A stretch of DNA of 64,000 bases. Origin: Pegea sp. RAD2-039. Taxonomy: Eukaryota; Chordata; Thaliacea; Salpida; Salpidae. Both the position numbers and the translations under genes were made by a program. Within the stretch, counting starts at the first letter, position 1; each line of letters starts with the position of its first letter. The stretch is taken from assembly GCA_034620365.1 (NCBI GenBank), contig JAQGEQ010000203.1:1-64000 (forward strand), written 5' to 3'. Below the pieces are notes generated by a model. It saw nothing but the letters and a program-made list of their open reading frames with translations, was not told the origin of the DNA and did not search any database. Positions 1 to 64,000 of this stretch are shown one piece after another.

Positions 1-1079
1 ACTGGATTTAAATAGGAGATGTAAATGTAAATGAAGGATCATTCAAATTAGGGTCAGTTCAATATTTAGATAATATTGATGCGTTTGTTGGAATCTTGAT
101 TAAGTTAAGGGCAAATGGATTTTGGTTTCAACATGTCATAAATATATATTTTCTAGAAAATTCATACAAGTTTCTATACAACTTTTAAAATAGCTAACTT
201 TAAATTCAAATATAAATAATATATACAATTTATATTAAACTGGAAAAACTTTAGAATTCTATGCTATCTACAAAATTATATTTAGATAAAAAACACTTCA
301 TTTTGAAGTAAATAAATAAATTTAGAAGTCTTTAAAAAATAAATAGATAAATACCTTCAACCAGAAAACTTCATCTTTCATTAAATGAGGATAAAAAGCC
401 AGTTATTTGTTTTCTCTAAAAATTGGTTTATTATAAGTCTACAAAATAAAGTCAGATTATTAAAATCAAATATTATAAATGACTCAAAATTTGTAGTTTA
501 GGAGAAATTATTCTTCACCATTAAAATGTTGTTAATAATAATGAAAGAAAAAAAGATTTTGATAATTAACCATAAAATATATAAACAATTTTATAGAAAA
601 GACTGTTTTATAATGTTATTATAGAAAATGCATTTTACTAAATTATGATTTATGAAGTTATGAAATATTAAATAATAATTAAGAATAATATTAAATAATG
701 GAATGAAAGATCTATCAGAAAGATCAGATTAAATTAATATAATAAATTACAATAATTCAAACTAATAAAAAATTTTATTTGTTTTTAGAATAAATCCACT
801 TTAAAAAATTTATCAAATATTAAACTAATATTTAAAGTTTAATTAACAAATTATACAAAGATTTTATAACAGTGAATTAGTAATATTTGATTATATTTAA
901 AATAATATAATTGTAAATTTCTTATTACTGCAAAATAAATTTGAAAATATTTAAATATTTTAAATATTTAAAATGATTTATTTTAAAAGATTTAAATTTT
1001 ATAATTCAATTGTAAGTATATTGAATATAATCAAGAAAAAATTATTTACAGAAATATACTAAAAAAATCAATTCAACAA
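1..1079 (-). repeat. Diverged monomer of the 1.24-kb repeat (left copy)
   Basis: Very AT-rich mirror of 33,104-34,182. It contains, on the minus strand at 355-438, an 84-bp exon-like core between splice-like signals, related to the 75-bp cores of the array at 35-42 kb. This suggests the palindrome ends inside, or continues through, a copy of the same array. Apart from that core nothing else is recognisable. Confidence 0.6.
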
Positions 1080-1103
1080 GAACTTACAAAAATAATTCAC
1101 ATC

Positions 1104-1301
1104 TTAACTAAAAACCAAACCTACAAATAAAACCAAATAAAATAAAATCTGCCAATAACTAAAAGTACCAGCTAAGAGATTTTCTTTTTCTGTGGTAAAG
1201 ATTTCCGTCAAAATTGTATTTCTGTAGGCTGGGAACTTCCCTTTCACAAAAAGTGTTTCAAATAAAAAATTCTTTTTTATTAAGTTTTTCGTTAAAGCCA
1301 T
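1104..1301 (-). CDS. Small conserved membrane-like ORF at unit end
   Basis: ORF of 65 codons starting with ATG and ending in a hydrophobic stretch (WQILFYLVLFVGL) that could be one membrane segment. The middle part, beginning ETLFVKGKFPAYRNT, is kept in frame in all five copies of the 3.64-kb unit seen here. Only this copy retains the upstream ATG; the mirror copy at 32.9 kb reads ATA at the same place. I do not recognise a family. The conservation may reflect recent duplication rather than coding. It could also be one exon of a larger gene, but no partner exon was identified. Confidence 0.3.
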   Translation of the reverse strand: MALTKNLIKKNFLFETLFVKGKFPAYRNTILTEIFTTEKENLLAGTFSYWQILFYLVLFVGLVFS

Positions 1302-2604
1302 ATTTATTAACTCATTTATGTGAATAAATAATCGAATTATAAAAATTAAAATTCCGTTTTCAGTAAAATTTAATTAAAACAGTAACTTTCTTTATGCATA
1401 ATTTTTTTATCTTTGTCACTTTGATTTTAATGTATTGTTGAAAAGCATTTCTTTGCTTGAATCAAATCAATAAGGCCTAGAAGTAAATTATTAATTGCTT
1501 TTAAGATTATACTTTTGATTTTTAAAAATGTATAGATCTAAATAAGTTGAAGTAACAAAAAACTAACAATTTTTAAAAGTTTTTAATTCAAAACACTTCT
1601 AACAAAGTAATACTGTATTCTCTTTTCAGTTACAAATAATCCACATATCTGTTGCATAAGAATCTATGAATTAAAAACAAGAAAAGTTGTCTGAGAGAAG
1701 ATTTCAAAAATAATTATATAGATTTATTTTGATAATCTTTTCAGCTCTATTGGGAAGCGCTGCGCATCAATTTCGTAAACTTTAGTTTTTGTACCATTTG
1801 AAATCAGTTGGAAGTACGAAACTTGTATAAAAATAATTTTATAATATTTCAAGACTTCGACTACCTTTAAAACTGAAATATAATATCATTAATTTTAACA
1901 AATTGAAAAACGAGGAAATCGACTTTTGCTTCTAACGGAATAAATGTTTTTATTTCATTCTTTAAATATAACACACTTGATTAAATTTTTCATCATTAAC
2001 TTCATTCTTGCGATACGAGTAAGCGATTTTAATGCTACAAATCAAATTGACAAAAACATCATACTTTTATCAGATAACAACAATTCAATAGCATAACTAC
2101 TGAAATTATGATTTATTAGTTTTTAGATCGTTTTCAAAACAACTTTTCATTTTTTCAACACTTTAACTGTTTAAAAATCTTTTATAAGTTTCAAAGTTTT
2201 TACATATAAAAGATTTCTGATGTATTTGGTATATTTAATGGATAATGTCAGAGTAGATTTTCTGATGTTTGTGATGAACTACAATTCCCTTCTAAGAGTA
2301 GCTTAGTCTAACGAGGTGGTTGTCTTTAAACTCGTTCCGCACTGTCTATAGGTGATGTTGTTGCTCGTAGCAAACCATTATTTGTTTAAATATGGTTTAA
2401 TTTTGAAAATAACTTACAATTCATTATTCAAATTTTAATTTTTTAAAATATTGACAATTCTTTGCTTAAAAGCTACTTTTTAAAAATATTCAAAATTCAT
2501 TACTCAAAATGCCAATTAAACAAATATTCAAGGTTTAGTGTTTAAAATATGCTTTCAAAAATATTCACAATTCGTTGTTCAAAATGTTATGTAAAAGTGA
2601 CCGA

Positions 2605-2705
2605 AGATCAGGATAAAGATTAGAATGAGGATTAGAAAGTAACAAAAGATGAAGACAAAGATTAAAAAGATAGGATGAAGATTGAGATGAGAAAACTGCG
2701 CAATA
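2605..2705 (+). repeat. Purine-rich degenerate GATTAGAA tract
   Basis: The plus strand is strongly purine-biased, with loosely repeated words such as AAGATTAGAATGAGGATTAG. The same tract recurs in the next unit at about 6,165-6,260 and, as pyrimidine-rich sequence, in the right arm near 24,290-24,370, 27,840-27,930 and 31,500-31,590. It looks like an old minisatellite with a period near 12-13 bases. No function is visible. Confidence 0.5.
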
Positions 2706-3354
2706 ATTCCGTTGTAACCTACATTTGGTTCAACGTCTATAAGTAATTTCTGTTTGATTACTTGTAATATCAGAGACGGCAAGATCATTTAAAAATACAT
2801 ATATTTGTTTTATTAAATAATTTTATTAACAATTAAGATTTATAAAATAAAATTTGTTAGTTTTGAAAAGTCTTAGGTATAATTACAAAGTGAGTATTTT
2901 AACGAATTTAGTAGTAATAAATATACATAGTAACAATTTTATTCGGAAAATTAGATTTGTAATTAATAATTATTTAGTTTAAACACGTTTTATACTAGTA
3001 GATAATCATAAGAGATCTTTTGCAAAAAATTAATTTTTAAATTTATGAATAAAATAAATAAATTTAAATTTTAAACAAAGATTTTAAAGAAGGCTTCTTT
3101 TCGACAACAATTAAATACATCATTAGACATAATTGCTTTATCTACCAAAATAGAATGGTAGGTAGAGTACATGGATAGGTAAAAGACAAAAACAAGGAGC
3201 TTTTCATACAAATCAGATGAAGCCATTTGTTACTTTCCTTGTTGTAAACTCTAAAATCTGTAGAAACAACTGAAAATACCTCCTCTTCGATTCGTTATCT
3301 TTTGTTCTTACTCGAAAAGTCAAACAGGAGAATATTGATTATGTTTTGAAAATG

Positions 3355-3800
3355 AAACTTAGAACATAAGGATTAGAAGATGAGAATTAGATGGTGATAA
3401 TTAGAAGATAAAGTTTAGAAACTTAAGATTAGGTGCTAAGCAATAAATGATAGAGACAAAAAAATAAAGAATAGAAGAAGTTGATTACATGATTAAGATA
3501 ACATATTTAAAAGATCGTTGTTTTTAAGTTTGTCGAAAGATCGATGATCTTCTAATGATATTTTTGAACAATTTTAAGCTCTTTAATGGTAAAAAACTTG
3601 GATGAGTGATCTCTGATTAAGTTAAGAAGATATGAGTTCGAAAATTATAAATTAGGAAGATGAAGATTAGAAAATTCAGTTTAGGAGATGATTTTGTAAA
3701 AAAATTTAATGACAAAGATCAGATAGAATATAATTTGAAAGATGGAGATTATAAGACGATATTTAGATGATTAAGATGATTAAGATGACTTATCAAAAAA
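3355..3800 (+). repeat. Purine-rich degenerate GATTAGAAGATGA tract
   Basis: Long purine-biased stretch made of variants of GATTAGAAGATGA and GATTAAGATGA. It is repeated beyond the gene block at about 9,440-9,990 and in mirror orientation in the right arm (about 20,640-21,080, 26,750-27,190 and 30,400-30,840). The strand asymmetry is maintained through hundreds of bases, as expected for a decayed minisatellite. Confidence 0.5.
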
Positions 3801-4754
3801 GATCTGCGACCTTGGTTTTAAGTTTGTTGAAAGATCAATGATTGTGTAAGAAACTCGAAAAGATTGAATTGTTTTTAAATTACTAATGATCAGATCAGAT
3901 ACCTTAGCAACTAATCTCTTTGAAATACTTTGATGAAAATTTCGTCCAATCACAGCTCATAACTGACAGAATAAATCCTTATTTATTCAGCTGATTTAAT
4001 AAGATCAAAAAAAATTAAAATGTTTAATTTCATTTAGTTTACTATTTTCATTTTTTTCAAAAGGTAAAGCCAGAAAATTGTTCTGTTTAATAAATTAATA
4101 CTTTTGCAAAAGATGAAAGCATTTTCAGCCGATTATACTAAATGTTTTGTCGAGTATTCTTTTAAAAAAAATTTAGAACCTTTTTAACCTTTGTTTAGCA
4201 GTTGTTAATTTACTTAATCAGCAAAACTTAATACCAAATTGAACCACTCAAAAAATTGAAGCTACAAAATAAACTTCCTTTTAAAAGGTCTCTGAAAATT
4301 GTAATCTAATATTTGTAACTTTTGGGACTGTTAGTCATTTTATTTAACTTTCAGAGAGATGTTTCTATAATAAATTAAGCTATAACTTTACTTTTTCTAA
4401 CAAGTTTTCACTAATATCTATATTTTTAAGCTCATAGTATTTAATAAGAGTTTTTTATCATCAACACAAGATTATTTGGCTTAAGTTTCATGTATAGCAC
4501 AAGTCCAGATCAAAACTAAATCAAGAATTGACTTAATTAACAAATAGGTTTGTGCTTGATAGTCGAAGGTTTCTTAAAAGTGACATTAAACAAGCTCACT
4601 AAAATCTAAACTTATAGTATCAACTTCACTTACCTGATATTTATAGTTTATAAAAACAACTGACTCTTACAAGTGAAGTTTTTTAGACATGTAGATTTTC
4701 AACAACAAAAAAATTTAATTCAACAAGAACTTTCGAAAATAATTAACTTTCTAA

Positions 4755-4907
4755 CTATAAAAACAAACCTACAATTAAAACCAAATAAAATAAATTATAC
4801 CAATAACTAAAACTACCAGCTACTAGATTTCCTTTTTCTGTGGTAGAGATTTTAGTCAAAATTGTATTTCTGTAGGCTGGGAACTTCCCTTTCACAAAAA
4901 GTGTTTC
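4755..4907 (-). pseudogene. Start-less copy of the small unit ORF
   Basis: Same frame as the ORF at 1,104-1,301, open for 50 codons from the shared GAA-ACA codons to a TAG. An in-frame stop lies upstream and no ATG precedes the conserved part. Several substitutions are shared with the copies at 25,628 and 29,270 (KISTTEKGNLVAGSFSYW-type), so inner copies form one subgroup and outer copies another. Confidence 0.35.
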
Positions 4908-7822
4908 GTTAAAAAAATTTATTTGTATTAAGTTTCGGTTAAAGCTTTATTTCTTAGCTCATTTATTTGAATAAATCAATAGAATTATTGAAATCAAAAT
5001 ACAATTTTAATTAAAACAGAAAATTTATTTATACATAATTTTATTTTTATCTTTGTCACTTTGATTTTAATGTATTGTTGAAAAGCATTTCTTTGCTTGA
5101 ATCAAATCAATAAGGCCTAGAAGTAAATTATTAATTGCTTTTAAGATTATACTTTTGATTTTTAAAAATGTATAGATCTAAACAAGTTGAAATAACAAAA
5201 AACTAACAATTTTTAAAAGTTTTTAATTCAAAACACTTCTAACAAAGTAATACTGTATTCTCTTTTCAGTTACAAATAATCTACATATCCGTTGCATAAG
5301 AATCTATGAATTAAAAACAAGAAAAGTTGTCTGAGAGAAGATTTCAAAAATAATTATATAGATTTAATTTGATAATCATTTCAGCTCTATTGGGAAGCGC
5401 TGCGCATCAATTTCGTAAACTTTAGTTTTTGTACCATTTGAAATCAGTTGGAAGTACGAAACTTGTATAAAAATAATTTTATAATATTTCAAGACTTCGA
5501 CTACCTTTAAAACTGAAATATAATATCATTAATTTTAACAAATTGAAAAACGAGGAAATCGACTTTTGCTTCTAACGGAATAAATGTTTTTATTTCATTC
5601 TTTAAATATAACACACTTGATTAAATTTTTCATCATTAACTTCATTCTTGCGATACGAGTAAGCGATTTTAATACTACAAATGAAATTGACAAAAACATC
5701 ATACTTTTATCAGATAACAACATTTCAATAGCATAACTGCTGAAATTATGATTTATTAGTTTTTAGATCGTTTTCAAAACAACTTTTCATTTTTTCAACA
5801 CTTTAACTGTTTAAAAATCTTTTATAAGTTTAGGATTTTTTACATATAAAAGATTTCTGATGTATCTGGTATATTTAATAGATAATGTCAGAGGAGATTT
5901 TCTGATGTTTGAGATGAACTACAATTCCCTTCTAAGGGTATCTTAGTCTTACGAGGTTGTTGCCCTTAAACTCGTTCCGCACTGTCTATAGGTGATGTTG
6001 TCGCACGTAGCAAACCATTATTTGTATAAGTATGGTTTAATTTTGAAAATACCTTACAATTCATTATTCAAATTTTAATATTTTAAAATATTGAAAATTC
6101 TTTGTTTAAAATTTACTTTCAAAAATATTCACAATTTGTTGTTCAAAATTTTATGTAAAAGTGACCAAAGATCAAGATAAAGATTACAATGAGGATTAGA
6201 AAGTAACAAAAGATGAAGACAAAGATTAAAAAATAGGATGAAGATTGAGATGAGAAAACTGCGCAATAATTCAGTTGTAACTCACATTTGGTTCAACGTC
6301 TATAAGTAATTTCTGTTTGATTACTTGTAATATCAGAGACGGCAAGATCATTTAAAAATACATATATTTGTTTTATTAAATAATTTTATTAACAATTAAA
6401 ATTTATAAAATAAATTTTTTAGTTTTGAAAAGTCTTAGGTATAATTACAAAGTGAGTATTTTAACGAATTTAGTAGTAATAAATATACATAGTAAAAATT
6501 TTATTAGGAAAATTAGATTTGTAATTAATAATTATTTAGTTTAAACATCTTTTTTACTAGCAGATAATTTTATAAGATCTTTTGCAAAAAAATAATTTTT
6601 AAATTTATGAATAAAATAAATAAAATAAATAAATTTAAATTTTAAACAAAGATTTTAAAGAAGGCTTCTTTTCGACAACAATTAAATACATCTTTAGACA
6701 TAATTACTCTATCTACCAAATTTGAATTGTAGGTAGAGTACATGGATAGGTAAAAGACAAAAACAAGGAGCTTTTCATACAAATCAGATGAAGCCATTGG
6801 TTACTTTCCTTGTTGTAAACTCTAAAATCTGTAAAAAACACGGAAAATACCTCCTCCAACATAGGATGTCTAGATCTTGATTACATCAATTTGACTGCGA
6901 GCTAAAGAGCTTAAAGAAGTATTTACTAAAAGAGCATTTAGGCTATTATTTATACTTCAATTCATTTATAAGATCATAAAAGAAATTTAGTTATAAGAGA
7001 TCAAAGAAGTGACTTAAAGTGACAAGATGACTTTTAATCTGGTTGTAGTTTATTCTTGTAAAGGCTACATAAAAAAGAACAATTAAAACTAATAAAAATT
7101 CTAGAATCAGCTACACATTTTTCAAAAAAAAATCAGCAGTTTGAAAAGATACAGTTTAAAACTGAAATAAACTTTAAGTTAGTATAGTTGAAATCTTAAA
7201 AGAAATTATTATAAAAATCACTTTTATTGATAATTATCAGTTAAATAACTGCGTAAAACTTAATAAGCAGATCTAATTTAGAATTTAATTTTGTATAAAA
7301 TACTTAAAGTTAAAGTTTCCAATAAAAAACAAAAGATGTTTCGTAAACTTTCTGAAGATTATTGTTAACAAGTCACTTTCGCCCAATTGACGTTTCACTG
7401 ACTTTGAATGTTTTAGAAAATGCTTGTAAATTAAAATTTAACATTTTACAGAATTTTAATTTAATTCATGATTATGGTGAAAAGTTTTAATTTATTTGTA
7501 TTTAAATTTCCACTATATGTATTTTCTTATAATATTATATCATGAAATAATATTTCATTAACTTTTATAAATTTTAACTAACTTTTATAAAATAATATTT
7601 TAATGTCTGAAGATAATTATATTATTCTATCTTTCATTATTTTTATTTAGAAGAAATATTTTAGTAAACTTTTAAGTGTATTCTAACTAAGAACTATTTT
7701 AAAACAATTAATACAAATTAATTACTATATAAATATCATTCCTTAACAATTTTTCTATATAAATAAATGTTTTTAATAATTTAGTTTAATCTTAAGAGGT
7801 AAAATTTAAATAAAAAATTAAG

Positions 7823-9347
7823 ATGAGCGTAACAATGTCCGATGTAATTCAACATACAAAAGATGAATTGATGTTGGCTAATCTGGCCAATATATGGCCA
7901 ATAGAATGTCCTCCTAGACTAGCTCCTCATTATCTGATGTATATGGGTGAGGACTTGAAGATTTTTCAGAAGAGAATGATAGGTGACAAAACATTTCCTA
8001 AAAGCAAAAATTTGAAATGTTTTTTTAGGAGAATCATACATCCAGAACTTGCATTCAAGGAAGAAGGTTGCTGAAATTCTTGAAAAATCTTGGGCATCTG
8101 AGCATCTGCTGGTTAATTCAGAATTTGATGAGCTTCAAATGGAAACTGGTTTGTCTTCTGAAATCATTCTGAAGTGGTTTGATTGGAAGAATAGACAACA
8201 AGGAGTTGAAACTGTGAGATAACAATTTTCTATGCTTTTGAAGTTAACAAATTTTTTTTTCAGGTTTTATCTGGTTTGATTGAAAACCATTCTTATTTAA
8301 AAGGCGACATTTTAAATTCACTATCATCTTTGTTTCGAATTTCACAAAAAGCTTTAGAAGTTCTTTGTATGAAGATCAGAGCTGACAACATGATTTTCAA
8401 AATTGACGAGAGTCAACTTGAGACGGTCAGTATCTCATCAATTTATCAATTTAACAAAATTGTATATTAAGAAATAAATTCAAATAATCAAATGTTAATG
8501 AATAAAACTTCGTTTATACTTTGATTAACTTTCTATACTTTAACTTGATTTAGTTTCAAGGCTTCTTCTTTCACTAGTGCATTTGAGAAGTTTCATAAAT
8601 TATACAAAGTTAATTTTCTATTCTAAACAATTAGAACCTTATGATGTCCTTATATTTTTATGTTTGGTTCTTGATACTGTATTATATTTGGGAATCAACT
8701 GCCAACAAATTTTTGCAAATAGATCAAATGTTGTTTTCAACAATTTAGTAAACAGTCAATTGATACACATTAGCACCTTATCTTGTGAAACCTCCTCAGC
8801 CTCAAACACTCAGCTGTTCTTATTTTTATAAAAAAATTTAGAAAATTAGATGCTAGTGATTGAAGGTGATGAGGAGTCTGTATGAATCTTTAATAAAAAG
8901 TTTGTAATTAAAAATGAAATTTAACATTTGCAGAGTTTAATGAAAGAGTTTTTACTTCATCGACATGAATCCAATAAATTTTCTAGCATCGAAAGAATAT
9001 CTTCATCATTCGAACTTAGTGCTGAAGATGTCGTTGAAATTTTCAACTGCTGGTCGACAATTGATTTGGATGAAGATTCTGCAGAAATTAAAAATGGCCC
9101 TCTTCCACCCCAGCTTGACACCATTACTGAAGAGAAACCCTCATCACGTGAGTTGATGTCTTTCTGCATTAGGATCTGTTTATCAAATTTATACTTTACA
9201 GAATTTCATTTGGATTTTGAACAATCAAAAGAAAATAAGAAGTTAATGAACATGATGAAAACAAATGACTCAAAAAAAGAAGCAGATCCTGATGAAGCTT
9301 CCTCATCTTCATCTGAAGTGAGGACTGAAGAATTTCCTGTGTCTTAA
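7823..9347 (+). CDS. Triple-homeodomain putative transcription factor, five exons
   Basis: Exons 7,823-7,982, 8,029-8,213, 8,264-8,425, 8,934-9,147 and 9,202-9,347 join in phase across four GT-AG introns to give 288 codons. Exon 2 encodes a homeodomain-like segment in which the usual core positions fit: L16, W20, L26, L34, L40, I45, W48, F49 (LKWFDWKNRQQ in the recognition helix). N51 is not conserved in register. Exon 3 fits a second, more diverged segment (L16, I20, Y25-L26, L34, I40, L45, R53), and exon 4 a third (I34, L40, V45, I48, F49). The tail is acidic and serine-rich. Nematode HOCHOB-type genes with several diverged homeodomains are the closest analogy I know. DNA binding in the nucleus is inferred. 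The start is the first ATG after an AT-rich leader, with a second in-frame ATG four codons later. Confidence 0.78.
8426..8933 (+). other. Long intron 3 of the homeodomain gene
   Basis: The 508-bp intron begins GTCAGT and ends TTTGCAG. It contains an open frame of 84 codons (8,577-8,831) that stays nearly intact in the mirror gene, with a short in-frame deletion of two codons. The frame lacks homeodomain-like positions and has no convincing splice sites joining it in phase, so I treat it as intron. An alternative exon cannot be excluded. Confidence 0.5.
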
Positions 9348-10796
9348 TATAAAAAGAAATATTGATTCAAACTTGAATACAGATAATAACTCTAATTCCA
9401 ATGCTTCGTTATCTCTTGTTCTTACTCGAAAAGTCAAACAGGAGAATATTGATTAAGTTTTGAAATTGAAAATTAGAAGATAAGGATTAGAAGATTAGGA
9501 CTAAGAAATGAGGATTAGATGGTGATAATTAGGAGATGAAGTTTAGAGTAGCAAGATTAAGTGCTAAAGACTAAATGATAAAGACAAAAAGGTAAAGATT
9601 AGAAGAAGTTGATTAGAGATGAAGATAACTTATTTAAAAGATCGTTGTACTTAAGTTTTTCGAAATATCGATGATCTTCTAATTAAATTTTTGAACATTT
9701 CAAGCTCTTTAATGATAAAAAACTTGGATGAGTCTTTCAAACCATTAAATACTTTTGGAAAATAAAAAAAAAAGTTTCTTTTTCTGTTCTTACTCAAAAC
9801 CTTTCGCAGTATGAGTGATCTCTGATTAAGTTTAAAATATAAAAGGTTCGAAAATTATAAGTTTAGAAGATGAAGATTAGAAAATTCAGTTTAGGAGATT
9901 ATTAGGTGAAAAAAATGAATAATAAAGATCAGATAAAATATAATTCAAAAGATGGAGATTAAAAGACGATATTTAGAAGATTAAGATGACTTATCAAAAA
10001 AGATCTGTGACTTTGGTTTTAAGTTTGTTAAAAGATCAATGATTGTGTAAGAAACTCGAACAGATTGAATTGTTTTAAATTACTAATGATCAGATCAGAT
10101 ACCTTAGCAACTAATTTCTTTGAAATATTTTGATGAAAATTTCGTCCAATCACAGCTCATAACTGACAAAATAAATCCGTATTTATTCAGCTGATATAAT
10201 AAGATCAAAAAAAATTTAAATGTTTAATTTCATTTAGTTTACTATTTGCATTTTTGTTAAAGATATAAATTAAATTTACAACAAATATAGCTTATATCAG
10301 TGCAACAAAACTTACTTTAAATGTTATATAATCATCTAATGTCGTTTTCTCTGCATTTGCTGAAAAATATTAACAAAATATTAGAAGCAATACAGTTTAA
10401 CCAAATTCTTATAAAAGTTCATTTATAAATGGTAATTACTAGTAAAGCTGTTTGACTTTTTTGGAGTTTAATCAAGGTTTCAATCTAAACAAAAAGAGCT
10501 ATCGACAGTTGTTTCAACCTTTCAATAAACTGAAACCCCTACCACTAATGATGATGGTTGCAGGTTTCTTAAAACTGACATTTAACAAGCTCACTAAAAT
10601 CTAAACGTTTTGTATTAACTTCAATTACCTGATATTTATAGTTTATAAAAATAACGGACTTTTACAAGTGACTGTTTTTAGACATGCAGATTTTTTAATT
10701 ATCTTTTAAAATTACCAAACAATTATTAAACAACTTAACAAACTTCTAATAAAGTAATTGGAAAATTAAATTTCAATTTCTGCTCTGATTTTATAA

Positions 10797-10869
10797 GCCC
10801 GGTTAGCTCAGTCGGTAGAGCGTTGGACTTTTAATCCAACGGTCGCGGGTTCAAGTCCCTCATCGGGCG
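10797..10869 (+). tRNA. tRNA-Lys (anticodon TTT)
   Basis: 73-nt cloverleaf. The acceptor stem GCCCGGT pairs with ATCGGGC, leaving discriminator G. The D arm carries the A-box TAGCTCAGTCGG, and the anticodon stem TTGGA/TCCAA encloses loop CTTTTAA with anticodon TTT at 10,830-10,832. The T arm carries the B-box GGGTTCAAGTCCC. There is no intron. It is duplicated in mirror orientation at 17,280-17,352 with identical sequence. It lies in the palindrome arm between the SG-rich gene and the 3.64-kb unit. Confidence 0.97.
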
Positions 10870-11645
10870 GCTTTAATTTTAACATTTTAAAAATAAATCA
10901 AAATTCGTTAATACCAAATATCAAAATAGTAAAATTTATTCCAAATCTCCAAAAGTAAAAATAGTTTTTAGTAAAATGGAGATATTTACAACAATTTACC
11001 ATTTTAAATTTACTAAGTTCGAACAAACACTTGATTTATAATCTATATTAATCAATATTACAACTGACTTATTTTAGACCTGTAGACATTTAAATTAGAT
11101 TTAAATTATTTTATGTTTGATAATATAGAAGTAATTTTTATATTTTAATTTCCCTACATTTTAGATTATTTTATTGAGAAAATTTGAAGTTTTTAACTTA
11201 TAAGATTAATCGATGAAAGTTCTTAATTTAAGGTAAATAACCAAATAATATATTATTTAAATTTCAAGGAGAACTACCATTTATTTATTTTATTAATTAC
11301 AAAAAAATGAAAGAAATATATTTTCAAGAAAAGTTGTTTTAAAATCGGCCTTTCAAAAAGATTTAAAAATCATTGCATAATAATGGTAATATCTTAATTA
11401 ATTTTTATTGGTTATTTTTTAAATAAAGGAATTTAAAATATACAAAAATATATATAAAACATAAGAATAGGATAGAGTAATGTTTTAAAAAGAATAATTT
11501 TTTTACTGTAAAATACATGATAGCTAAATTTATTAGTTTAGTTTATGCTTTATATCAAGATAATCAAATATTTCAAAATGTAGATTGAACAAACTTATTA
11601 AATATTTACAAGATACATTATTTTCAGACTGGTCAATTATAGAAT

Positions 11646-12244
11646 TTAAAGATTAGAAGTAGAAGCTAAAAAATGAAAGATAATCGGAAATAGAAACATA
11701 ATAAGAAACGATAGAAAAACTAAATAAGATTTTGAAGAAATGGAAGAGCTTCCAGCAGTAGTTGTTTTAGTTTCACTTTTAGTAGGTTTTGTCGATGTAA
11801 AAGTTTGTTTGTCTTTTGATGTTGAAGTAATTTTAGAATTTTTTGAATCTGTTGACTGAACATTATTAGAAACTTCTTTTTCTCCTGAACCAATAAAATA
11901 ATCTTCATCATCTCCAAAATTAATTATTTTATTAAATCCTGAACCGGATAAATCATCTCCATAACCAGAGAAACCATCTCCTGACCCTGAGAAATCATCT
12001 CCTGATCCAGATAAATCATCTCCGTGATATGATAAATATGAGTCAATTGTTTTTAAAGAACGTTTGTCTCTTCCATCTTTCTTCTTAAATTACAGAATCG
12101 AAATTAGCTAACAACTTACTATTTACATTAAAATTTAATATTTTAAAGAGCCAGAGAACTTACCACTTGGTCAGAAACAGATTCTTCTGTGTGAAAGATC
12201 AACACAAGCTCCAAGACAATCAGGATTTTCAAAAAAGTTTTCAT
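11646..12244 (-). CDS. SG-rich secreted/surface protein, proteoglycan-like
   Basis: Two exons on the minus strand: 12,164-12,244 (27 codons) and 11,646-12,083 (145 codons plus stop), joined in phase over an 80-bp intron beginning GTAAGT. The first exon is a typical signal peptide (MKTFLKILIVLELVLIF). The second has tandem repeats of the type GDDLSGSGDDFSGSGD (Ser-Gly next to acidic residues, as in glycosaminoglycan attachment sites). A Thr/Lys/Ser-rich stalk follows, then a C-terminal hydrophobic run (YLVFLSFLIMFLFPIIFHFL) that could be a GPI signal or a membrane anchor. The family is not certain; it resembles small chondroitin or heparan proteoglycan cores. The 3' part is duplicated in the right arm. 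Confidence 0.7.
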
Positions 12245-13496
12245 TTTTAAATTCTTACAAAATATCTACCAAAGTTATTAAGAAATCTAAAAAAATAACA
12301 TTTCATTTTATTTCTGGTTAAACCTTTCCTCATATTTTACTTTATATAAAATATTTTAGCTACAAGCTTCCAATATATTGATATAAAATGATACAATCTA
12401 TTAAAATCTTGATAATCTACTGAATATAATAATAGTTATTGGTTTATAACAATAAGCGCAAAGAGCCGTACGTGAAGAACACCTCTCGCTAAAAAACATT
12501 CTTCACAAATTTATAGTATAGATCAAATATTTCTAAATGCATATAAATAAAACTTTTTTATTTATCTATCTTACAAACTGATTTAAAAGTTTAAAAATCC
12601 CAAAGATAAAGAAGTTTTTCGTCTTATCTCATCTATTATAAGTACTTAAAAAGTATAGGAAAGTAAAAATACAGCTTTGAATAGTGAAAAATATTAAACA
12701 TTAGTTTAAACAATCTAAGTTTAATCATAAAAAAACTTTACTGCTAAACTACTTGATGAAATAATTAAATAAAAATATTTTAAAATTGAAAAACATTATT
12801 GAAGTTATTCTGATTAAATAAAATTATGGATAATAATTTTACTAATTTAAATAGATTTTTTCTGACCTTTCTTTCATTTACTGAACTTTTTTAAAACTCA
12901 ATAAAATTCTAATTCTTTTTGTTTTTGATTGAACTCAGACATTTTTTTTTGCTTTTATAGACCTTATTACTCAATTTCCAATACTTTTTAGCCTATATAC
13001 CTAGCAGTAATGTAAGACTTTGTTTTGTAAATAAATTAGATCTCACTTTGGATTTATGAAAAGGTGTTATAATCAATTTCACAAAAAGAAATTGTATAAA
13101 AGTAATATTCTATCAATCCTTTTTACAATCATTTTATCAACTGTGTAAAAAAAATAAAAAAAATATTCTAAAAATTACTAAAAACAAATTAATATAGTCT
13201 TTTCAAAACCATTATTTCAATCGAAAATACATATTCAGGATTTAACAATTGTTTAGCTTTATACATATCTTGCCTAGCAAGTTGAAAAAACATTATATTT
13301 AATTATTAATATTTTACAATAGTTAATTTCAGGGTGAAAAGAGTTTCATTGTGAAATAAAAAAGTGTTTAATTTATCAAATTTTACTCAACGATTGATTT
13401 TCTTTAATATTAGTTTTACTAAAAAAGTATTTTTTAGTCTGAATTAAGTTTTTGATATTTCAATTATTTATTTTTTATTTTAAATAACCAATAAAA
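11961..13496. other. Left part of palindrome spacer
   Basis: Unique sequence between the arms. The first 284 bases are the 5' part of the SG-rich gene, present only here. From 12,245 to 13,496 the sequence is AT-rich with homopolymer runs. I see no tRNA, no coding stretch with splice support and no repeat shared with the rest of the window. Confidence 0.6.
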
Positions 13497-13864
13497 GCCG
13501 CCCGATAGTTTTAAACTTAATAAAACTCCTAACTAATCATAATTAATAAAGCTAAATTAAATAAGAATAATGAGAAACAAGAATAAATCATAAAACTTTA
13601 AAGATTTTTAAAATTCAAAGTTATCAATTTATAATTTTTGTAATAAATCTATATCAAGAATTTCTTTCAACTGACTAAAATACCTTTTATCCTGAGATGG
13701 AAATCTTATTTCAAAAGAAATATCAGATTTTAGTTTGGAATCAATTTTATTTGGGTATATATTTGGATTATTTGCTAATTTTGATTTAATCTTTAGAAGT
13801 AAAACAGAATTGAGAGAACCGCTAAATTTAAGATCCGACAATCTACCAACTCAGCTAACCGAGC
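13497..13864 (-). pseudogene. Decayed, split tRNA-Lys-like relict
   Basis: On the minus strand, from 13,864, GCTCGGTTAGCTGAGTTGG matches the first third of the tRNA-Lys with two changes. The following anticodon-arm region (TCGGA, TCTTAAA, TTTAG) aligns but no longer pairs well. The B-box region is degraded to GGTTCTCTCAATTC. The tRNA 3' end (reverse complement of GCCGCCCGAT) is found about 300 bases farther on at 13,497-13,506. This looks like an old third copy of the tRNA, broken by an insertion. Confidence 0.6.
13629..13841 (-). CDS. Unrecognised ORF within the split tRNA relict
   Basis: Open for 70 codons but opening with TTG rather than ATG, starting inside the relict tRNA and ending in TAA. 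Composition is rich in Lys, Asn, Ser and Ile as expected of AT-rich DNA. I do not recognise it. No mirror copy exists in the window. It may be an exon or a chance frame. Confidence 0.15.
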   Translation of the reverse strand: MSDLKFSGSLNSVLLLKIKSKLANNPNIYPNKIDSKLKSDISFEIRFPSQDKRYFSQLKEILDIDLLQKL

Positions 13865-14279
13865 GTACTTGAGTTACCAAATAATTTACAAATAAATAGT
13901 TCATATAAAAATATTAGTTTGTTGATAATTTCAAGTTGTTTCAATGATTAAAAAAATGTGCTCAAAAAGTGCTAAAAGCAGGTTCAGAAAGTTTTGTTGA
14001 TGTATAGAAAATTAAAAAGTTAAACAATTACTTTTATGTCAGTACACGACTAACATCTTATTAAATAGTCTGAAAAAAAACAGAATAAATTTGTGAATTT
14101 TGGTATTTTTAACAACTTACAACAGCTAGATTTAAACATTTAATTACTTAATGTATTTCAAATTCTGAACGTTTACAGTGATTAGTAAGTACACCGACAA
14201 AACAACTGAATAAGCTAAAACGTAAAAATTAAAGTGATTTACATTTTTAATGTTTAATATTTGTTTTATTTATAAATTA

Positions 14280-14530
14280 AACCAGATTTCTTTACTCGGT
14301 TCAAAGTAAAAACAATAGATACGAAATGACAAAAACAAATCTGAATCAAATAAAAATGATTTATTTTAAATTTTTATTTCATTTCTCTAACCTTTAAAAA
14401 ATTCTATATTTAAATTAACATCAATTTATGATTTAGATTTAATGCTTAAGATGGTTTAATAAAAGCAATATTATAAGGTTATTGAAAATGTGTAGAAAAT
14501 TTCGACTCATTTATAAAAGAATTAAATTAA
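14280..14530 (+). repeat. Dispersed degenerate repeat, piece 1
   Basis: Begins near GGTTCAAAGTAAAAAC, passes through GATACGAAATGACAAAAA and ends with GACTCATTTATAAAAG. The same order of words occurs at about 19,440-19,690, and parts at about 18,350-18,420 and 61,835-61,855. Together with piece 2 (16,066-16,178) it may be the two ends of one element; the version at 19.4-19.9 kb has the same ends only about 470 bases apart. Confidence 0.4.
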
Positions 14531-15079
14531 ATTTTTTTTTGAAAAGATTATTTAACTTTGTTTGATCAAAACTTTTCTTTGTAGACTTTAAAATTGTTAT
14601 TAAAAACTAGCATATTACATAATTAATAAATTGAAACATAGTTAGCTATTGATTTACCTATGTATTACTTGTGTAATTTGTTATATAATAATAAAAGAAT
14701 TATAAAACTTATGTGACTTAAGATATAGTGGAGCCAATAGCTGTGAAGCTATGTAACTACTTGAAGAAAAAATACTGATTCTATAACTGTTAGTCATTTT
14801 CATTTTGTCTCTCATCTAAAAAATTTGAATTTTTATTCTTTTATATTACAAATATGAACTAACAAGAATCTAATAATTCAAGATAGACAAATGTAAAAAA
14901 TTCAGTAACAAGTAGTAGTTACATAATTAGTAAACAAGAATTCATTAAAAACAGTTTGTAATTAATATAAATTTTTTTGTTTATTTAGTTACTGAATTAA
15001 CAAAGATGTTATTAGAACAATTTTACTTTTTATTTCTTGAATATTTTAGTAACTATAAGGTAGAAGTTTTAAGTAATTA

Positions 15080-15200
15080 TTTTTTTAATTAATGATTAAT
15101 TATTTTCTTCCATAAATTAATCATTTTTAGTCAATTAACTATTTTTTAATTAAATAATTTTTTTATAAATTAATCATTTTTAATTAATTAATCATTTTTC
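15080..15200. repeat. AT-only minisatellite
   Basis: Several copies of words like AAATTAATCATTTTTA and TTTTTAATTAA in succession, almost free of G and C. It is local to the spacer and has no counterpart elsewhere in the window. Confidence 0.5.
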
Positions 15201-16065
15201 AACTAAGTAAGTTTTATTTAGTTACTGAATTAAGTAATAAAACTGAACTAGTTCACTAAAAAGAAATTCAATAAAAAAGGTGAATTTTAAAAGATCCTTT
15301 AAAAAAAATCAGGAAGCCTTAGTCCTATTTAGTTTTAATTGAAAACTCGAACTTTCGAACGAAGCATAAGAACTTAATCATAAGGAATATGAGGTTAAAA
15401 AAAGATCTTCAAATAGTAAATCTCAGTTTGTTCACAAGGCTTTGTAAATATGTTTTTGTATAAACATATAGGTGTATATGTTTTTGTTATTTAATTCATG
15501 ATTTAGTTAATTAAATATTAGATTATTTATTCATCAGTTTTATAAAATATAAGTAAGGAATTTACAAAGATATTTAAGGAATAATAAATCCATTGAAGGA
15601 ATATTAATAGGAATCGAGTTAAAAATAAATATGTTTTTGCCAGAAATATTTGCATGAGTATTTAGTTTCTAATAGAGTTAGGTATTTTTGAGATTTTTAA
15701 ATTTATTTTTGAAGTATTTTTCACTAAAACTTTGAGAAGTCTGCATTACGTACCTAAATCAGAAGTAAAATTATTAACTTTTACATTAATAGTGGGTTTA
15801 GTAACCAGTATTTAACTCAATTTCTTTTTAGTGTCACCAACTGAAAACCAATTTAATGAAATTTTAGAGAAAAATACTCACTGAATTTAGAATGAAAAAT
15901 TAAAATTAACTATTTAGTTGTTTTAACTATTTTTGTTGTAAAATTAAGTTTAATGATAGCTTGTTTAATTTCCACAAAATTTAAACTGAACTATTAATTT
16001 GTTTTTTTATATTTATTGTCTTAATAACCTTTATATACAAAATTAAAATGTAACCTAAGTTGATG

Positions 16066-16178
16066 TAAGCTTTGATAATATACAAAGTTGTTTGATTCTT
16101 AGGTATTACAGACACATGTTTTGCGCAACAAATAAGATAACCACTAAAGTCCATCTTGCTTTTTTCTAACTCTAACCT
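16066..16178 (+). repeat. Dispersed degenerate repeat, piece 2
   Basis: Contains TTTGATAATATACAAAGTTG, a GGTATTACAGACACA-type segment and a CAACAA stretch, matching 19,795-19,910 in the same order. It abuts exactly the inner edge of the right palindrome arm, so this repeat may mark the breakpoint where the right copy of the SG-rich gene lost its 5' half. Confidence 0.45.
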
Positions 16179-16493
16179 GGAGATGTTCTATCTGGATCAG
16201 GAGATTATAATAAAATTAATTTTGGAGATCATGAAGATTATTTTATTGGTTCAGAAGAAAAAGAAGTTTCTAATAATGTTCAGTCAACAACTTCAAAAAC
16301 TTTTATAACTACTTCAACATCAAAAGACAAACAAACTTTTACATCTACAAAACCAACTAAAAGTGAAACTAAAACAACTACTGCTGGAAGCTCTTCAATT
16401 TCTTCAAAATCTTATTTAATTTTTCTATCTTTTCTTATTATGTTTCTATTTCCGATTATCTTTCATTTTTTAGCTTCTACTTCTAATCTTTAA
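16179..16493 (+). pseudogene. 5'-truncated mirror copy of the SG-rich gene
   Basis: Reads in frame from GGAGATGTTCTATCTGGATC to the same stop and C-terminal hydrophobic tail as the left gene. Signal-peptide exon, intron and most of the Ser-Gly repeats are missing because the palindrome arm ends here. The stalk carries several substitutions, and upstream sequence is an unrelated dispersed repeat. Without a start or signal peptide this is very probably not functional. Confidence 0.75.
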
Positions 16494-17279
16494 ATTCTAT
16501 AATTGACCAGTCTGAAAATAATGTATCTTGTAAATATTTAAAGAGTTTGTTCAATCTACATTTTGAAATATTTGATTATCTTGATATAAAACATAAACTA
16601 AACTAATAAATTTAGTTATCATCTATGTTACAGTAAAAAAATTATTCTTTTTTAAAACATTACTCTATCATATTCTTATGTTTTGTATATATTTTTGTAT
16701 ATTTTAAATTCATTCATTTAAAAAATAAACAATAAGAATTAATTAAGATAGTATCATTATTATGCAATGATTTTTAAATCTTTTTGAAAGGCTGATTTTA
16801 AAACAACTTTTCTAGAAAAAATGTTTTCTCATATTTTTGTAATTAATAAATGTTAATTCTCCTTGAAATTTAAATAACATATTATTTGGTTATTAGCATC
16901 TTATTTACTTATTTACTCTAAATTAACAACTTTCATCGATAATTATTATAAGTCCAAGACTTCAAATTTTCTTTTTAAATTAATCTAAAATGTTGAATAT
17001 TTAAAATATAAAAATTACTTCTATATTATAAAACTTAAAATAATATAAAGATAATTAAAAAGTTTGCAGGCCTAAAATAAGTCAGTTGTATTATAGATTA
17101 ATATAGATTATAAATCAAGTGCTTGTTCGAACTTAGTAAATTTAAAATGGTAATTTGTTGTAAACATCTCCATTTTACTAAAAACTATTTTTACTTTTGG
17201 AGATTTGGAATAAATTTTACTATTTTGATATTTGGTATTAACGAATTTTGATTTATTTTTAAATTACTAAAATTAAAGC

Positions 17280-17352
17280 CGCCCGATGAGGGACTTGAAC
17301 CCGCGACCGTTGGATTAAAAGTCCAACGCTCTACCGACTGAGCTAACCGGGC
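17280..17352 (-). tRNA. tRNA-Lys (anticodon TTT), mirror copy
   Basis: Exact reverse complement of the 10,797-10,869 gene, with all stems, the A-box and the B-box intact and anticodon TTT. Flanks on both sides also match the left arm, with scattered substitutions. No decay is seen, in contrast with the mirror copies of the protein genes. Confidence 0.97.
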
Positions 17353-18954
17353 TTATAAACTAAGAGCAGAAATTGAGTTTACATTTTCCTATTACTTTAT
17401 TAGATGTTTGTTAAGTTGTTTAATAATTGTTTGGTAATTTTAAAGTTGTTAAATCATTCTCTTGTTATTTTTAAAGATAATTAAAAAATCTGCCTGTCTA
17501 AAAACGACAGTTGTAAAAGTCATTTGTATTCATAAACTATAAATATCAGCTAATTGAAGTTGATACAAAAAGTTGAGTTTTTAGTGAGCTTGTTAAATGT
17601 CAGTTTTAAAAAACCTTTGACCATCAAGCACACACTTATTTGCTAGTTATTTCACTTCTTAATTTAGTTTTGATCTTGACTTGTGCTGTACATGAAACTT
17701 AAACCAAATGTTCTTGTGTTGATGATAAAAACTCTTATCAAGATACTATGAGTTTATAAATAAAGATATTAGTATAAACTAGTTAGAAAAACACTGAAAA
17801 ACGTGTAAAGTTGTTTGAAAAAGTAATGTTATAACTTTATTTATTATAGAAAAATCTATTTGATTGTGAAATAAAATGACTAACAGTCCCCAAAGTTACA
17901 AATATAAGATTACAATTTTCAGAGACCTTTTAAAAGGAAGTTTATTTTGTAGGTAGCTTCAATTATTAAGTTATTAAAGTTTTGTTAAGTAAGTAAATTA
18001 ACAACTGCTAAACGAAGGTTAGAAACGTTCTAACATTATTTTTTTTAAAAGAAAACTCAACAAAACATTTAGTATAATCGGCTGAAAAAGCTTTCATCTT
18101 TTGAAATAGTATAAATATATCAAACAGAATAATTTTCTGACTTTGTTTTTCAAACAACTTTCAACAACTAAATTGAATTTGACAATTTCGTTGAAGAATA
18201 TCAAATCCTGTAAATTTATAATTAGACCATACCTATGCAATTTAATTAGATTATAATTAGTTATAATTGGTTAGTATAAAGTTATCAACTTTAAGAAAGA
18301 AGTCTAAGAATTAAATTGAAGTTATTTATTTAAATTTACGATAAAAGAAGTTTCTTAAATCAATTCAAAACAAAAACAGCTGATACAAAACAACAAAAAC
18401 TAAAATTTATCAAATGTATTTACATCAATTTAATAATAAACTCAAATTCTGACCAGTTCATTTCAAATTTATTCCACTAAAAGCAACTTTAAAAAAAAAA
18501 GTAAAAAGTAGAAAACTCGAACAAAGCAAACTACAAGCTCAAGGGTAAAAAATATGAAATTGAAGTTTATACGTGGCACAACTTTCAAGAAATAGAGTTG
18601 GTGAAATCTGTTTTATCAATTCTTTAAATTGAAATTAAAATCTTATTCATAAACAACGTCTCAATCATCAGCACCAACTCTTTTTAATAAAAATTAAAAT
18701 CTGCATCTCAGTGATCCTCACAAAACTGAACTTTTCATTTATAAAATTATTATACTTAATCCAAAGAAACCAAATCTAAATAATGTCTTTTATTTCTTCA
18801 TCATCTTCCAGTTATGTATATTACCAAAAGATAACTTTTATTAGTTCCAACAGGTAGAAATAAGCCACTAAATCACCAATTTCACTTACTATTAGCATCT
18901 GCCGACTTTTCTAATTTCACAGAAAATTCTTACTCATCAATTGCTCTTTGTTCA

Positions 18955-19110
18955 TCACTTTGGATCATCTTCAAAGGTCCTCCAGTGATCCCTGTTGCTC
19001 CTCATCAATCAATCTGAGGTCCTCAAAGTTGGTCCTCGTGTCAGTGGTTGTATAATTGGTCCTGTACTGTTTAATATTTATATCAATAACCACCAAACTG
19101 TGTTCACCAA
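18955..19110 (+). mobile_element. Short LINE reverse-transcriptase fragment
   Basis: One frame reads VGPRVSGCIIGPVLFNIYIN, closely matching the non-LTR reverse-transcriptase segment between motifs B and C (usual form GVPQGSVLGPLLFxxYIND). The upstream region is degenerate, and no YADD box follows in frame. It is a dead remnant, probably CR1/Jockey-like. Confidence 0.7.
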
Positions 19111-19439
19111 TAAATGATTCAACTACAGAAATTTGTTATTTTTTGTCAAACATTTTAGTATTTTATCATTTACTCTTTAAAGTAAAGATACGACTAGGGC
19201 TAGGACAAGGACTAGGACATTTAAAATTCAATCTTTTTAGAGTTTGCTAATTTATGATTTAATCTAAAAGACATCAGCTAGCTACCAACAAGTTTTTCCA
19301 ATTTTCAATATTTATATACAATCTAAACTGCAAACTAACTATATCTGTATCTAAATCTGTCATCTTTTCGCTTTTATTTTTATAACAGTTACTAAATAGT
19401 AATAAATGACAATAAATAAAGCATTGAATATACAATCAA

Positions 19440-19910
19440 GTAAATAAATAATTGTTGAATCGATTCAAAATAAAAACCGTAGATACAAAATCACAAAAAA
19501 ATCTTAATCAAGTAAAAATTAATTTATTTCTGAAACATTTTAGAATTTAATATTTAAATTTTTATCAATAACTATTTAGGATCTAGATTTAAAGCTTGAG
19601 ATAGTGTAGTAACAATAATATAAGAAATTTATAAAAAATGATGAAACTTGTATAAGTCTTGAATCATTTATGACTCATTTAGAAGCTTCAGTACAATATT
19701 ACATTTATGTTTTCTGTCTTACTATCATTTATATATTTGAAAAATCTAAAATCTAAATATTAAAATAAACATTAACTTTATAATATATACAACACATTGA
19801 TAATATACAAAGTTGTTTTATTTTTAGGTAGTACACACATATATTGCACAACAATTGATGTTACCCTTAAAGTTTATCTTACTTCTTTCTTACTCAAACT
19901 TAAAGTTTTT
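19440..19910 (+). repeat. Short version of the dispersed degenerate repeat
   Basis: Its left part matches 14,280-14,530 and its right part matches 16,066-16,178, the same two ends that are about 1.9 kb apart in the spacer. This is the pattern of an internally deleted non-autonomous element. Neither version shows convincing terminal inverted repeats or a target duplication by eye. Confidence 0.4.
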
Positions 19911-21139
19911 ATTGAGTTGTCAGAAGAATAAATAATTATCGAATTTTAAAACAAATCTATCGAGAAATCACATTCATTATTTTCAGAAATGATTGGTAAT
20001 AAGATGTCCAAGTCCATATTGATCAGACATTAGGAAATGTTATTATAGTTTTAGTGGTAGGGGTTTCAGTTTATTGAAAGGTTGAAACAACTGTCGATAG
20101 CTCTATTTGTTTAGATTGAAACCTTGATTAAACTCCAAAAAAGTCAAAAAGCTTTAATAGTAAATACCATTTATAAATGAACTTTTATAAGAATTTGGTT
20201 AAACTGTATTGCTTCTAATATTTTGTTAATATTTTTCAGTAAATGCAGAGAAAACGACATTAGATGATTATATAACATTTAAAGTAAGTTTTGTTGCACT
20301 GATATAAGCTACATTTGTTGTAGATTTAATTTATATCTTTAACAAAAATGCAAATAGTAAACTAAATGCAATTAAACGTTTTAAATTTTTTTGATGTTAT
20401 TAAATCAGCTGAATAAATACGGATTTATTTTGTCAGTTATGAGCTGTGATTGGACGAAATTTTCATCAAAATATTTCAAAGAGATTAGTTGCTAAGGTAT
20501 CTGATCTGATCATTAGTAATTTAAAACAATTCAATCTGTTCGAGTTTCTTACACAATCATTGATCTTTTAACAAACTTAAAACCAAAGTCACAGATCTTT
20601 TTTGATAAGTCATCTTAATCTTCTAAATATCGTCTTTTAATCTCCATCTTTTGAATTATATTTTATCTGATCTTTATCATTTATTTTTTTCACCTAATAT
20701 TCTCCTAAACTGAATTTTCTAATCTTTTTCTTCTAAACTTATAATTTTCGAACCTTTTATAATTTAAACTTAATCAGAGATCACTCATCCTGCAAGAGGT
20801 TTTGAGTAAGAACAGAAAAAGAAACTTTTTTTTTATTTTCCAAAAGTATTTAATGGTTTGAAAGACTCATCCAAGTTTTTTATCATTAAAGAGCTTAAAA
20901 TTGTTTCAAAATAAGTTATCTTCATCTCTAATCAACTTCTTCTAATCTTTACCTTTTTGTCTTTATCATTTAGTCTTTAGCACTTAATCTTGCTACTCTA
21001 AACTTCATCTCCTAATTATCACCATCTAATCCTCATTTCTTAGTCCTAATCTTCTAATCCTTATCTTCTAATTTTCAATTTCAAAACTTAATCAATATTC
21101 TCCTGTTTGACTTTTCGAGTAAGAACAAAAGATAACGAA

Positions 21140-23676
21140 GCATTGGAATTAGTGTTATTATCTGTATTCAAGTTTGAATCAATATTTCTTTTTATATTAA
21201 GACACAGGAAATTCTTCAGCTTTCACTTCAGATGAAGATGAGGAGCTTCATCAGGATCTGCTTCTTTTTTTGAGTCATTTGTTTTCATCATGTTCATTAA
21301 CTTCTTATTTTCTTTTGATTGTTCAAAATCCAAATGAAATTCTGTAAAGTATAAATTTGATAAACAGATCCTAATGCAGAAAGACATCAACTCACGTGAT
21401 GAGGGTTTCTCTTCAGTAATGGTGTCAAGCTGGGGTGGAAGAGGGACATTTTTAATGTCTGCAGAATCTTCATCCAAATCAATTGTCGACCAGCAGTTGA
21501 AAATTTCAACGACATCTTCAGCACTAAGTTCGAATGATGAAGAAATTCTTTCGATGCTAGAAAATTTATTGGATTCATGTCGATGAAGTAAATACTCCTT
21601 CATTAAACTCTGCAAATGTTAAATTTCATTTTTAATTACAAACTTTTTATTAAAGATTCATACAGACTCCTCATCACCTTCAATCACTAGCATCTAATTT
21701 TCTAAAATTTTTTATAAAAATAAGAACAGCTGAGTGTTTGAGGCTGAGGAGGTTTCACAAGATAAGGTGCTAATCAATTGACTGTTTACTAAATTGTTGA
21801 AAACAACATTTGATCTATTTGCAAAAATTTGTTGGCAGTTGATTCCCAAATATAATACAGTATCAAGAACCAAACATAAAAATATAAGGACATCATAAGG
21901 TTCTAATTGTTTAGAATAGAAAATTAACTTTGTATAATTTATGAAACTTCTCAAATGCACTAGTGAAAGAAGAAGCCTTGAAACTAAATCAAGTTAAAGT
22001 ATAGAAAGTTAATCAAAGTATAAACGAAGTTTTATTCATTAACATTTGATTATTTGAATTTATTTCTTAATATACAATTTTGTTAAATTGATAAATTGAT
22101 GAGATACTGACCGTCTCAAAATGACTCTCGTCAATTTTGAACATCATGTTGTCAGCTCTGATCTTCATACAAAGAACTTCTAAAGCTTTTTGTGAAATTC
22201 GAAACAAAGATGATAGTGAATTTATAATGTCGCCTTTTAAATAAGAATGGTTTTCAATCAAACCAGATAAAACCTGAAAAAAAATTTGTTAACTTCAAAA
22301 TCATAGAAAATTGTTATCTCACAGTTTCAACTCCTTGTTGTCTATTCTTCCAATCAAACCATTTAAGTATGATTTCAGAAGACAAACCAGTTTCCTTTTG
22401 AAGCTCATCAAATTCTGAATTAACCAGCAGATGCTCAGATGCCCAAGATTTTTCAAGGATTTCAGCAACCTTCTTCCTTGAATGCAAGTTCTGGATGTAT
22501 GATTCTCCTAAAAAAAACATTTTAAATTTTTGCTTTTAGGAAATGTTTTGTCACCTATCATTCTCTTCTGGAAAATCTTCAAGTCCTCACCCATATACAT
22601 CAGATAATGAGGAGCTAGTCTAGGAGGACATTCTATTGGCCATATATTGGCCAGATTAGCCAACATCAATTCATCTTTTGTATGTTGAATTACATCGGAC
22701 ATTGTTACGCTCATCTTAATTTTTTATTTAAATTTTACCTCTTAAGATTAAACTAAATTATAAAAAACATTTATTTATATATAAAAATTGTTAAGGAATG
22801 ATATTTATATAGTAATTAATTTGTATTAATTGTTTTAAAATAGTTCTTAGTTAGAATATCCTTAAAGTTTATTAAAATATTTTTTCTAAATAAAAATAAT
22901 GAAAGATAGAATAATATAATTATCTTCAGATATTAAAATATTATTTTATAAGTTAGTAAAATTTATAAAAGTTAATGAAATATTATTTCATGATATAATA
23001 TATTAAGAAAATACATAGAGAGGAAATTTAAATACAAATAAATTAAAACTTTTAACCATAATCATGAATTAAAATTAAAATTCTGTAAAATGTTAAATTT
23101 TAATTTACAAGCATTTTCTAAAACATTCAAAGTCAGTGAAACGTCAATTGGGCGAAAGTGACTTGTTAACAATAATCTTCAAAAAGTTTACGAAACATCT
23201 TTTGTTTTTTATTGGAAACTTTAACTTTAAGTATTTTATATAAAATTAAATTCTAAATTAGATCTGCTTATCGAGTTTTACGCAGTTATTCAACTGATAA
23301 TTATCAATAAATGTGATTTTTATAATAATTTCTTTTAAGATTTCAACTGTACTAATTTAAAGTTTATTTCAGTTTTAAACTGTATCTTCTTAAACTGCTG
23401 ATATTTTTGAAAAATGTGTAGCTGCTTCTAGAGGTTTTTATTAGTTTTAACTGTTCTTTTTTATGTAGCCTTTACAAGAATAAACTACAACCAGATTAAA
23501 AGTCATCTTGTCACTTTAAGTCACTTCTCTGATCTCTTATAACTAAATTTCTTTTATAATCTTATAAATGAATTGAAATATCAATAATAGCCTAAATGCT
23601 CTTTTAGTAAATACTTCTTTAAGCTCTTTAGCTCGCAGTCAAATTGATGTAATCGAGATCTAGACATCTTATGTTG
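21140..23676 (-). other. Homeodomain gene block in the right arm
   Basis: Mirror of 6,857-9,414 with the same two junctions against the 3.64-kb unit, so the block was in place before the palindrome formed or was copied with it. Outside the gene it contains AT-rich flanks with no other recognisable feature. Confidence 0.75.
21197..22714 (-). pseudogene. Frameshifted mirror copy of the triple-homeodomain gene
   Basis: All five exons are present in order (22,555-22,714, 22,323-22,507, 22,112-22,274, 21,396-21,609 and from 21,341 down), and splice sites are kept. Exon 1 encodes the same residues as the left copy. Exon 3 has one extra T in the run after CTGG (near 22,260-22,263), giving 163 instead of 162 bases and an early stop. 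Exon 5 lacks one base near 21,242, so its acidic tail ends early. By eye there are about eight amino-acid changes (for example G to V and E to D in exon 4) against about five silent ones, consistent with relaxed constraint. A truncated product of exons 1-2 could still be made. Confidence 0.75.
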
Positions 23677-25627
23677 GAGGAGGTATTTTCAGTTGTTTCT
23701 ACAGATTTTAGAGTTTACAACAAGGAAAGTAACCAATGGCTTCATCTGATTTGTATGAAAAGCTCCTTGTTTTTGTCTTTTACCTATCCATGTACTCTAC
23801 CTACAATTCAAATTTGGTAGATAGAGTAATTATGTCTAAAGATGTATTTAAATGTTGTCGAAAAGAAGCCTTCTTTAAAATCTTTATTTAAAATTTAAAT
23901 TTATTTATTTTATTTATTTTATTCATAAATTTAAAAATTATTTTTTTGCAAAAGATCTCTTATAATTATCTACTAGTATAAAACGTGTTTAAACTAAATA
24001 ATTATTAATTACAAATCTAATTTTCCTAATAAAATTTTTTTTATGTATATTTATTACTACTAAATTCGTTAAAATACTCACTTTGTAATTATACCTAAGA
24101 CTTTTCAAAACTAAAAAATTTTATTTTATAAATCTTTATTGTTTATAAAATTATTTAATAAAACAAATATATGTATTTTTAAATGATCTTGCCGTCTCTG
24201 ATATTACAAGTAATCAAACAGAAATTACTTATAGACGTTGAAACAACTGCAAGTTGCAACTGAATTATTGCGCTGTTTTCTCATCTCAATCTTCATCCTA
24301 TCTTTTTAATCTTTGTCTTCAATTTTGTTACTTTCTAATCCTCATTGTAATCTTAATCTTGATCTTTGGTCACTTTTACATACCATTTTGAACAACGAAT
24401 TTTGAATATTTTTAAAAAGTAACCTTTAAACAAAGAATTTTCAATATTTTTAAAAATTAAAATTTGAATAATGAATTGTAAGTTATTTTCAAAATTAAAC
24501 CATACTTAGACAAATAATGGTTTGCTACGTGCGACAACATCACCTATAGACAGTGCGGAACGAGTTTAAGGGCAACAACCTCGTAAGACTAAGATACCCT
24601 TAGAAGGGAATTGTAGTTCATCTCAAACATCAGAAAATCTACTCTGACATTATCTATTAAATTTACCAGCTACATCAGAAATCTTTTATATGTAAAAACT
24701 CCTAAACTTATAAAAGAGTTTTAAACAGTTAAAGTGTTGAAAAACTGAAATGTTGGTTTGAAAACGATCTAAAAACTAATAAATCATAATTTCAGCAGTT
24801 ATGCTATTGATTTGTAGTTATCTGATAAAAGTATGATGTTTTTGTCAATTTGATTTGTAGCATTAAAATCGCTTACTCGTATCGCAAGAATGAAGTTAAT
24901 GATGAAAAATTTAATCAAGTGTGTTATATTTAAAGAATGAAATAAAAACATTTATTCCGTTAGAAGGAAAAGTCGATTTCCTCGTTTTTCAAATTGTTAA
25001 AATTAATGAAATTAGATTTCAGTCTTAAAGGTAGTCGAAGTCTTGAAATATTATAAAATTATTTTTATACAAGTTTCGTACTTCCAACTGATTTCAAATG
25101 GTACAAAAACTAAAGTTTACGAAATTGATGCGCAGCGCTTCCCAATAGAGCTGAAAAGATTATCAAAATAAATCTATATGATTATTTTTGAAATCTTCTC
25201 TCAGACAACTTTTCTTGTTTTTAATTCATAGATTCTTATGCAACGGATATGTAGATTATTTGTAACTGAAAAGAGAATACAGTATTACTTTGTTAGAAGT
25301 GTTTTGAATTAAAAACTTTTAAAAATTGTTAGTTTTTTGTTACTTCAACTTATTTAGATCTATACATTTTAAAAAATCAAAAGTATAATCTTAAAAGCAA
25401 TTAATAATTTACTTCTAGGCCTTATTGATTTGATTCAAGCAAAGAAATGCTTTTTAACAATACATTAAAATCAAAGTGACAAAGATAAAAATAAAATTAC
25501 GTATAAATAAATTTTCTGTTTTAATTAAAATTGTATTTTGATTTCAATAATTCTATTGATTTATTCAAATAAATGAGCTAAGAAATAAAGCTTTAACCGA
25601 AACTTAATACAAATAAATTTTTTTAAC

Positions 25628-25780
25628 GAAACACTTTTTGTGAAAGGGAAGTTCCCAGCCTACAGAAATACAATTTTGACTAAAATCTCTACCACAGAAA
25701 AAGGAAATCTAGTAGCTGGTAGTTTTAGTTATTGGTATAATTTATTTTATGTGGTTTTAATTGTAGGTTTGTTTTTATAG
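25628..25780 (+). pseudogene. Start-less copy of the small unit ORF
   Basis: 50 codons open from ETLFVKGKFPAY to TAG, with no preceding ATG in frame and a stop upstream. Nearly identical to the copy at 29,270-29,422. Confidence 0.35.
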
Positions 25781-25825
25781 TTAGAAAGTTAATTATTTTG
25801 GAAAATTGTTGTTGAATTAAATTTT

Positions 25826-28800
25826 TTTGTTGTTGAAAATCTACATGTCTAAAAAACTTCACTTGTAAGAGTCAGTTGTTTTTATAAACTATAAATATCA
25901 GGTAAGTGAAGTTGATACTATAAGTTTAGATTTTAGTGAGCTTGTTTAATGTCACTTTTAAGAAACCTTCGACTATCAAGCACAAACCTATTTGTTAATT
26001 AAGTCAATTCTTGATTTAGTTTTGATCTGGACTTGTGCTATACATGAAACTTAAGCCAAATAATCTTGTGTTGATGATAAAAAACTCTTATTAAATACTA
26101 TGAGCTTAAAAACATAGATATTAGTGAAAACTTGTTAGAAAAAGTAAAGTTATAGCTTAATTTATTATAGAAACATCTCTCTGAAAGTTAAATAAAATGA
26201 CTAACAGTCCCAAAAGTTACAAATATTAGATTACAATTTTCAGAGACCTTTTAAAAGGAAGTTTATTTTGTAGCTTCAATTTTTTGAGTGGTTCAATTTG
26301 GTATTAAGTTTTGCTGATTAAGTAAATTAACAACTGCTAAACAAAGGTTAAAAAGGTTCTAACTTTTTTTTAAAAGAATACTCGACAAAACATTTAGTAT
26401 AATCGGCTGAAAATGCTTTCATCTTTTGAAAAAGTATTAATTTATTAAACAGAACAATTTTCTGGCTTTACCTTTTGAAGAAAATGAAAATAGTAAACTA
26501 AATGAAATTAAACATTTTAATTTTTTTTGATCTTATTAAATCAGCTGAATAAATAAGGATTTATTCTGTCAGTTATGAGCTGTGATTGGACAAAATTTTC
26601 ATCAAAGTATTTCAAAGAGATTAGTTGCTAAGGTATCTGATCTGATCATTAGTAATTTAAAAACATTTCAATCTTTTCGAGTTTCTTACACAATCATTGA
26701 TCTTTCAACAAACTTAAAACCAAGGTCGCAGATCTTTTTTGATAAGTCATCTTAATCATCTTAATCATCTAAATATCGTCTTATAATCTCCATCTTTCAA
26801 ATTATATTCTATCTGATCTTTGTCATTAAATTTTTTACAAAATCATCTCCTAAACTGAATTTTCTAATCTTCATCTTCCTAATTTATAATTTTCGAACTC
26901 ATATCTTCTTAACTTAATCAGAGATCACTCATCCAAGTTTTTTACCATTAAAGAGCTTAAAATTGTTCAAAAATATCATTAGAAGATCATCGATCTTTCG
27001 ACAAACTTAAAAACAACGATCTTTTAAATATGTTATCTTAATCATGTAATCAACTTCTTCTATTCTTTATTTTTTTGTCTCTATCATTTATTGCTTAGCA
27101 CCTAATCTTAAGTTTCTAAACTTTATCTTCTAATTATCACCATCTAATCCTCATCTTCTAATCCTTATGTTCTAAGTTTCATTTTCAAAACATAATCAAT
27201 ATTCTCCTGTTTGACTTTTCGAGTAAGAACAAAAGATAACGAATCGAAGAGGATGTATTTTCAGTTGTTTCTACAGATTTTAGAGTTTACAACAAGGAAA
27301 GTAACAAATGGCTTCATCTGATTTGTATGAAAAGCTCCTTGTTTTTGTCTTTTACCTATCCATGTACTCTACCTACCATTCTATTTTGGTAGATAAAGCA
27401 ATTATGTCTAAAGATGTATTTAATTGTTGTCGAAAAGAAGCCTTTTTTAAAATCTTTGTTTAAAATTTAAACTTATTTATTTTATTTAATTTATTCCTAA
27501 ATATAGAAATTAATTTTTTTGCAAAAGATCATTATCTACTAGTATAAAAGGTGTTTAAACTAAATAATTATTAATTACAAATCTAATTTTCCTAATAAAA
27601 TTTTTACTATGTATATTTATTACTACTAAATTCGTTAAAATACTCACTTTGTAATTATGCCTAAGACTTTTCAAAACTAAAAAAATTTATTTTATAAATC
27701 TTAATTGTTTATAAAATTATTTAATAAAACAAATATATGTATTCTTAAATGATCTTGCCGTCTCTGATATTACAAGTAATCAAACAGAAATTACTTATAG
27801 ACGTTGAACCAAATGTAAGTTACAACTGAATTATTGCGCAGTTTTCTCATCTCATTCTTCATCCTATCTTTTTAATGTTTGTCTTCATCTTTTGTTACTT
27901 TCTAATCCTCATTCTAATCTTTATCCTAATCTTTGGTCACTTTTACATAACATTTTGAACAACGAATTGTGAACATTTTTGAAAGTAAATTTTAAACACT
28001 ACATCTTGAATATTTGTTTAATTGGCATTTTGAGTAATGAATTTTGAATATTTTTAAAAAGTAACATTTAAACAAAGAGTTTTCTATATTTTAAAAAATA
28101 AAAATTTGAATAATAAAGTGTAAGTTATTTTCAAAATTAAACCATACTTAGACAAATAATGGTTTGCTACCTGCGACAACATCACCTATAGACAGTGCGG
28201 AACGAGTTTAAGGGCAACAACCTCGTAAGACTAAGATACCCTTAGAAGGGAATTGTAGTTCATCTCAAACATCAGAAAATCTACTCTGACATTATCCATT
28301 AAATGTACCAGATACATCGGAAATCTTTTATATGTAAAAACTCTTAAACTTATAAAAGATTTTTAAACAGTTAAAGTGTTGAAAAAATGAAAAGTTGTTT
28401 TGAAAACGATCTATAAACTAATAAATCATAATTTCAGCAGTTATGCTATTGAAATGTTGTTATCTGATAAAAGTATGATGTTTTTGTCAATTTGATTTGT
28501 AGCATTAAAATCGCTTACTCGTATCGCAAGAATGAAGTTAATGATGAAAAATTTAATCAAGTGTGTTATATTTAAAGAATGAAATAAAAACATTTATTCC
28601 GTTAGAAGGAAAAGTCGATTTCCTCGTTTTTCAAATTGTTAAAATTAATGAAATTAGATTTCAGTCTTAAAGGTAGTCGAAGTCCTGAAATATTATAAAA
28701 TTATTTTTATACAAGTTTCGTACTTCCAACTGATTTCAAATGGTACAAAAACTAAAGTTTACGAAATTGATGCGCAGCGCTTCCCAATAGAGCTGAAATG

Positions 28801-29468
28801 ATTATCAAATTAAATCTATATAATTATTTTTGAAATCTTCTCTCAGACAACTTTTCTTGTTTTTAATTCATAGATTCTTATGCAACGGATATGTAGATTA
28901 TTTGTAACTGAAAAGAGAATACAGTATTACTTTGTTAGAAGTGTTTTGAATTAAAAACTTTTAAAAATTGTTAGTTTTTTGTTACTTCAACTTATTTAGA
29001 TCTATACATTTTTAAAAATCAAAAGTATAATCTTAAAAGCAATTAATAATTTACTTCTAGGCCTTATTGAGTTGATTCAAGCAAAGAAATGCTTTTCAAC
29101 AATACATTAAAATCAAAGTGACAAAGATAAAAATAAAATTATGTATAAATAAATTTTCTGTTTTAATTAAAATTGTATTTTGATTTCAAAAATTCTATTG
29201 ATTTATTCAAATAAATGAGCTAAGAAATAAAGCTTTAACCGAAACTTAATACAAATAAATTTTTTTAACGAAACACTTTTTGTGAAAGGGAAGTTCCCAG
29301 CCTACAGAAATACAATTTTGACTAAAATCTCTACCACAGAAAAAGGAAATCTAGTAGCTGGTAGTTTTATTTATTGGTATAATTTATTTTATTTGGTTTT
29401 AATTGTAGGTTTGTTTTTATAGTTAGAAAGTTAATTATTTTGGAAAGTTCTTGTTGAATTAAATTTTT
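25826..29468 (+). repeat. 3.64-kb tandem unit, middle right copy
   Basis: Uninterrupted unit, offset 3,642 from the previous one on the GCGCTTCCCA landmark (25,135 and 28,777). By eye it is almost identical to the next unit. It has no equivalent position in the left arm, which has one unit fewer. Confidence 0.9.
29270..29422 (+). pseudogene. Start-less copy of the small unit ORF
   Basis: Same 50-codon open stretch as at 25,628, ending in TAG, with no start codon upstream. It lies at the junction between two units. Confidence 0.35.
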
Positions 29469-32400
29469 TTGTTGTTGAAAATCTACATGTCTAAAAAACT
29501 TCACTTGTAAGAGTCAGTTGTTTTTATAAACAATAAATATCAGGTAAGTGAAGTTGATACTATAAGTTTAGATTTTAGTGAGCTTGTTTAATGTCACTTT
29601 TAAGAAACCTTCGACTATCAAGCACAAACCTATTTGTTAATTAAGTCAATTCTTGATTTAGTTTTGATCTGGACTTGTGCTATACATGAAACTTAAGCCA
29701 AATAATCTTGTGTTGATGATAAAAAACTCTTATTAAATACTATGAGCTTAAAAACATAGATATTAGTGAAAACTTGTTGGAAAAAGTAAAGTTATAGCTT
29801 AATTTATTATAGAAACATCTCTCTGAAAGTTAAATAAAATGACTAACAGTCCCAAAAGTTACAAATATTAGATTATAATTTTCAGAGACCTTTTAAAAGG
29901 AAGTTTATTTTGTAGCTTCAATTTTTTGAGTGGTTCAATTTGGTATTAAGTTTTGCTGATTAAGTAAATTAACAACTGCTAAACAAAGGTTAAAAAGGTT
30001 CTAAATTTTTTTTAAAAGAATACTCGACAAAACATTTAGTATAATCGGCTGAAAATGCTTTCATCTTTTGAAAAAGTATTAATTTATTAAACAGAACAAT
30101 TTTCTGGCTTTACCTTTTGAAAAAAATGAAAATAGTAAACTAAATGAAATTAAACATTTTAATTTTTTTTGATCTTATTAAATCAGCTGAATAAATAAGG
30201 ATTTATTCTGTCAGTTATGAGCTGTGATTGGACGAAATTTTCATCAAAGTATTTCAAAGAGATTAGTTGCTAAGGTATCTGATCTGATCATTAGTAATTT
30301 AAAAACATTTCAATCTTTTCGAGTTTCTTACACAATCATTGATCTTTCAACAAACTTAAAACCAAGGTCGCAGATCTTTTTTGATAAGTCATCTTAATCA
30401 TCTTAATCATCTAAATATCGTCTTATAATCTCCATCTTTCAAATTATATTCTATCTGATCTTTGTCATTAAATTTTTTTACAAAATCATCTCCTAAACTG
30501 AATTTTCTAATCTTCATCTTCCTAATTTATAATTTTCGAACTCATATCTTCTTAACTTAATCAGAGATCACTCATCCAAGTTTTTTACCATTAAAGAGCT
30601 TAAAATTGTTCAAAAATATCATTAGAAGATCATCGATCTTTCGACAAACTTAAAAACAACGATCTTTTAAATATGTTATCTTAATCATGTAATCAACTTC
30701 TTCTATTCTTGATTTTTTTGTCTCTATCATTTATTGCTTAGCACCTAATCTTAAGTTTCTAAACTTTATCTTCTAATTATCACCATCTAGTCCTCATCTT
30801 CTAATCCTTATGTTCTAAGTTTCATTTTCAAAACTTAATCAATATTCTCCTGTTTGACTTTTCGAGTAAGAACAAAAGATAACGATGCGAAGAGGAGGTA
30901 TTTTCAGTTGTTTCTACAGATTTTAGAGTTTACAACAAGGAAAGTAACAAATGGCTTCATCTGATTTGTATGAAAAGCTCCTTGTTTTTGTCTTTTACCT
31001 ATCCATGTACTCTACCTACCATTCTATTTTGGTAGATAAAGCAATTATGTCTAAAGATGTATTTAATTGTTGTCGAAAAGAAGCCTTTTTTAAAATCTTT
31101 GTTTAAAATTTAAATTTATTTATTTTATTTATTTTATTCATAAATTTAAAAATTAATTTTTTGCAAAAGATCTTTTATAATTATCTACTAGTATAAAAGG
31201 TGTTTAAACTAAATAATTATTAATTACAAATCTAATTTTCCTAATAAAATTTTTACTATGTATATTTATTACTACTAAATTCGTTAAAATACTCTCTTTT
31301 TAATTATACCTATGACTTTTCAAAACTAAAAAATTTTATTTTATAAATCATAATTGTTAATAAAATTATTTAATAAAACAAATATATGTATTTTTAAATG
31401 ATCTTGCCGTCTCTGATATTACAAGTAATCCAACAGAAATTACTTATAGACGTTAAACCAAATGTAAGTTACAACTGAATTATTGCGCAGTTTTCTCATC
31501 TCAATCTTCATCCTATTTTTTAATCTTTGTCTTCATCTTTTGTTACTTTCTAATCCTCATTCTAATCTTTATCCTGATCTTCGGTCACTTTTACATAACA
31601 TTTTAAACAACGAATTTTGAATATTTTTGAAAGTAAATTTTAAACACTACATCTTGATCATTTGTTTAATTGGCATTTTAAGTAATGAATTTTGAATATT
31701 TTTAAAAAGTAACTTATAAACAAAGAATTTTCAATATTTTTAAAAATTAAAATTTGAATAATGAATTGTAAGTTATTTTCAAAATTAAACCATACTTCGA
31801 CAAATAATGGTTTGCTACGTGCGACAACATCACCTATAAACAGTGCGGAACGAGTTTAAGGACAACCACCTCGTTAGACTAAGCTACCCTTAGAAGGGAA
31901 TTGTAGTTCATCTCAAACATCAGAAAGTCTACTCTGACATTATCCATTAAATATACCAGATACATCAGAAATCTTTTATATGTAAAAACTTTTAAACTTA
32001 TAAAAGAGTTTTAAACAGTTAAAGTGTTGAAAAACTGAAATGTTGTTTTGAAAACGATCTAAAAACTAATAAATCATAATTTCAGCAGTTATGCTATTGA
32101 ATTGTTGTTATCTGATAAAAGTATGATGTTTTTGTCAATTTCATTTGTAGCATTAAAATCGCTTACTCGTATCGCAAGAATGAAGTTAATGATGAAAAAT
32201 TTAATCAAGTGTGTTATATTTAAAGAATGAAATAAAAACATTTATTCCGTTAGAAGCAAAAGTCGATTTATTCCTTTTTCAAATTGTTAAAATTAATGAA
32301 ATTAGATTTCAGTCTTAAAGGTAGTTGAAGTCTTGAAATATTATAAAAATATTTTTTTACAATTACATACTTCCAACTTATTTCAAATGGTACAAAAACT

Positions 32401-33103
32401 AAAGTTTACGAAATTGATGCGCAGCGCTTCCCAATAGAGCTGAAAAGATTATCAAAATAAATCTATATAATTATTTTTGAAATCTTCTCTCAGACAACTT
32501 TTCTTGTTTTTAATTCATAGATTCTTATGCAACGGATATGTAGATTATTTGTAACTGAAAATAGAATACAGTATTACTTTTTTAGAAGTGTTTTGAATTA
32601 AAAACTTTTAAAAATTGTTAGTTTTTTGTTACTTCAACTTATTTAGAATTATACATTTTTAAAAATCAAAAGTATAATCATAAAAACAATTAATAATTTA
32701 CTTCTAGGCTTATTGATTTGATTCAAGCAAAGAAATGCTTTTCAACAACACATTAAAATCAAAGTGACAAAGATAAAAAAATTATGCATAAAGAAAGTTA
32801 CTGTTTTAATTAAATTTTACTGAAAACGGAATTTTAATTTTTATAATTCGATTGATTTATTCACATAAATGAGTTAATAAATATAGCTTTAACGAAAAAC
32901 TTGATAAAAAAGAATTTTTTATTTGAAACACTTTTTGTGAAAGGGAAGTTCCCAGCCTACAGAAATACAATTTTGACGGAAATCTTTACCACAGAAAAAG
33001 AAAATCTCTTAGCTGGTACTTTTAGTTATTGGCAGATTTTATTTTATTTGGTTTTATTTGTAGGTTTGTTTTTAGTTAAGATGTGAATTATTTTTGTAAG
33101 TTC
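29469..33103 (+). repeat. 3.64-kb tandem unit, outer right copy
   Basis: Landmark at 32,424, offset 3,647 from the middle copy. It corresponds to the outer left unit (1,080-4,720) in mirror orientation, including the outer-type small ORF at its end. Confidence 0.9.
32901..33086 (+). CDS. Outer-type small unit ORF, mirror of 1,104-1,301
   Basis: Same product as the left copy over about 50 residues, with the same hydrophobic C-terminus, but the upstream ATG of the left copy is ATA here. The frame can only be opened from a TTG or another non-ATG codon. The stop differs slightly (reads through to VKM). No family recognised; probably not an independent gene. Confidence 0.22.
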   Translation: MIKKNFLFETLFVKGKFPAYRNTILTEIFTTEKENLLAGTFSYWQILFYLVLFVGLFLVKM

Positions 33104-34182
33104 TTGTTGAATTGATTTTTTTAGTATATTTCTGTAAATAATTTTTTCTTGATTATATTCAATATACTTACAATTGAATTATAAAATTTATATCTTTTAA
33201 AATAAATCATTTTAAATATTTAAAATATTTAAATATTTTCAAATTTATTTAGCAGTAATAAGAAATTTACAATTATATTATTTTAAATATAATCAAATAT
33301 TACTAATTCACTGTTATAAAATCTTTGTATAATTTGTTAATTAAACTTTAAATATTATTTTAATATTTGATAAATTTTTTAAAGTGGATTTATTCTAAAA
33401 ACAAATAAAATTTTTTATTAGTTTAAATTATTGTAATTTATTATATTAATTTAATCTGATCTTTCTTATAGATCTTTCATTCTATTATTTAATATTATTC
33501 TTAATTATTATTTTATATTTCATAACTTCATAAATCATAATTTAGTAAAATGCATTTTCTATAATAACATTATAAAACAGTCTTTTCTATAAAATTGTTT
33601 ATATATTTTATGGTTAATTATCAAAATCTTTTTTTCTTTCATTATTATTAACAACATTTTAATGGTGAAGAATAATTTTTCTAAAACTACAAATTTTGAG
33701 TCATTTATAATATTTGATTTTAATAATCTGACTTTATTTTGTAGACTTATAATAAACCAATTTTTAGAGAAAACAAATAACTGGCTTTTTATCCTCATTT
33801 AATGAAAGATGAAGTTTTCTGGTTGAAGGTATTTATCTATTTATTTTTTAAAGACTTCTAAATTTATTTATTTACTTCAAAATGAAGTGTTTTTTATCTA
33901 AATATAATTGTGTAGATAGCATAGAATTCTAAAGTTTTTCCAGTTTAATATAAATTGTATATATTATTTATATTTGAATTTAAAGTTAGCTATTTTAAAA
34001 GTTGTATAGAAATTTGTATGAATTTTCTAGAAAATATATATTTCTGACATGTTGAAACCAAAATCCATTTGCCCTAAACTTAATCAAGATTCCAACAAAC
34101 GCATCAATATTATCTAAATATTGAACTGACCCTAATTTGAATGATCCTTCATTTACATTTACATCTCCTATTTAAATCCAGT
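33104..34182 (+). repeat. Diverged monomer of the 1.24-kb repeat (right copy)
   Basis: Related to the array that follows: the stretch with TTTATAATATTTGATTTTAA, an exon-like core and a donor-like GGTATTT occur in the same order as in the 1.24-kb monomers. It is more diverged than the monomers at 35-42 kb and is the part mirrored at the window start. Confidence 0.6.
33745..33828 (+). pseudogene. Exon-like core of diverged monomer (84 bp)
   Basis: Lies between TTTTGTAG and GGTATTT signals. Aligned to the 75-bp cores it keeps TATAAT near the start and TTGAAG at the end and is nine bases longer, so both lengths are multiples of three. The frame used by the open cores has a stop here. Confidence 0.35.
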
Positions 34183-35561
34183 ATCCTTGAAACTTCTAGT
34201 TGACTCTAGGATCAATTAGCTACAATATTAATCTGCCATCTTAGACTCATAATTGACTTTTATTGTTATACTTTTCTGAAAACTCAATCCCAACATTAAT
34301 TAGCTTGTCACATGTATCACAAGTATTTACTGAAAATTCCTAAATTATCCAACACCTAATCATTTATTTTAAATTCCAACATAAACATCAAATGAATTCA
34401 AATATTCAAAGGCCTCTAATTCAATTGACACCAAGTAAAACCTTACTCCCATTTTTTTACCCTATTATTAATCCAATTATTAATGATTAATCCCAATTAT
34501 TTCATCATAATATAAATTAAAAATATTATTTATAATTGATTTTGAAGTTAGTAACTTTAAAAGCTTTATATAGTTGCGTTTTAACCTTATTAGATTTTCT
34601 AAAAACTCAATCCCAGCATCCATTTAGGATTTCCAATTGAGATTAATTATAAATTCCTAATTGATCAAACTATCTCATAGCTCCTGATTGATTCAAGAAT
34701 CCAGCAAAGATTCCCGATCTCTCCTAACATCTCAGAGCTGCCCAATAAATCCAGTGTTCACATAAGATTCCTAATTAATCCCAACGTCCAACACCTATTT
34801 ATATCCAGTATCCTTGAAAATTCCAGTTAACTCTAGGATTAATCAGCCACATTATTAATCACCCAAGTAAAAGCACCAATAGATATCAAAAACCAAAACC
34901 TTTTAACTTAATCCTACAAAGGCTCCCCATTAAAGGCTCCTAAGTGATCCCATTATTAAACGAATTTAAAAAAAACTTTTTATTATTTCTACAATCTGTT
35001 CTAATTTATTATATGATATTTGTTATAAATAAATAAACTTATAAATTTATATACTTAAAAAAGCAAATTATATTCTTATAATATGATTTTTGAAAGGTTT
35101 AATTTTATTAATTAATTTCAATCTATTTTAATAAATTTATACATTTTATGATATTGTTGTTTATAAAGATTTATAAATATATATTTTTTTGGAAGTTAAA
35201 TTAATAGTTTAAAATTAATGATTTTTATAAATTTTTTAAAATGATTTTGTTCTTAAAGCAAATAGGATTTATTTATATATTTAATTAATTCTTATTTATT
35301 TTTTAATCTCACTATTATTATATATATTATTTATTCTAATATTTATCATTTTATAATTTTAATATTATTACTCTTTTATTTTATATAATTTATTTTTATT
35401 CATATCTCTAGTTGTTTTACAATGACTTGATTAAAATAATTTTTTCTGTAATTATTATTTAAGAATATTTTAATTATCAAATATGTCTTAAAATTTTCCA
35501 ATTCCCATAATTTTGAATCCTTTATTATATTTGATTTTAATATTCTGATTTGATTTTTTAG

Positions 35562-35636
35562 AATTGAAATGAAGAAGTTTTTGAGGAAAGGAAAAATAAT
35601 TGGCATCTGATGACTCAACATGTTTTCAGTTTGAAG
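35562..35636 (+). pseudogene. 75-bp exon-like core, monomer 1
   Basis: Flanked by TTTTTTAG and GGTTAGT. Starts AATTGAAATG, so the frame that is open in monomers 4 and 5 meets TGA at its second codon. Confidence 0.35.
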
Positions 35637-36795
35637 GTTAGTTTTTATTTTTAATGTTTAATGACTTCTAAAGTTTTTTATGAAGTGTTTACATTATCTA
35701 TATATAATTGTGTGGATACCATAGAAATCCTAAGTTTAATCAGTTTGATATAAATTATAAACAATATTTATATTTGATTTTAAAATTAGAAACTTTAAAA
35801 GCTTTAAAGAATTGCATTTAAATATTCTAAAATTTTCTAAAAAGTCAACCCCAACATCCATTAGCCCTTCACTTAAGCATCCAATAAAGACTACCAATTG
35901 ATAAAAATTTCTCACAGCTCCTGATTTAATCAACAATCCAGTAAAGATTCAAGATCTCTCTTAGCATTTCAGAGCTGCCCAATAAATCCAGCGTCCACAT
36001 AAGATTCTTAATTAATCCCAGCATCCAAAACCTCCTATTTATATACAGTATCCTTGAAACTTCCAGTTAACTCTAGGATTAATCAGCCACATTATTAATC
36101 ACCCAAGTAAGAGCATCAATTGATATCAAAAACCAACACCTTTCAACTTAATCCTACAAAGGCTCCTCATTAAAGGCTCCTAAGTGATCCCATTATTAAA
36201 AGAATTTAAAAAAAACTTTTTATTATTTCTACAATCTGTTATAATTTATTATATGATAATTGTTATGAACAAATAAATTTATAAATTTATATACTTAAAA
36301 AAGCAAATTATATTCTTATAATATGATATTTGAAAGGTTTAATTTTATTAATTAGTTTCATTCTAATTTAATAAATTTATATATTTTGTAATATTGTTGT
36401 TTATAAAGATTTATAAATATATATTTTTAGAAGTTAAATTAATAGTTTAAAATGATTTTTATAAATTTTTTAAAATGATTTTGTTCTTAAAGCAAATAGG
36501 ATTTAATTATATATTTAATTAATTTTTATTTATTTTTTAATCTCACTATTATTATATATATTATTTATTCTAATATTTATCATTTTATAATTTTTATTTT
36601 ATTACTCTTTTATTTTATATAATTTATTTTTATTTATGTATCTACTTGGTGTACAATTACTTGATTAAAATAATTTTATCTATAATTATTATTTAAGAAT
36701 ATTTTAATTATCAAATATGTCTAAAAATTTTCCAATTCCCATAATTTTGAATCCTTTATTATATTTGATTTTAATATTCTGATTTGATTGTTTAG

Positions 36796-36870
36796 AATTG
36801 AAATGAAGAAGTTTTTGAGGAATGGAAAAATAATTGGCATCTGATGACTCAACAGGTTTTCAGTTTGAAG
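36796..36870 (+). pseudogene. 75-bp exon-like core, monomer 2
   Basis: Same splice-like flanks and length as in monomer 1; starts AATTGAAATG with the early TGA and has CAACAGG in place of CAACATG. Confidence 0.35.
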
Positions 36871-38031
36871 GTTAGTTTTTATTATTAATATTTAATGACT
36901 TCTAAAGTTATATATTAAATGTTTAGATTATCTGAATATAATTGTGTGGATACCATAGAAATGCTAAGTTTAATCAATTTGATATAAATTATAAATAATA
37001 TTTATATTTGATTTTAAAATTAGAAACTTTAAAAGCTTTAAAGAATTGCATTTAAATATTCTAAAATTTTCTAAAAAATCAATCCCAACATCCATTAGTC
37101 CTTCACTTAAGCATCCAATGAAGACTACCAATTGATAAAAATATCTCACAGCTCCTGATTTAATCAACAATCCAGTAAAGATTCAAGATCTCTCCTAGCA
37201 TTTCAGAGCTGCCCAATAAATCCAGCGTCTACATAAGATTCTTAATTAATCCCAACATCCAACACCTCCTATTTATATACAGTATCCTTGAAACTTCCAG
37301 TTAACTCTAGGATTAATAAGCCACATTATTAATCACCCAAGTAAGAGCACCAATTGATATCAAAAACCAACACCTTTTAACTTAATCCTACAAAGGCTCC
37401 TCATTATAGGTTCTTAAGAGATACCATTATTAAAAGAATTTTTATTAACATTTGAATCATTTTTAGAATTATTTATTATTTTTTATATGATATTTGTTAT
37501 GAACATATTTTTATAAATTTATATAATTAGAAAAGCTAATTATATTCTTATTAATATGATTTTTAAAAGGTTTAATTTTATTAATTAGTTTCAATCTATT
37601 TTAATAACATTATACATTTTATAATATTGTTGTTTATAAAGATTTATAAATATATATTTTTAGAAGTTAAATTATTAGTTTAAAATTGGTGATTTTTATA
37701 AATTTTTTAAAATGATTTTGTTCTTAAAGCAAATGGGATTTAATTATATATTTAATTAATTTTTATTCATTTTATAAGCTCACTTTTATTATATATATTA
37801 TTTATTCCAATATTTATCATTTTTTAGTTTTTATTTCATTTATCTTTTATATTATATAAATTATTTTTATTTATGTATCTACTTGGTGTACAATTACTTG
37901 ATTAAAATAATTTTATCTATAATTATTATTTAAGAATATTTCAATTATCAAATATGTCTAACAATTTTCTAATTCCCATAATTTTGAATCCTTTATTATA
38001 TTTGATTTTAATATTCTGATTTGATTTTTAG

Positions 38032-38106
38032 AATTGAAATGAACAAGTTTTTGAGGAAAGGAAAAATAATTGGCATCTGATGACTCAACAGGTTTTCAGT
38101 TTGAAG
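38032..38106 (+). pseudogene. 75-bp exon-like core, monomer 3
   Basis: Same length and flanks, with GGTGAGT as the donor-like site (the strongest of the set) but the early TGA in the shared frame. Confidence 0.35.
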
Positions 38107-39268
38107 GTGAGTTTTTATTATTAATATTTAATGACTTCTAAAGTTTTTTATGAAGTGTTTACATTATCTAAATATAATTGTGTGGATACCATAGAAATCC
38201 TAAGTTTAATCAGTTTGATATAAATTATATACAATATTTAAATTTATTTTGAAATTAGTAACTTTAAAAGAATTATAGAATTGCGTTTTAATAATCTGAG
38301 ATTTACTGAAAAGTTAATCCCAACATCCATTAGCTCTTCACTTAAGCATCCAATGAAGACTACTAATTAATAAAAATATCTCACAGCTCCTGATTTAATC
38401 AACAATCCAGTAAAGATTCAAGATCTCTCCTAGCATTTCAGAGCTGCCCAATAAATCCAGCGTCCACATAAGATTCTTAATTAATCTCAACATCCAACAC
38501 CTCCTATTTATATACAGTATCCTTGAAACTTCCAGTTAACTCTAGGATTAATCAGCCACAATATTAATCACCCATGTAAGACCACCAATTGATATCAAAA
38601 ACCAACACCTTTTAACTTAATCCTACAAAGGCTCCCCATTAAAGGCTCCTAAGTGATCCCATTATTAAAAGAATTTAAAAAATATTTTCTATTATTTCTA
38701 CAATTTGTTATAATTTTTTATATGATAGTTGTTATGAACAAATAAATTTATAAATTTATATACTTAAAAAAGCAAATTATATTCTTATAATATGATATTT
38801 GAAGGGTTTAATTTTATTAATTAGTTTCATTCTAATTTAATAAATTTATATATTTTATAATATTGTTGTTTATAAAGATTTATAAATATATATTTTTAGA
38901 AGTTAAATTAATAGTTTAAAATAATTGATTTTTATAAATTTTTTAAAATGATTTTGTTCTTAAAGCAAATAGGATTTATTTATATATTTAATTAATTTTT
39001 ATTTATTTTTTAATTTCACTATTATTATATATATTATTTATTCCAATATTTATCATTTTATAATTTTTATATTATTACTCTTTTATATTATATAATTTAT
39101 TTTTATTTATGTATCTACTTGGTGTACAATTACTTGATTAAAATAATTTTTTCTGTAATTATTATTTAAGAATATTTTAATTATCAAATATGTCTAAAAA
39201 TTTTCCAATTCTCATAATTTTGAATCCTTTATTATATTTGATTTTAATATTCTGATTTTATTTTTTAG

Positions 39269-39343
39269 AATTATAATGAAGAAGTTTTTGAGGAATGGAA
39301 AAATAATTGGCATCTGATGACTCAACATGTTTGTAGTTTGAAG
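39269..39343 (+). CDS. 75-bp exon-like core, monomer 4, open
   Basis: Starts AATTATAATG after TTTTTTAG and ends TTTGAAG before GTTAGT. The phase-0 frame is open for all 25 codons (beginning NYNEEVFEEWKNNWHLM). A cassette exon of this kind could be repeated without changing frame. No family recognised, and no first exon of a host transcript could be found. Confidence 0.3.
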
Positions 39344-40504
39344 GTTAGTTTTTATTTTTAATGTTTAATGACTTCTAAAGTTTTTTATGAAGTGTTTACA
39401 TTATCTATATATAATTGTGTGGATACCATAGAAATCCTAAGTTTAATCAGTTTGATATAAATTATAAACAATATTTAAATTTATTTTGAAATTAGTAACT
39501 TTAAAAGCATTATAGAATTGCGTTTTAATAATCTGAGATTTACTGAAAAATCAATCCCAACATCCATTAGCCCTTCACTTAAGCATCCAATGAAGATACT
39601 TTTTGATAAAAATATCTCACAGCTCCTGATTTAATCAACAATCCAGTAAAGATTCAAGATCTCTCCTAGCATTTCAGAGCTGCCCAATAAATCCAGCGTC
39701 CACATAAGATTCTTAATTAATCTCAACATCCAACACCTCCTATTTATATACAGTATTCTTGAAACTTCCAGTTACCTCTAGGATTAATCAGCCACAATAT
39801 TAATCACCCATGTAAGACCACCAATTGATATCAAAAACCAACACCTTTTAACTTAATCCTACAAAGGCTCCCCATTAAAGGCTCCTAAGTGATCCCATTA
39901 TTAAAAGAATTTAAAAAATATTTTCTATTATTTCTACAATTTGTTATAATTTTTTATATGATAGTTGTTATGAACAAATAAATTTATAAATTTATATACT
40001 TAAAAAAGCAAATTATATTCTTATAATATGATATTTGAAAGGTTTAATTTTATTAATTAGTTTCATTCTAATTTAATAAATTTATATATTTTATAATATT
40101 GTTGTTTATAAAGATTTATAAATATATATTTTTAGAAGTTAAATTAATAGTTTAAAATAATTGATTTTTATAAATTTTTTAAAATGATTTTGTTCTTAAA
40201 GCAAATAGGATTTATTTATATATTTAATTAATTTTTATTTATTTTTTAATTTCACTATTATTATATATATTATTTATTCCAGTGTTTATCATTTTATAAT
40301 TTTTATATTATTACTCTTTTATATTATATAATTTATTTTTATTTATGTATCTACTTGGTGTACAATTACTTGATTAAAATAATTTTTTCTGTAATTATTA
40401 TTTAAGAATATTTTAATTATCAAATATGTCTAAAAATTTTCCAATTCTCATAATTTTGAATCCTTTATTATATTTGATTTTAATATTCTGATTTGATTTT
40501 TTAG

Positions 40505-40579
40505 AATTATAATGAAGAAGTTTTTGAGGAATGGAAAAATAATTGGCATCTGATGACTCAACATGTTTGTAGTTTGAAG
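40505..40579 (+). CDS. 75-bp exon-like core, monomer 5, open
   Basis: Identical to the core at 39,269-39,343, including the open 25-codon frame and the splice-like flanks. The identity reflects recent monomer duplication, so it does not independently prove coding. Confidence 0.3.
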
Positions 40580-41737
40580 GTTAGTTTTTATTTTTAATGT
40601 TTAATGACTTCTAAAGTTTTTTATGAAGTGTTTACATTATCTATATATAATTGTGTGGATACCATAGAAATCCTAAGTTTAATCAGTTTGATATAAATTA
40701 TAAACAATATTTAAATTTATTTTGAAATTAGTAACTTTAAAAGCATTATAGAATTGCGTTTTAATAATCTGAGATTTACTGAAAAATCAATCCCAACATC
40801 CATTAGCCCTTCACTTAAGCATCCAATGAAGATACTTTTTGATAAAAATATCTCACAGCTCCTGATTTAATCAACAATCCAGTAAAGATTCAAGATCTCT
40901 CCTAGCATTTCAGAGCTGCCCAATAAATCCAGCGTCCACATAAGATTCTTAATTAATCTCAACATCCAACACCTCCTATTTATATACAGTATTCTTGAAA
41001 CTTCCAGTTACCTCTAGGATTAATCAGCCACAATATTAATCACCCATGTAAGACCACCAATTGATATCAAAAACCAACACCTTTTAACTTAATCCTACAA
41101 AGGCTCCCCATTAAAGGCTCCTAAGTGATCCCATTATTAAAAGAATTTAAAAAATATTTTCTATTATTTCTACAATTTGTTATAATTTTTTATATGATAG
41201 TTGTTATGAACAAATAAATTTATAAATTTATATACTTAAAAAAGCAAATTATATTCTTATAATATGATATTTGAAAGGTTTAATTTTATTAATTAGTTTC
41301 ATTCTAATTTAATAAATTTATATATTTTATAATATTGTTGTTTATAAAGATTTATAAATATATATTTTTAGAAGTTAAATTAATAGTTTAAAATTGATTT
41401 TTATAAATTTTTTAAAATGATTTTGTTCTTAAAGCAAATAGGATTTATTTATATATTTAATTAATTTTTATTTATTTTTTAATTTCACTATTATTATATA
41501 TATTATTTATTCCAATGTTTATCATTTTATAATTTTTATATTATTACTCTTTTATTTTATATAATTTATTTTTATTTATGTATCTACTTGGTGTACAATT
41601 ACTTGATTAAAATAATTTTTTCTGTAATTATTATTTAAGAATATTTTAATTATCAAATATGTCTAAAAATTTTCCAATTCCCATAATTTTGAATCCTTTA
41701 TTATATTTGATTTTAATATTCTGATTTGATTTTTTAG

Positions 41738-41812
41738 AATTGAAATGAAGAAGTTTTTGAGGAATGGAAAAATAATTGGCATCTGATGACTCAACATGTT
41801 TTCAGTTTGAAG
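41738..41812 (+). pseudogene. 75-bp exon-like core, monomer 6
   Basis: Same flanks and length, but AATTGAAATG brings the early TGA. Last core before the array decays at about 42,000-42,480. Confidence 0.35.
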
Positions 41813-42713
41813 GTTAGTTTTTATTTTTAATATTTAATGACTTCTAAAGTTTTTTAAGAAGTGTTTAGATTATCTATATATAATTGTGTGGATACCATAG
41901 AAATCCTAAGTTTAATCAGTTTGATATAAATTATAAATAATATTTAATTTTATTTTGAAATTAGTAACTTTAAAAGCATTATAAAATTGCGTTTTAATAT
42001 TCTGAGATTTACTGAAAAGTCTTCCCAACTTACATTAACCCTTCACTTCAAAAATTTCATAATAAGTTAATCCCAACATCCATTAGCTATTCACTTAAGC
42101 ATCCAATGAAGACTACTAATTAATAAAAATATCTCACAGCTCCTGATTTAATCAACAATCCAGTAAAGATTCAAGATCTCTCATAATATTTCATAGTTGC
42201 CCAATAAATCAGCGTCCATATAAGATTTTCAATTAATCGTAACATCCAACACCTCCCATTTAAATCCAGTATCCTTGAAACTTCCAGTTACCTCTAGGAT
42301 TAATCAACCCAAGTAATAATCACCCAGGTAAAACCACCAACTGATCTAAGAAACCAACACCTATCAACTTAATCCTACAAAGACTCCCAGTTGAAAGCTC
42401 CTAAGTGATCCCATTATTAAAAGAATTTTTTCTAATTTTTTAATTATTTTTTTTTTATGATATTTTGTATGAACCAAATATTGCTTACATATTTATATTG
42501 AAATGCTTAAACGACGTTAATTAAGCGCTTCGTGAGAGTTTTTGGAGATTTCAAAATCTCACTTTTTATTCTTTGTATTTTTGCTCTAGAAAATCTAAAG
42601 AACATTATTTGAGTTTTTTAAACTTCTTATTTTTACTTAATGTTGTTAGGAATTTAATGTAATATTAATTTTATAAAATTTAATTTAATTTATTCTTATT
42701 TTATTTTTTAGAC

Positions 42714-42770
42714 TTGGATTTGATAAAAAGAATTTTACAAAAAAGCGGAAAGTTCTTCCCGGAAAATTAA
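42714..42770 (+). CDS. Possible terminal exon after the array
   Basis: Directly follows TTTTTTAG at 42,704-42,711 and reads LDLIKRILQKSGKFFPEN then TAA, an amphipathic, basic tail. A polyadenylation-like AATAAAAAAATT lies about 50 bases downstream. The phase needed (one base carried over) does not fit the phase-0 cores directly. Another frame of the same stretch is open to about 42,825, so the assignment is weak. Confidence 0.2.
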   Translation: MDLIKRILQKSGKFFPEN

Positions 42771-43262
42771 TTTTTTTGTTTTTTATTTCTTGTTTTTTTA
42801 ATTTTCTTTGTTTGTTTATCCAATAAAAAAATTAAGTAATTTACGAATGATTTTTTTAACAAATGTTTGAAAGTTACTTTTAACTAATATGTTTTTAATA
42901 AACAACAAGATCAATAAATTGATGTTTTCCTGATTTCTTGTTGGCTTCAAGATCCTTTTTAGGATTCTTTTTATCAGTTCCATTTACAATATTAAAAAAA
43001 TCAAACAATTTTTGAGTTAGAAATTCATAAAAATTATCCTTTATATCTTCTAGTTGATCCTTTTTTCCTCTAAATGTTCCTAATTTATCTCAATTCATTA
43101 AAAGCAGACTTTAATAGAAGATCTTAATTATTCCCAACATCCAATAGACGAAAATATCAACTTTACGTTTGATCATCTGAAGTTTATCATTTAGATCTCA
43201 ATTGCTTTGTATTTATTTCGTTTAATCTTTTTTACTTTATTTAATCTTTACTACTTCCTACT
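42771..43262. other. Array-to-duplication boundary
   Basis: AT-rich with scattered array-like words (ATTCCCAACATCCAATAG near 43,130), suggesting a decayed monomer edge. No gene seen. Confidence 0.4.
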
Positions 43263-43420
43263 CATGTCTTACAAACATCTTTATAATTAATGTTACAACA
43301 AAATAGTAATTTGAAACTTATACAGTATATCTAACCTAAAAAGGAGATTAAGTAAAAGTGCGTCTTCTAGCGGTTGTAATTTTATAAACTCAAATTTTAT
43401 AGTTAAATATAATTTTTCTT

Positions 43421-43510
43421 CTAGATTTAAAAATAAATCTTTCGTTTTTCTTTGCGTTGTAGATTCTTAACTTAATTTCCTTGAGATGAACTATTAAATA
43501 CCCTTTACAT
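43421..43510 (+). repeat. 90-bp direct repeat, left member
   Basis: CTAGATTTAAAAATAAATCT through TTGAGATGAACTATTAAATA matches 44,053-44,141 with about ten differences. The LINE reverse-transcriptase fragment lies between the two members. The length is far greater than a usual target-site duplication, so a local duplication or gene conversion is more likely. Confidence 0.6.
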
Positions 43511-43671
43511 TAAACAGATATTTATAATTATATTGCTCTAATAAAAGTTATCTCACTAAAAGTTAGAGGTAGTTTTTCTGCAGTGATAGCCTTTAATGAT
43601 ATAGTTGATATGAAAGAACGAACTTTAATTATTGCTTAAATTAACTTTTTGAAAAATTAAAAAAAAACAAA

Positions 43672-44052
43672 TTCCTCTTTATCACTACCTTCATCGCTTT
43701 TCTATAACATGACTCTGAGGCGAGGAAGAGTTCCACAAATTTGGAAAAAAGCTACTATTACTCCAAATCATAAAAAGGGTCCCAGAAACACCGCACTTAA
43801 CTACAGACCAGTTTCGCTGACTTCAGTTATCTGCAGAATTTAAGATCATAACATTCACAATCATATGACCAGTCATTTGATGGAGCACCATCTAATATCT
43901 GATGTCCAACATGACTTTGTGAAACGGAGATCTTCCCTGACTCAACATCTCACTTTTCTTAATAAGTAATACTCCCTGTGACATTATATAACTCGATTTT
44001 GTTAAAGCGTTTGATTCTGTCCCACACACTAAGCTCGTTACTGTATTGAAAA
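43672..44052 (+). mobile_element. LINE reverse-transcriptase fragment (CR1/Jockey-like), copy 1
   Basis: Reads MTLRRGRVPQIWKKATITP, then NYRPVSLTSVICRI, QHDFVKRRSSLTQHLTFL and, in a further frame, FVKAFDSVPHTKLV. These are the early reverse-transcriptase motifs of CR1/Jockey-type non-LTR elements. The frame is interrupted by stops and a shift; the catalytic YADD region and the 3' end are absent. The first words repeat the last words of the linker piece at 50,020-50,060, so both derive from one family. Confidence 0.85.
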
Positions 44053-44141
44053 CTAGATTCAAAACTAAATTTTTCGTTTTTCTTTGCGTTCTATATTCTT
44101 AACTTAATTTTTTGAGATGAACTATTAAATACACTTTACTT
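44053..44141 (+). repeat. 90-bp direct repeat, right member
   Basis: Partner of 43,421-43,510, starting CTAGATTCAAAACTAAATTT and ending in the ACTATTAAATACACTTTAC words, immediately downstream of the LINE fragment. Confidence 0.6.
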
Positions 44142-44366
44142 GTATAGCTTTACTTTGGCCCTGATTCTTGGATTAAAGTCCTGGATTGTACAAAAATTAC
44201 CGATGTAGACTCCTGAGATGTCGAAACTGATTGATGCCATTTTCTGATGAGTTTGGAAAATGATGGAGAGACATGAGTGAAGATTTCTTCTGAACGTGAA
44301 TACTTCGAAGTTAAAGTCCTTTGCTAAAATGCCAGTTAGTTGATACTGTATGAGTCTCAATACCAT
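44136..44366 (-). CDS. Unrecognised 76-codon ORF, copy 1
   Basis: ATG-initiated frame on the minus strand, composition less AT-biased than its surroundings, with FTFRRNLHSCLSIIFQTHQK in the centre and a basic end (NPRIRAKVKLYK). The copy at 52,771 differs by a single residue (S to K). I do not recognise a family. It lies next to LINE debris and could be a piece of a 3' coding region in antisense or an exon. No splice evidence was found. Confidence 0.25.
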   Translation of the reverse strand: MVLRLIQYQLTGILAKDFNFEVFTFRRNLHSCLSIIFQTHQKMASISFDISGVYIGNFCTIQDFNPRIRAKVKLYK

Positions 44367-44774
44367 CTCTAAGTGTTTGATTGACTTTGTAATTAATCAA
44401 AGACTACAAATAAGCAAATTTAGTTTTAAAATCTCCTGAATGATTTGTTTGCAAATCAAACAAACCTTTCAATAAAAATTTGTTCATAACGTGTCTTAAT
44501 CAAACAAACTTTTTCACTTATTTGCAATTTATTCATCTTTTCATCTCTTAATCTGAGAAAGACTGACTTAGATAAATCGTTAGCAAGAACTAGTCAACAA
44601 TAATTTGTCTTACAAACAAATCTTGTACTTAGTTGATGAAGGTCGTGAAGACTTATCTGCTTCCTGCAGCTTAATTTGCAAAAACTACTCGAAAACTCCA
44701 ATTTCAGGAATTTAACGAATTGATCTTATTTTTGATATCAGGAACTCTTATGAGTCTATGGAGGAGCTTCTAGA

Positions 44775-44957
44775 ATGAAAGTTTTAGCCTGTTACGATGG
44801 TAAAGTCCTCATAATTCTTAATGATGTAGTTGTAGAAGCAATATGTTACGGAATTAGGAAGATGAAAACAAATGACTTTCATGAAATTTTTAAATCGTTG
44901 TATAATTACGTGTTGAAATTTAACAATTGCAAAAGTGATAGCGATGAAGACAAATAA
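44775..44957 (+). CDS. Unrecognised 60-codon acidic-tailed ORF, copy 1
   Basis: ATG-initiated, ends DSDEDK then TAA. An acceptor-like TTGATATCAG lies 36 bases upstream, and the stop of a short in-frame stretch (NSYESMEELLE) overlaps its ATG. The second copy at 53,410 differs by one residue (K to R). Could be the last exon of a small protein. No family recognised. Confidence 0.3.
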   Translation: MKVLACYDGKVLIILNDVVVEAICYGIRKMKTNDFHEIFKSLYNYVLKFNNCKSDSDEDK

Positions 44958-45003
44958 AACAAAAATATGAAAGTACAACATTGTGATTATTTGTGATCCA
45001 ATG

Positions 45004-45043
45004 CACCACCTAAGTAAATAAAGTGGATCAGGATCAGGTGGTG
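45004..45043. repeat. Hairpin CACCACCT/AGGTGGTG
   Basis: Eight-base perfect stem with a 24-base loop that contains GGATCAGGATC. A smaller hairpin TCGG-CTAAA-CCGA follows. GC-rich for this region and duplicated at 53,639-53,678. No T-run follows, and function is unknown. Confidence 0.45.
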
Positions 45044-45059
45044 ATCACATCGGCTAAAC

Positions 45060-47097
45060 CGACTAGGTAATGTAATAAAGATCAGTTAGTTAGGAGAAAG
45101 TAACCGTGGTACGATTAGTTTGTTGCGCAAAAAATTAGAAAAATGATTAAAATTTTCATAAGGGTACGATAAGTTGTTTGCACTCGAAAATATAAGCTTT
45201 TTCTGGAGGTGGTTCAGGATGTGGTTCAGAAGATGGTTTAGAAGATGGTTAACTACAAAACCGGTCAAAAAATATTTAAGCTGAAGAAATATTGTTAAAA
45301 CATTTTCAATACATTGTGGAAAAGAAGATTTCATTTAAAATTTTATTTTTTATTTTTTATATTCTTACATTTCTAAATTATAGTAATTCTTGTGTATATG
45401 AGATTATATACATAAGAACATTTTTATTTATAATATTTATTTCTATAACATAGATAATATTGTACTTCTCTTTTAATAATTTCTATCTTATTGTTTTTAT
45501 ACCAGTGTAAAATTAGGTTTAAATAAAATTTGCGGTTTTTAACCTATCTTTACATATTCAATATCTTAATAAAATCATTTCTATTCATGGTCTGTATATC
45601 AGCTACCATTCTTTTATTTTTTGCTATTTGTAGGCCAGTGTTTTAAATATGCTTTTAGACCTTTTAAAGATTTTTTGTTTTGTTTAATTATCTACTTATT
45701 CGTTGAATATTTTTGTTTTTACTTCTGTTAAAAAGCTCAAAGTCATACTTTGTTTAGAGGTTATTGAGGCTCACAACTTTTTAGTTATTTTTATTCCTAC
45801 TTTTATGTTTATTTTTTTCTACGTTTTTTCATTTAATAAGGATAACAAATAATGATATTTGCATAAAATAAATCGAATAAACAAACAACTAAACAAATAT
45901 TTATTATTGAAATCTCTAGAAACTTCCATGAGAACGTTGACAATATTGTGGAAAATGTTGAAATATTTATTAGTTGTTTAGTAATTTTAGTTTTATACTT
46001 GAAATTAAAAAGAGATTTTTTGACTTCTATAAATACTTAAATCAAAACTAATTTGAGTTCTTCAGATAAGCTTTTTAAATATATGTACTAGATGGAACTA
46101 AGTTTATTATTTGTTCTGAAGATCCTGAATTATAAATTGGTATTAAAAAATTACAGAAACTGTTTAAAATGAATGCTAAATTGAACTGTAATTTCTTATA
46201 TAAAGCAATAGATGTAACAAGTGACATTTTAATTGAATTAATGTAAATTATAATTTCCTTATACATAGCAATAGTGACATTTTAGTAGTCAAATTGAACA
46301 GTGAACATTTACATAGAATATATAAAGCAATAGATGTAACACGCGAAATTTAAGTAGTTTCTATACAATATTACAGTGAATAATTATATAGAAAGCCAAC
46401 AATATTTTCACAATGTTCAAATTTTAAAACCACATTTTATATTAAAGCATTTCAACTTCTGCTTAGACAGTACAAGTGATTTCAAACGTGCTGAAAAATT
46501 ATCCCAGAATTCAGCACATAAAATCTGAATTTTCAATTTGCTCTCATTTACCAGCTCCATATTCCTTAAACTTTTATTTCATCAAATTTCACAATCTTGA
46601 ATTTCACACGAAAAATATCTCTGTTCAGAGACTCAATTCTTTATTATCTTCAAATGAAACCAAATGCTATCCTGATTTTTTAGTTTAGTTAGAATTCTTA
46701 GTGATTATTCTTAAACTGATTCAGTTTAACTGCTACAAAAGATAAAAATTCTTTCTTTTAATTTTTTCTTCATTCTTTTTTATCTTGCTATAAATAAATG
46801 GCTTTTAGAAAGAATGTTTCATACTTAATAATACAAACTAATTTATTTGTATCTTAACTACAATTAATCTACTAAATATATTCAGTAACTATTCTGCAGA
46901 CTACTAACAAGTGGGAAACTTTACAAACATTACAAGAAATGATTACAAATACTTTGCAGTTATGTTTTTATCAATTAATTTAATTTTTTATAATGTTCAC
47001 TACAATTTTACTTTTGTTGAATCTGAATTTTAGAGCAATTTTTTATTAAGAAAATAATTGTTTGTGGTAATCTGAATTTAGTTCTTACTAAATAATA
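45060..47097. other. AT-rich interval without supported genes
   Basis: Contains several chance frames, including one with NHLLNHLLNHILNHL produced on the minus strand by a short repeat of AGATGGTT/GGTGGTTCAG words at 45,205-45,250, and a frame at 46,476-46,688 of 70 codons that is altered in the second copy. Repeated AAGCAATAGATGTAACA words occur at 46,203-46,340. None is supported as a gene. Confidence 0.5.
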
Positions 47098-48131
47098 GGA
47101 CTTTTATAATTCCAATGCTGACATTAAGAAAGAGTATAAGTTGGATTTAGTTAATAAATGTCACGTGACTATATTGTGTCCGAGAGACTTTTTTTAATTG
47201 CAAATTTATTACATCGAAGTGAACCAACAAATTAAAATTTAACGAAGGACTTTTTCTAAACAAATATAAGAAGATGACGCCAATGACGTCGGTTGTGACG
47301 TCATCATCGTCCTTTGATACTTTGACGTCGTCGAAAATTCACCAAAACAATTTTTCGGTGCATAGTAGCGATAATATTGGGAATAATGTCTGATAAGGTA
47401 CTTCATACAACTAATCTTCATTTCCACATCCCCAATACAGCTAAGATGCAAAAGAAATATATAATGAGATTTATAGATAGAGAAAATATTTAATCAGCAA
47501 CTGCAATTATAGATAAGTTACTATAAAATTTATTTAAAAGCAATCAAACAGCTACAGAATTAAGTAGAATATTTACTGACCTGTTTAAATGGCAATCAGC
47601 TTTACACTTACTGCACATTTAGGTAAGTTTCTATTACTTTTTTATTTGTGAACCGTCACATCGAGCGGTTTCAAAAATTTTCTAGCGACTATTTAGTTTC
47701 TATAGATAAATGGTTGTTCTTTTTACAATATTAATTAACTATTTCAAGTTTAGCCTTTGTGGGCTCAAAAGATATACAAAACGATTATGCTTTTAATGAC
47801 TATTTAAAAGTATAAGTCTAATTTATAGACGAAAGTCCAAAAAATATTTCAAATATTGCTATTTACTTTGTTATTTGAGAAATAAATGCAGAATGGAATA
47901 TATTAGAAAACACTTAAAAATAATTTAAATTCTTACTAAACGTGATGGCGAAAATCATTTTCTCATTACTATCATTCTTTTAAACTTTTGTTATCTTCTT
48001 TTAAATCATATTTTGATATAAATCATCACATTTAAAACATCAAATTCACTTTTTATTTTATGCATAAAAATATTCTACTTCAACTCGTATCTGTTAGGTA
48101 CCTGAGAAAAAAAATCTAAAAAGTTAAATTC
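47098..48131 (+). repeat. 1.03-kb monomer 1 (copy 1)
   Basis: Begins GGACTTTTATAATTCCAA and restarts at 48,132. It includes TGTCACGTGACTA (E-box palindrome), a cluster of TGACGTCA/TGACGTCG sites around 47,277-47,330, and GAACCGTCACATCGAGCGGTTC, whose ends form an inverted repeat. The minus-strand frame 47,239-47,451 (MHLSCIGDVEMKISCMKY-) is open for 70 codons across the CRE cluster. Confidence 0.92.
47270..47332. promoter_or_regulatory. Cluster of CRE-like TGACGTCA palindromes
   Basis: ATGACGTCGG, TGTGACGTCATC and TTTGACGTCGTC occur within about 60 bases. TGACGTCA is the consensus for CREB/ATF-type bZIP factors (known); whether it acts here is inference. The cluster is repeated in every 1.03-kb monomer, with mutated forms (GACGACGG) in copy 2. 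Confidence 0.35.
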
Positions 48132-49166
48132 GGACTTTTATAATTCCAATGCTGACATTAAGAAAGAGTATAAGTTGGATTTAGTTAATAAATGTCACGT
48201 GACTATATTGTGTCCGAGAGACTTTTTTTAATTGCAAATTTATTACATCGAAGTGAACCAACAAATTAAAATTTAACGAAGGACTTTTTCTAAACAAATA
48301 TAAGAAGATGACGCCAATGACGTCGGTTGTGACGTCATCATCGTCCTTTGATACTTTGACGTCGTCGAAAATTCACCAAAACAATTTTTCGGTGCATAGT
48401 AGCGATAATATTGGGAATAATGTCTGATAAGGTACTTCATACAACTAATCTTCATTTCCACATCCCCAATACAGCTAAGATGCAAAAGAAATATATAATG
48501 AGATTTATAGATAGAGAAAATATTTAATCAGCAACTGCAATTATAGATAAGTTACTATAAAATTTATTTAAAAGCAATCAAACAGCTACAGAATTAAGTA
48601 GAATATTTACTGACCTGTTTAAATGGCAATCAGCTTTACACTTACTGCACATTTAGGTAAGTTTCTATTACTTTTTTATTTGTGAACCGTCACATCGAGC
48701 GGTTTCAAAAATTTTCGTAGCGACTATTTAGTCTCTATAGATAAATGGTTGTTCTTTTTACAATATTAATTAACTATTTCAAGTTTAGCCTTTGTGGGCT
48801 CAAAAGATATACAAAACGATTATGCTTTTAATGACTATTTAAAAGTATAAGTCTAATTTATAGACGAAAGTCCAAAAAATATTTCAAATATTGCTATTTA
48901 CTTTGTTATTTGAGAAATAAATGCAGAATGGAATATATTAGAAAAAACTTAAAAATAATTTAAATTCTTACTAAACGTGATGGCGAAAATCATTTTCTCA
49001 TTACTATCATTCTTTTAAACTTTTGTTATCTTCTTTTAAATCATGTTTTGATATAAATCATCTTATTTAAAACATCAAATTCACTTTTTATTTTATGCAT
49101 AAAAATATTCTACTTCAACTCGTATCTGTTAGGTACCTGAGAAATAAAATCTAAAAAGTTAAATTC
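48132..49166 (+). repeat. 1.03-kb monomer 2 (copy 1)
   Basis: Nearly identical to monomer 1 by eye, including the same minus-strand 70-codon frame at 48,273-48,485. Differences are isolated single bases. Confidence 0.92.
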
Positions 49167-49398
49167 GGACTTTTATAATTCCAACGCTGACATTAAGAAA
49201 GAGTATAAGTTGGATTTAGTTAATAAATGTCACGTGACTATATTGTGTCCGAGAGACTTTTTTTAATTGCAAATTTATTACATCGAAGTGAACCAACAAA
49301 TTAAAATTTAACGAAGGACTTTTTCTAAACAAATATAAGAAGATGACGCCAATGACGTCGGTTGTGACGTCATCATCGTTCTTTGATACTTTGACGTC
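49167..49398 (+). repeat. 1.03-kb monomer 3, truncated (copy 1)
   Basis: Matches only the first 232 bases of the monomer, breaking within the last TGACGTC; from there the sequence is LINE-derived. Confidence 0.9.
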
Positions 49399-50119
49399 AC
49401 CAGCTTGTTTATAAAATGTTTATGGAAAACATTATAAAAAGTTAGCCTAATGCGAGATCTCAAATACCTCTCAAAAGAACCCAATAAATAAAAACACATT
49501 TGCCCATATATTTAAGGAATTTATAACATCTGAAAAACCTCCTATACAAATAAACTAAAACAGACCCTTCCATCAAATCTCTGTACAAAGATCATTGTAT
49601 AGTTTACAAGAAATGTATTTCTAATTTCTATTTAGGAATTAAAGGTAAAGTCTTATCTTCACCTATCTGGAAAACGTGTTTTGGTTTCATAAGTCACAAA
49701 CTTAAGGCGAGATCTCAGTTACCTCCCTTACTTGATAACAGCGACCAGCTTGTGATGGTACAAGAAAATAAAGCTGAGTTGCTAATTAATCAATTTAATA
49801 GCGTTTTTATAACCGATGATGGTAATACTCCTTCTCTCTCCTACTCCGACATTCTTACAAATGTCTCCAAGGTGGTAGAGCTAGACATAACGTTTGATAT
49901 GGTATCTAAGGCTATTTCCTTCTTAAAATCATCAGTTTCCAACACCCCAGATCAGATTCCAGCTTTGTTTTTAATAAAAACTATTTCTTGTTTATCATTA
50001 CCTCTATCGCTACTCTTTAACATGACTCTTAGGCGAGGAAGAGTTCCTTAAATTTGAAAGAGCTATTATTACTTCAATTCAATAAAAAGGTCCCAGAAAC
50101 ATCGCACTTAACTACAGAA
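49399..50119 (+). mobile_element. LINE endonuclease-RT linker fragment, copy 1
   Basis: One frame reads from about 49,610 (GKVLSSPIWKTCFGFISHKL) through KAELLINQFNSVFITDDGN and SVSNTPDQIPALFLIK to MTLRRGRVP. This is the region just upstream of the reverse-transcriptase domain in CR1/Jockey-type LINEs (usual form: Lxxx F xSVF...GPDGIPxxxLK). It then meets TAA and frame changes and ends in the NYR motif at about 50,119, where unrelated sequence begins. The endonuclease domain is not recognisable. Confidence 0.82.
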
Positions 50120-50335
50120 AAGTAAAGTTTGTAGTGAGCTTGTTAATTGTCACTTTTAAGAAACACTCGACCATCAAGCATAAACTTATTTGTTAATTAA
50201 TTCATTTCTTTATTTAGTTTTGTTGTTGACTTTACAGGAACTTAAACCAAATAAGCTTGTGTTGATAAAAACTCTTATCAAGATACTAGGAGTTTACAAA
50301 TACAAATGTTAGAATAAATTATGCGAGTTTTAAAG
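50120..50335 (+). repeat. Segment of the 3.64-kb unit fused to the LINE piece, copy 1
   Basis: GTGAGCTTGTTAATTGTCAC, TTAAGAAAC, CTCGACCATCAAGCA and the CTTGTGTTGATAAAAACTC stretch match about 25,935-26,125 (and 17,585-17,790) in order and orientation. The divergence resembles that of the old inner unit at 17.6 kb rather than the young units. Confidence 0.75.
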
Positions 50336-51750
50336 CAATATCTAATAGATGATACTGAAGTTAAAACTGCTAATCTAGTATTAAAATTCTAAAATTAGGA
50401 TAGACACTTCTAACAGAAAACTGATTTTGTTGGTATCTTCAACTATCAAGTATTCAACTATTCAACTGGTATTTTATAGATAATAGTTAGTTTTTAGATT
50501 ATAATAAATTCCAACTTAAAGCTGCAAAAGCGCTAAGAAAGTTTATTAGGATTTCAAAAGTGTTTAATTTGATGTATATGTTGTTAAATACTAAATTTAG
50601 TGCGAATAATTATCAGAAAGTCCATTTAATTTTTAGAATTTTTTGAAAATATTGAACAACTCAGATATGGATAATAACAGTAATAAGTTTATAATAATTC
50701 AACTAAAAATATGTTTTAACCTTTAATAGATTTAATACAAAACTAAATATTTTTTCAATAAGTCAAACCAAAATAATACACTTTGCTTAACATTCTAAAT
50801 GCCACATTCTAACTAAAAATTCTCTAATTTAATTAGAAACAAACTGATTTTCATGTTATTAGTTTACATTTCTGTTGTTAACACATGATATCGTGTTTCA
50901 AGTAACTGGTTGCTTACCCCTTTGCAAAAATCTCTAAAGCAAAAGACTTGATTTAATATTTTTGATTTTTCAATTTGATAGTTTAGAAATCTACAGTAAC
51001 TATGCACTGAGTCCAGTTTAAACATTTCTATTATAAATAAAACATGTTTAGATATAAAGTATAAATGTTGTATCAGACATTGTCATCTCAGAATCATTCG
51101 CGTTGTTCAAGTAGAAGTTGAACCGTTATAATATTACCAACAATTGTCATTTCTAAACTGGGATCTTTTTTCTTTCTTTTTATATTATTAACATTCTTTG
51201 TAATTTTTCACTGTTATATTTTTTGAGGACTACTGAAATGCCATGTGTTACATCTCTCAGTATATATATATATTTTGTCATTCAAAATATTCAAAGTTTG
51301 ATAAAGATAAATATTTTAGTAAACTTTTTGTCACTTTATCTATTTAGTTGTGACTTTATCATCAAGTTTGAACTTTTAATAAAAATCTAAGGTCAACTTT
51401 TTAATAGTTTATAAAGTAAATAGCATTTTTTTAATCTTCTTGAAATTTAAAATGGTTTTAAATCAATAAATCTTGAAAGCAAATTAAAACAACAACAGAA
51501 TTATTTGATTTTTATCAACCAATAAGCATTTTAATTTACAATTTATTTATCGTTTGTATCACTTCATTTTGTTTCACTACTTTATTGAAGTTAGTTCTTA
51601 TATTATCAATTATTAAATAATAACAAGTCTCGTTGGCAACATAAGGTTAGTTCTTAGTCATTACGAGTTAAACATAATTATCAATTTTACCGAGAAATAA
51701 CTTAAAATATAGTTACTTCAGAACCCTCAAACCAAGTTATTATTATTTTT
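50336..51750. other. AT-rich interval, nothing supported
   Basis: No coding frame with splice support and no RNA gene seen. A short TA dinucleotide run (TATATATATA) lies near 51,262, longer in copy 2. Confidence 0.5.
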
Positions 51751-51780
51751 ATCTAACTTTATCTAACTTTATCTAACTTA
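51751..51780 (+). repeat. ATCTAACTTT microsatellite, three units
   Basis: Three perfect 10-base units followed by a degenerate one (ATCTAACTTAGGCTAAC). Repeated at 61,148-61,177 in copy 2. Confidence 0.85.
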
Positions 51781-52307
51781 GGCTAACTCTTAAGATTATT
51801 TATTGCTTCTTAAGAGGAATTATTTGTAATTATTCGTATTTGTATTTTGAAGTACTTCTGTTTTATATATAAAAATTTTTATTTTATTTTTCAGCTTTCA
51901 TGTCTTACAAACATCTTTATAATTGATGTTACAACAAATAGTAATTTGAAACTTATACAGTATATCTAACCTAAAAAGGAGATTAAGTAAAAGTGCGTCT
52001 TCTAGCGGTTGTAATTTTATAAACTCAAATTTTATAGTTAAATATAATTTTTCTTCTAGATTTAAAAATAAATCTTTCGTTTTTCTTTGCGTTTTAGATT
52101 CTTAACTTAATTTCCTTGAGATGAACTATTAAATACCCTTTACATTAAACAGATATTTATAATTATATTGCTCTAATAAAAGTTATCTCACTAAAAGTTA
52201 GAGGTAGTTTTTCTGCAGTGATAGCCTTTAATGATATAGTTGATATGAAAGAACGAACTTTAATTATTGCTTAAATTAACTTTTTGAAAAATTAAAAAAA
52301 AACAAAT

Positions 52308-52688
52308 TCCTCTTTATCACTACCTTCATCGCTTTTCTATAACATGACTCTGAGGCGAGGAAGAGTTCCACAAATTTGGAAAAAAGCTACTATTACTCCA
52401 AATCATAAAAAGGGTCCCAGAAACACCGCACTTAACTACAGACCAGTTTCGCTGACTTCAGTTATCTGCAGAATTTAAGATCATATCATTCACAATCATA
52501 TGACCAGTCATTTGATGGAGCACCATCTAATATCTGATGTCCAACATGACTTTGTCAAACGGAGATCTTCCCTGACTCAACATCTCACTTTTCTTAATAA
52601 GTAATACTCCCTGTGACATTATATAACTCGATTTTGTTAAAGCGTTTGATTCTGTCCCACACACTAAGCTCGTTACTGTATTGAAAAC
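52308..52688 (+). mobile_element. LINE reverse-transcriptase fragment, copy 2
   Basis: Duplicate of 43,672-44,052 with a few base changes, again flanked by the 90-bp direct repeats (about 52,057 and 52,689). Same stops and frame breaks as copy 1, so it was dead before the duplication. Confidence 0.85.
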
Positions 52689-52770
52689 TAGATTCAAAAC
52701 TAAATTTTTCGTTTTTCTTTGCGTTCTATATTCTTAACTTAATTTTTTGAGATGAACTATTAAATACACT

Positions 52771-53001
52771 TTACTTGTATAGCTTTACTTTGGCCCTGAT
52801 TCTTGGATTAAAGTCCTGGATTGTACAAAAATTACCGATGTAGACTCCTGAGATGTCGAAACTGATTTTAGCCATTTTCTGATGAGTTTGGAAAATGATG
52901 GAGAGACATGAGTGAAGATTTCTTCTGAACGTGAATACTTCGAAGTTAAAGTCCTTTGCTAAAATGCCAGTTAGTTGATACTGTATGAGTCTCAATACCA
53001 T
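52771..53001 (-). CDS. Unrecognised 76-codon ORF, copy 2
   Basis: Same frame as 44,136-44,366 with one residue changed (ASISFD to AKISFD). Recent duplication explains the conservation. Confidence 0.25.
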   Translation of the reverse strand: MVLRLIQYQLTGILAKDFNFEVFTFRRNLHSCLSIIFQTHQKMAKISFDISGVYIGNFCTIQDFNPRIRAKVKLYK

Positions 53002-53409
53002 CTCTAAGTGTTTGATTGACTTTGTAATTAATCAAAGACTACAAATAAGCAAATTTAGTTTTAAAATCTCCTGAATGATTTGTTTGCAAATCAAACAAAC
53101 CTTTCAATAAAAATTTGTTCATAACGTGTCTTAATCAAGCGAACTTTTTCACTTATTTGCAATTTATTCATCTTTTCATCTCTTAATCTGAGAAAGACTG
53201 ACTTAGATAAATCGTTAGCAAGAACTAGTCAAAAATAATTTGTCTTACAAACAAATCTTGTACTTAGTTGATGAAGGTCGTGAAGACTTATCTGCTTCCT
53301 GCAGCTTAATTTGCAAAAACTACTCGAAAACTCCAATTTCAGGTATTTAACGAATTGATCTTATTTTTGATATCAGGAACTCTTATGAGTCTAAGGAGGA
53401 GCTTCTAGA

Positions 53410-53592
53410 ATGAAAGTTTTAGCCTGTTACGATGGTAGAGTCCTCATAATTCTTAATGATGTAGTTGTAGAAGCAATATGTTACGGAATTAGGAAGATGA
53501 AAACAAATGACTTTCATGAAATTTTTAAATCGTTGTATAATTACGTGTTGAAATTTAACAATTGCAAAAGTGATAGCGATGAAGACAAATAA
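53410..53592 (+). CDS. Unrecognised 60-codon acidic-tailed ORF, copy 2
   Basis: Same as 44,775-44,957 with one conservative change (K to R); the same acceptor-like site lies upstream. Confidence 0.3.
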   Translation: MKVLACYDGRVLIILNDVVVEAICYGIRKMKTNDFHEIFKSLYNYVLKFNNCKSDSDEDK

Positions 53593-53638
53593 AACAAAAA
53601 TATGAAAGTACAACATTGTGATTATTTGTGATCCAATG

Positions 53639-53678
53639 CACCACCTAAGTAAATAAAGTGGATCAGGATCAGGTGGTG
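53639..53678. repeat. Hairpin CACCACCT/AGGTGGTG, copy 2
   Basis: Unchanged duplicate of the hairpin at 45,004-45,043. Confidence 0.45.
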
Positions 53679-53699
53679 ATCACATCGGCTAAACCGACT

Positions 53700-55722
53700 A
53701 GGTAATGTAATAAAGATCAGTTAGTTAGGAGAAAGTAACCGTGGTACGATTAGTTTGTTGCGCAAAAAATTAGAAAAATGATTAAAATTTTCATAAGGGT
53801 ACGATAAGTTGTTTGCACTCGAAAATATAAGCTTTTTCTGGAGGTGGTTCAGGATGTGGTTCAGAAGATGGTTTAGAAGATGGTTAACTACAAAACCGGT
53901 CAAAAAATATTTAAGCTGAAGAAATATTGTTAAAACATTTTCAATACATTGTGGAAAAGAAGATTTCATTTAAAATTCTATTTTTTATTTTTTATATTCT
54001 TACATTTCTAAATTATAGTAATTCTTGTGTATAAGGGATTATATACATAAGAACATTTTTATTTATAATATTTATTTCTATAACATAGATAATATTCTAC
54101 TTCTATTTTAATAATTTCTATCTTATTGTTTTTATACCAGTGTAAAATTAGGTTTAAATAAAATTTGCGGTTTTTAACCTATCTTTACATATTCAATATC
54201 TTAATAAAATCATTTCTATTCATGGTCTGTATATCAGCTACCATTCTTTTATTTTTTGCTATTTGTAGGCCAGTGTTTTAAATATGCTTTTAGACCTTTT
54301 AACGATTTTTTGTTTTGTTTAATTATCTACTTATTCGTTGAATATTTTTGTTTTTACTTCTGTTAAAAAGCTCAAAGTCATACTTTGTTTAGAGGTTATT
54401 GAGGCTCACAACTTTTTAGTTGTTTTTATTCCTACTTTTATGTTTATTTTTTTCTACGTTTTTTCATTTAATAAGGGTAATAAATAATGATATTTGCATA
54501 AAATAAATCGAATAAACAAACAACTAAACAAATATTTATTATTGAAATCTCTAGAAACTTCCATGAGAACGTTGACAATATTGTGGAAAATGTTGAAATA
54601 TTTATTAGTTGTTTAGTAATTTTAGTTTTATACTTGAAATTAAAAAGAGATTTTTTGACTTCTATAAATACTTAAATCAAAACTAATTTGAGTTCTTCAG
54701 ATAAGCTTTTTAAATATATGTACTAGATGGAACTAAGTTTATTATTTGTTCTGAAGATCCTGAATTATAAATTGGTATTAAAAAATTACAGAAACTGTTT
54801 AAAATGAATGCTAAATTGAACTGTAATTTCTTATATAAAGCAATAGATGTAACAAGTGACATTTTAATTGAATTAATGTAAATTATAATTTCCTTATACA
54901 TAGCAATAGTGACATTTTAGTAGTCAAATTGAACAGTGAACATTTACATAGAATATATAAAGCAATAGATGTAACACGCGAAATTTAAGTAGTTTCTATA
55001 CAATATTACAGTGAATAATTATATAGAAAGCCAACAATATTTTCACAATGTTCAAATTTAAAAACCACATTTTATATTAAAGCATTTCAACTTCTGCTTA
55101 GACAGTACAAGTGATTTCAAACGTGCTGAAAAATTATCCCAGAATTCAGCACATTAAATCTGAATTTTCAATTTGCTCTCATTAACCAGCTCCATATTCC
55201 TTAAACTTTTATTTCATCAAATTTCACAATCTTGAATTTCACACGAAAAATATCTCTGTTCAGAGAATCAATTCTTTATTATCTTCAAATGAAACCAAAT
55301 GCTATCCTGATTTTTTAGTTTAGTTAGAATTCTTAGTGATTATTCTTAAACTGATTCAGTTTAACTGCTAAAAAAGATATAAATTCTTTCTTTTAATTTT
55401 TTCTTCATGCTTTTTCATCTTGCTATAAATAAATGGCTTTTAGAAAGAATGTTTTATACTTAATAATACAAACTAATTTATTTGTATCTTAACTACAATT
55501 AATCTACTAAATATATTCAGTAACTATTCTGCAGACTACTAACAAGTGGGAAACTTTATAAACATTACAAGAAATGATTACAAATACTTTGCAGTTAAGT
55601 TTTTATCAATTAATTTAGTTTGTTATAATGTTCACTACAATTTTACTTTTGTTGAATCTGAATTTTAGAGCAATTTTTTATTAAGAAAATAATTGTTTGT
55701 GGTAATCTGAATTTAGTTCTTA
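53700..55722. other. AT-rich interval, copy 2
   Basis: Equivalent of 45,060-47,090 with single-base differences; no supported gene. Confidence 0.5.
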
Positions 55723-56571
55723 GATTTAATTTGATATAAGTTTGCAAGAAAATGGGACTTTTAAGGAATCAATAAATAAAGTTTCAGTTTTTAAGTGTTA
55801 GCAGATATTTAATCAACTCTAGTAGTTTTTATTGTATATTTTAAATGAATCAAAGAACTAACCTAAAATAACATGTAACTTAGTTGTAACATCTAATACA
55901 AAATTTTAGTGCCTCAAAGCAGCTTATACTGCTCCACAACCAGCTTTATTATTATACCAGCAGTCTTTCTTTCCTAGAGTCACCTTCACTATCAATAACA
56001 ACCAATTCTAAATTTTAAACAACTAAGATTCTATATGAATTTTCAACAACTACCAATTACTGTTCAAGAAACAATTCTATTGTAGAGCAACCACCTTAAC
56101 TGTCAAATAATCAGCTATACTATCAAACAACAACTTTTAGAGGCCAACAACCAAAAGACCCACAACTACGTATACTATCCTACAACCACCCTTGCATGAC
56201 CTTTTCATAAAAATCTTTATCTTTGGAAAAAGAATTTAAATTTGGAAGAATCAGAATTAGTTTGTGAATTTCACTGATTAGATGATGACGCGATTGAATA
56301 ATTGACAGATCACTTGCTTGTTGTCTTGCTGTTACTCTCAATCAAATATTCCTTCAAAATTCTCTACTATCTTATTGACAAATGTTTGTGACGTCATAAT
56401 TAGCATGAATTGAGTATCAATCTGACAGGAAGACCATTCCCTACACTCCCAACGAAGTGAAACGCATTAACGACAAACATTATCATCGACGTCATCAACT
56501 CGACCTTCGTCTGCGCGTCAAGAACGTTATTTATCACGTGATCAAAGTAAAGATGCTGAAAGTTTGTCAAA
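55723..56571 (+). other. Block present only in duplication copy 2
   Basis: Copy 1 goes straight from TTTAGTTCTTA into monomer 1; copy 2 instead has 849 bases before joining the monomer sequence at the TTTTTTTAATTGC word. The block has a CAAC-rich middle part (about 55,930-56,180) and a GC-richer right end. It may be the original left flank of the monomer array, removed from copy 1 by monomer recombination. Confidence 0.7.
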
Positions 56572-56606
56572 GTTTTTTTAATTGCAAATGTATTACATCA
56601 AAGTGA
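56409..56606 (+). CDS. Coding-like fragment, GC-rich, Arg/Lys/His-rich
   Basis: 65 codons open with no ATG at the start, reading DRKTIPYTPNEVKRINDKHY and further basic residues. Third positions are often C or G, unlike anything nearby, so this may be an exon of an old gene. The frame runs past the block edge into the 1.03-kb monomer before TGA. No family recognised. The matching place in the monomer (about 47,113-47,190) also reads ADIKKEYKLDLVNKCHVTIL, with a weak resemblance (LDL...HV.), so the two may be homologous. Confidence 0.3.
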   Translation: MEYQSDRKTIPYTPNEVKRINDKHYHRRHQLDLRLRVKNVIYHVIKVKMLKVCQSFFNCKCITSK

Positions 56607-57516
56607 ACCAACAAATTAAAATTGAACGAATGACTTTTTCTAAACAAATATAAGAAGATGACGCTAATGACGACGGTTGTGACGTCATCATCGTCCTTTA
56701 ATACTTTGACGTCGTCGAAAATTCACCAAAACAATTTTTCGGTGCATAGTAGCGATAATATTGGGAATAATGTCTGATAAGGTACTTCATACAACTAATC
56801 TTCGTTTCCACATCCCCAATACAGCTAAGATGCAAAAGAAATATATAATGAGATTTATAGATAGAGAAAATATTTAATCAGCAACTGCAATTATAGATAA
56901 GTTACTATAAAATTTATTTAAAAGCAATCAAACAGCTACAGAATTAAGTAGAATATTTACTGACCTGTTTAAATGGCAATCAGCTTTACACTTACTGCTC
57001 ATTTAGGTAAGTTTCTATTACTTTTTTATTTGTGAACCGTCACATCGAGCGGTTTCAAAAATTTTCGTAGTGACTATTTAGTTTCTATAGATAAATGGTT
57101 GTTCTTTTTACAATATTAATTAACTATTTCAAGTTTAGCCTTTGTGGGCTCAAAAGATATACAAAACGATTATGCTTTTAATGACTATTTAAAAGTATAA
57201 GTCTAATTTATAGACGAAAGTCCAAAAAATAATTCAAATATTGCTATTTACTTTGTTATTTGAGAAATAAATGCAGAATGGAATATATTAGAAAAAACTT
57301 AAAAATAATTTAAATTCTTACTAAACGTGATGGCGAAAATCATTTTCTCATTACTATCATTCATTTAAACTTTTGTTATCTTCTTTTAAATCATGTTTTG
57401 ATATAAATCATCACATTTAAAACATCAAATTCACTTTTTATTTTATGCATAAAAATATTCTACTTCAACTCGTATCTGTTAGGTACCTGAGAAATAAAAT
57501 CTAAAAAGTTAAATTC
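56572..57516 (+). repeat. 1.03-kb monomer 1, 5'-shortened (copy 2)
   Basis: Joins the copy-2-specific block. The CRE cluster carries GACGACGG and TTTAATAC variants that are shared with the next monomer but not with copy 1. Confidence 0.9.
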
Positions 57517-58551
57517 GGACTTTTATAATTCCAACGCTGACATTAAGAAAGAGTATAAGTTGGATTTAGTTAATAAATGTCACGTGACTATATTGTGTCC
57601 GAGAGACTTTTTTTAATTGCAAATTTATTACATCGAAGTGAACCAACAAATTAAAATTGAACGAATGACTTTTTCTAAACAAATATAAGAAGATGACGCT
57701 AATGACGACGGTTGTGACGTCATCATCGTCCTTTAATACTTTGACGTCGTCGAAAATTCACCAAAACAATTTTTCGGTGCATAGTAGCGATAATATTGGG
57801 AATAATGTCTGATAAGGTACTTCATACAACTAATCTTCATTTCCACATCCCCAATACAGCTAAGATGCAAAAGAAATATATAATGAGATTTATAGATAGA
57901 GAAAATATTTAATCAGCAACTGCAATTATAGATAAGTTACTATAAAATTTATTTAAAAGCAATCAAACAGCTACAGAATTAAGTAGAATATTTACTGACC
58001 TGTTTAAATGGCAATCAGCTTTACACTTACTGCTCATTTAGGTAAGTTTCTATTACTTTTTTATTTGTGAACCGTCACATCGAGCGGTTTCAAAAATTTT
58101 CGTAGTGACTATTTAGTTTCTATAGATAAATGGTTGTTCTTTTTACAATATTAATTAACTATTTCAAGTTTAGCCTTTGTGGGCTCAAAAGATATACAAA
58201 ACGATTATGCTTTTAATGACTATTTAAAAGTATAAGTCTAATTTATAGACGAAAGTCCAAAAAATATTTCAAATATTGCTATTTACTTTGTTATTTGAGA
58301 AATAAATGCAGAATGGAATATATTAGAAAAAACTTAAAAATAATTTAAATTCTTACTAAACGTGATGGCGAAAATCATTTTCTCATTACTATCATTCATT
58401 TAAACTTTTGTTATCTTCTTTTAAATCATGTTTTGATATAAATCATCACATTTAAAACATCAAATTCACTTTTTATTTTATGCATAAAAATATTCTACTT
58501 CAACTCGTATCTGTTAGGTACCTGAGAAATAAAATCTAAAAAGTTAAATTC
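57517..58551 (+). repeat. 1.03-kb monomer 2 (copy 2)
   Basis: Full monomer sharing the copy-2 variants of its left neighbour, evidence of homogenisation after the 8.6-kb duplication. Confidence 0.92.
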
Positions 58552-58783
58552 GGACTTTTATAATTCCAACGCTGACATTAAGAAAGAGTATAAGTTGGAT
58601 TTAGTTAATAAATGTCACGTGACTATATTGTGTCCGAGAGACTTTTTTTAATTGCAAATTTATTACATCGAAGTGAACCAACAAATTAAAATTGAACGAA
58701 GGACTTTTTCTAAACAAATATAAGAAGATGACGCCAATGACGTCGGTTGTGACGTCATCATCGTTCTTTGATACTTTGACGTC
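58552..58783 (+). repeat. 1.03-kb monomer 3, truncated (copy 2)
   Basis: Breaks at the same base as its copy-1 partner, and has the copy-1 form of the CRE cluster rather than the variants of its neighbours. Confidence 0.9.
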
Positions 58784-59505
58784 ACCAGCTTGTTTATAAA
58801 ATGTTTATGGAAAACATTATAAAAAGTTAGCCTAATGCGAGATCTCAAATACCTCTCAAAAGAACCCAATAAATAAAAACACATTTGCCCATATATTTAA
58901 GGAATTTATAACATCTGAAAAACCTCCTATACAAATAAACTAAAACAGACCCTTCCATCAAATCTCTGTACGAAGATCATTGTATAGTTTACAAGAAATG
59001 TATTTCTAATTTCTATTTAGGAATTAAAGGTAAAGTCTTATCTTCACCTATCTGGAAAATGTTTTTTGGTTTCATAAGTCACAAGCTTAAGGCGAGATCT
59101 CAGTTACCTCCCTTACTTGATAACAGCGACCAGCTTGTGATGGTACAAGAAAATAAAGCTGAGTTGCTAATTAATCAATTTAATAGCGTTTTTATAACCG
59201 ATGATGGTAATACTCCTTCTCTCTCCTACTCCGACATTCTTACAAATGTCTCCAAGGTGGTAGAGCTAGACATAACGTTTGATATGGTATCTAAGGCTAT
59301 TTTTTTCTTAAAATCATCAGTTTCCAACACCCCAGATCAGATTCCAGCTTTGTTTTTAATAAAAACTATTTCTTGTTTATCATTACCTCTATCGCTACTC
59401 TTTAACATGACTCTTAGGCGAGGAAGAGTTCCTTAAATTTGAAAGAGCTATTATTACTTCAATTCAATAAAAAGGTCCCAGAAACATCGCACTTAACTAC
59501 AGAAA
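58784..59505 (+). mobile_element. LINE endonuclease-RT linker fragment, copy 2
   Basis: Duplicate of 49,399-50,119. One frame (59,059-59,436) is open for 125 codons from FGFISHKLKARSQLPPLL to MTLRRGRVP then TAA. Same truncation points as copy 1. Confidence 0.82.
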
Positions 59506-59722
59506 AGTAAAGTTTGTAGTGAGCTTGTTAATTGTCACTTTTAAGAAACACTCGACCATCAAGCATAAACTTATTTGTTAATTAATTCATTTCTTTATTT
59601 AGTTTTGTTGTTGACTTTACAGGAACTTAAACCAAATAAGCTTGTGTTGATAAAAACTCTTATCAAGATACTAGGAGTTTACAAATACAAATGTTAGAAT
59701 AAATTATGCGAGTTTTAAAGCA
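59506..59722 (+). repeat. Segment of the 3.64-kb unit fused to the LINE piece, copy 2
   Basis: Duplicate of 50,120-50,335, matching the unit at about 25,935-26,125. Confidence 0.75.
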
Positions 59723-61295
59723 ATATCTAATAGATGATACTGAAGTTAAAACTGCTAATCTAGTATTAAAATTCTAAAATTAGGATAGACACTTCTAACA
59801 GAAAACTGATTTTGTTGGTATCTTCAACTATCAAGTATTCAACTATTCAACTGGTATTTTATAGATAATAGTTAGTTTTTAGATTATAATAAATTCCAAC
59901 TTAAAGCTGCAAAAGCGCTAAGAAAGTTTATTAGGATTTCAAAAGTGTTTAATTTGATGTATATGTTGTTAAATACTAAATTTAGTGCAAATAATTATCA
60001 GAAAGTCCATTTAATTTTTAGAATTTTAGAATTTTTTGAAAATATTGAACAACTCAGATATGGATAATAACAGTAATAAGTTTATAATAATTCAACTAAA
60101 AATATGTTTTAACCTTTAATAGATTTAATACAAAACTAAATATTTTTTCAATAAGTCAAACCAAAATATTACACTTTGCTTAACATTCTAAATGCCACAT
60201 TCTAACTAAAAATTCTCTAATTTAATTAGAAACAAACTGATTTTCATGTTATTAGTTTACATTTCTGTTGTTAACACATGATATCGTGTTTCAAGTAACT
60301 GGTTGCTTACCCCTTTGCAAAAATCTCTAAAGCAAAAGACTTGATTTAATATTTCTGATTTTTCAATTTGATAGTTTAGAAATCTACAGTAACTATGCAC
60401 TGAGTCCAGTTTAAACATTTCTATTATAAATAAAACATGTTTAGATATAAAGTATAAATGTTGTATCAGACATTGTCATCTCAGAATCATTCGCGTTGTT
60501 CAAGAAGAAGTTGAACCGTTATAATATTACCAACAATTGTCATTTCTAAACTGTGATTTTTTTTCTTTCTTTTTATATTATTAACATTCTTTGTAATTGT
60601 TCATTGTTATATTTTTTGAGGACTACTGAAATGCCATGCGTTACATCTCTCAGTATATATATATATATATTTTGTCATTCAAAATATTCAAAGTTTGATA
60701 AAGATAAATATTTTAGTAAACTTTTTGTTACTTTATCTATTTAGTTGTGACTTTATCATCAAGTTTGAACTTTTAATAAAAATCTAAGGTCAACTTTTTA
60801 ATAGTTTATAAAGTAAATAGCATTTTTTTAATCTTCTTGAAATTTAAAATGGTTTTAAATCAATAAATCCTGAAAGCAAATTAAAACAACAACAGAATTA
60901 TTTGATTTTTATCAACCAACAAGCATTTTAATTTACAATTTATTTATCGTTTGTATCACTTCATGTTGTTTCACTACTTTATTGAAGTTAGTTCTTATAT
61001 TATCAATTATTAAATAATAACAAGTCTCGTTGGCAACATAAGGTTAGTTCTTAGTCATTACGAGTTAAACATAATTATCAATTTTACCGAGAAATAACTT
61101 AAAATATAGTTACTTCCGAACCCTCAAACCAAGTTATTATTATTTTTATCTAACTTTATCTAACTTTATCTAACTTAGGCTAACTCTTAAGATTATTTAT
61201 TGCTTCTTAAGAGGAATTATTTGTAATTATTCGTATTTGTATTTTGAAGTACTTCTGTGTTATATATAAAAATTTTTATTTAATTTTTCAGCTTT
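59723..61295. other. AT-rich interval at the end of copy 2
   Basis: Same as 50,336-51,898 with small differences, including a longer TA run near 60,655 and the ATCTAACTTT microsatellite at 61,148-61,177. No gene supported. Confidence 0.5.
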
Positions 61296-61597
61296 GAAAT
61301 ACGTTTTTCTGATATTTTGTTTTGAGTGATGGCAATATACTTAGAATTTTAATTTATATGGAATGATTAACAAAAAATTAGTTAAAAATAATATTTTTTA
61401 TCTTTATGAATGTTTAGAAATATCATATTATAATATATTATAAATTAAGTAGTAGTAGTCAGTGTATCTAAAAACAGAAGTCAATCTTTTATCTCATATT
61501 TTGATTTGAAAGATTAAAAATAAAACTTTAAGATAAAGACAAATTTGGTCATTTAAATTTTTATAAATATTTTTAAGGAAATTTAAGTCGCTTTCAA
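61296..61597. other. Single-copy flank of tRNA-Asn
   Basis: AT-rich, no match elsewhere in the window, no gene seen. Confidence 0.5.

Positions 61598-61671
<74 letters not shown>
61598..61671 (+). tRNA. tRNA-Asn (anticodon GTT)
   Basis: 74-nt cloverleaf. The acceptor stem GTCTCCG pairs with CGGGGAC (one G-T pair). The D arm carries GGCGCAATCGG, and anticodon stem TTCGG/CCGAA encloses loop CTGTTAA with GTT at 61,632-61,634. The T arm carries GGTTCAAGCCC. There is no intron. A short T-run follows about 10 bases downstream, usual for RNA polymerase III termination. Single copy here. Confidence 0.97.
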
Positions 61672-61672
<1 letters not shown>

Positions 61673-62375
61673 ATCGTTTTGCTTTTTATGAAAAGAAATT
61701 TGTTTATTTGAATTTAGAAAAAGTTTCAATTAAACTAATAAATAATAAATCAAAAGTTTGATAATTTAAACAAAAAATTTAACAAAGATATCAAAGATTA
61801 TTATATGAATATGTTGTACAAGTTCTGACTCATTTATGAAAAGATTTCAAATAATTTTATTTTTAAAGAATATTAAACTTTATTTAATGAATAATTTTTA
61901 TCTGTAGTCTTTAAAATTGTTGACTGCAACCAGGTGTAATGATCATATCAATTATTACGTCATAATCATAAAATGATACTTTAAGTTAAAAGTGAATTTT
62001 TATTTCTAGCTTATTGAGTTTACAGGTAAGTCGTTATTTTTATTTATTAAAACTTAAAATATTTTAATAAAACAATTTAAAATTGCTGCAAACTTTGTTT
62101 AAATTAATTAAATTATTGTTGGCGTAAATAAGCTAGATATAAACATATTAGATTGATTAAATAACTTTTACTAATTTTGCGAGTTTTTTTTAACTTCTTA
62201 AAATATTTAAACTTTGTATTAAAGTAAAAATATAAACTAATCAGCTTTAGAAGCTTCTAAAAGAGTTTTTTGAAAGTTAAATTATACAAATCGATTCTAA
62301 TAAAAAGTGAAAACTTGTTTTTCAGAATTATTATTTCTATTTAGAGCTTTAGTTGTGAATAAATTTTCTATTGAA
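61672..62375 (+). other. Intergenic and 5' leader of the right-end gene
   Basis: AT-rich. Contains a donor-like GTTTACAG/GTAAGTCG at 62,018-62,033 and an acceptor-like TTGTTTTTCAG near 62,315-62,325. These could bound an intron in the 5' untranslated region (about 300 bp) of the gene starting at 62,376; if the organism uses spliced leaders, the second site could be a trans-splice acceptor. A word shared with the dispersed repeat (GACTCATTTATGAAAAG) lies near 61,838. Confidence 0.4.
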
Positions 62376-63801
62376 ATGGAAATTCAACCAATTAGTATGA
62401 CTGAAGTAAGTTTATTATTTTTATTTTCTTAATTATATCAAATAATGCTTGCATAAGTTTGTAAAAAATATATATCAATTAAATCTGATATTTTAGTATA
62501 GATAAGTTTATCTTTAGTAATTAAAGCTTATATTAAATACAAAATAAACAAACAAGTTCATTTCAATTTAAGTAAAACAACTAACTATTTAGTTTATTTA
62601 CTTGTTATAGTGTGGAGAAACTATTTTAACTAATAAAAGCTTGAATAAAAAAGCTCTAACATGGTTCATTTCATTTGATAAACCAAATGAACATCCAAAT
62701 AACAATAAAATTCATCAAAAGGTTTGCTACTTAGTCTAATTTCAGAAATTATTTTATATTTTAAATAATTAGAAATCTTGTAAAGATATTTTTTAACATA
62801 TTTAGTATTGAAAGAACTTTCACCTAATCAAAAATGTATCTTTTAATTTAAATTAGTTATCCATTAATTAACTGCTAAATAGCACAAAAAGTTAGGCTGT
62901 ACACTTCACAAAACTTACATTAAATTTCTATAACTTAAATACCAATATATAAATTTTAAATAAATTTGATTTTTATTCAAAGTTTTTTAATGGCCGAATT
63001 TTTTAGATCTACATAAGATTTCCGGTAAGAACAATTTTCTGAAAACAGTTTTGTGAATATCTAAATATTATTAACTATTAAATACCTAGAAGGTCTGTGT
63101 TGAAAAATGAATTTACATTTTAATTATAAAAATAAAAATTAACAAATTTTTCAAATATTGAATAAGCCGACTGATGTATTAAAATAATCATTTTCACATA
63201 TTACTTTCACCAATTATAATTCGTTTTATTTTCAGGTTAAATATGGCGACCGAATGTCAAGCGTTTTCAAGTGTTTATCTAACTAATATCATATTTGAAG
63301 TTTCTAAATTTGTTGAAATTTTGTAAACTTAAAGTGTTGATGTATCTTACTAACTATCATAAAACTCTCTGATAAAAATGATTATAAAAATTAGTTTCTT
63401 GATTTGATATTTAAAACTATTTTCAATTTTAGTTCATTCTATTCAAGTTGAGTTGTTTGAAAATATTCATCTTCAAATGAAACAAGCTGATGTTTTGATG
63501 GTGATTAAAAGTTCTTTTTAAGTTTTTTTTTCAAATACAAATGATCAATTTAGTTTTACTATTCTTAAAGAAACAGAAAACTTAAATTTGTTAAGCAAAC
63601 TTTATTAAGCTTAATCAAACTTTTTCATTGTGTCATTCATTGGTTATTTAAAAAAAATTCCCGTTTAGAAAAACATAGTTTCATACTAAAAGAATAATTT
63701 ATTTGCTGTTCGACTTCTACTAATTCCAGTGCGACTTATACTAATCTATTCAATAATTATTTTACAGAATATTAACATCTGCACAACCTTTAAAACCTGC
63801 A
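62376..63801 (+). CDS. Unrecognised multi-exon gene, 5' part, runs off window
   Basis: Exons 62,376-62,405, 62,611-62,721, 63,236-63,272, 63,433-63,500 and 63,768-63,801 join in phase through GT-AG introns of 143-514 bases. An acceptor TTTTTTCAG at 63,991-63,999 opens the next exon at the window edge. The product begins MEIQPISMTE, continues CGETILTNKS and ALTWFISFDKPNEHP, and further on reads VELFENIHLQMKQADVLM and NINICTTFKTC. Exon 3 has a weak donor (GTTTAT), chosen because it is the one that keeps frame with exon 4. No signal peptide or membrane segment is visible in this part. I do not recognise the family. The small exons and longer introns differ from the homeodomain gene. Confidence 0.55.
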
Positions 63802-64000
63802 GTAAGTGTTTTTTGGTTTGTTTCTAGAAAAAGTTAATATTTAATCAAGTTAAGAAGCATTTTTTTCACAATTTTGTAATCAGTTTTTATAGTTTAATAC
63901 GAGATAGTTTTATAAGGTTTAAAAACACTTTTACAAAATCAAATTTTAAGATTTGGTTTAACTTAACATCACTAACTGATATTTTGTTAATTTTTTCAGT

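Follow-up and report, generated by a model that had tools for sequence, protein, structure and literature searches.

The palindromes of the mammalian X and Y chromosomes are, in the passages of PMC8981503 that concern them, inverted arms with arm-to-arm gene conversion. The flip/flop on Saccharomyces chromosome XIV, as parts of PMC9731477 describe it, has 4 kb repeats and a 24 kb flipping region; its inverted repeats are homogenised within strains, the intervening segment occurs in both orientations and a tRNA gene lies in the repeat. For Adineta vaga and Folsomia candida, sections of PMC7953838 and PMC5490193 describe palindromes as inverted gene blocks with possible mis-assemblies among them, and give a wide Ks range for those of F. 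candida.

We analysed the first 64,000 bases of contig C182, here called the window (bases 1-64000); the contig measures 119,132 bp and belongs to a genome assembly of 105.7 Mb in 387 contigs. The palindrome in the window is present in two contigs, C182 and C195, with four distinct arms (left and right on each: 182L, 182R, 195L and 195R), mosaic sharing of variants and opposite orientations of the centre. With a probability of roughly 60%, we read these two copies as one locus in two haplotypes, where an inverted segmental duplication that is real and spans 56 kb or more has undergone arm-to-arm exchange and a flip of its centre. The features of the window are collected in Table 1.

Table 1. 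Features of the palindrome and its surroundings, in window coordinates.
Feature	Position	Strand	Remarks
Left arm	1..11961	+	12.0 kb; outer side cut by start of contig C182; self-comparison
Spacer	11962..16177	.	4,216 bp
Right arm, portion partnered inside window	16178..34182	-	18.0 kb; self-comparison
Right arm, outer part	34183..58095	-	Left-arm partner absent from C182, present on C195 (21,107 to ~32.5 kb)
Homeodomain-like gene, left copy	7823..9317	+	Exons 7823-7982, 8029-8213, 8264-8425, 8934-9147, 9202-~9317 (3' end uncertain)
Homeodomain-like gene, right copy	21223..22714	-	Exon 5 one base shorter, frame shifted there
Two-exon small-protein gene (boundary gene)	11646..12244	-	Straddles arm/spacer boundary; open in 182L and 195R; exon join by eye
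Boundary gene, 5'-truncated copy	16176..16493	+	Inner end of right arm; without signal-peptide exon
tRNA-Lys(TTT), left arm	10797..10869	+	
tRNA-Lys(TTT), right arm	17280..17352	-	
3.64-kb tandem unit, left arm	1061..6149	+	1.4 copies (P 1061-2511, Q, P 4707-6149); self-comparison
3.64-kb tandem unit, right arm	24384..33122	-	2.4 copies; self-comparison
1.24-kb tandem array	34510..42472	+	6 full units and a partial
Tandem duplication, period ~8.6-9.4 kb	43262..61295	+	Reverse-transcriptase-like fragments (by eye); contains outer end of right arm

Compared with itself, the window gave inverted matches between 1-6149 and 34182-28027 (97.6% identity), 1061-9635 and 29470-20909 (96.6%), 9689-10548 and 20911-20051 (96.9%) and, beside the spacer, 10705-11961 and 17444-16178 (90.9%), each with an E-value printed as 0.0. 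These bear out an earlier note on this DNA, which had described arms of about 12 and 18 kb around a spacer of about 4.2 kb; the self-comparison gives 12.0 and 18.0 kb, with the spacer at 11962-16177. The same note had put the palindrome at no less than 34 kb, and here the inverted arms stand but the extent does not: since the window begins at base 1 of C182, position 34182 is a mere cut-off point of the left arm and no true boundary, and on C195 the structure measures at least 56 kb. The right arm within the window reaches ~58.1 kb, by way of the 1.24-kb tandem array and the 8.6-9.4-kb duplication. Beside 10548, ~2.4 kb that are present in the right arm are missing from the left (sequence lengths 8,255 and 5,859). 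The 6,145 bases aligned between 1-6149 and its partner hold 58 transitions, 77 transversions and 7 gaps, and arm differences that consist mostly of substitutions do not look like raw-read error.

When the spacer was compared with the genome (40 of 64 candidates scored), two near-full-length matches were found among those listed, C182 itself and C195:43581-47654 (98%), and the remaining 39 of the 41 were short. The C195 spacer is 99.14% identical to that of the window over 4,184 aligned bases, a difference of 0.86% (36/4,184). Contig C195 (85,150 bp) runs through a left arm, the spacer and then a right arm that reaches the contig end; its palindrome begins at ~21,107 and reaches 77,423 or beyond, the left arm measuring 22.4 kb and the right no less than 29.7 kb, and takes in the 1.24-kb tandem array and the outer duplicated block. 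Outside the 97% arms, C195 20,523-21,045 and C182 63,238-63,830 match inversely at 84-90%, which may point to an inverted duplication of greater age, now decayed, that stretches outward. Each contig stops short of unique flank on at least one side, so that allelism is presumed rather than proven: C182 and C195 would represent two haplotypes of one locus.

At the inner end of the arms, the protein of the boundary gene has a signal-peptide-like start (judged by eye), a Gly-Ser-Asp-rich repeat and a hydrophobic tail, and the signal-peptide-like exon sits inside the spacer. Because the right-arm copy is without this exon, the duplication would have its inner breakpoint inside the boundary gene, and the left copy looks like the original one. 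A gene and a tRNA had been claimed for both arms, and indeed tRNA-Lys(TTT) and one multi-exon gene were found on each side. Against the genome the inner arm had 45 matches (40 of 58 candidates scored), many reaching barely beyond a tRNA-Lys(TTT)-like copy, on C50 (~423-638 kb), C198, C208 and others; on C50 the tRNA-Lys match lies near a relative of the boundary gene. A tRNA-Asn(GTT) is located at window 61598-61671, immediately outside the duplicated block.

The multi-exon gene reads under the standard code, with five exons and GT-AG introns in all four copies. A relative at C10:365625-366877 shares four matching stretches with it at 40-63% amino-acid identity, and splice positions can be traced there by eye. 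Both exon 2 alone (PF11569, 16.8 bits with a cut-off of 21; PF00046, 14.2 with a cut-off of 22.9) and the five-exon protein (best PF25525, 19.5 with a cut-off of 27; PF11569, 13.6) score under the Pfam cut-offs. A single-sequence structure model of exon 2 has three helices (pLDDT 78.2), and the best 50 of its 298 matches in the PDB are nearly all homeodomains, the best at E 0.23 and 0 at E <=0.001. We call the predicted protein homeodomain-like, which is short of certified membership among the homeodomains. A candidate sixth exon was rejected: the frame is not carried on into it, and two of the four copies (182R and 195L) have stops in this reading.

As for coding constraint, the changes segregating in this gene comprise 13 synonymous ones among 165 sites and 14 non-synonymous ones among 669, and the ratio of 0.26 (Fisher P 0.0007) points to constraint on the putative product. 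Against constraint count the exons, which taken together are at least as variable as the four introns (27/836 and 14/651 sites), the pairwise pN/pS of ~0.75 (0.0166/0.022) between 182R and 195L, and the one-base-shorter exon 5 in the right copy on C182.

The arms also differ in number of tandem units, as the earlier note had stated: the 3.64-kb unit has 1.4 copies in 182L and 2.4 in 182R, and on C195 there are 2.4 in the right arm and one partial copy in the left. Full units of the 1.24-kb array are found on C182 and C195 only, among the genome matches listed, and elsewhere there are short diverged fragments. Further along C182, from 68 to 119 kb, lie several large repeats, mostly of 91-97% identity, that hold Kelch and BTB coding fragments, among which reverse-transcriptase and PHD-like LINE fragments are scattered. 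Behind the arm gene, at window 9450-9630, there is a minisatellite with a 14-bp period that recurs on many other contigs at ~67-80% identity, and at its end C195 (1-1573) consists of ~112 copies of a 14-bp minisatellite. C220:25610-25792 and C221:25529-25712 have the same matches at near-equal coordinates and are perhaps another haplotype pair. A search of the assembly for COX1 gave no match, while eight of 14 controls matched; the assembly may lack mitochondrial DNA. The AT content had brought a ciliate to mind, but this reading was rejected: the arm gene with its GT-AG introns reads under the standard code, CCCCAA telomere repeats were absent, and a Cbs-like pattern occurred 32 times as against 52 for its reversed control. 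Nematode SL1, allowing up to 1 mismatch, and a bdelloid leader likewise had no match. Neither RF00025 nor PF00379 matched, but their controls stayed silent as well, so that these two negatives are weak.

The four arms were aligned over window 6103-11961 and the partners of that segment, where the six arm pairs are 95.6-97.0% identical. Over 6103-10548 the six pairs, both those within a contig and those between contigs, differ by 2.41-3.38%, as compared to 0.86% for the spacer (Fisher P 2e-8 to 9e-17). This excess of arm divergence over that of the spacer counts for exchange, because without exchange allelic arms should match each other roughly as closely as the spacers do. Up to 11455 there are 46 conflicting 2:2 sites among 5,068 gap-free sites (gapped columns dropped), of which 19 group the arms of the same contig, 17 those of the same side and 10 those of opposite sides; in 300 runs of a star-tree simulation with strong rate variation, such sites averaged 4.87 under recurrent mutation and numbered 12 at most. 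The site labels cluster, with 25 of 46 neighbouring pairs in agreement where 15.4 are expected (47 sites up to 11500), which a fraction of 0.00225 of 20,000 shuffles matched. A clustered mosaic of this sort would be as expected under conversion or crossing over, and equally under an assembler that switches between arms.

The tract of 182L at 10552-11555 is unusually divergent and rich in private differences, so that conversion has not been uniform, and among singletons there is no excess that would indicate GC-biased conversion (W>S 85, S>W 97). That homogenisation between the arms is incomplete, as had been proposed, agrees with the 96.6-97.6% of the main blocks and the ~91% beside the spacer, and also with the clustered conflicting sites unless the assembly has mixed the arms.

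Beside the spacer (11456-11961) all 23 of the 23 split sites group 182L with 195R, and the intact boundary gene is in these same two arms, the truncated copy being in 182R and 195L; the C195 spacer aligns to that of C182 in minus orientation. Farther out, over 1,853 gap-free sites at 34183-36038, the odd arm is 195L at 80 sites, 195R at 19 and 182R at 10, and window 48223-57118 aligns to 195R in plus orientation with 99.56% identity over 8,896 bases, free of differences from 52,793 to 56,943; the two right arms also agree in their 2.4 copies of the 3.64-kb unit. These alignments give the centre opposite orientations on C182 and C195 when the outer right arm is taken as reference. The contrast is visible on the right side only and between two contigs, the left outer arm being missing from C182.

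The pairing of 182R with 195R starts only beyond 34.18 kb: it is absent at 33122-34182 (odd sites 5/13/8), and no arm pairing is seen over 1-1302 and its partners, where pairs are 98.15-98.85% identical and 182R-195R is the lowest at 98.15%. The change-over would lie somewhere from ~11.5 kb in the left arm, or the matching right-arm position, to 34.2 kb. In the block at 42 kb, the first kilobase has 195L and 195R closest (98.2% vs 95.0-95.5%), which counts against side-by-side pairing; over the entire block the odd sites are 126 for 195L, 102 for 182R and 35 for 195R.

We infer that recombination, and not assembly, produced both the mosaic and the flip. The main rival, which we regard as unlikely, is mis-phasing of a palindrome that is itself real: the contigs would switch between arms or haplotypes, and the mosaic and the inverted centre would both be phasing errors. 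In its favour, many reads are shorter than the arms, which are ~97% identical; the start of C182 and the end of C195 both fall within the palindrome; and near the end of C195 there are zero differences between C182 and 195R over 4.15 kb (52,793-56,943), as if shared reads had fed both contigs. Set against these points are the private substitutions of each arm (110, 47, 75 and 46 singletons across the four-arm alignment), by which the arms were resolved at base level, and the tandem-unit numbers and the intact or truncated boundary gene, structural states that differ between arms.

Alternatively, C182 and C195 might be two paralogous palindromes at separate places, recent duplicates rather than alleles. 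No common unique flank joins the two contigs and the region is full of large duplications, as this account would have it, but the spacer has exactly two near-full-length matches among those listed, as two haplotypes would give, and C220 and C221, by their matching coordinates, would likewise resemble a haplotype pair; we consider paralogy improbable. A pure assembly artefact, whether it came from a head-to-head joining of two alleles or from a fold-back read, is highly improbable, and the earlier note had already argued against a simple one: erroneous scaffolding is a recognised source of artificial palindromes in the pertinent section of PMC7953838 and the contig start coincides with the end of the left arm, but in place of identical arms or at most two allelic sequences there are four different arms, ~97% identical, with private, mostly substitutional differences and few indels, a centre that recurs in a second contig and a truncated gene at the breakpoint.

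Returning to one locus in two haplotypes, we propose the following history. The palindrome would sit within a cluster of tandem and inverted duplications, and sequence up to 11961 would have been copied in inverted orientation across the 4.2-kb spacer, truncating one copy of the secreted-protein-like boundary gene, as the truncation itself implies. Gene conversion, together with an occasional crossover, would then have moved sequence between the two arms of each haplotype. Such exchange would hold the arms ~97% alike, with a divergence from arm to arm about equal to that between the contigs, and would leave the centre oppositely oriented with respect to the outer right arms on the C182 and C195 haplotypes. 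This leads us to a bolder speculation, to which we give somewhat less than an even chance: that the arms form one recombining pool across haplotypes, with the centre heterozygous for orientation within the sequenced sample. The palindrome, 56 kb or more in length and belonging to a small AT-rich animal genome, would then be a natural flip/flop with 20-30-kb arms, in which a duplicated homeobox-like gene and a tRNA-Lys evolve in concert.

On the view that C182 and C195 are two haplotypes, heterozygosity for the flip would be expected in the sample. The locus supplies, in an animal-like genome, a candidate orientation polymorphism that can be put to the test and a case in which arm-to-arm exchange could be measured simultaneously between arms and between haplotypes. 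It also represents a caution, as most of a palindrome can be hidden by contig starts.

The locus is a large gene-bearing palindrome, with long inverted arms, a small spacer and genes on both sides, and, assembly mis-phasing aside, its arms appear to exchange sequence as those of gene-bearing palindromes do. In common with the mammalian X and Y palindromes, so far as the passages of PMC8981503 describe them, it has arms of tens of kb that flank a spacer, and apparent arm-to-arm exchange. Unlike theirs, given there as >99% identical, the arms here are ~97% alike (96.6-97.6% over the main blocks and 90.9% next to the spacer), an identity far below that of strongly converted palindromes and one that counts against our preferred reading. 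It resembles the structures reported for A. vaga and F. candida in the sections of PMC7953838 and PMC5490193 concerned, which are also palindromes in small invertebrate genomes, with the difference that here the arms are seen at the DNA level and in two contigs. The likeness to the yeast flip/flop, as parts of PMC9731477 present it, lies in inverted repeats, a tRNA gene in the repeat and a middle that appears to occur in both orientations, whereas the arms here are 22-30 kb, the spacer is 4.2 kb and the orientations come from two contigs only. In its apparent behaviour the locus matches two known kinds, palindromes that convert from arm to arm and inverted repeats with a flipping middle.
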